Below are positions 1-45,401 of a DNA stretch of 45,401 nt, one piece after another; the stretch's first letter is position 1, and every line of letters begins with the position of its first letter. The stretch comes from Candidatus Omnitrophota bacterium. Its GTDB lineage: Bacteria > Omnitrophota > Gorgyraeia > Tantalellales > Tantalellaceae. The translations under genes were made by a program, and so were the position numbers. The notes beneath the pieces are model-generated. The model saw nothing but the letters and a program-made list of their open reading frames with translations, was not told the DNA's origin and did not search any database. The DNA is taken from positions 1 to 45,401 of the forward strand of contig JADGBR010000026.1 of NCBI GenBank assembly GCA_015231405.1, given 5' to 3'.

Positions 1-3000
1 GCGATAATGAAGTCCTGGCAGGCGGATGGCAGGTTCGATTTTGACCATAACGGCAAGATGTCAATGAACGAGGATATTAATCATAACGGGATCTTCGACC
101 AGGGCGAGGATATAGACAAGGACGGGATCTTTGACTGGCTTAACGAGAAGGCGCTCGCCCTAAAAGCCGGGAAAACATGGATCGCCTACGGCGAGTTCGA
201 TCTTAACGGCGATGGCCGCGTTACGGAATACGGCAATGAAGCCGACGCTGTGAGCTTGTGGCAGGCTAAAGGCGAGTATGACCTCGACAAGAGCTCGCTC
301 CAGGACATGAACGAGGACTTTGATGGAGACGGACATTTTGACGTAGGTGAAGACGTGAACTCGAACGGGATGCTCGCATTTAACGAGGATCTAGACGGCG
401 ACGGTAATTTCGACATTATCAACGAGCAGCAACTCGCGTTAACTGCCGGTTCTACTTGGACAGCTTACGGTGCATACGACATTGACGCAGACGGCGATCT
501 GGACCTGGGTCTTGAGGATCTGGACCACGACGGCAATTTTGACAATGTGTCGGAAGACCTTGACGGTGACGGCAGGTTCGATCTGGATGAGTCCGCTTTC
601 GCAACGAAATACCACGGTGTTTGGGAATCTTACGGTGAATTTGACCTCGATAAAGACGGCAATATGGATAACGACGAGGATCTGGACGCCGACGGATCGT
701 TTGACACCGGAGAGGACCTTGACCACGACCGCGTTCTTGATAAAACCGAGGACCTCGACGGGAACAAGGCTTTTGACCGCGGCGAAGAAAAGGACGGGAA
801 CGGGATATCTGCTCTTACGGAAGACCTTGACTCGGACGGCAACAGTGACTGGGGCGAGGATATCAATGGCGATCATGAACTTAACTTGACAGAAGACCTT
901 GACGGCGACGGTAATTTCGATGTCAACGAGGACGCGAACGGCAACGGTAGGCTCGACGAAGTCGAGGATGTGGACGGCGACGGCAGACTGGATCTGAATG
1001 AAGACATTGACGGCGACGGGAACTTCGATGCCGTTAGTGAACAGTCGCTGGCCCTGGCGGCCCACAGCACCTGGACTGCCCACGGAGTTTACGATATCGA
1101 TAATGACGGGAACCTTGACACAGGGGAGGACCTTAACCATGACTTTAAGCTCTCGATGACCGAGGACCTGGACATCGATGGGAATAACGATCGGGGTGAG
1201 GACGTTGACGCAGATAATGCTCTTGATGCCACAGAGGATCTTGACGGCGACGGGAACTTCGATGCCATCGACGAACAGGCGCTCGCTCGCGCGGCGCACA
1301 GCACATGGGCTGCCCACGGGGCTTACGATATCGATAATGACGGCAATAAGGACCTCGGCATAGAGGATCTTGACCACGACGGGGTTTTTGACAAAGTATC
1401 CGAGGATCTGGACAATGACCACCACTTTGACGACTTGAACGAACGAATACTTGCCGTAACCGCGGGGAGTACATGGGCCGCCTACGGCCTATTCGACCTT
1501 GATAAGGATGGAAATTTGGACCAGGGAGAGGATCTGGACGGCGATGGCAACCTCGATCCGGGCGAGGACTTTGACGGTGACGGCATGCTGGATCTGACAG
1601 AAGATATCGACGCTGATAAGGGATTTGATACAGGCGAAGACATTAACCATGACGGCGCGCTGGCTAAGACCGAGGATATAGACGGCGACGGTCACGCTGA
1701 CCGGGGCGAGCTTTATGATATTTCCGGGGACGGGAAAATAAGGGTCATCGATTCGAATCAAGACGGCGTTATCGACGAAAGGGACGATGTGGAATGGCGC
1801 GATCTTGACGGCGACGGAAAACTGGACCTTTCGGAGGACTTTGACGGCGACGGACGTTTTGACACCGGAGAAGACGCGAACTATAACGGTGTACTTGACT
1901 CAGGAGAAGATATTGACGGAGACGGGAATTTGGACAAGTCGGAAGATCTTGACGCCGACGGCCGTTTAGATACGGGCGAGGACGCTAACCACAACGGTCT
2001 AATGGATTATGGCGAGGATCTTAACGGGGACGCCATGCTCGCCAGGATCGAAGACCTTGATTCGGACGGCAATTTCGAGACGGGAGAGGACACTAACCAT
2101 AACGGCATACTTGACACCGGCGAGGACCTTGACGGCGACGGCAGCCTCGACAGGATCGAGGATCTCGACGGGGACGGCAATCTGGATATGGGTGAAATTG
2201 CTGATTTGAACCATAATGGGACAATCCTCGACGAATGGGCGGATTCGAACTCTAACGGTGTCATCGACTCGGCCGACTCTTTCATCGCCGGGGCCGGGAT
2301 GGATGCGGACGGGGATAGTGCCGTTGATCTTACCGAGGACCTTGACGGCGACGGCAATTACGATATCGGCGAGGACCTTGACGGCGACGGTCATTTTGAT
2401 AAAGTGTTCGAAGACCTTGACGGCGACCATAAAACGGACAGGGTTGATGAAGACCTCGATCTCGACAGGCATTTTGATAAGATCGATGAGGATATGGATA
2501 AAGACGGCAATTTCGACGATGTCAGCGAGGATGTCGACGGCGATTGGAATTTTGACGACACAGTCGAGGAATTTGACGGCGACTGGGATTTTGACGCCGT
2601 TAACGAGGACCTTGACAAGGACGGCAGGGCCGATCTCGTCAACGAAGATATAGACTCCGACGGCGCTTTTGATAAGTTCAACGAGGATGTTAACTATGAC
2701 GGTGTCTGGGACTATACCGACGAGGACATCGACGGCGACCGTCATTTTGACAGCGTGAGGGAGGATCTGGACCGGGATAGGAATTATGACAACGTCTACG
2801 AGGACCTTGACGGCGATCTTAGGCTCGACTCTTCTTCGGAGGACATAGACGGCGACCACCATTTCGACGTTGTCAACGAGGATGTCGATAAGGACGGTCG
2901 CTTCGATAGCGTTAAAGAGGATACCGACGCCGACGGCAATTTCGATAACCTGAGCGAACTCGCTCTCGCGACGAACGCGTTCAGCACTTGGACGCCTTAC

Positions 3001-6000
3001 GGGGTTTGGGATCTAAATAAGGACGGGCTAGTCACAATTTACGCCAGTGAAGCCGACATGATGAGGATGTGGATTGCCCATGAGGAGTTCGATGCCGACA
3101 ATGACGGTAATATGGACGTCAACGAAACCACCGGTAAGGACGGGATGTTCGATACCGTTAACGAGCAGGCCCTCGCTCGGAAATTCTCGGCTACCTGGAC
3201 GGCTGGCGGCATCTATGACCTGAACCATGACGGCAGGATAACGATATACAAAGATGAAGCAACATTGGCCCGGGCAGCGGCGAGCACGTTCGTTGGAGGC
3301 GGCTATTTCGATATCGATATGGACAGGGCCATGGACGCTAACGACGATCTGGACGGCGACCTCCACCGCGACGACCTGAACGAATATGCCATAGCCTCCG
3401 CCCACAACACTACTTGGGTCGCCTACGGCAAATACGACTACGATTCTGACGGCAAAATAACCGCATTCCAGAACGAAGGCCAGATGGCCACAGTGTGGCG
3501 TCCGAAGGGCAAGTTCGATTTCGACCAGGACGGCCGCATGGATAATTCGGAAGACCTTAACGGCGACGGCACCGCTAACCGCGGCGAAGACTATAACGGC
3601 GACGGCAGGATGAGTTTTACCGAAGACCTCGACGGAGACGGCAATTTCGATATCGTCGACGAGCTCGCGCTTGCGCATTCGCTTTCCACCACATGGACGG
3701 CTGGAGGTGTATGCGATCTGGACAAAGACGCTCGCATGGACCGGGGCCTCGAGGATATCGACGGGGATAAGCGGTTCGACACTACTAACGAGGATCTTGA
3801 CCAGGACGGTACTCTGGACATCGTAACCGAAGAAGCTTTTGCCATGCATCAAGGCGGAGTTTGGACATCGTTCGGCGAATATGATCTTAACCATGACGGC
3901 ATAAAGACGGTTTATACGAGCGAATCCAGAATGGCTCAGGCGGCCGGAGCGATATGGGGGCCAAATGGCAAATACGATCTCGATGAAGACGGCTTTGACA
4001 CCATTCACGAGGATCTCGACAGGGATGGTAACTTCGACTCAGGCGAGGACTTGAACCACGACGGCAAATTTGCTAAGACTGAGGACCTTGACGGCGACGG
4101 GAAATGGGACAGGGGAGAAGATATCAACCACGACGGCAAGTTATCCACGACCGAGGATCTCGACTCTGACGGCAATAACGACTGGGGCGAAGACGTCGAC
4201 GGGGATATGGTACTCGACCAGACAGAGGACCTTGACGGCGACGGTCATTTTGACATCATTAACGAATGGGCCCTCGCCGTAGCCGCGAATACCACATGGA
4301 AGGCCCATGGGGTTTACGACGCCGATAACGACGGCAATATGGATACGGGGTTAGAAGACCTCGATAACGACAACGTGTTCGACAACGTGAAAGAGGATGT
4401 CGACGGCGACAGTCGGCTTGATATGGTGGACGAAGGCGCCCTTGCCTCGGCAAATTCTGCTACATGGCGGGCTTACGGCCAGTATGACCTCGATAAGGAT
4501 GGACACCAGGACGTTGTCGAGGACCTCGACTCTGACGGTGTGCTGGATATGGGCGAAGATAAAGACTATGACGGAAAGCTGGACAACACAGAGGATCTCG
4601 ATTTCGATTCTCATCCTGACTGGGGCGAGGACAAGGACAGCGATAAGACCCTTGACCTGACGGAAGATCTTGACGCAGACAACCACTTTGACATCACGAA
4701 CGAAAAAGAACTTGCCTTATCCGCCGGCATGGAATGGGTCCCTCTTGAAGAGTTCGACCTCGATAAGGACGGGAATATGGATCTTGGGATCGAGGATATC
4801 GACCGCGACGGCAATTTTGACGCTTACCGGGAAGACAAGGACGCCGACCACAGGCTTGATATAAATGAAACTGCGTTGGCAGCCAGCTTCTTCACGGTTT
4901 GGTCGGCTTACGGCCAGTTTGACGTCGATAAGGACGGTAATCAGGATGTTGCGGAAGACATTGACGGTGACGGGGATCTCGATATGGGCGAGGATGTAGA
5001 CCATAACGGCAATCTGTCACTCACTGAAGACTTGGACGCTGACGGTACTCAGGATACCGGCGAGGATGTCGACTGCGACGGCCGGCTGGACCTCGTCAAC
5101 GAAGATACGAACAATAACGGCAAACTTGACGCGTGGGAAGATCTTGACGGTGACGGTCATCTGGACGTAGCGGAAGACCTTGACTCTGACGGTGTGTTGG
5201 ATCGTACTGAAGACCTTGATCATGACGGGGATCTCGAAACCGGTGAGGACGCGAACCATAACGGTATTCTCGATCCTGGCGAGGACATCGACAAAGACGG
5301 CGTACTTGACAGGTCAGAGGACCTGGACGGTGACAAGCGTTATGACAGCGGTGAAGACAGGAACAACAACGGGTTATTGGATTTTGGTGAAGATATTGAC
5401 CGTGACGGAGTTCTTGACCGAACAGAAGATCTTGACGGAGACGGCAATTTTGAGACAGGTGAGGACGTCGACCATGACGGCAAACTTGACACCGTAGATG
5501 AGGGGGCAATCGCGAACTCGGTTTACGCTACATGGTCGGCTTACGGCGTTTATGACGTCGATAAAGACGGGCATAAGGACGTTGTTGAGGACCTTAATAA
5601 GAACGGGCTCCTCGACCGCACAGAAGATCTCGACCGTGACGGCAATTTTGATAACGGCGCCGATTTTAACCATAACGGCGTCCTTGATTATTTTGAAGAC
5701 GCCGATGGCGACGGCAGGCTCGATATTAACGAATCCACCCTGTCTAACGGCGCATGGACAGCCTACGGTCATTGGGATGTTGACAATGACGGCAATATGG
5801 ACGTCGAAGAAGATGCGAACCATAATGGTGTCCTCGATACCGAGAACCTGGCGGGCGACGGCGTACTCCATCTCACGGAAGACCTGAATGGCGACGGCGC
5901 TTTCGATACCGGCGAGGACCTTAACCACAACGGCGTTCTTGATCCGGGCGAGGATGCCGACGGCGACGGTAATTTCGACAAGACCGAGGACCTTGACGGC

Positions 6001-9000
6001 GACGGGCACTGGGATCATGGGATCGAGAATGTGAATGGAGATACCAACTGGGACACAGGTGAGCTTAAGGACCTTGACGGCGACGGCAGGATAATATGGG
6101 TCGACCTGAACCATAACGGTATAAGGGACCGCTATGACGATCTTGAATGGGTCGACGTGAACCACGACGGTCAGGTTGATCTTACGGAGGATCTCGACGG
6201 CGACGGTATTTTAGACACGGGAGAAGATATCGACCATGACGGCCATCTGGATATTGTGTTCGAGGATATCGATAGTGACGGACACTTTGACAATATCGAC
6301 GAGGATGTAAATGATGACGGATACTTTGATCTCGTGTACGAGGAACTTGACGGCGACGGGCGTTTCGACGACTTTAACGAGGACATAGACGGCGACCTTG
6401 AACATGATACCGTGGACGAGGATATAGATACCGACGGTAACTTCGATTTCGTGATCGAGGATATTGACGGTGATAAATATTTCGATCTCGTCGACGAGGA
6501 TCTGGATATGGATGGCGAGTCGGATTTTGTGGACGAAGACCTCGACGGCGACCGCTATTTTGACAGGCTGAACGAGGATCTCGACGGGGACAATAACTTC
6601 GACGATACAAACGAAGATATCGACCACGACGCCATGCCCGACATAGCCGAAGAAGACATTGACGGAGACGGACGTTTCGATAGGGCGAACGAACAATTGA
6701 TCGCCGAAGAGAACGGCACAGAGTGGGTCGCGCGCGGACCGTACGATCTTGATAACGACGGCTATTGTGACCGAGGCGAGGATGTTAACGGCAATAATAC
6801 ACTTGACCCCGGCGAGGACCTTGACAGGGACGGTGTTCTGGATCTCACTGAAGACTTAGACGGAGACGGAGCGGCCGATAGAGGAGAAGACAAGAACGGT
6901 GACGGCATGCTGAGCCTTACCGAAGATACGGACGGTGACGGTCATCTTGACGTGAACGAGGACGTTGATGGCGACGGCGTCATGGACTTAAGACCTGACT
7001 ATTACGGCATGGCCCAGTCGCTTTACAGTACTTTATCGTCTCTCTCCTGGTACGCCGACGACCTCAGCGGCATGCAATCGGCGCGGAAATCTCTGATGGA
7101 AGGCATGGAAGAGATGACCCGCAGGTACAACCTGATCGATAGTTCGGAAACTACAGCGAAAGAGACTGTCGGCGGTTATATCGACGAGATTACTAACGCC
7201 GCGGAAGCTCTTGAAGCTGATATTAAAGCTTATTTCGCGGGCAAGTCAGACGAGAGTAACCAAAATACGCTCGTTATCGCTGAAGGTATCTATTCCAGCG
7301 CCCAGTCAGTAATTTCCACGGCCGCGACCACGGTCGCCGCGCTTCGTAGCGCGAGGAACATCGCTAAGAGGACGCTTGAATCGCTTGATGCCCTTAATCG
7401 CGGCATATCAACAGGCGGGGATTACAGCAATTTCGCGGATCGTATGTCGCGCATGCAGATCGACATAAAGGAAAAGCAGGCAGCCATAGATAATAACCTT
7501 GCAAAGGCGCTTTTACTTGCGGGTAAGGCCGACTATGACTCGCGCATGGCAGAATATAACTCCAAAATGGCCGATCTTAAGGAAAAGAAACTAAAATACG
7601 CACAGGAATACCTTGAAAAAGCCGGCGACCCCTTATATGAGAGGTTCAAATCCCTGGGGCGCGTATCCAACAGCATTAAGGCCGACGCCGATAACATTAC
7701 CGGTGCCGCTTCAGTTTCCATAAGCGAAGGCAAATATGGTCTTGAAAAGCTCTATGAGGGTATATATCTTCAGGAGACTAAACTCCAGCAATGCCTTGAC
7801 CTTGTAGGGGTTAATTACAATATCTCTATGGCGATCATCAGGGGCGAGGACCTGGACGGCGATGGACACCTCGATACTGGAGAAGATACCAATAACAACG
7901 GTATACTTGACCCAGGCGAGGATCAGGACGGTGACGGCAATCTTGACCTTACAGAAGACCTTGATGGGGACGGCCGTTTTGACGTGAAAGAGGACCTCGA
8001 TAGTGACGGCAACCTCGATGCGGCCGAGGATAAGGACGGCGATGGCAGGCTCGATGTAAAAGAGGACACCGACGGTGACGGGAACCTCGATGTTAACGAG
8101 GATATCGACGGTGACAGTGATTTTGATATCGGTGAGGACGTCAATGATAACGGCGTTCTCGACGCCGGAGAGGATAAAGACGGCGACCAGGTCATTGATC
8201 TGACCGAAGACTTAGACGGCGACGGTAATTTCGACGTTGACGAAGGGAGCCTCGCTTTTGTCGCCACTGGGTTCACTTCATCGTGGCAGGCATACGGAAT
8301 ATTCGACACAGACAAAGACGGCCGCAAGGACGATAAAGAGGATATTGACAATGACGGCAATTTTGACGATATAAATGAGGATGTCGATCGCGACGGGAAC
8401 CAGGACGCGGACGAGGACATAGACAATGACGGCAATCTCGACGAGAAAGAAGATGCCGATGGCGACGGCAATCTTGATCTTTATGATGAGGATATCGACG
8501 GCGACGGCAACCTTGACCTCGTCAATGAAGACCTCGATGATGACGGGCGATTCGACAGGGTTAACGAGGACACCGACGGCGACCATAGGCTCGACACCTT
8601 CCTTGATCTTATTACGCAGGGCGGTATCGTCGGTAGAGGCGAGGATATTGACGGTGACAAGAAGCTCGATAAAGGCGAGGATGTTAACTTTAACGGCATT
8701 CTTGACGCGGGCGAGGATGCGAACGGCAACGGAAAACTTGACCTGACTGAAGACCTTGACGGCGATGGACATTTCGATATCGTAAAGGAAGATTTTGACA
8801 ATGACGGTAACCTCGATAAGATCCTAGAGGATCTCGACGGCGACGGCAATCTTGATACCGTTTACGAGGACAAAGACCTTGACGGTAACCTCGACGTGAA
8901 AGAGGATACGGACGGCGACGGCAACCTGGATACCGGCGAGGATAAGAACAAGAACAGCAGGCTCGACCCGGGCGAGGATACGGACGGCGATGGCAAACTC

Positions 9001-12000
9001 GACCTTAACGAGGACCTTGACGCCGATGGCAACTTCGACGGCAAAGAGGATAAAGACGGCGACGGCAGGCTCGACGTGAAAGAGGATAAAGACGGCGATG
9101 GAAATCTTGACTCGGGCGAAGACAATAACCACAACGGCAAGCTTGACGCCGGCGAGGACAGGAATAACGACGGATATTTAAATCTCAGCGAAGACCTTGA
9201 CGGCGACGGTAATTTTGATAGGGCTGAGGACCTCGACGGAGACAATTATCTGGACACGGGCGAAGACAGAAATCACAACGGCGTTCTTGACGCTAATGAG
9301 GATATCGACCATGACGGTATCCTTGACGGGAGGGAAGACCTTGACCATGACGGAAATTTCGACGTAAATGAGGATGCGGACGGGGATGGCAACCTGGACA
9401 TTACCGAGGATACGGACGGGGATGGGAGACTCGACATTGCCGAGGACCTTGACAGCGACGGGAACTTCGATGTGGACGAGGCATCTCTCGCCAGTGCCGC
9501 GCATTCCACATGGACGGCAGGCGGCGTATTTGACGTGGACGGCGACGGCAATCTTGACCGTTTTAAGGAGGATGTCGACGGCGACGGTAATTTGGATCTT
9601 GGCGAAGACGGGGACGGCGACGGCAATCTCGATGTCAAAGAGGATGCAGATAACGACGGCAAACTTGATGTTTCGGAGGATATTGACGGCGACGGAAACT
9701 TCGATATTGTTAACGAGGATCAGGACGGCGACCGAAGGTTGGACAATGAAGAGGATATCGACGGCGACGGCAATTTTGACAATATCTGCGAGGATATTGA
9801 CTTTGACGGTAATCTGGATGAGAAAGAGGACGTCGATGGCGACAATAGGCTTGACGCGAGCGAGGACCTGGACGGCGACGGGAACTTCGATAAAGTTAAC
9901 GAGGATAAGGACGGCGACGGTAATCTTGACACGAAAGAGGATGCCGACGGCGATGGCCATCTTGATATCGGTGAAGACCTGAACTCGAACGATAAACTCG
10001 ACCCGGGCGAGGACATTGACGGCGACGGCGTGCTCGATAAAGGCGAAGATTTTGACGGTGACTCTTCGTTGGACACCGGCGAGGACGTCGACCATGACGG
10101 CCGACTTGACGTTGACGAAGCGGCCCTCGTCCTCGCGGCTATGAGCACTTTTGTCCCTTATGGCCTTTTTGATATCGACAAAGATGGTAATCAGGACACG
10201 GTTGACGAAGACCTTGACAAGGACGGCGTTCTCGACCGTACGGAAGACCTTGATAATGACGGGAGACTCGATAGGGGTATCGAGGATATTGACCATGACG
10301 GACATTTTGATAACGTAAATGAAGATATAGACAATGACGGCGACATTGATCCATACACGGAACTTGTCATAAAATACGGGCAGTCAGGAAGGGGCATATC
10401 GGAGGAGATCGATCAGATAATTAAAGCCGCCGACCAGGCCGAGTTCGCGCTCCAGAAAGCCCAGGCGCTTGCCCTTGCCAACCCGAACAACGCATATATG
10501 GACAAGTCCGTAAAGGAACTTGCGGCTAAAGTCGCGGACCTGAGGAACGTTGCCGACCTCATGAGAGAAGTGAGGACAGTGCGCGATAATACAGCGAGGG
10601 TCGTCGACGTGTCGGGATCGATCGATGTGTACGGCGATTTCATACACGCCATAATCACCCGAGCTGCCACCACTAATGACGCTAACACCAAAGGCGCGTA
10701 TCTTTCGGCCTATGAGATCGCCGATAAAGAGTTGGCTGATGCGCGGAACACCGTCATTTCTGCCGCTCAGACAGCGGACGAGGCCGCTAAGAAAGCGAAT
10801 GTCATAGCCATGTCCATGAACCAGTACATGGGTCTTACCGACACAATATTTAAGGAGGGTCAGCTGACATCGATCCTGAATTTCCTTAACCAGACCTCGG
10901 CTACCGCTCTTGATCAGGCGCAGGCGGCTTCAGGTAAACAATTTAGCTTTACACTGGACGCCGAAGCGGCTGAGCGTGAAGCCTCTACCGCTTGGGACGA
11001 AGCCCAGGGCAGGGAAGTTAATGTAAATAACGCCCAGATGAGGTATTTTGACGACATCAAGAGCCTATACTCTACGCGCGGCTGGTATTCCACCGCCGTT
11101 CTCATGTATGAACGCGCTTTCTATCAGATATACTCGCTCCAGAGAGGTAAAGCGGTCATCGAAGGCGATATTGACGTGTTCACCGGCAGGGCCGGCGAAC
11201 GTGTAAGCGTCACGCTAGATTATACGACTTACCAGAACATAGACCTCTCCGCCTGCAGGGATATTGACGACGTAGCGGAGGCAATTAACAGTGTTGTCGG
11301 TAGGACCGTCGCCGATACGAACGAGCTTGGCGGTCTCCGCATAACTTCAACGGCGATAGGCACGGGCGCGAATGTCATAATTACCGACGGCAGCCAGAAC
11401 GAAGTCGTGAAACGCCTTTTCACCGATCCCAGGAACCGGCAGGCGGTGGACGAATACCAGGATGCGCTTAACCAGATCGCTCCTCTTAAGTCGCGTGAAA
11501 AAGAGCTCGCGAAAGTCCTTAAGAACTGGGAGGTCCAGAAGGACGGGATGTACAGCGCCATGTCCAATTATTACAGCACCACGGTCCGTACGAAAATGAC
11601 CGAGACGGATGTCGCCCTGGAAAAAGCGTCTCAGGCGCGTTCAGAAGCCGTGAGGCTTAACGAGCAGGTCTCGGCAATGGATAGGGCGCTTTCCACGGTG
11701 AAGGCCAAAAAAGAAGCCTCGGATAAGAATCTGGCTGACCTCCAGGAAGCACTGAACAAGCTCGAGCTTCTCCGGGCTCAGACCAGTGATGCGTCCGATA
11801 CCGTTAAGAGGACAGCGCTCTTTGGCGCGTCGAAACAATACCAGTACGATTCCGGTATATCCGCGACAGGTTCGGTGACAGGCATAGCGTTCTGGAGCGG
11901 CATGATACAGGACCTGACGGAACTTCAGGTCCTGGAAGGCGAGAAACAATACGCGGCCAAGGCGACCGCTGTCGCCGGCGAGTTTGACGACATATCAGCC

Positions 12001-15000
12001 GATGCCGCTCTTGAGCTGACACAGCTCCAAATATCCGTTAATCAGGAACAGGCCAATAACGCCGCGCTTGCCTCTGACCAGACAAGGCTCGAAAGACAGG
12101 CTGAGAGCCTACGGGCAAGATACGTCGCCGCGGAGAAACAGCATGTGCTCACGGAAAAGAACGCCGATTCGCTTGAGCAGAAGCTTGAGCAGGCGATAGC
12201 AGGATACAACCACTATCTTTACGGCTACCGCGCGGCATACGAAAAATACGACGCCGCGTGGAAGGCATGGTTCGAGGTTAGGAGGAAACTTAACCGTTAC
12301 GACGCTCTTACTACCGTGGATACCGTAAAGGACGGACTTGTGCGTGACATGAACTCCGCGAAAACCGCGCGGGACCAGGCCGAACAATGGTATCTGTTCG
12401 CGGCCGAAGAAGCACGTACGTCGAATGATCCTACCGTCGAAAAAACGCGTGATGACGCTCTGGCTGATTTTAACGCCAAGAAAATGACTTTCGAGGACAG
12501 GGAACAGGATTACGAGGACTATATAGAGAACCTCTCGCTCACGCTCAACCTCGACCAGAAATACGCCTTAAGCATGCAGTCAGAGCTTTCCGAGAGAAAC
12601 GCCGAACAGGGCGAATCCCAGAGCCTGGTAGACGTCACATCGGCGTTCCAGGACCTCGATATGGCCAGGGAAAGCTATAAGAATAAGCGGGATAAAGCCT
12701 ATGAAATGCGTGTCGAGCAGGACGCGAGGGACAAGGCTAAACTTGACGCGGATGAAAGCGACAGGGCACTCATCACTATCGTCAATGATTCGCGCATGGC
12801 TATCAATAAGGCAAGGTATATCGCCGACTTCATTATGGAAAGGTTGGCCAGGTACGACGCGGCTGTAGTTAAGTTCAAGGCGATAGCGAAGGATAGCGAG
12901 AAAGACGCCGCACTTGACATGCCGATGGAGGTCAGGGTGCCTTTCGCGAGGTCTCAGAGATATGAACAGCTCGCTGAGGCGATAGACGAAAAGGTGACAG
13001 AGGCCTCGAGGACCCTTATCGATACCTACAACGAGCTAGCCAGGCAACGTAAAACTCTGGACGATGCGAAAGCGGGTATGGAACAGGCCCGGGCCGAATT
13101 CATAAGGCAGGCGATAATCAGTTTTCAGTACACCACGACCCCGGGCGCAGGGAATTATACTAACTCGGCTCACCTTGCACGTTTCGTCGGCAGTTGCACT
13201 ACCGAGGCTCAGTATAACAACCTTGTGGATATTTTCTCGATCGGTCCCAGTACTCTCTCCGGGATACTAAGGACGAACGCTGGTTGCCTGAGGTCTACAG
13301 TAGTACAGAACCTGATGCGTATATACGACGACTTTAAAAAGAAGTTCAACACTGCTAAAACAGAATTGTCGGCCGAAGAAGCGAAATACGTGAAAGCCCG
13401 CGGCGACTACACCACAAGGCTTAAAGAACTAGCGGCCGGATACCAGGACCTTTCCGGGGATCCTGCTAAGTCCTCATGGAGCGTATCGGGCATATCCGAT
13501 TATGACGTTATAGACGCTATCAACATGGGTAGCCCCATAGGTTCAAGGACATTTGGTACTTTAGCATACACGTTGGCGAAATTTGAGCCTGATTATGAGC
13601 TGGTTAAATATAAAAGCCAGCTATTCGGTCAGTATACAACCGGCAGGAATGTATGGAACACGCCTGGAGGGCCCGGGTCAATGACGCCGCTGGCGGGATT
13701 ACCCGATTTTAGCGGTAATAATTTCGGAGGTTCGAACGCTTCGGACCGTGATAAATGGCTGAAAGGTCAGGAAATGCTGCGATACGCCGCCTGGAAGTCC
13801 GCTTTGGACTCGAAGTATAAATACGAGCTTAACCAGCGCGGCTACCAGACAGTGAGCAGCATGGCTTATATCGACTATAATACAATGACTGAAGATATGA
13901 GTTCCGTTCTTGACAGGACTCGCGAGGAAATGGCAGATGCGTATCAGAAATATACCGATATTCAGTCCCGGGCGGTCCTGGTCAAGAACGAGATGGCTAA
14001 GATACGCCATGACATGAGCACTATGACATCGTCTCAATTCACCAACCTGACGCTTAACGCCGGAGGCAGTAATCCGATATCCGTGTATTTCAGCGAACTT
14101 AGGCTCCAGCTCGAGGAAGGGGCTAAGACCATAAGCGCCTTAAGCACTGAAGCCATTACCCAGCAGGCGTACATAAGGGAACTTGAAAAGCAGTATCAGG
14201 GCACGCAGGATTCGCTTTTTAGGAACCTGCGTAAATACAGCATTAAGGACGATGTGTTCGGCAAAACAACGTTTGGAGCGGTATTTTCGACCCAGGGGTG
14301 GATCGATCCGGCCAGTTTATCGCAGCATGTCACGATCAGCGGAGTTACGGAAACAATGCAGAAAAAGCTATGGTCAAGCATCGCTAGAGTATTCGGGCCG
14401 GATTACCTTTCTGGCAATTATAGCACCGATCTTTCCGGGGTCGCGGGAGCCGCTATGAAAGAAGTTTATAACGCGGGTATCCTCGCCAAGGAGATACAGG
14501 AGCAGATGTATACACAGCTCCTAGGTGGCCAAACTTATACTTCAGTGGCCGTGATCAATTCAAAAATTGATTCTATGGAAAAAAGCGTTAATGGCGCGTA
14601 TTCCAATCTCAATAAAGACATCAGCCTTTTCGCCGGTCAGTACACGAGTATAACCGCGGCATACGGCACCATTAAATCACAGGTGGACGCGCTGCTGGCG
14701 GCACAAAAACTTCCTTCGAAACAGCTTATGCAGGATTACATGGAGATCTCTTCCCTTAACGTTACCGCTAAGAACGCTTATCACTACATCCTCGAGGCGA
14801 AAAAGAGGATAGACGAAATGTTCGCCAATATCAGCGTAGGCCCGATGTCAGTGAATTCGACGAGCAGAGAGGATGATCCAGTGAATGTTATCGGCCAGCT
14901 GCGATTCCTTGCGAGATCATACTCCTCTGTCTCTGGCACTTATACCATCTATGCGGAAGGTTCAAATATGTACGGCACGCTACTGGAGGTAGGGGCGATG

Positions 15001-18000
15001 GCCGACGCGGTTAAAAGAAATACCGCGAATATCGAAAAGACCTACCTCCTCGCCCAGAAAGCAATGTATGCCGCCGCACAGGTATATGCCGAGGGCGCGG
15101 TTATTAACAGCTACGGCGAATCCGTTATAAAGGAGGCCGTCGCGAGGGCTGACCAGCAGCCTATCGAAATAACAGGCGCATGGACCAATTCATCCGGGAC
15201 ATGGGAATTCATCACGGGGCCGCTCGCTACATATGATTATTCCACGGCTTCATCGGTCGGTCCGCCTGCGGTTGCCGGTGTCCATGCCAGGTACTCTACA
15301 GGCATGGATGAGTCTTGGCTCGTTTATTTCAACCTCTGGGCTCAACAGGGCATCAAGGCTATGGAAGCGAAAATGGATGAATACATGCTTGACCAGGGAG
15401 AGGCGGAATACGCGAGGGCTACGCTGAATATGCAGTATAAGCTTGAGAACATAATGGGCATGGAAGACGAGAAATCCAGGCTTTACACCGATTACAAGGC
15501 TAGTAAGACCCACCTTGACGACATCAAGAAACAGCGTGAGGAAGCGCTCGGCCTGTATAACAGTCAGCGCGTCGCCGCGGGTCTTACGATGGTCGGGACT
15601 TCAGCCGGACAGCTTCCGCCGGAGCAGGATACATTCAACCGGTTGAATAACGACCTCCGTTGGGTTACCTCGGAATCGCTCAAGTTGTCCCTTTTAAAAC
15701 GTAAGCAGCAGCTCGACGCCCTGGATGAGAGGAAAGCTAAGGAAGAGGAGAACCAGAGGGTAGTAGGGAAAAATATGAATGCTCTTCTTGCGCAAATAGG
15801 CGGAGATTCGAAATATAGAGGAGCATATTCGACCTCAACCTATCTCCAGGGCTCCGTCGACAAGTATACAGCGCCAAATCTCCTACAACCTGAGACACAG
15901 GATATGTACGGTCAGTGGGTAGGGCGCTATCAGTTATTGTCCTGGGTGCAAACCACAAAGACTAGGCCCACTAATGTCCCTGTCAGCGCTACCGGAGTAT
16001 ACACCATTCAAGCTCTCTCCGGGGCGTGGCGCTACGCACTAGCCGACGAGGACAAGAACAGGAACGGCGTACTGGACGGTAAGGAGGACCTTGACAATGA
16101 CGGACATTTCGACAAGGTGAATGAGGACCTGGACGGCGACGGCAATTGCGACTTCATTTACGAGGATAAAGACCTCGATTTCCGTCTTGACGTTAAAGAG
16201 GATGCGGATGGCGACGGTAATCTGGATGTTGTTGAGGATAAGGACGGCGATGGCAATCTCGATTACAAAGAGGATAGGGACGCAGATGGGAACCTTGACA
16301 CGGTGAATGAGGATATTGACGGGGACGGCAATCTTGATACCGTGAATGAAGCGTCCATGGCCGCCGGGGCTAATGTTCCCTGGCTCCCGATGGGTATCTA
16401 CGACATCGACAAGGACGGCAATATGGACATGCCCGAAGACGCTAGCGGCGACGGCAATCTTGACGTGAACGAAGATGTCGACCATGACGGCAATCTTGAT
16501 CTGGACGAAGATGCCGATGGCGACGGCAAACTGGATACAAACAACGAGGATGCTGACGGTGACGGGAATCTCGACGTGAATGAAGACATTGACGGTGACG
16601 ACAGACTCGATATAGGCGAACTACGATCGGTCGCCGCCGGTGTTACAGGCGTTTATACGGACATAAACGGCAATGGTATCCCCGATAACGGCGACTTGTT
16701 CAGCCCATCGGTTTGGTCAATATTGGATGACCATGACCAGGACGGCCAGATCGATTATGTCGAAGACCTCGATCACGATAATCACTGGGATATCGGGAAC
16801 GGCGTTTACGCGAGCGAAGATTTTAACAACGACGGGATCCAGCAGGATGAGGATAAGAACGATAACGGAAGACTCGACGTCCAGTATTATCTTAGAGAAG
16901 CCGATCATCCGATAGTCCGGTCGGACGATACGACTGATCCCGGGTATTACGGGGCATGGTACGATTACATGGCTGCCATGCGCGACCAGGTCAATACAAA
17001 GGTCGACGTTAAAGGTTTGGGTATAAACGAAATAAGGCGTATTTCGGGTACGGAAACCTTAGAGGTCCTGAATTACAAGGAGTTTAGCAAGGATTATACG
17101 TATCACGCAGGCGACATGATCACATATGGCGGTAAGGTATATTACGCCATCGCGACTTGCCATAGCACATCGCCGTTATCCGTTGTTACGCCGCCTGCAG
17201 TCACGAATCCGTGGACCGTTCTTGGCTGGTCGTTCAATGAGAAATATCCCGTTAATGGTACAGCGGTACCGCCTGTGTATACTACCGTTGCGTATTGGGT
17301 CTCGATCAAAGACAATCGCGTAACCGATATCTATAACTGGAAGACCGGTAAGAGAGCCGATCTTGGCGGATCAGGATCACGGGTATGGCTTGGCGGGCCT
17401 ACATGGGAATCGGATAAAGATACGATCAAGTCCGGAGTTTTCACTGTAGGGGGTATCGGGGCTTCGGACTATAACTGGCTGCATGTCGTCGATTATTCGA
17501 CGGTCGCGGGCAGGGCTCAACTTGTCGAAAGGATAATAGGATATCCGCTGGTGGCTTGGTCGGCGTCTACTATACCGCTTACGCAATCGGCTCTCTATAG
17601 CTCGGTCAGCAGGAAGGTGAACCTCTCATATCAGGGCCAGCTCGATCAGGATACGCTGGATTCTCAGAAGAACCGGAAGGTTGCTGAAGCCGTAGGGCAG
17701 ATGTCCGGACCGTCCCTCTACAGGATGCAGTCGGCTCTCCTTTACGGCACCGAATACGAGAACGCCGCGGCGGATATTTCGCTTAAAGAGTATAAGATGC
17801 GCGACGGCCTTAATAAGCTTCTGGCGAGGATAGACGACGCCGAATCCAGGAATAACGACTTTACTTTCTCGTCGACTCAGGCGAGGTTAAGGAAAGAAAT
17901 AACCGAGGCGTTGCTTTACGCGACTGACGGAGATCAGCTCAGGGCCGCTCTGGGGGCGGGCGTATCCGTAACGGATAACCTTAATATGCTCTACGCCAGG

Positions 18001-21000
18001 TGCGGTGCGTACACCAACCTTATGGACGTACTGGCCAAAAAAGTCGACCCGTCGAAGACGTTCGGCTATAACGAAAGCGTTATGAAGGTAATAGAGGAAT
18101 TGTCGGCCCAGGCTGAGAATTCCAGGAAGATGATGGGCGAGATGTCTACTTCGTTCATGTCGGGTGTGTTTACGACGATAAGGGTAGCTAATGCGTACAG
18201 CGTATTTAACGCGGCCAAAGCGGAATCGTTGATACGCGAGATCTACTACGATAAGCTGGACGCGTATAATAAGGCGGTAGACGCGCTTGATAAATTCGAC
18301 AAGTCCGCGTGGAGGGCCTATAACGTTAAACAAAGCGTGATGAAGGCGAGGCGCTACCAGGCGGACGAATGCACATCAAGGCTCGAGGAAGTCCAGAAAC
18401 AGATAGCCGTATATATCGGTTCAAGCGAGGCTTTCGGCCTTTCGAACGCGGCTTACTCTAATTCGGTATCGGAGCTTCGCCAAAGGGTATCTGACGAAAA
18501 AAATCTTGTTGATACGACATTCTCGACCACCGGTAAGTTCTCCGGCACAGCAGGAACCGTGTTGCGACAACTGGCTGATGCGCTCGAGAACGCTGACAGG
18601 CTCGAGGCCGCTTATTCGTCCAAAGCCATTGAGATATCGAATCTTATCGGCACTATAGACTGGAATAACGAGGATGAAAGGCGTATTGTCTCTGAGGCCC
18701 GCGCCCAGTATGAGGACCTGAAACACGCCTATGACGAGAATGACAGGCTGATAGACCGCCTGCGAACATCTTGGGATAAGATGTTCAATGAGCTGGACGC
18801 GCTCCTTGACGAAATAACCCTGACGCGGATCAACCTGAAAAAGGCGGTTGATGAGGCGAATAAGGCCGAAGCGGATCTACTGTCGCTCGGCCTCGCGGGC
18901 CCGGATTCGACGATGGATTCGCCTGACAGGATAAGGCTGGCCAAGGATGTCCAACGGCTGAAATCTGACTACGAGACCGCGAGAAAAGACTGGAACGCGC
19001 AGCTTGTCGCGGTGGCAAAAGCGTATTCTACCGGCCTCTCCAACAGCTTCTCGACCGGATCGGACGCCGTTTCGAGGGCGCTCGTCGTCTACGGTAAACA
19101 GTTCATGGACGAGATATTCTTGTCGGATTCAAGGGCTCTGTCCGCGGCGAGCATTACCGTCAAAGAGCTTGAAGATTTTATCAATAAATACTCGGTGCCC
19201 GGGCAGCTCAAGTGGGTTGCCAGGACTTATACAACGATATCCTCGTCATACACTTCTCGCGGTATGCAGGTGACGGGTGTTTTCACCACTTCTACGGGAC
19301 AGGTAAGGATCGAAGGGACATACACATATGTAGCACGTAACCCGAACGGTACTTATTCCACAAGAACCATGCCGGGTGTATATACTACGCCTGAAAAATG
19401 GAAAATAACAGGCATATCCAGTACTCTGGTCCCCGGGCTTTTCGGCCCTGTAGTCACTTATAACATCACGGGATATTACACGACCGGCAGAGGAAGAATT
19501 ATGACAAGTATGATCTCTACTCCATACTCAACCGTAATAAGTGAGTCATATTCCACATACGCGTCCCAGCAGTCATACGACACTCTCGCCGACGCCGCGG
19601 CGGCGTACCTGGCGTCTTCGTATACTTCACTCAGAGAATCTTCGTACACTACTTTCAGGGACCTCATGAGCGGTAACTATACGTCCGTTCAAGATATGTT
19701 CACCACGATCGCGCTTGACGCTTCATGGTTCCTCGATAAGGACATCGAGGAAATGGCTATGACGCAGCTCAAGGAAGTATATGGAGAGACCCGTGACCTG
19801 AAAACAAAACTAGACGCGTTCTATAGCACCGTTAATATACTCCAAACCCAGGGGCCGATCAGGGCCAACCAGTTCTCGACCGCCAGGACCGTGACCGGCG
19901 CTGTTAAATTGATCTATAATCCGACAACAGGGTCATCGGCGGAGTATACGACCGATATTCTGGAACGGTTCATCATGCAAAGCGTCTGGGGCCTTAAAGA
20001 TAGAGTGGACCAGACCTTCCGCGATATAAAAGGGATAACGGAGTGGATGACAGCTGTCGGGGACTCTCGACTCGACTCAGGCGAGATGAAAGACCTGGAT
20101 AATGACGGTATCATCGAATGGGTTGACGACGGAGACGGCATCCCTGAAGAAAGCGATCCGACGATAGAATGGTCCGATACCGACGGCGATGGCTTTCTCG
20201 ATCTGACGGAAGACCTTAACGGCAACGGGGTCTGGGAGCCGAACGAGCAGATCCTCGCTGCAAATGCCAATACCACCTGGACGCCATTCGGTCCGTTCGA
20301 TGTGAATATGGACGGCAATATGGACCTTGGCATTGAAGATATCGACCATGACGGCTATTTCGACGACGTGTCCGAGGATACGGACCAGGACGGGAAACTT
20401 GATGTCGACGAAAAAGGGCTCGCCGCTAAAGACGGCGCGGTGTGGAAAGCTTTCGGCATATATGACGTCGATAAGGACGGCCGGGCGGATGAAGGAGAGG
20501 ACCGCGACAAAATAAAGCAATTCGCCGGTACTCCCGTCTGGGACGCGCTAGTCACAGGCAATGTGAGCATGGGTCTTCCCGTACTCAATATTGACCTTAC
20601 CAAACTCCCGGGAATAAAACTGAATCAGTCGGATATCGACGCTGCTAAGGCGCTTATATCCGGCTCGGCTGCCGATCTCGCGGTTAAGGCCTCAGGGCGG
20701 AGCGATACGTCCATAACCGCTATTACCGATCTTCTGGATAAGGGCGGTATGGGCATCCCCGACATCCTTATGGGCATAGCCGGTTATTCAGACTCGACCA
20801 CAGATGTGTTCCGGGACGCCCAATATCTCGAGAATGCGAGGAACAAATTCAAAGAGCTCCAGGACCTCGCCACGGAATCCAGGGAGCTTTCGCTTATGGT
20901 AATACACACGCCGATCAGCGCGGGGCTCACGGACGTGTCTAAACAAATAGCTGAGGCTAAATATAGAGCCGTAGCCGCGTATTCCACTCTGGAAGCGGAC

Positions 21001-24000
21001 CTTAAGCTCATGACACGTGACGGGGTCTACTCGTCGTCAGCCAAGGCTCTTCTCGCTTCTGCCTCCGTGGAAAAAGCCAAAGCTCAGGGGGCTTCGGATA
21101 TGCTTCTCGGCCTATTGAAGAACCTGACAGGGCCGCTCTCTCTCGGCGAATACGGGGCGCTGGCGAGGACCAGGACATACAGTCACGGTAACCTGATAAG
21201 CGATTCAGTATGGGACGGTATCAGGGGTAAAGAGAAAGAGATAGTGAATATACGTTACTATACCGGCACGACCGACATACAGAACATAGTCGAGACCCAG
21301 TATACTACTCACGGCGTAATGCTGAAGCAGATAAGCTATTACAGGGATTATTTCATCAAGGAGAGCGAACGCGAGTACGTGGATGTCGACAACCTGAAGC
21401 AGTACGCCGGAAGAGAACTGCCGATCATTTACAGGACCTATTATAACAACGGCATTGACCAGGAAAGTATCTCGGTGTCCCATTACACCACCCTCACGCG
21501 CGGCTTGGAAAGTACGCAGAAGATCAGCTTTGACAGGATAGATTACGATGACGGCACTCAGGGCCCGATGCAGGTGACTTTCACCGAATCGCTTTTCAAG
21601 CCCGAAGACGCCGGGAGGGGCGCGATATATTCTCTCTCCAGTTACCTCGTCGGGTCTTACACTCCGGGCAATGTGCCGGTAACGCTTGTTTCTACCTCTT
21701 CCGTGACGCCTTCCGCTTCATGGGAACTGCAGTTCACCGAGCAATACGTATATACGACGACCCCCGAAGCGGGATATTCGACCGCGATGGAAGGGATATT
21801 CTCCAAAAAACGCCTTTACGAGAAGAAGACAAAGACGTATATGCTTACGGGCGGCGTCCAGGAAGGTGCCATGCAGTATGCAGGCCTATCCGGTTTTGAA
21901 CGCCCTGTAAGCGTTACGGGTTACCTGCCGAATCAGGCTCCTAACCAGGGCAATGTTCAGGCTTTGACCAGCTACGAGTATGGGGCGCTGATGAATAACC
22001 TGACACGCACCGCCAGCCGCGATCTCCAGAGCGACACCTCGAAAATATCGGTGTTCACCGGATACGAAGGCGAGGAAAAGGTCGTAACCGTCAAGGAATT
22101 CAGGCTTTCGTCCGATCAGACGGAAGAGCTGGACAGGGTATCGCGCACCTATTACGCCACCGACGGCAGGATGATAAAACGTATCGTCGACAGGTACACT
22201 CCTTACGGTGACCTGAAATACGGCTCGAAGCCGGTATCACGCACGACATATGAATACCAGGGCGAGCCGGGCCACGAGAGGATCACCAGGGAGGTAGATG
22301 ACCGAGGCGTCGTCCATTATTATCGTTATTTCATGGACCCTGTGAAAGGCCTTGTGACAATGATCGTGACCAACCCCGAGACTTTTAAGGATACGAGCCG
22401 TCTGCCCGATTTCGACGCCCAAGTCCTTTCGAGCAGCCTCATGTACAGGGTGTTCCAGGACCCGAACTATATACCCGGCACTGAAAGCACTGCTGTTTTC
22501 ACTGACAGGGACGGCGTCACGCTCATGATGGTCGACCAGTATGGCGTGGTCCAGAAATACGAATATTCGACCGACGCTAACGGCGTCATCTCGCGCGACA
22601 ACCTCGGCAGGATAAACGAGACCCGCGTATGTTTCCCGAACGGAAGCGTGATCTATAAAGGCCCCGACGGGTTCAAAACGAAGGAGACCAAATACGACAC
22701 GCACAATAACATCGTAACTTACACCTATACTTATGAGACGAACCCGGCGACCGGCGACGTCCTGACCGACCAGTACGGCAACGCCGCTCTTATGATATCC
22801 AAATGGGACGATAACGAATACGTTAAGGTCACCGATACGGTCGAAGAAAGAGTCGTGTACGAGAACAGGCAGGTATGGAAGAACGGCGTCCTGTATTCGA
22901 ACCAGCGTGTTAAGAAGGAATACATCGGTCCGGGCGGGCTCCTTATACCGACCGTTTATTCTAACTGGATAAAAGGAGCCGACGGCACATGGGAGCTTCG
23001 CGTCAGCCAGAACCAGGCGGATGTCCAGGATCAGGACGCTTTCTATCTGAGGGTGGACCCGGCTACGGGAGCCATATACACCACGAGGACCAATATAGAT
23101 CCGAGGTTTGACAAGGACGGCGACGGCCGCGCCGATTTCGTTAACGAAGTGGCGCTCGCTTCGGCCGCAGGGTCAACGTGGACTCAAGGTGGGTCTTATG
23201 ACATTGACAAAGACGGCAACATGGATGTCGACGAGCGCGATACCAACGGGGACAATGTCGTTAATTCCAGCGACTACGCGATATCCACCGAATACAAGTA
23301 TGAATCCATTACGCCCGATCAGTTCGGTAACTTTGATTTCTACGCCCAGAAAGTTAAGGGTCTTCAGGGTCAGAACGATTCATATGTCGTTCATGTTTAT
23401 AAGGGGAAGGATTACGGTTCAAAAGTCTATACGGGGATGACACTTAAATACGACCTCAATACTGACGGTTCCTTTAAGAACCTTACGGAGTTCAACGACC
23501 GGATAGCCGGTATGGTATCCTTGTGGAAAGACTCCGCCGGCCGGAATCGGCCACTTGACGTCCAGGGCTCTTTCTCGACCGGAGGCGCCGGCTACACGAC
23601 CTCGTTCGGAGTATATTCTACTTATACCGGCCTTGATTACGGCATGAACCTCTACCTTCAGTTCGACCGCGCTCCAGTTTCTGAGAACGAATTGGTCTAT
23701 CTTGAGCAGCGCGAGCAGATGGATTTCGAGATAAACGGAGGGACTCTCATAGAAGCCGACGGTGACGTGTATACACGCGATTCCCTCGAAAAGATAACCT
23801 CGGATGTTCAGGCGCAGTTCATGGCCATGCAGACCAAGATCGAATCAGCAAGGATCATCCGTGACTCTCTGGTCGAGGGAGCACAGTCGAAACTTGCGAA
23901 CTCTTTCTCGACTTTGACCAATAGGTCGAATGTCGGGACTAAACGAATAGTCACCTACGACTGGACATTCAACCAGGGCGAACGCAAGGAAGTAATGACC

Positions 24001-27000
24001 CAGCCCGATAACTATATGTGGTTCAACTGGGGCAGGTACAGCATGATCATGATGACGGCTTATGCCGGTAACCTGATGGGTGCTATAGGCGCGTCCGATC
24101 TGGAAGCCGCAACCGGCTTCACCGATCCAAATAAACCGGTAAGCGTGACTAACCCACGCGCGGATTATTGGATCAAGGATAGGACGCTCCAAATAGTTAA
24201 GCGGGCTAGCGGCACGGACGTGGGCAAGGTCATAGTGGCTGAAGGTTTTGTCGATTCGAGTTATAGCACGACAGTGAAAATTGACGAAGACCAGCAGAAT
24301 CTCGATCTCACCAACGCCAAAGTTTACCTCCAGGCCCTGAAGGATTACATAACCGGCTCCTTCGCCCAGGATGTCAAAGATTATGTCAAATACCGCAATG
24401 ACCAGGCGACATACCTTCAGACTATCAAAGACGAAAATAAGAAGTCCGGCGCGGCTTATTCCACGGTCGGCCTCGGTGTGCTTCGCTATAAAGTGCCTGA
24501 CTACCTGAGTGTCCCGTTCGCCGGCATGGATTTTGTCGACTGGCTCCTTGTCCGAAATAAGAACGCCGGCGTCCTTCTCGATCTTGGCCTTGGCATGCTG
24601 ATAGGGGGTGCCGTAGCGAAGATAGACAATAACGGGAAGGTCGTGAGGAAGGACGAACTTAATATCGAACAAATGCATTCCGCGGGTGTGGATTATAAAA
24701 ATGAGTTATTCACTATGCAGGGTGGTAAACTGCTCATCAAGTCACAATATTCGAATCTCTGGACCGACTATAACGGTAATGGCATGGTAGATACTGATGA
24801 GGATCTTGATGGCGATGGCAACACAGATAAGAACGAGATCTCTTTTGACGAGAACGGAGTGAGGGAATGGACCGATTTTGACGGAGATGGGAATGAGGAT
24901 TTCTGCGACGAAGATGTCAACACCGACGGCATAAACTCACTCGGCGCCTCTGTTACCGAAGAGGTTATCGGATACTACTCGACCGATGGCGAAACTCTCG
25001 CTCAGTTAAAAGGTTTCCAGGCAGGGATCGAACAGGCTTTTTCGACTATCGCTAATGGCGAGTTGAAATATGATACTCAGCGTAACCAGGAGATAAACAA
25101 CCTTTTATACGACGACAGCCGCGCTTATTTCGATGACGGGAGGCCTCATCCCGTGCACGATACAATTAATGACCCGACCGACCCGTTGAGGGAGTATTTC
25201 ACGCACGATATGTTGACTAAAGTTCTGCCTAATACGCCGGGCGCAGCTCAGCAGATACTGGATTTCGAGACATACATGGAGGACGGCACTAAACAGAGGG
25301 ATAAGTATGAGATAATCGGTAAGGCACTTGAACTCTACGCCTCCGTTATCGACAAAATGAAGGATAACGCCATAACCGTATCGTCGACGCTGTCACAGAG
25401 CATGAGTAAACGCACCAGCGCCATTACCGGCAATCTCGACGAGAAAAAATACCCGGCGCTTGATAAAGGGCTATTCGTCGGCAATGTCACTACGAAAGCC
25501 TTATACTCAACTCAAGTCGTAGGTAAGGCCGGCGTTAAGGTCGGCCTTGTCTGGACCCAGAACGGCGCGATCGTCGAAGTCGATAAAAAGGTATCCACGG
25601 GATACACCGTGCGCATAAAAGAGAATCCGGCCGTTCGCGGAACCTATTCCGTTATAGTCACGTCAGGAGGCGAATATGATTCGCCGACATGGATACCGGG
25701 TGTCTATACTCAGCAACCGGCCCAGATGGAACTGCCCGAGATCAATTTTGTCGGTAATACCGCCGTCCCATCCCTCGGCACGGTAACGGTCGTCATTACC
25801 GACATTTATACCAACGCAGTCGGTACAGTAACTCTTACCAACGGAGTTGTCACCGCCTATTCACCGATACTTAAAGGCATGACCGTATATGTCGACCCGG
25901 CGGACGGCAATAAACTTAAGGTCACTGCCGATAATGTCGAGTCAATTAAGACCAAAGACTGGCTTGTGAGCATGGGCCGGCTTAAAGCCGAAGAAGCCAG
26001 GAATTATACCCTGGGTATTATCGACCGTTACGAATACGCCATGCAGAAAGTTTTCTGGCAATTCGCTGAGAATCGGGACGAGCTCGCGAAAGAGGTCAGG
26101 CAGAAAGAGATATGGCTGGACGGGAATATCTTTAAGTACAGCGCATCTTACTCGTCGCTCGTCATTAACGATTCGACGACGGTTTCCGCGGCGACAATAT
26201 TCCCGCCGATGACCGGACCGGACACTTATCTTTACAACTACATTAAGTCGCTGTTCTGGGATAAAGGGAAGATCGACATTAAGCCTGACGGGGAAGTGGC
26301 CCTGAATACGGCCGAGGCTTATACCCGGGAAAGGCTTTCCGAAGAGCTCGTGAATATATTCGAGAATTTCATGAGCGTCGATACTGCGGCCACAGCGGGA
26401 TATTCGACCGTCCTTGACTGTTTCTCGTCCGGCAAGCTCGAACGCCTGAAAGATTTCGAGACTATAGCCGACCTGTATACCCGCGGAGTTCTCGGCCTTG
26501 ACCCCGAGGAGAATAGGAGAAAATGGGATGAATCCGACTGGAGCACTTACATCGACGAGACAAAAGTTCCTGAGTTTTACGCTGATTACGGCGATCATAA
26601 GGTGAACCTGGCGTCTTACGCCATGTTCAAGTATTCGGAAATGGCGCTCGCTTTTGTAGGGAGGCTCGAAAGCCTGCGAAAGGAATACGACATAGAGAAT
26701 ATCGCCAAGGATCTTATATACGATCTCGGCAACTATACGCCCGAATTCGTAATGACTGACAACGACATAGATAAGATGGACCCGTCAAGCGCTAATTACG
26801 ACAAATACTACTCGCCAAGGGTGGAACTTCCGTATGAGTTCGGGACGGACGACAAGAACCATAACGGCACGATCGATAAGTACCTGAGCCTCGCGAAATG
26901 GCGCGACGACGTAGTCAAGGCGCTTAACGGCTACAATTACGACCAGTGGATGAACGGGCGCGAGTATTTCCCCGGCGATGTCGTGACCTACGGCGGCCAG

Positions 27001-30000
27001 GCTTATGTCTCTCTTAAATATCATTATGCCCCGCTTAACGCATCGGCACCGATCGCCGGGCTGAACTGGGTTGTAGATAACTCATACCTCTACCGCAGGA
27101 AAGATCCGGTATATTCTATGCCCGAAATCATTCGCGAAGCCGCTAAGCTGAGGGGCGAGCTTGCGAAAGAGGAGATTTCCGAGAAGAAAGAGGCCCAGCT
27201 CCAGAAATACAACCGCGAATACCAGTCTTTCTTCGACCAGACCTATAGGCCCGTACAGCAGGAACTCGCGGACATGACCCAGGAAATGCCGTATTATTTC
27301 AAGCGTGAGGTCGTATGGCTCGATGATCCAAAGAACACAAATCCGAATGACACATCAAAACGTAAAAAAGACAATTCGGGTTCGCGGGACTTAAGGCTCA
27401 TGCTTTCGGCTGTTTATACGAATTTGTCGTCGATCAATTCGACCTCATCCGCTTCATATTCGAATTATTATTCGGACATAATCGAACGCGGCAGTGATTA
27501 TGTGGTCGAGAACCTTGCTACCGGCGAAAGGTATACGCCGTATGTGAAGACCGTGCTGGGGCATGAATGGCTTTTTGTGAACATATTCGACTCGCTTAAG
27601 AACGATTACGTTGAATGGAAGCTTATTAAGCTGGATAACGCGTTCGATGTAAAGAACCTTACCCCTGCCGAACGCGCGCAGCATATACAGACAAAGTCCG
27701 CTCCGCCAGAGGTCATGATCGGCAAACTCCACGACAAGCAATACGTAGCCCAGCGCTATCTCAGGCAAAGCACCGAGGACCGTAAGACCGTAGCCGTACA
27801 GGAAGAGGAAAAGGAATACAGGAAATACGCGGCCGAGGTCGGAATGGGAGGCGTTAAACTTGCACAGATCTACGGCGCTATCGAGAAAATGTACGCCGAC
27901 AAGCTTCTTTTATTGTCGCAGAATTACGACGCCGGAATACTCTCCGAGGAAGAATTCTATACCGGCATGCTCAAGATAAAGGATTACCGTTTAGCTTACA
28001 GGGACATGGTCGAGAAATATCTTCTCGGAAATATTGAGAAATTCGATCTGGGCGTCCTTAATAAGCAGGATTCTAACGGAGTCGCGTATCTCTCTTTAGC
28101 AATTGCCGGAGGGCTTAACCTGGATAAGACCCTTACTGACGGTTCCGACGCCGACAAGCTCTTTGGTATACTGAAAGCCGCGGCATCGTATATGACGGAA
28201 GCCGAGAAACGCGAATTTGTGAAGGGAAGGCTCCTCGCGGATATGCTCCAGAAATTCGATTCATTGTTCGAGGTCATGTTCGAACGGTATGAGGGGGCGA
28301 TCTTCAGCAATAATTTCCTGCGTAAGACCAGCAAGGCCGATAAGTCCAACTGGAACCTTAAAAGAGATATTTACGTTAACGAACATTTGACGGCCATCAG
28401 TAACCTCCTGGCTAATTTCGTTGCGCTTGAAGCCCCGATACGCGCTGCGTACGCCGCCAATGTTTCAGGCGCCGTAGATGCGTTCAAGGCAAATACGATA
28501 ACCGGGATACTGAATATCGGCCAGAAAGATACCCGTGTTAAGTCCTTTTTTGACGAGATGTCATGGGTCCCGTCGGACCCGAAATACAGGAACTTCAAAA
28601 ATAACGTTGCCGGCGTCTATTCCACCACTGCTGTAAGCGCTTTTTCGACTGATGCAGGTTCGTCCAATATTGTCGCAGAGTCACTCGGGAAATGGATCAT
28701 CGAAACAATTGTAGGGTCAAAAGACAGGGACTTTAAAGGGAGCGCCATGCAGATGCTGGGGGCGAGCTTTGAATCCCAGTGGATAATGTATAACCAGTTC
28801 AAATATAAGCCCAATATCGGCATCCTTTATACCGAGGAAGTTGTACAGAGGATACTCGACGAACTTCTCTATGACTATTCGAATACCATGGCCAAGATAC
28901 AGATGCTGATGAATAACTTCACAAGTACCGAGGGTTTGACGAATTACGCCGATCACGAGAATACATGGAAGAGTTGGTGGCGTACGCTAGGGGTCGAGCA
29001 GCACCTGAATAATTACGCTTATGCGGACGACGCAAGGCTTCGTAACGCCGAAGTCGGCCGGCGCGTTATGGAATCCATGGTGGGCGACGTTTTCATGGCG
29101 GGCTTCAACGAGCTGGAGCTCGAAGCGCAGAGGGACCTCGCGGAGCTGGTAGGGGAGAATATCGGCGATTACCAGTATAAGGAAACTATAACGACCCCGT
29201 CAACCGGTGCTTATAATCGTAACGTGACAGGCGAGGACAGGTACCACGGTAAGTCTTCGGTAACTGGCGTTTACACTTTTAGGGGAAACCTCTTTAAACA
29301 GATCAAAGCCATAAGCGACGAATCTTACCTGATGGGTTTTGCAGGTGGCGCTGATCCATTGGCTAACACTCTGGACGTCAATAGATTTAGGGCAGATGTA
29401 AATCAAGCGCTTAATGGCGTGGATCCGGTTACAAATACGGTTAAAAAGAATATTTACGACGAATACAACCAGGAAGTCAGGCAGGCCATAAATAACCTTT
29501 CGGCGGCGATATCCGGTGGGACGGATTATAGCACAGGTGTTACTTACAACACCGTAGCCTTGGTGCCGCGAGGCGATTACGTTACTGTGTTTAACGGGGA
29601 TTTGGCAAGTGGTACGTCCGGTGTCGCTCTTACATCCAGCAGGAGGCCAAGGATAACTGGCGACGGCGTTTATTTCGCCGAGGACGCCAACGGTGTACTG
29701 TCCAATCAGGTTTTCACGCCCATGGCTAATATAAGGGGCGAGGATAGCGTTAATTACGGCGATTTCGATATCTATTCGAAACTCGAAAAACAGATAGACG
29801 CTTTTAAGGTCCGGTTGAATAAAGCCAACGATACGCTGAATAGGAAGTTGATGGACCTCATATACGTTAAAGTGGCTCCGACTTTAACCAGCGTTGTCAA
29901 CTCGAGCGGAGCGATAGACCGTAACCTGATCTCTGGCCTCTTCCGCGGTAAACTCCAGCCTTCCGAAGCAAGGGACTACGGCGGCGGGATAGATTATCTT

Positions 30001-33000
30001 CAGGAGGACGTCTTCCAGATGATGAAGCTCCAGAAGGACTTTTACGAAGATACCATAAATAGGACGAGAGACCTCTACGAGAAAGGAGTATCCGGAACTA
30101 TCTGGGATGACGTTGAGAACGGCCTCGCTTACGGCCGTCTATGGGACCATGTTTACGCTAAGAAGAAATTCGAGGAATATTTCGTCCCGGACGTCAAGAG
30201 CTTTACGAACGACGACAACTATAACGCTCTCGAACAGGCCGGGATGAGCATGTACAAGGCCATTAATATGCTCGGCAGGGATTCGAAAGGCAATCTTGTA
30301 CCCCAGGATATAGCGTGGCAGAGCTGGCAGGCATATTCGAGGGACGACGACCACTCATATGAGGTCATGAATCTTACCGACGGTATAAAGCAGTTCATGA
30401 CCGACCGGGACGCCGAACGGATAAAGAATTCTACCGGTCAGTGGATAACACGTATGTACGGCGATTACCGTATCGATCATGACGTGCGCCGGATAATCGA
30501 GACCCAGGGCGGGCCTTACGTTTACCGTACCGACAGGTGGGGTAATGAGGAGACCGACAGGCGCGAGTCCGTAAGGTCTAACCACGAGCAGGTTAAACTC
30601 ACGACTACTCTCTTTGAACGCCTGGTGCGGCCTCAGACGATTGTGACCTGGAACGATGTCGGGACAAGGACTCAGACGGTCATCGCCGATATGCTCAGGT
30701 TCGCTGACCCGACCACGCATTTGATAGGGGCCCTAAGGGGGGTTTACGGCGGTATTTTCAGCTATGACGATTTTAACGGCCTTGAACTCCAGAGGACGTT
30801 CGCGAAAGCCGGTGAGTCGGCTTCCCAGCTTAAAGATCTTGTTCAGAACGTTGTGATCGCTTTCCTGTCGCGGCTTGGCCAGTTCGGATTGAATAATCTC
30901 GCGCTTATACGAGGGCTTGAGATAGCCGGGAACATAAGCGGGGTCGATGTTACGCTCAAGCTGGGACGGGACAAGGCAGGCGCTTTAAAGGTAACCGATC
31001 TAATGTCAGACCTTACCAAAATGAACGCTCTCGGCCTTACCGCCGCGGAGCTGCGCTCCAAGTTCGTCGCTATGATGGAGAAGACAGGCGAGGATATGAT
31101 AACAGGCGACGCAGCCGGCGGACGGGTCAGCTATATCCGTTACGCCCAGTCCGTATCCGAACGCGGCGCCATAGGCCGGAACATACTCTTTAAGAAAGCC
31201 GATGAGTACACCAGGGACGAGCATCTGTTGTTAGCCGCGTACCAGAAACGACAGGCGCTTGTTGATAAAATCGCGACCAGTATCAAAGGCTTCCAATTCG
31301 CTATGAAGAACATTGACCTTATCTTTATGATGAGCCCGTTAACTATGCAAAAATACTTCAGCCTTCAAGCTCAGATGAAGCAGGACATGAAAGCGGAGTT
31401 AAAAAAATATCTAGAGGAAGCCCTTGCGCTTGATAAGCTCCTTCCTAATAAAGGGCTATCTAAAGCCGAGAATGAAACCGATTTAGCTAAATTTACGTTA
31501 TTGTTGAACTCTATGTCCTCTCAGGACATGTATCGTTTGATCAGGCGCGGGAATATCCATGGGGACCGTAAAGCGTTAATGCACCGGGTCCTTGCCGGTA
31601 GAGTCCTGGTCAGCGAACAATACCTTGACGGAGAAAGAGGTAAAGACAATAAGGGCTTATTCTCCAGCCTTAGGATAATGTGGGAAATATTCGGTAATAT
31701 GAATAACATTCCCACCGATCTTGTAGATCCGTTCGGGTTGGAGAGGCAGATGGAACTCTATATGGCCAACTATCAATTGGATATGGCTGTGAATATGGCT
31801 GATCCTAGCGAGGTCGCGAAGTTCATGTCAGTCAATGATCTCATCAAACTTCTTGATAACATGGGTCATCGTCAGAGTGAGGAGGACAACCGCATCAGGC
31901 CCGAGACAAAGGAAGACAGCGAAAAACGCGAAAGCGCGATGAAAGAGGATCAGGCCAATGAAAAAGAAGAACGCATGGCCGCGGCAAAAGAGAGACAGGA
32001 AAAGGAAGAAGCCGAGAACGCCAAGAAGGAACAGACCAAGAAGGATGCCGAGAAATACGAGTCCAAGGACAAGCGAAAAGGCGCGGTAGAACCCGGAAAA
32101 GCCGCGAGGGAGGAGGTTGATAGAGAAGCGAAGTCAACCGGTAAATCCAAAGCCGCCGCCGCTCTCGATCTTGCCCAAAAAGCTAAAAAAGCTGCGGGTG
32201 AAGGGAGTGATTTGGATAAAAGGCTGGCTGAGGCAAATCTCTATGAAGAATATCTGGCGATCGCCGAAGCTGACATACGAGAACGAACAGGGGGAGTAGC
32301 GGAGCTTGAAAACCGTATTAAAGATGCGGAAAGTGCGGGAGACAACGAGAGAGTAGCCGAAATTAAGGCGCGACTTAAGGACCTTAAGGAATGTGGTGAA
32401 TTACTTAAGGCTGAAAATCAGAAGATAGGCGATTTTAAGAAAGGTCTTGCGGGCCTTTTAAGGAAGAGCATCGATTCGGATATGTCGGAATTAGGTGAGG
32501 GCAAGAGCCTTAAAGATCTTCAGGGCCTTTACCGGAAACTTGATAGTAAACTCAGAAAGCTCGGAAGTTTGAGCGGGGAAATGCCGGTCGAAGAGAAGAA
32601 AAAATTCGACGCCGAAATGAAAGACCTGCGTGATAAGATCAAGTCTTCGATCCTGGGAATGATCAGTTCCTATATTTCCGGGATTTCCGGCCGGATCGCC
32701 GGTCTTGGCGAGAACGAACTGGAAGATTTTATTAAAGAACTCGATACTGATCTTGGTTTCATGGATCGTATGGGCGTAGACTTTAAGGCGATAAGGGAGA
32801 TGAAACAGAAAGTCGTCGAACTGCTTTCTAAAAAACTTGCGGATGCCATGAATGGTTTTGCCGCGAATGGTACGCTTGAAGATTTTGCCAAGGCTACAAA
32901 ACTCTCAGCTTTAAGGGATAACGTCCTTGGTATCATGCGCAAAAATGGCCTCGATTCGAAAAAAATGGAGGCCGAACTTACCGATGCCGCGAGCGGCATG

Positions 33001-36000
33001 GTGAGTAAGATCGCCAGTAAGATCGGGGATTTGCTTAAGACCGGGGCAGGTGTCGACAATATGCTAAGTTCTCTAAAGAACGCCGGCACCCTAATGTCGA
33101 AACTTAAAGATCTGGCCGGAAAGCTCGGCGTCGATCTTCTGAAAACTAAAGGCGGAGAAGAGCTTTTGGCGAAGGCCAGGTCTTTTGTCGAGTCTTTGAG
33201 TAAAGCCCTATGCAGGTGGGCGGATGACAAGATTAACTCTCGGGCCGATATAGGCTCTGACATGCAGAGCCTTAGAGAGATGCTCGCCGGAGTTGTTGGG
33301 CTCCTTCAGGCCTTCGATAAATTTGATGCCATATTTGACGGTAAATTTAACGACAGGAGTCTCCTTTCGGGACTAAAGATATCACTTGCGGAGTTATCCA
33401 AACTCTTCAAGTCCAGGGTCGAAGCGTCAGCTATGAGCGAGAAGGAAAAGAAGGATCTTTTGCGCCAGTTGGGCAACCTCGACAAGTTTGCGGCCGATCT
33501 GGAAACTGGTTTGAAGAGCAGAGAGGAGCCAAAGGCGGAAGAACCCGAGAAACAGGCAGAAAAGCCCCAGCCTGCTTCAGCGACAACTGTTATCCTCCAG
33601 CTGACTGGCGGCACGGTTACCATCATCAGGCCGGCGGGTATGGATGAAGCTAAATTTCAATCCTTAGTTGACCTCTTAAAATCATTGGACGGCGGCAACT
33701 TGGACACTATCAAAGCTGCGCTTACCGGCGCCGATAAGAGCCTTCTTGCCGAACTATTGACCGCAATGAAGAGCCCTGAACTTATACCCCTATCATTAGA
33801 CGAGCTGGCCGATAAGATAAAGGAAAAACTGGCCGTAAAAGATGCCTTTAAGGATAGAGCCGGTAACGTAACTGTGATATTGAAAGACGGCTCCAGCATT
33901 TCGTTCAAAAGTACAGCTGGCATTACGGATGCCGCCTATGACGATCTGATAAATGCCGTAAACCTAGATGATGCGCTTAACGCGGCATTAGCTCTTGCAA
34001 AGGATTTCGGAATAACATTACTTATTAAGAACACGAACGGCACCGAATACTCTTTGAGCTCAAAAATATCCGCCGACGGATCAGCGGTCTTTTACCTCAA
34101 AATATCGGGCAACGATCTCGCGATAAGCCTCTTGTTCACAAATGCCGCGGAACTGAAGCAAGTAGACAGCGCAGTTAAAGCGCTTCTCGCCGATGATAAG
34201 ACGGCATTTGAAACAGCCTTTAACGCGCTTACTGATACTGCCGCGATGGGGTTTCTCGTAGGGTTACTCCTACTTAGAGGGGACAAAGCCGATATGGCGC
34301 TTCTACTACGCGGTAACCAGAAGAAAGACAACGCTCTTATACTAGCGCTGAAAGATCCATCGTTAAGAAAGCTGTTGGCAGATTTCCTGAATAATTCCGA
34401 TAACGACGCCGTTTTGATCAAACTGATAAACAACATAGATCCAGCCGCCGCTGGTAAGCTAGTAGATCTATTGGATACGGCAAGGATAGCGGCAGTTCTT
34501 AACGGTACCTCATACATTACCGCGTCAGATGCTAATAAGGTCCTATTAGGAGCTCTATTGGGTCAAATTGAAATTGGCAAGGCGCTATTGCTTGTCGATA
34601 TCCTGAATATGGGAGAGCCTGATGCCGTCAAAATAGGTCTCCTTGAAAATTATCTCGCTATAAAAGGCATCGGCGCCGATATTAAAATCGTCGCTTCTGT
34701 TTTAGATACCTTAACTTCAGGTGCTGATAGGGACCGGCTCTTCAAGGCTGCCGATAAAGAAGCCCTTGGCTCGGCATTGCTCGCCGCGGTCTCACTTAAT
34801 TCCGCATGGGCAATATTAAGCGGAATGAATGATTCCGGAAAAATAGCCGAACTGGTTTCAGGTATGGACATAAATAAAGCCGCCATCATTTTACTCGGGC
34901 TTGGCGAGTTTTTACGCAGCGGTGTAATGGCGGATGATCTACTTAACGCAAACACCGCACTCCAGACTCTGCTTAAAGACCAGGCCGGACTTATCCCGCT
35001 TCTCGAAAAGATGGCCGCCAATAAGCTTGACGAAACGGCATTACTGGCCGCTTTACCTGGACTTTCAAGCGACCTTGCGCTATTCATCCTGGCGAATGTG
35101 GGTTCTGAAATACGAAATAAGGTTGTCGGTACTTTGCTCGAGCCCGGCAATAAAGATCTTTTGAGGCGTGTTCTACAGGACGGGAACGCTTTAGCCCTGG
35201 CGGACCTTACCAGGGGCAGCGAGGAAGGAAAGGATTTGTTCGCGGCGCTTTCTTTGATAAGCAGCGATATGGCCGCTCAGGTACTGATGCTGCTTTCTCC
35301 TGCTATGGCTTTGGACCTGATCGACAAGAATAAAGAGCTCATTAAAAGCCTTAACGCCGAGTTCCTCGCGGTCCTGTTCCTGAAAGCGGGTGATGCGAAG
35401 GCAAATGAGTATAGCCAGTATCTGGCTAATAGCGATGTCCGCGACCAGGTCTCTAAACTTATGGGAAAGAAGCCGCAGCCTGATGCCGTTAATCCCGACA
35501 GGTCCGTATCGACGGGCGACGTGAAGAATTTCGATAGCTTGAGCTTAATTGGCAAGAGAGAATGGTTGATTAAAAATCAGGACGACATAGGTGCTCTAGC
35601 CAAAGCGCTTAACGGCTCTAACGTTATTCTCTTGGCTGAAGCGTTAGGGGTATTTGGAATTAATTCGCTAACTTCCGAGGCTGTAATAAAGGTACTCCTT
35701 GCCTTGGACGGCGCTCAGCTGGCGATGGTCCTTATCAAGCTTGACAATAATAAACTAGTCGCCGCTTTGAACACCGCCGATCCAGCGGTCATCTTCAGGT
35801 TGCTTAAAGGTCAGGATACGTCAGTTTTAAGGGATGTTCTTAGTAACACGACGATCGATCCTGGTAAACTGATCGGCGCGCTTCTAATGCTCAGGTCATC
35901 CGGCGAAATAGCGGGCCTAATAAAAGCTTTTGAGGGGCTGGGAGATGAAAGGCGCGCGGAGCTCCTTGTCAAGATATACAGCAAGGAAGGGATACTTTTC

Positions 36001-39000
36001 AGCGCAATTCTTTGCGGTTTGTCGTCATACGCCCTTTCTGGAACGCTCACTCAGATGAAAGATAACGCTGATCTGAGCGAAATGTTATCCTACGCCGTCG
36101 CCGGAGCCGGATCCAGGGAAGCTGTATTAAGCACTATATCACTGGCGTTGAGCTTTATGTCAGTTAACGACAGATCGACGCTCGTTAAAAATCTGGTAGA
36201 AAAGATCCCCGCATCATGGGTTGGCAGCCTCTTTGAGAAGATGGACGTCCGCATGGCAGCGGCGATCTTTAAGTCATTGGAAATTAGCGGTCGGCAATCC
36301 GTATTGTTCTTGATGAAAGACGCTTCTAAGTCTGTCGCCATGCTCCAGGAAGCGGGAGCCGACGTGGCGGCGGAATCGTTAAGCGCATCCGGCCTTTCCA
36401 GCGATAAATTCAGGGCTTTAACCTCCCAGATGTCAAATGTCTTCCTTGCGGCAGTGCTGGGCAGCGCTAAGATGAACAAGGAGCAGGCATTCACCGCCTT
36501 ACTTGCTACGGGCGCTAGAGCCGCCGATATAATTTCAAAAATGAACGTAACAGCTTTTGCCGAGGTCCTCAGGACCGCTTTAAGAGACCGCAATGCCTCC
36601 TCCATCCTTGAAACGCTTAAATCGATCGGCGATGTGCGGCTTGCGGCCGTAATATTCGCGCTAGGCTCTGACGCCGGTAAAATGACTGGCTTATTCGACG
36701 ACGCTACCCAGAGAAAGATCGTGGCGGCGCTCGCGAAATTTGATTCCTCCGAGAAGCTTGAAAAAGCCCTGGCTGATCTTTTAGTGACCACCCCGGCCGG
36801 CGCGGCCGCGGAAAAAATATCCGAAGTGAGGGAAATGCTCGCCGCCGGTAAGGGCGGGGATGCCGCTACTCTCGTAAAGGCCATGGATGAAGGGAACGCG
36901 AGAGCTCTTGTCACTAAACTCTCGACCCAGGAGAAAGTGACGCTTCTTCTCGCCCTTAAAGGCGACATGGACTCATTAGTAAAACTCCTGGGCAGCGTTA
37001 ACGCAGAAAGAATTTCCGCGATGCTGGACATGTCCGGTTCCAAAGGATTCCTCTCGAATCTCCTGGCCGACATGAAAACCGGTCTCGTGAACGACATGTT
37101 CAAAGACCAGGCCGGCCCCGACCTTAAACCGGCCGTTCGTGAGATGAATGTAACAGCCCTTACCGCGCATGCACAGGAGCTTATATCGGGCGGCAATTTC
37201 AAAGATGCCGTCAATCTTTTAAGCGTGAGGTCGGAAGCCGATATAGCGTCGATTTTGAGCTCATTGAGATTTAATATTGCCGGTAACGCGGTGTCTCTAG
37301 TTCAGGAGCTTCTCAGGCTTGACGGCACAGGCGCGAGGGCCGGAGCCATAGTCAGCCAGCTGGCTGCCGGGATCAAAAACGATCTAATATCGGCCCTTTT
37401 CAGCAAGAACACAACGGTTCTCAATAATGAGCTGTCGGATCTCTTAAGTAATATGGACGCGGCTGAAGTAAACGGTATGATATCAGCCGGAACTTTGGGG
37501 GATAATGCCGCTTTTGTTCTGGTGGCGCTAAGATCCGATGCCGCGGCTAATGTTCTATCGGCCATGGATGCCAATTCTGCGGGGAGTGTACTCAGCGGCA
37601 TGCTTCGAGACGGCGGCGCAAGAGAAAAAACAGGCGCTATTCTCTCGCAAATGAAGGATGCCGCGCTTTCCGGAATTATCCTTGGTATGGACAGCGCGTC
37701 AAGGGAACTGGTTTTCGCAAGACTTGACGAGGCTAAAACAAAACAGGTCGTGACTTATTTAGCCTCGAAACCGGAATCTTTTATGCCTGCTTTTAACGAC
37801 GCGATAAAAAAGGGCGACCTTAAGTTCGCCGCCCATCTGCTCTCGGGCGTTAACGCTGATTTCATCCTTAACCTATTCAGCCTCAATACTTCAACATTAG
37901 ATTTTAAAGTTGAAATAATGAAGAACCTCACATCGGAAAAAGCTCTTGAGGTCTTCACGCGGATGGCTAACGACGCTAAGACTGAGCTTGTATCACAGCT
38001 CCTTAAGAAAGATGAAGGGAAGAACGCTCTCGCGGGTATTATCGGCAAGATGTCTGAAGCCTCTGCCGTGGCATTCCTTGAGACGGTCGATATCGCTCTC
38101 GCCGTAGACCTGATCTACGCCATGGCGTCTTTGCGGGGTGGGGAAGGCGCCATGGACGCTGCCAGGATACTCGGAAGCATGGGCAGCGGGTTGAGAGATT
38201 CCATCATGAGTCAGCTTCTCGAAAAAGATAAGTTTAACGCGGCTATGTTCAGGCCGGACGCCGGCGATTTCAGGATAACAGCCATATTGAACAATATGGC
38301 AACAAAACTTGCCGTTAATTTTATTTTGAGCCTGAATCTCGGCGACCAGGCAACGCTTATTCCGGCGCTAAAGGATTCCCACGCCGTAGCCGTTATGGGA
38401 ACGATCGAAAATGGTTTTAATTTCGCGAATGTCGCGGCGAAAATGATTTCCATGGGCAATATGGACTCCGTAGCCAGGCTCGTCGGGTTGCTTACCCCGG
38501 ATAACGCCAGGGTTTTACTTGAAAGTCCGACCCTGTCCGGGTCGGTTCCCGGAATAATGGTCGCTATTGCCTCTAAAAGCGTCGAAAAAGCCAACCTTAT
38601 CTTTAATGCCATGGGCACCTCAGCCCAGGCCGATCTCTTTAACGCGATGGCCAAAAATAATGCCGCGGCCCTAGTGGGGATGATAAGCTACGCCAAAGTC
38701 GACATAGTCAGGCAGCTCCTTTTGAATACATCGATCAATACCGCAGAACTCGGCCAGTTCCTTGTAAATAGCGATGTAGCTAAAACAGTTACAGTGCCGA
38801 GGCTCGTGGGTATTATACAGGGAGTGAAGGATATCAAGAGGGACAGAGCCGAGGCTTTGGCCCAGTTCCTTGATGGAGAAGGCATTAAAGTTAACGCGGT
38901 GACGCCCATGGTGAGCCTGGTCGGTCCGGACGTATCAATTAACTTCCAGGTCGGAGCAAATGGCGCTCTTGGAGCTACTATTCAAGGCGGAACGCCTAAC

Positions 39001-42000
39001 ACTGGGCTGGAAGCGCAAATAAACGCCCTAAATATCACCTCACTTGATGCGAACAACTTTGCCCGAATAGTTGATGTCTTAAGGGAGAACGGAGTGACAT
39101 CGGTCAACCTTGTTTTCGCGGAATCCAACCTGAAGATCGTGGTCGATCTCACTGGCGCCAAAACAATATTGACCGAGATCACGAATACCAAAACAAATTC
39201 ATCCATTAAGGGCAGTATCGATATAACTGACGGTGTTTCCATATCTGAACAGAAACTTGGCATGGTCCAAACAGCCCTAGCCAGGAATATAACCGATATC
39301 AGAAGTTTTACGCAGGTAGCGATAGCCCTGGCTCTTGTCGGCGGTACAGACTCGCAGTTCGCGCTTACAGCCTCGTTCGATGTTATGGGTTCAGCCCGGA
39401 CGGAGATCGAAGCTGTCATAATGGGCGGGAAAATGGATGTAAGCATAGTTAGCCTGGGAGGGCAGCTCCTTACCGAGAAAATGGCCGTAGCGGCTAACCT
39501 GAATATAGTCGCCGCTCTCGCGAATGATCTGGCTATCATTATCGCCGAAGACCCGCTTATGTGCGCAGGGAACATTCTCGCCCTTGCCCCGACGGACATG
39601 GACTTCCTTGCTGACGGAGGGACAACGATGGTCACTAAAGTATCCGTCGCTGAAGGCGTCGTGGCGGCGATCAATAAGAGAGACACATCACAGCTCCGCG
39701 CCATTATATCCGACGGAAATATTTCGGCGACAATGCTGATAGCCGTGATAGGCAGCTTGGTCTCCGGAGCCGAAGGCCCGTTCTCTTTAGATTCCGTGGC
39801 GGGAACCATAGCTTCCGTAATGGACGCGATAGGGGGCGGGGTGCTGAATGATCTCGTAAGGTCCGTTGACTTTAAGACATTGAACGCCTTTGCGGGAGAG
39901 CTTCTGAAACAGTCGCCGACTGTGCTTGTGTCCGTCCTGGGGCGTCTTGCCTCAGATCTGGCATTTAAGGATGGCCTGAAAGCTATTTTGACGCCGATAG
40001 CGTCAGCCGCCCAATCAGGCAATATGAAGATCTTCATTATGAACCTTAGCGGGAACAAGGAAGCGACTGTTCAGCTTGCCGGCCTTATTAACACCAACGA
40101 TGAAATAAGAGACAAGATCTCTTTCGCTGTCAGAACTGAAGCCGCCGTCCTTTTCACCGCTTTGTCGAAAGTAGAAGGAGGCATAGCCGCTGCCGGCCTT
40201 GTAGCGTCCGGGATGCTCAATGATCCTTTTAGCGGCGTAACTAACGCGGCCGCCGCCCTGAACGCGGTAGACTCGAAAGCCGCCTCCGAGATCCTGGCCG
40301 CGGTTGCCGGGGGAACCCCCGTCTCCGCGTTAACTATCCTGACGGAGATGAAGAGCCAGATCAAAACCGGAGCAGGGACTTTGGCGTCGGCCGAAAAAAC
40401 CATACTCGAGAAATTCGCCGCCGCGGCAACTGCGGTCGAGTCGAAGCTGGCCGGACCGGATCAAGCGGCCGTATCAGCACTAATGACCGAAGTTAAACCG
40501 CTTCTTCCGGCAGCTCCAATGGCTTTCCAGGCCGATGTTAAAGATCAGGCTCACCAGAGGAAAGATGAACTCAATAACGCTGAAGTTACCGCTATGAGGG
40601 ATGACATAGTAAACGAGGGAATTAAGACTGAGGTCACAATCGGTAACAATAAATTTACCGTCGCAATAAAAGAGAAAGACATGCAGATGTTCACCGCCAT
40701 GGGTATCATTGGTCTTGACAATATTAAAGGGTTTATTGTTGAAGCGTTAACAATGAGGGCGAATCTCGCTGGAAAAGGCGGGGATATCGACGGTTTCTTT
40801 AAAGAGCTTAATGGTAAAACAATAGCTATTGGCAGTTTAGAAAAATCTAAGAGCCTGTTCGAGGACCATAAGGAAAGTGGTTACATAGGCTTTAATATGT
40901 CGATCATAGATAAGTTGAAATCTGCCACCCCTCAGGAGAAGGAGCAGTTGCGTAATTTGATAAAGATAGGTATTTCTCACGAGTTTATGCATGAGGCCGG
41001 TGTTGATGTTGATGACGAAAAATTGCTTTCCGCGGCCGATGCCCAATTAGCTAAATCACTCTGCGGCGATATGTCGAAAATAACGGCCTTTAAGGTTCTC
41101 ATCGGCGAACTTTCTACGGGCGGCGAATTCGTCACGCAGCTTGACGCTATTATAAAAACGATGGCTACTGAAACAAAAACTCAGCCCGATACATCCGGTA
41201 CTACTCCGGCCTTCGATGCCTCAACGCCTGAACCCGCGACCGTAATTTTACCCCAGGACATAGCGCCACCTGGGACATTGGAAGCCGCAGAAACATTGGT
41301 AGGTGCAGGTAAGGATGCCGGTACCAAGCCTAAGACCGTAGCTGAGGCCGAAGCTGGTAGTATGACGATCGATAGCTATATTGCCAGCATGGAAGGCATC
41401 GTTACGAAAGATGAGATCGTAAAACAACTGAATGACGCAAAAGTTACTTTAAACTTAGATGGAAAAGTATCAGATAATAAAACAGTCGCTGAAGATATAT
41501 ATCGTATCGCTGTTCAGAAAATATCCTCTAATAAGGATGAAAGAGTTAAGGCAGCGCAGGTGGAACTTGACAAGAAAATGGATGAATTCCTTAAAGGTAC
41601 GCCTGGGCAACCCCCGGCCACCGCTGAGGCTGTCATACAGAAGATGGAAGCTCTTCTGAACTATGTGCAAGATAATAAAGATAAGCCTGAGAATAAGGCA
41701 TTATTGGAAAAGATTGACGCTGCCCTTAAAACTTTGGCAAAACAGCTTGTGAAGTCCGGTGACCATGACAGGGTCATGAACGTTATGATGCCGATGATAG
41801 AAAGGCTGAGGGGAATAATGCCTAGCGATGATACCAATATGACAGAACCCGGTAAAATGCCTAAATTCAACAGATCAGAGCTTGTTGCGGCACAAATTAT
41901 GGGTCTTATGAGCGATGGAATAGCTGCATATCTGAAAGAAGAAGGGACGAAAGACGAAGGATCGCTAATTAAAGCGATGAATGTCGTTTTCAACTATGCA

Positions 42001-45000
42001 ACGCGAGCCGGCGAAGTATTGAGCAAAATGGATAATTCCAAGCACAACCTTAATAACCTTAGGTTGATGACGCTTTACGTATTCCTAGGCGATAAGGGCT
42101 GTGCTGACCAGATTATTGGCGGTGTCAGAGGTAAGATCGTAGAAATATTCCGTGAAATGCAGAAAACAGATGCGGCAAAGGCGGAAAAATTCGTTACCAA
42201 TGCGGCAAAATATTTTGAATTTACCGTGTATTCTGTCGTGAAACAACTGGGTGTTAAATTGCCCGCCAATGCGGGAATCGATGTAAACGCGAAACTCACT
42301 ACGCTTAAATCTGAAAACCAAGGGAATGATGAAATAACTGCCGCCTTCAACGCGATAAAGGAGACAGCGGGCTTTTTCAAGAAAGACGCCGCTGGAATGA
42401 CACCGGCAAGTAAAGAGAGGAACACCGAAGAGCCACGCGGTCCGCCACAGGCGACTACGGCGGCAAAAAATACCGTGGGAGAAACTATCGCGAAGGCAAA
42501 ACAGACCGCAAGCGCTACATCAAATAAAGCGGCGCAAAAAGAAAAACTAACAAATGCCATCAAGATATCAGCGCTTCAGCTTAACGAGATGGTTCAGAGA
42601 GGGATGATGACCCTTGGCGAGGCTCAGACTATTTTGAAGAAAGCGATTGATCAACTGACCCCGACCGAAAAAAGCGTTGTCCCTGAAATTGAATTCATGG
42701 AGGGAGGAATTACCATGACTGAACCGGGTTCAGCCCCGGTTGTAGTGACCCCCGAAAAAGTAACCGAAGCCGGTCAAAAGATCGGTTCGACTCTTGTCGA
42801 TATTGTAAACAATAACGAGATAGACAAGCCGAAAGCTGACGCACTGCTTCAGGCCGCCGGAGAACTGGGGCTAACGCCCATGGTCGAACAGTTCATGGCT
42901 GATTTTAATAACGCCAAAACTCCTGACGCTAAGCGGGCCGTTGTCGATAAATTTAACGCCGACCTTGGGGCCACTACAGGTCAAACTGTAAAATTCGACG
43001 GGACGAGAGCCAAAGAAGTTGCACCTGTTGCCGAACCGGTTCCGGGAACCGCACCAGTCGGTGCAGCGGCACCGGAAGCCACGGCGCCTGGAACCGCCGG
43101 AGCCGGTGCTGCCGCGACTGAAGTCGCGGCCCCTGAAGCCCCCGAAACCCCGGCACCGGAAGAAGCAGCTGTCCCGTGGGAAACGGCTATGACACCATCT
43201 GACGGAGGCGCCGCGCCGAGAGCCCAGGAGCCCGAGTACGTTCCTCCGATCTTCACTGACGCCCAGCTTAAAGGCGAGAAGGGCCAGCCGGCCACACGGA
43301 TAATGAGTTTCGGGAGAAAAGAGGATGCCGAAGCTTTCGCGAAAGCCTATGCCGAAAGGAACGGTATAGACATATCCGATGTGACCATCCTCGGCTTCGT
43401 GAGCAATGTCAACGCCGAATTCAGTTTTGATAAAGCCGGTAACCTTTCCGCGACCCTTAGTTCGGGTGCGGTCAATAGCGCCGCTGCTTTCGGAACGGTA
43501 GCAGCCGCGGCTGCCAAGTTGGGTATTAGCATAGCCAATGTGACATTTAAGGGTGATATAGGTGAAAGGGTCGGAACATTCAAATTTAACGCCGTAGGCC
43601 AGTTAACAAGTATGGGCTTCCAGGGCGAGTACAATTACGCTTCTGACGCTTCCCTGGCCGCCTTGGCCTTTGCCGGTGATCTTGGCGCTTCAGTTAAGTA
43701 CGTTTCGATATCCGGCAGGATAGGTTCTGTTCAGGGCACATTCAGCTTCAATTACAAAGGCCAGCTCTCGGGCGCTTCCGTTAAACGCGGGAACTTTGAT
43801 AATGACCTTCAGCTTAAGAGGGAATTCAACACTGTCGCGAGCGAACTCGGCCTAAAACCGTCGGAAGTGTCCATAGAAGGGACGCTTCTCGGCGAAAAAG
43901 GCACTTTCGGCATCAATAAAAAGAACGAGCTTTCCGGGAACATAACGAAAGGCGTCTTCGCCGATGAGGTCGAGCTAGCCAAAGAAGGCGCCAGGCTTTC
44001 AGGAAGGCTGGATATCAAGATCGAAAACCTTAATATAACCGCAAGGGTCGAATCCATTAAGAACCTTGAATTCTCCTTCGGGTTCCACGCCAACGGCACA
44101 CTTAACGTTGACCTTGGAGAGCTCAAGAAATATTCAATGCTGATGACCGAAGTTAAAGACGCCTCCGGCTCCTGCGCGATGGGGCTTGGACAGATGGTCA
44201 TGTTCATGGCGAAGAGCGGCGGTAAAGTTGTTCCGACTAAAGAGGCGATAAAAGCATTTACTGAGAGGGTCACGCAAGTTTTGAAGAACAACTTGTTAAC
44301 CGACCTTGATTCTAGGTCAAACATTAGCAGATCCCAGGTTTCAATGGGTATGGCTATGAATGAGGAGCTGGTTGGACTTTCAGGGAATATGAGCGCGATC
44401 AAAATGAATAACTATTTAGGGAGAGTCGATAGCGCGATTAATAACGCCGCCGTAGCCGACCTGCTCCTTACCTTAAATAAGGACCCGAACACGAAGTCCG
44501 ATATGGATATCACCGACCTCGCCATGCAGATAGCCGACAATAAGAGCCTCCAGCAGATAGGCGGCTCGCTTAAACTCGACCAGGCCTCTGTAATGACATG
44601 GGTGTTAAATGTCGGTAATTGCCTGAAAGTCGATACTGTAGGCAAGCTCGCCTCAAGGCACGATATGACGAAGTTCCAGGTAGTCCTGGCCCTTTATGAC
44701 AAGGGTTATCACGGGGCCGTCTGGGGTACGGCTTCACAATTCGATATGGCGAAATTCAAGTCCGCCGCCAAAGATATCGACAAAATGTTGACTGGCGGAA
44801 CTATGAACGACATAAAGACAGCCGCTACCGCCATGAACGCTACGAGTTTCCAGGTGGCTGTCATGGCTTATGACAAAGGTATAGCCCCCGGATTCCTTGG
44901 GACCAAAGAACCGTTCAACGAGGTGAAAGCGAAGGAATTCATCGCCGCCCTTAACGGCATGGCCGCCGATCCGGTGATGATGGCTAAACTCGAGACGGCA

Positions 45001-45401
45001 GCCGCCTTGACCGGGGCTGGTCTATTGCAGGTTTCCAGCGCGGCTTTCAATGCCGGCATACAGGGCGCTTTCGGGTTCAATACTTCTTACAGCGCCGCTT
45101 CCGCCGGACGGTACATCGACGGCATGAACTCAATGCTCGGCAATAGCGAGACATATCATAACCTCGCGAATGTGGTCGCGAATTTCTCGGCTGGCATGTT
45201 TCAGGTCGCCTCCGACGGTTACGCCAAAGGCACAGACGGCGTCCTGGGATTTAAATCTGAGGTAGATCTTACCCGCGTTGACAATTTCGCCCGGGGTATG
45301 GTCGCCATGACAACGGACGCGGGACTCGGCGCGTCCATGGAAAAAGCTTCCGTGAATTATAACGTCAGCATGTACCAGATAGCCTCAGCGGCCTATGGCG
45401 A
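1..45401 (+). CDS. Internal fragment of a giant multidomain, probably surface-exposed repeat protein (both ends outside window)
   Basis: Frame 1 is open from the first to the last base. I read every codon and found no stop in 15,133 codons, and repeat phase and domain sequence stay coherent throughout, so no frameshift is apparent. All other long frames, on both strands, are shadows. The order is: calcium-loop arrays (residues 1-2330 and 2615-3454), long helical regions with beta inserts, smaller calcium arrays, two CBM5/12-like modules, a degenerate YD-like stretch, a large alpha-solenoid (about 11,371-13,520), an HExxHxxG domain (about 13,521-13,713), alpha/beta repeats (14,432-14,703) and 58-residue repeats to the edge. 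There is no obvious transmembrane segment, Walker motif or SecA-like domain here. Cysteine is very rare (about 23). The likely role is an exported adhesion or fibre protein of a bacterium such as an Omnitrophota member. This is inference, because start, signal peptide and anchor lie outside. Chance or misassembly is unlikely given the unbroken frame. Confidence 0.95.
2371..2955 (+). repeat. Block of fifteen uninterrupted 13-residue (39-bp) calcium-loop units
   Basis: Fifteen consecutive units of exactly 13 residues start at each E-D-[LIV]-D and run without a single indel, ending where the Trp spacer begins (E-L-A-L-A). In these units the Glu falls at loop position 13 rather than 12. The otherwise conserved Gly at position 6 is replaced by His, Arg, Trp or Leu in eight of fifteen units (for example D-G-D-W-N-F-D and D-G-D-H-H-F-D). 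The 13-residue phase and the bulky residue set this block apart from the surrounding 12-residue units. Confidence 0.85.
6223..6690 (+). repeat. Block of twelve uninterrupted 13-residue (39-bp) calcium-loop units
   Basis: Twelve units of exactly 13 residues, again with no indel, again ending directly in a Trp spacer (E-Q-L-I-A...E-W). Gly-6 is replaced by Leu, Lys, Arg, Asn or Ala in five of twelve units. The layout matches the fifteen-unit block at 2371-2955, but the units are clearly diverged in sequence. Two separate homogeneous 13-residue blocks suggest a structural subclass rather than random length drift. Confidence 0.85.
6991..7842 (+). other. Helical, coiled-coil-like segment (residues 2331-2614)
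   Basis: About 284 residues with no calcium loops, rich in Ala, Glu, Lys, Ser and Met with heptad-like hydrophobic spacing (for example around M-Q-I-D-I-K-E-K-Q-A-A-I-D-N-N-L and M-A-D-L-K-E-K-K-L-K-Y-A). The first [YF]-S-T tripeptides appear here (L-Y-S-T-L-S-S). It separates calcium arrays 1 and 2 and probably forms a helical bundle or coiled coil between two rods. No named family was recognised. Confidence 0.7.
7843..10362 (+). repeat. Calcium-loop repeat array 2, residues 2615-3454
   Basis: Same EF-hand-loop type as array 1, about 60 copies by length, and mostly the strict 12-residue form E-D-x-D-G-D-G-N-L-D-x-x. This array is more uniform than array 1. G-N-L-D and G-N-F-D dominate, and V-K-E-D, L-T-E-D and T-G-E-D junctions recur. 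Three Trp-type spacers occur, with aromatic codons at 8284, 9511 and 10150. It ends at D-N-D-G-D-I-D-P-Y, where the sequence switches abruptly to helix. Confidence 0.92.
10363..11169 (+). other. Helical segment (residues 3455-3723)
   Basis: Ala/Glu/Lys/Gln-rich sequence with long predicted helices (for example A-D-Q-A-E-F-A-L-Q-K-A-Q-A-L-A-L-A and A-A-K-V-A-D-L-R-N-V-A-D-L-M-R). It ends with two [YF]-S-T motifs close together (L-Y-S-T-R-G-W-Y-S-T-A-V). It leads directly into the beta insert that follows. No family was recognised; the coiled-coil or bundle reading is inference from composition. Confidence 0.65.
11170..11436 (+). other. Flagellin-IN-like beta insert (residues 3724-3812)
   Basis: A compact beta-rich stretch within helical sequence. 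It reads F-T-G-R-A-G-E-R-V-S-V-T-L-D, then I-D-L-S-A-C-R-D-I-D-D-V-A-E-A-I-N-S, then L-G-G-L-R-I-T-S-T-A-I-G-T-G-A-N, then V-I-I-T-D-G-S. The order 'I-D-L-S, short helix ending in A-I-N-S, L-R-I-T-S-x-x-x-G' is the layout of the flagellin IN motif, also seen in FliD-like and phage tail proteins, where it forms a small exposed beta-alpha-beta unit. I infer a small projecting domain on the stalk. The similarity is by eye only. Confidence 0.5.
11437..13110 (+). other. Long coiled-coil region (residues 3813-4370)
   Basis: Nearly uninterrupted heptad-like sequence with many charged residues, for example L-K-S-R-E-K-E-L-A-K-V-L-K-N-W, K-N-L-A-D-L-Q-E-A-L-N-K-L-E-L-L and Q-T-R-L-E-R-Q-A-E-S-L-R-A-R-Y. 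Helices are broken by short Gly or Ser/Tyr turns near 11830-11900 and 12205-12300. This is typical of a stalk or antiparallel helical hairpins. The composition is Asp/Gly-poor compared with the arrays on either side. Confidence 0.7.
13111..16044 (+). other. Mixed helical region with short Gly/Ser/Tyr-rich loops (residues 4371-5348)
   Basis: Helical stretches (for example T-R-E-E-M-A-D-A-Y-Q-K-Y and near 15361-15560) alternate with loops rich in Gly, Ser, Thr, Tyr and Asn, such as T-P-G-A-G-N-Y-T-N-S and T-P-G-G-P-G-S-M-T-P-L-A-G. Several [YF]-S-T motifs occur (F-S-T-Q-G-W, N-Y-S-T-D, R-Y-S-T-G, A-Y-S-T-S-T-Y). A short beta-like piece sits at 15160-15300 (I-T-G-A-W-T-N-S-S-G-T-W-E-F). The end (S-A-T-G-V-Y-T) introduces the G-V-Y-T pattern seen repeatedly later. 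No named domain was recognised. Confidence 0.6.
16045..16881 (+). repeat. Calcium-loop repeat array 3, residues 5349-5627
   Basis: About 20 EF-hand-loop-type units of the same family as arrays 1 and 2. It begins D-E-D-K-N-R-N-G-V-L-D-G-K and ends D-K-N-D-N-G-R-L-D-V. One Trp spacer lies inside (Trp codon at 16381, in a W-L-P-M-G-I-Y-D context). After the Trp spacer block, the last third (from 16660) is degenerate, with longer gaps between loops. Confidence 0.9.
17074..17232 (+). other. CBM5/12-like carbohydrate-binding module, copy 1 (residues 5692-5744)
   Basis: The pattern Y-x-x-G-D-x-[IV]-T-Y-x-G-K-x-Y-Y-A, then Ser/Thr/Pro-rich sequence, then W-x-x-L-G-W matches the small chitin-binding ChiC/CBM5/12 fold, in which exposed aromatic residues bind polysaccharide. 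Key residues are Y-H-A-G-D-M-I-T-Y-G-G-K-V-Y-Y-A and P-W-T-V-L-G-W. The length (about 53 residues) suits this family. It follows calcium array 3 and is followed by another beta-rich stretch. I infer a sugar- or cell-wall-binding role. A second copy lies at 26935-27081. Confidence 0.6.
17233..17600 (+). other. Beta-rich stretch after the first CBM-like module (residues 5745-5867)
   Basis: Short hydrophobic and aromatic strands (V-Y-T-T-V-A-Y-W-V-S-I, R-V-W-L-G-G-P-T-W-E-S, W-L-H-V-V-D-Y-S-T-V-A-G) with several Trp and Gly residues. It could extend the carbohydrate-binding module or be a separate small beta domain. No family was recognised. Confidence 0.45.
17601..19200 (+). other. Helical, coiled-coil-like region (residues 5868-6400)
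   Basis: Charged amphipathic helices through most of the stretch, for example L-E-E-V-Q-K-Q-I-A-V-Y-I, A-R-A-Q-Y-E-D-L-K-H-A-Y-D-E-N-D and I-N-L-K-K-A-V-D-E-A-N-K-A-E-A. Tyr-Ser-Ser and Phe-Ser-Thr motifs are scattered among the helices (A-Y-S-T-G-L-S-N-S-F-S-T-G). It resembles the stalk at 11437-13110 and is probably another helical spacer. Confidence 0.6.
19201..19700 (+). other. Ser/Thr/Tyr-rich beta stretch (residues 6401-6567)
   Basis: Strikingly rich in Ser, Thr and Tyr, with S-S-S-Y-T-S-R-G, V-T-G-V-F-T-T-S-T-G, Y-S-T-R-T-M-P-G-V-Y-T-T, I-T-G-Y-Y-T-T-G and S-T-P-Y-S-T-V-I-S-E-S-Y-S-T-Y. Imperfect copies of [TP]-G-[VY]-[YF]-[ST]-T follow each other. Such composition is typical of extracellular beta-strand or O-glycosylated segments. 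Function is unknown. Confidence 0.55.
19701..20058 (+). other. Short helical connector (residues 6568-6686)
   Basis: Helical sequence (E-M-A-M-T-Q-L-K-E-V-Y-G-E-T-R-D-L-K) followed by a Tyr/Thr loop and another helix (F-I-M-Q-S-V-W-G-L-K-D-R-V). It joins the Ser/Thr/Tyr-rich stretch to calcium array 4. No domain was recognised. Confidence 0.5.
20059..20508 (+). repeat. Calcium-loop repeat array 4, degenerate (residues 6687-6836)
   Basis: About ten EF-hand-loop-type units, less regular than in arrays 1-3. It includes the incomplete units D-D-G-D-G-I-P-E-E-S-D and D-L-D-N-D-G-I-I-E-W. Two Trp spacers occur (Trp codons 20278 and 20443), one with the full N-E-Q-I-L-A...T-T-W-T-P-F-G-P-F-D pattern. 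Their presence shows that the spacer travels with the loop array. Confidence 0.85.
20509..21130 (+). other. Helical segment (residues 6837-7043)
   Basis: Starts with a hydrophobic loop (V-L-N-I-D-L-T-K-L-P-G-I), then Ala/Lys/Glu-rich helices (Q-Y-L-E-N-A-R-N-K-F-K-E-L-Q-D-L-A and Q-I-A-E-A-K-Y-R-A-V-A-A-Y-S-T-L). It separates calcium array 4 from the beta-rich YD-like stretch. No named family was recognised. Confidence 0.5.
21131..23100 (+). other. Beta-rich, degenerate YD/RHS-like stretch (residues 7044-7700)
   Basis: About 657 residues of alternating Tyr/Thr/Val/Arg strands with Gly-Asp or Asn-Gly turns. YD-like pieces include T-Y-E-Y-Q-G-E-P-G-H-E-R-I-T, R-E-V-D-D-R-G-V-V-H-Y-Y-R-Y, Y-D-T-H-N-N-I-V-T-Y-T-Y and T-G-D-V-L-T-D-Q-Y-G-N. 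RHS/YD repeats form beta shells or ribbons in large surface and toxin proteins. Here the motifs are degenerate, with no typical RHS core ending. It may instead be an unrelated beta-ribbon. It ends directly in calcium array 5. Confidence 0.4.
23101..23280 (+). repeat. Calcium-loop repeat array 5, short (residues 7701-7760)
   Basis: Three to four loops (F-D-K-D-G-D-G-R-A-D-F, D-I-D-K-D-G-N-M-D-V-D-E and D-T-N-G-D-N-V-V-N-S-S-D-Y-A) around one well-preserved Trp spacer (Trp codon 23179, A-S-A-A-G-S-T-W). The last loop is followed by S-S-D-Y-A, as in dockerin-type repeats. It is flanked by beta-rich sequence on both sides. Confidence 0.85.
23281..24765 (+). other. Mixed beta and helical region with a weak hydrophobic stretch (residues 7761-8255)
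   Basis: Beta-like strands (S-Y-V-V-H-V-Y-K-G-K-D-Y-G and F-G-V-Y-S-T-Y-T-G-L-D-Y-G) precede helices (D-V-Q-A-Q-F-M-A-M-Q-T-K-I-E-S-A). Near 24565-24620 lies G-V-L-L-D-L-G-L-G-M-L-I-G-G-A-V-A. This is the most hydrophobic short run of the first 30 kb, but it is broken by Asp and too short for a convincing transmembrane helix. Four [YF]-S-T motifs fall here. No domain was recognised. Confidence 0.5.
24766..24942 (+). repeat. Calcium-loop repeat array 6, short (residues 8256-8314)
   Basis: Four loops: D-Y-N-G-N-G-M-V-D-T-D-E, D-L-D-G-D-G-N-T-D-K-N-E, D-F-D-G-D-G-N-E-D and D-V-N-T-D-G-I-N-S. They lack a Trp spacer. This is the last true array of the protein; only one isolated loop follows, near 26839. 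Confidence 0.85.
24943..25490 (+). other. Helical segment (residues 8315-8497)
   Basis: Helical sequence including Y-Y-S-T-D-G-E-T-L-A-Q-L-K-G-F-Q and M-S-K-R-T-S-A-I-T-G-N-L-D-E-K-K. It connects array 6 to the Ig-like stretch. Nothing further was recognised. Confidence 0.45.
25491..25935 (+). other. Ig-like or beta-sandwich stretch (residues 8498-8645)
   Basis: Regular alternation of short strands: V-G-L-V-W-T-Q-N-G-A-I-V-E-V, Y-T-V-R-I-K-E-N, G-T-Y-S-V-I-V-T-S-G-G-E-Y, V-T-V-V-I-T-D-I-Y and G-T-V-T-L-T-N-G-V-V-T. The size (about 150 residues) and strand pattern fit one or two immunoglobulin-like sandwiches, common in bacterial adhesins. It contains P-G-V-Y-T, again in the recurrent G-V-Y-T context. 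The assignment is by pattern only. Confidence 0.45.
25936..26934 (+). other. Helical region with one isolated calcium loop (residues 8646-8978)
   Basis: Helices rich in Glu, Lys, Arg and Tyr (L-K-A-E-E-A-R-N-Y-T-L-G-I-I and F-A-E-N-R-D-E-L-A-K-E-V-R-Q-K-E). A lone loop, D-D-K-N-H-N-G-T-I-D-K-Y, sits near 26839-26880, just before the second CBM-like module. It may be a relic of a calcium array or a local calcium site. Confidence 0.5.
26935..27081 (+). other. CBM5/12-like carbohydrate-binding module, copy 2 (residues 8979-9027)
   Basis: Same pattern as copy 1: Y-F-P-G-D-V-V-T-Y-G-G-Q-A-Y-V-S, then a Pro/Ala loop, then L-N-W-V-V-D-N. G-D-x-[VI]-T-Y-G-G-[KQ] is shared exactly by both copies, while their loops differ. 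The two modules lie about 3,280 residues apart, each beside calcium-loop sequence. This would suit a multivalent polysaccharide binder. The family call is by eye. Confidence 0.6.
27082..29190 (+). other. Helical region, charge-rich (residues 9028-9730)
   Basis: Long amphipathic helices (K-L-R-G-E-L-A-K-E-E-I-S-E-K-K-E and V-A-V-Q-E-E-E-K-E-Y-R-K-Y) alternate with Tyr/Ser loops (S-S-A-S-Y-S-N-Y-Y-S-D and G-V-Y-S-T-T-A-V-S-A-F-S-T). Trp and Tyr occur regularly. It gives the impression of repeated helical hairpins, but I could not set a period. No family was recognised. Confidence 0.5.
29191..30840 (+). other. Mixed beta/helical transition region (residues 9731-10280)
   Basis: Contains the last [YF]-S-T motif (near 29527) and beta-like pieces (V-T-G-V-Y-T-F-R-G-N-L and I-T-G-D-G-V-Y-F-A-E-D), then helices and an Arg/Asp-rich stretch (30361-30660). 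Past this point, Tyr-Ser-Thr patterns and calcium loops disappear. It marks the boundary between the two compositional halves of the protein. Confidence 0.45.
30841..31860 (+). other. Helical segment at start of the Ala/Leu/Lys-rich half (residues 10281-10620)
   Basis: Helices such as F-L-S-R-L-G-Q-F-G-L-N-N-L-A-L-I and M-K-A-E-L-K-K-Y-L-E-E-A-L-A-L-D-K-L. Asp-Gly loops are absent and Met, Leu, Lys and Ala increase. No family was recognised. It leads into the charged linker. Confidence 0.5.
31861..32190 (+). other. Highly charged Glu/Lys/Arg linker (residues 10621-10730)
   Basis: About 110 residues, mostly Glu, Lys, Asp, Arg and Ala (E-K-E-E-R-M-A-A-A-K-E-R-Q-E-K-E-E and K-K-D-A-E-K-Y-E-S-K-D-K-R). 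Mixed i/i+4 opposite charges and few hydrophobics are typical of a single stable alpha-helix or an extended charged spacer. It divides the preceding helical domain from the next set of helices. Confidence 0.65.
32191..33540 (+). other. Helical bundle-like region (residues 10731-11180)
   Basis: Amphipathic helices about 20-30 residues long, rich in Lys, Leu, Gly, Met and Ser (I-K-A-R-L-K-D-L-K-E-C-G-E-L-L and M-L-S-S-L-K-N-A-G-T-L-M-S-K-L). Helices end in Gly-Asp or Gly-Ser turns. The repeating feel (K-x-L-x-x-L...) resembles the following solenoid, but I could not fix a unit. It ends in a Lys/Glu/Pro linker at 33520-33580. Confidence 0.5.
33541..34110 (+). other. Linker followed by alpha/beta units (residues 11181-11370)
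   Basis: A short E-P-E-K-Q-A-E-K-P-Q-P-A linker leads into strand-helix units: T-V-I-L-Q-L-T-G-G-T-V-T-I-I, then helix, then N-V-T-V-I-L-K-D-G-S-S-I-S-F, helix, and I-T-L-L-I-K-N-T-N-G-T-E-Y-S-L. The beta hairpin plus helix layout recalls the repeats at 43294-44110, though the spacing is less regular here. Confidence 0.45.
34111..38880 (+). repeat. Very long alpha-solenoid, MgtE-N/FliG-like helical repeats (residues 11371-12960)
   Basis: About 1,590 residues of short paired helices with recurring [ILV]-x-x-[ML]-[DKN]-x-x-x-A-[AG]-x-[VIL]-[LI]-x-x-M patterns. Clear examples are S-D-A-A-A-N-V-L-S-A-M-D-A-N-S-A-G-S-V-L, A-A-L-S-G-I-I-L-G-M-D-S-A-S-R-E-L-V and I-D-P-A-A-A-G-K-L-V-D-L-L-D. MgtE N-domains and FliG use the same 'M-D-P-x-x-A-A-x-[IV]-L' helical-repeat code to build a right-handed superhelix, but those have only a few repeats. 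A small Pro/Asp linker (around 35470-35520) interrupts it. There are no calcium loops and hardly any Trp or Tyr. I infer a protein-protein scaffold. HEAT/ARM-type repeats are the alternative. Confidence 0.5.
38881..39480 (+). other. Alpha/beta insert within the solenoid (residues 12961-13160)
   Basis: Strand-helix units: V-S-I-N-F-Q-V-G-A-N-G-A-L-G-A-T-I, then helix, V-T-S-V-N-L-V-F-A-E-S-N-L-K-I-V-V-D-L, helix, and F-A-L-T-A-S-F-D-V-M-G. Beta hairpins recur about 64 and 76 residues apart. The layout (hairpin with G-x-L, helix, G-[VI]-x-x-[VI]) matches the 53-55-residue repeats at 43294-44110, which suggests a shared module. Confidence 0.5.
39481..40560 (+). repeat. Alpha-solenoid continued (residues 13161-13520)
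   Basis: After the alpha/beta insert, helical repeats of the earlier type resume (N-I-V-A-A-L-A-N-D-L-A-I-I-I-A-E-D and S-K-A-A-S-E-I-L-A-A-V-A-G-G-T-P). Ala and Gly increase and units become less regular toward the end. It leads into the HExxH domain. Confidence 0.45.
40561..41140 (+). other. Domain with HExxHxxG metalloprotease-type motif (residues 13521-13713)
   Basis: Contains I-S-H-E-F-M-H-E-A-G, with the His-Glu-x-x-His at residues 13,660-13,664 (codons from 40978). It is preceded by a helix (L-R-N-L-I-K-I-G), as usual for zinc metallopeptidase active-site helices. A beta piece (T-E-V-T-I-G-N-N-K-F-T-V-A-I) and a Y-I-G-F-N strand precede it. The metzincin third ligand (His or Asp, three residues after the Gly) is Val here, with Asp at the neighbouring positions, so activity is uncertain. 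No other HExxH was seen in the window. It could be a zinc peptidase, an inactive relative, or a chance motif. Confidence 0.45.
41141..41360 (+). other. Thr/Pro/Ala-rich linker (residues 13714-13787)
   Basis: Low-complexity linker with T-K-T-Q-P-D-T-S-G-T-T-P, S-T-P-E-P-A-T-V-I-L-P and I-A-P-P-G-T-L-E-A-A-E-T. Pro and Thr spacing suggests a flexible, possibly glycosylated interdomain segment on the C-terminal side of the HExxH domain. Confidence 0.6.
41361..42702 (+). other. Helical region between linkers (residues 13788-14234)
   Basis: Amphipathic helices rich in Lys, Ala, Asp, Met and Asn (V-E-L-D-K-K-M-D-E-F-L-K, K-I-D-A-A-L-K-T-L-A-K-Q-L and G-K-I-V-E-I-F-R-E-M-Q). It includes a G-M-T-P-A-S-K...P-R-G-P-P-Q linker near 42391-42460. 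The sequence M-T-E-P-G occurs at 41839 and again at 42715. Domains are unrecognised. Confidence 0.45.
42703..42717 (+). promoter_or_regulatory. Possible internal ribosome-binding site with in-frame ATG
   Basis: GGAGG at 42703-42707 is followed after 7 bases by ATG at 42715-42717, in the reading frame of the giant gene. Spacing and match to the Shine-Dalgarno consensus are ideal. It falls inside continuous coding sequence (E-G-G-I-T-M-T-E-P-G), so it may be chance arising from Glu-Gly-Gly codons. If used, it would yield a separate C-terminal product. Confidence 0.2.
42718..42990 (+). other. Helical segment before the Ala/Pro linker (residues 14240-14330)
   Basis: Helices V-T-P-E-K-V-T-E-A-G-Q-K-I-G-S-T-L-V and K-A-D-A-L-L-Q-A-A-G-E-L-G-L-T. 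It is short, with no recognised domain. It links the possible internal start to the Ala/Pro linker. Confidence 0.4.
42991..43290 (+). other. Ala/Pro/Glu-rich linker (residues 14331-14430)
   Basis: Low-complexity sequence with repeated P-x-A and A-P-E motifs (P-V-P-G-T-A-P-V-G-A-A-A-P-E-A and E-A-P-E-T-P-A-P-E-E-A). Probably a flexible hinge between the helical half and the alpha/beta repeats that follow. Codon use is more GC-rich than the surroundings, as expected for Ala, Gly and Pro codons. Confidence 0.65.
43294..44110 (+). repeat. Tandem 53-55-residue alpha/beta repeats (residues 14,432-14,703)
   Basis: Copies begin with [TE]-F-[SKG]-[FI]-[ND]-x-x-[GN]-x-L, then strands, a helix and a second strand such as V-x-[IF]-x-G-x-[IL]-G-x-x-x-G. 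Starts are at 43417, 43576, 43738, 43903 and 44068, a spacing of 53, 54, 55 and 55 residues, with a shorter first unit from 43294. Sequence identity between copies is limited, but the hairpin, helix, strand order is clear. A related layout occurs at 33541-34110 and 38881-39480. I do not recognise the family. It resembles a small beta-alpha-beta unit stacked in series. Confidence 0.7.
44111..44673 (+). other. Helical connector (residues 14,704-14,891)
   Basis: Helices and turns between two repeat arrays, for example M-L-M-T-E-V-K-D-A-S-G, V-L-K-N-N-L-L-T-D-L-D and D-L-A-M-Q-I-A-D-N-K-S-L-Q. It may hold a diverged first copy of the 58-residue repeat, but I could not align one with confidence. 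Confidence 0.45.
44674..45401 (+). repeat. Tandem 58-59-residue helical repeats running off the window end (from residue 14,892)
   Basis: Anchors of the form [FYL]-Q-[VI]-[AVS]-x-x-[AG]-[YF]-x-x-G occur at 44674, 44848, 45025, 45199 and 45373, separated by 58, 59, 58 and 58 residues. Between anchors lie a G-x-x-G-F-type loop and helices with F-x-x-A-L-N-G-M or N-F-A-R-G-M. The fifth copy is cut by the window edge. The very regular period suggests a single structural unit. No family was recognised. Confidence 0.75.

What the first reader, a model, noticed from the sequence alone, without database searches (positions are those of the whole stretch)
1..45401. A single open reading frame spans the entire 45.4 kb window
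I read all 15,133 codons in frame 1 without meeting a stop, and repeat phase stays intact throughout. The window is only part of a gene, so the full protein must exceed 15,000 residues, longer than almost all bacterial proteins. Giant proteins of this kind are known from Omnitrophota and a few other phyla but are poorly described.
Basis: partly seen in the sequence, partly recalled or inferred. Interest (0 to 1): 0.9.

Follow-up and report, generated by a model that had tools for sequence, protein, structure and literature searches.

The report
Giant Omnitrophota protein gene fragment
The whole 45 kb window is the downstream third of one enormous bacterial gene, probably more than 45,000 codons long, whose order of parts is shared by distant relatives in the phylum Omnitrophota; such giant proteins are thought to grip and attack other cells, but what this one does is not shown.

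Summary
Frame +1 has no stop in all 15,133 codons, has genome-typical codon usage, and the longest exact repeat is 29 bp, so a repeat-driven misassembly is unlikely. The window is bases 1-45401 of a 48,086-bp contig; it ends at a 34-N gap, after which the frame resumes and is still open at the contig end.

Two more contigs of the same genome (C6, 69.9 kb; C41, 18.0 kb) are also giant open frames. In the order C6 > C41 > window they are colinear with one uninterrupted 45,037-codon frame in another genome bin (40 of 49 masked tile hits in order; permutation maximum 19). So the window is most likely the downstream third of one gene of about 45,300 codons, both ends unseen. A core (aa 7052-10167) recurs across the phylum, its clear matches always inside giant or whole-contig frames (one of 39,033 codons with a real stop).

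Anatomy: about 219 Ca-type DxDxDG loops, helical stretches, YD-like beta repeats, a predicted zinc-peptidase domain, about 17 tandem 60-aa repeats; upstream dockerin, laminin-G and discoidin domains. Most likely a secreted Ca-stiffened adhesin-effector. Giant Omnitrophota proteins are known; the phylum-wide conserved order is the new part.

The parts
1..45399 (+). Open reading frame of 15,133 codons, open at both window ends; part of a gene that continues upstream (contig end) and downstream (C18:45440-48085 after a 34-N gap)
   Evidence: 0 stops in frame +1; codon usage r=0.95 with genome; continuation
1..10335 (+). Calcium-type DxDxDG repeat region, aa 1-3445, about 14 loops per 250 aa, usual spacing 12/24 residues; one helical insert at aa 2336-2665 (7006-7995)
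   Evidence: 219 DxDxDG-type loops in the whole window against 6.7 in shuffles; TRF 36-bp units; no Pfam model reaches E 0.01 for aa 1-3000
10348..15900 (+). Alanine/lysine-rich, probably helical or coiled-coil stretch, aa 3450-5300; weak colinear similarity to relative G003
   Evidence: composition; G003C113 matches at aa 3464-3658 and 4823-5289
16078..16800 (+). Second calcium-type repeat block, aa 5360-5600
   Evidence: loop count; TRF 16414-16586
21154..24390 (+). Conserved core part 1, aa 7052-8130: YD/RHS-like beta repeats ('YxGxxGxExV...') followed by helices; found in relatives across the phylum, the clear matches always inside giant or whole-contig frames
   Evidence: G003 34-40% identity over 1079 aa; G170, G035, G397, G422, G437
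27724..30501 (+). Conserved core part 2, aa 9242-10167
   Evidence: G003C202 30-36% identity; colinear in G035, G397, G422
34348..38910 (+). Leucine/alanine-rich helical repeat region, aa about 11450-12970, resembling MgtE_N/FliG-type superhelix
   Evidence: Pfam MgtE_N whole-protein E 7.3e-19, best stretch aa 12634-12700; boundaries by eye
40546..41160 (+). Predicted zinc-peptidase domain, aa 13516-13720, HEFMH at 40978-40992; shared with large Omnitrophota proteins
   Evidence: 12 of 99 related genomes have it; HExxHE kept in 12 of 13 aligned domains; model pLDDT 84.9; Foldseek best matches M1 gluzincins, E 0.019
43318..44250 (+). Repeated alpha/beta modules, aa about 14440-14750
   Evidence: seen by eye in the translation
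44773..45401 (+). Start of the tandem array of about 17 repeats of 57-65 aa ('YGVSAFQVAVAAYGEGTKGAFGF'), running on to the end of contig C18
   Evidence: repeat register listed; no other contig of the genome holds it; the part beyond the window gives a Pfam Jag_N match, E 4.5e-8

Best explanation
The window is the downstream third of one giant gene of an Omnitrophota bacterium. In gene order the known pieces are contig C6 (reverse), contig C41 (reverse) and contig C18 (window), together about 45,300 codons, with start and stop not yet seen. The upstream two thirds are mainly sugar- and protein-binding modules (dockerin type I, laminin-G, discoidin, pentaxin and similar); the window brings a long calcium-type repeat section, a conserved core with YD/RHS-like beta repeats, helical repeat arms and a predicted zinc peptidase. 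The most likely working is: secretion; calcium ions stiffen the DxDxDG repeats outside the cell into a long stalk; the lectin-like domains hold another cell or a polymer; the core and tail modules (here a peptidase, in a relative also a SecA-like ATPase and an acetyltransferase) act on the target. Shown: open frame, colinearity, domain content, absence of obvious membrane helices. Inferred: one polypeptide, secretion, calcium binding, adhesion and attack.
For: Open frame and continuation. C6 and C41 are giant or whole-contig frames of the same genome with the same codon usage and GC. Colinearity with the 45,037-codon G035:C9 frame after masking calcium loops: 49 tile hits, 40 in increasing order, permutation mean 11.1, maximum 19 of 10,000, 0 decoy hits. 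In G003 the orthologue is colinear over C113 and C202 and those contigs share a 19-bp end in frame; G003C96 matches C41 at 35-41%. Single contigs of G437, G422 and G397 carry the C41-like to core order too. Adhesion-type Pfam domains upstream; subtilase in the G003 orthologue at E 5.6e-30; SecA-like at E 1.6e-23 and GNAT at 2.4e-14 in the G397 tail. 0 TM-like segments and 0.15% Cys fit an extracellular protein; a 2,973-aa protein of the same genome (C33) with the same repeats begins with a signal-peptide-like N-terminus.
Against: No start codon, signal peptide or secretion signal of the giant gene itself was seen. C6, C41 and C18 share no ends, and C6 has three N runs and one frame change at a GGGGG run. 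No binding domain is matched in the window itself: Pfam finds only MgtE_N above cut-off there. The SecA-like and GNAT domains are in a relative; no SecA-like part is detectable in the window, and such ATP- or CoA-using domains are odd for a purely extracellular protein. The core structure model failed (pLDDT 33.7).
Confidence: 0.55

Rival explanations
1. The gene is real and giant, but its product is a passive coat or matrix of the cell (as proposed for the 'coated' Velamenicoccus), a structural layer rather than a weapon.
For: Repetitive, acidic, low-cysteine sequence with lectin-like modules would suit a coat; a coat was proposed for the 39,678-aa LiM protein (PMC10066038).
Against: Predicted peptidases (window HExxH, G003 subtilase, three HExxH in G397) and SecA-like/GNAT domains in relatives are not expected of a passive coat. 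LiM is reported to have 42 TM helices, here none is seen.
Confidence: 0.25
2. The contigs C6, C41 and C18 belong to two or three separate giant genes rather than one.
For: No shared ends between the contigs; C6 has a frame change between its first two frames.
Against: Their order equals that of one uninterrupted frame in G035:C9 and, for C41 to core, of single frames in G437, G397 and G422; all six contig ends lie inside open frames.
Confidence: 0.15
3. Assembly artefact: the open frame is a chimera or a collapsed repeat in a short-read bin.
For: The genome is a bin of 93 contigs with N gaps; contig ends fall in or near repeats.
Against: Longest exact repeat 29 bp; even codon usage along the window; colinear orthologues from other genomes; the G035 frame is found again at 99.999% identity over 78,088 bp in a second bin.
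Confidence: 0.03
4. The giant frame is a pseudogene-like or selfish accumulation of repeats without function.
For: Most relatives lack the core (374 of 384 sampled genomes without a match).
Against: No stop in 15,133 codons although 3,884 codons are one substitution from a stop; third codon positions diverge more; a 45,037- and a 39,033-codon homologue are equally open.
Confidence: 0.02

Closest known systems
Giant ORFs of Omnitrophota (Seymour et al. 2023, PMC10066038), including the 39,678-aa protein of Ca. Velamenicoccus archaeovorus LiM
   Same: Same phylum, single frame over 20 kb, dockerin, laminin_G_3 and discoidin modules, proposed adhesion or predation
   Different: LiM is reported with 42 TM helices, here 0 TM-like segments. 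That paper calls giant ORFs of its Velamenicoccia class poorly conserved; this one keeps its order across several families. Length about 45,300 codons if the three contigs are one gene. Direct homology to LiM was not tested.
Giant genes of predatory bacteria (West-Roberts et al. preprint, cited in PMC12057145, proteins up to 85,800 aa)
   Same: Same size class and phylum, proposed cell-wall attack
   Different: The preprint is not held here, so whether this gene is among those listed could not be checked
About 6,000-aa extracellular protein of Ca. Menyafoubacter (PMC12057145)
   Same: RHS-like, TSP3-like and adhesin-like parts in one large protein without TM helices
   Different: More than seven times shorter, with a signal peptide and a polysaccharide lyase domain
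Gluzincin zinc peptidases (M1 aminopeptidases, minigluzincins)
   Same: HExxH helix and outline of the modelled domain
   Different: E only 0.019 and TM-score 0.45; the likely third ligand is an Asp 16 residues after the second His, not the usual Glu

Membership tests
Giant ORFs of Omnitrophota | Omnitrophota genome | tested here: met
   Same-family relative is DAOVKF01, titled Candidatus Omnitrophota bacterium CSMAG_1412
Giant ORFs of Omnitrophota | Single open frame longer than 20 kb | tested here: met
   45.4 kb in the window
Giant ORFs of Omnitrophota | Adhesion-type domains (dockerin, laminin_G_3, discoidin) | tested here: met
   On C6 and C41, the upstream parts; not in the window itself
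Giant ORFs of Omnitrophota | Multiple transmembrane helices, reported for LiM and for most Omnitrophia giant ORFs (common, not required) | tested here: not met
   0 TM-like segments in window, C6, C41 by a simple, strict hydropathy rule
RHS/YD-repeat proteins | Match to the family's sequence models | tested here: not met
   No RHS model at E 0.01 in Pfam or NCBIfam for the window
RHS/YD-repeat proteins | Beta-cage fold | tested here: inconclusive
   Model of aa 7052-8130 failed, pLDDT 33.7
Gluzincin-type zinc peptidases | HExxH motif | tested here: met
   HEFMH at 40978-40992, kept in 12 of 13 aligned domains
Gluzincin-type zinc peptidases | Fold and third zinc ligand | tested here: inconclusive
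   Foldseek E 0.019, prob 1.00, TM 0.45; conserved Asp in place of Glu
MSCRAMM adhesins (ClfA/SdrD) | NCBIfam score above cut-off | tested here: not met
   65.5 bits against a cut-off of 1150; match to Asp-rich composition only
Thrombospondin type 3 / dockerin calcium repeats | Pfam match within the window | tested here: not met
   0 families for aa 1-3000; TSP3_bac and Dockerin_1 match on C6 and C41 instead
Thrombospondin type 3 / dockerin calcium repeats | Calcium binding | not testable with these tools
   Needs a binding assay

The most novel reading that the evidence does not exclude
A phylum-wide orthologous family of single proteins of 39,000 to over 45,000 residues with a fixed order of parts: glycan-binding fibre, conserved YD-like core, and a variable tail of enzymes (zinc and serine peptidases, SecA-like ATPase, acetyltransferase) that are delivered to a target cell. 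That would be among the longest colinear orthologous proteins known and a single-molecule attachment-and-delivery device.
Probability: 0.25. Interest if true: 0.9.

Novelty: new member of a known kind. Interest (0 to 1): 0.6.

Why it matters
Giant Omnitrophota proteins have been called poorly conserved and hard to interpret. A frame whose order holds over about 45,000 residues across families gives landmarks (core, peptidase, repeats) for comparing them, and makes the questions 'is it one polypeptide' and 'does it touch prey' testable by metaproteomics with peptides from known positions.

Tried and rejected
Rfam scan: nothing. PDB sequence searches with the core parts and with the calcium and helical regions: no credible match. 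AlphaFold of core part 1 failed with 3 sequences, so no fold search was made from it. CBM_5_12 and Orbi_VP5 matches in the window are below cut-off and dismissed. MSCRAMM hits dismissed as composition. Search for the N-terminus with G035 aa 1-1984 in the own genome: none. A3 matches in G239 and G084 are weak (1e-4) and were not used. The Kizina 2022 paper and the West-Roberts preprint are not held. Exact contig-end overlaps between C6, C41 and C18 were looked for and not found. The [YF][ST][ST] motif was tested as a DNA-level insertion element and rejected: its codons vary and it is not confined to inserts against G003.

Full report
Observation. Translating the window in frame +1 gives 15,133 codons with no stop; the five other frames hold 303 to 1274 stops each. 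Under the window's base composition this has a chance of about 10^-326. Codon usage agrees with ordinary genes of the genome (r = 0.95) and third codon positions diverge most against a relative. The longest exact direct repeat is 29 bp. I therefore take the frame as real; reads were not available.

Where it lies. The window is C18:1-45401 in a 3.66-Mb bin of 93 contigs. C18 is 48,086 bp. Directly after the window stands a run of 34 N, then an open frame of 882 codons to the contig end. The tandem 60-aa repeat continues across the gap, and its register suggests that the gap size is an estimate and the frame is not truly shifted (inference). The contig's first base is already inside the frame. 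The nearest orthologue, G003, is named Candidatus Omnitrophota.

The rest of the gene. Contig C6 of the same genome (69,855 bp) is made of frames of 3030, 4951, 1144 and 14,308 codons on one strand, broken near N runs and at one frame change by a run of five G. Contig C41 (18,005 bp) is one frame of 6001 codons open at both ends. In another bin, G035, contig C9 (135,114 bp, no N) is one frame of 45,037 codons. With calcium loops masked, tiles taken along C6, C41 and the window hit G035:C9 in the same order: 40 of 49 in one increasing series, against a maximum of 19 in 10,000 permutations, and no hit to the reversed sequence. The core of the window itself matches G035:C9 at aa 38,064-40,687. 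G003 shows the same order over three contigs. I conclude that C6, C41 and C18 are most likely one gene, about 45,300 codons so far, with both ends unseen (inference from colinearity; the contig ends do not overlap).

Distribution. A profile of the core found 10 of 384 genomes across the phylum; apart from the window genome, the clear matches lie in frames of 45,037, 39,033, 26,028, 17,962, 14,636, 4579 and 1801 codons, the last two being whole contigs. The G397 frame (39,033 codons, no N) has a TAA stop and is followed by ordinary convergent genes; its start is beyond the contig end. The 26,028-codon frame in G404 is 99.999% identical to G035:C9 over 78,088 bp, so one of these two bins holds a misplaced contig; codon usage favours G035 slightly (0.95 against 0.92) and GC fits neither well. 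The frame itself is thereby seen in two bins, though perhaps from the same sample.

Anatomy and working. The window begins with about 3,445 residues rich in DxDxDG loops, has helical stretches, a core with YD/RHS-like beta repeats (by eye; no model match), helical repeats with an MgtE_N match, an HExxH domain kept across Omnitrophota with a confident model that resembles gluzincins only weakly, and about 17 repeats of about 60 aa. The upstream contigs hold many dockerin type I, several laminin-G, discoidin, pentaxin, ILEI and 3-keto-disaccharide-hydrolase-type matches. The G003 orthologue has a subtilase before the core; the G397 tail has a SecA-like ATPase, a GNAT domain and three HExxH motifs. 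There are no TM-like segments and few cysteines. The best reading is a secreted calcium-stiffened adhesin with enzymatic parts, used against or on another cell. Only the sequence facts are shown; secretion, calcium binding and target are inferred.

Known or new. Giant Omnitrophota ORFs are published: over 20 kb in many genomes, 39,678 aa in LiM with peptides raised in attached cells (PMC10066038), and up to 85,800 aa in a preprint cited by PMC12057145. This gene is a new member of that kind. The added point is a conserved core and a fixed order over a giant length across families, whereas published giant ORFs of the Velamenicoccia class were described as poorly conserved.

Noticed in passing
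window aa 2342-9843 (7024-29529): The motif [YF][ST][ST] occurs 69 times in the window against 15.5 in shuffles (maximum 31), nearly all in this stretch, with varied codons; also enriched in the G003 orthologue and C6, not in 131 ordinary genes of the genome nor in G035. Unexplained; perhaps a modification or processing site.
   Followed up: partly
L062-L068 (G035:C9) and L172-L175 (G404:C32): The same contig, 99.999% identical over 78,088 bp, sits in two species bins of different families: one bin is contaminated.
   Followed up: partly
L168-L169 (G397:C47, about aa 33,900-34,500 of 39,033): SecA-like ATPase domain (Pfam E 1.6e-23, motif TGEGKT) and, nearer the end, a GNAT domain inside a giant frame; a weak DEAD-type match in G422 lies at the corresponding place.
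   Followed up: partly
L010:7562-16483 (C33:82561-91482): A complete 2,973-aa protein with a signal-peptide-like start and the same DxDxDG repeats as the window.
   Followed up: no
own genome, contigs C2, C13, C16, C29, C31 and others: Many further frames of 2,000-6,800 codons; the genome (3.66 Mb) is about twice the size of most relatives.
   Followed up: no
L203, L215 (G410:C4 and C26): Frames of 23,704 and 21,284 codons with distant matches to the upstream part; could hold a start codon but could not be fetched.
   Followed up: no
L130 (C10:14-589): A subtilase fragment at a contig start, 52% identical to the subtilase of the G003 orthologue.
   Followed up: no
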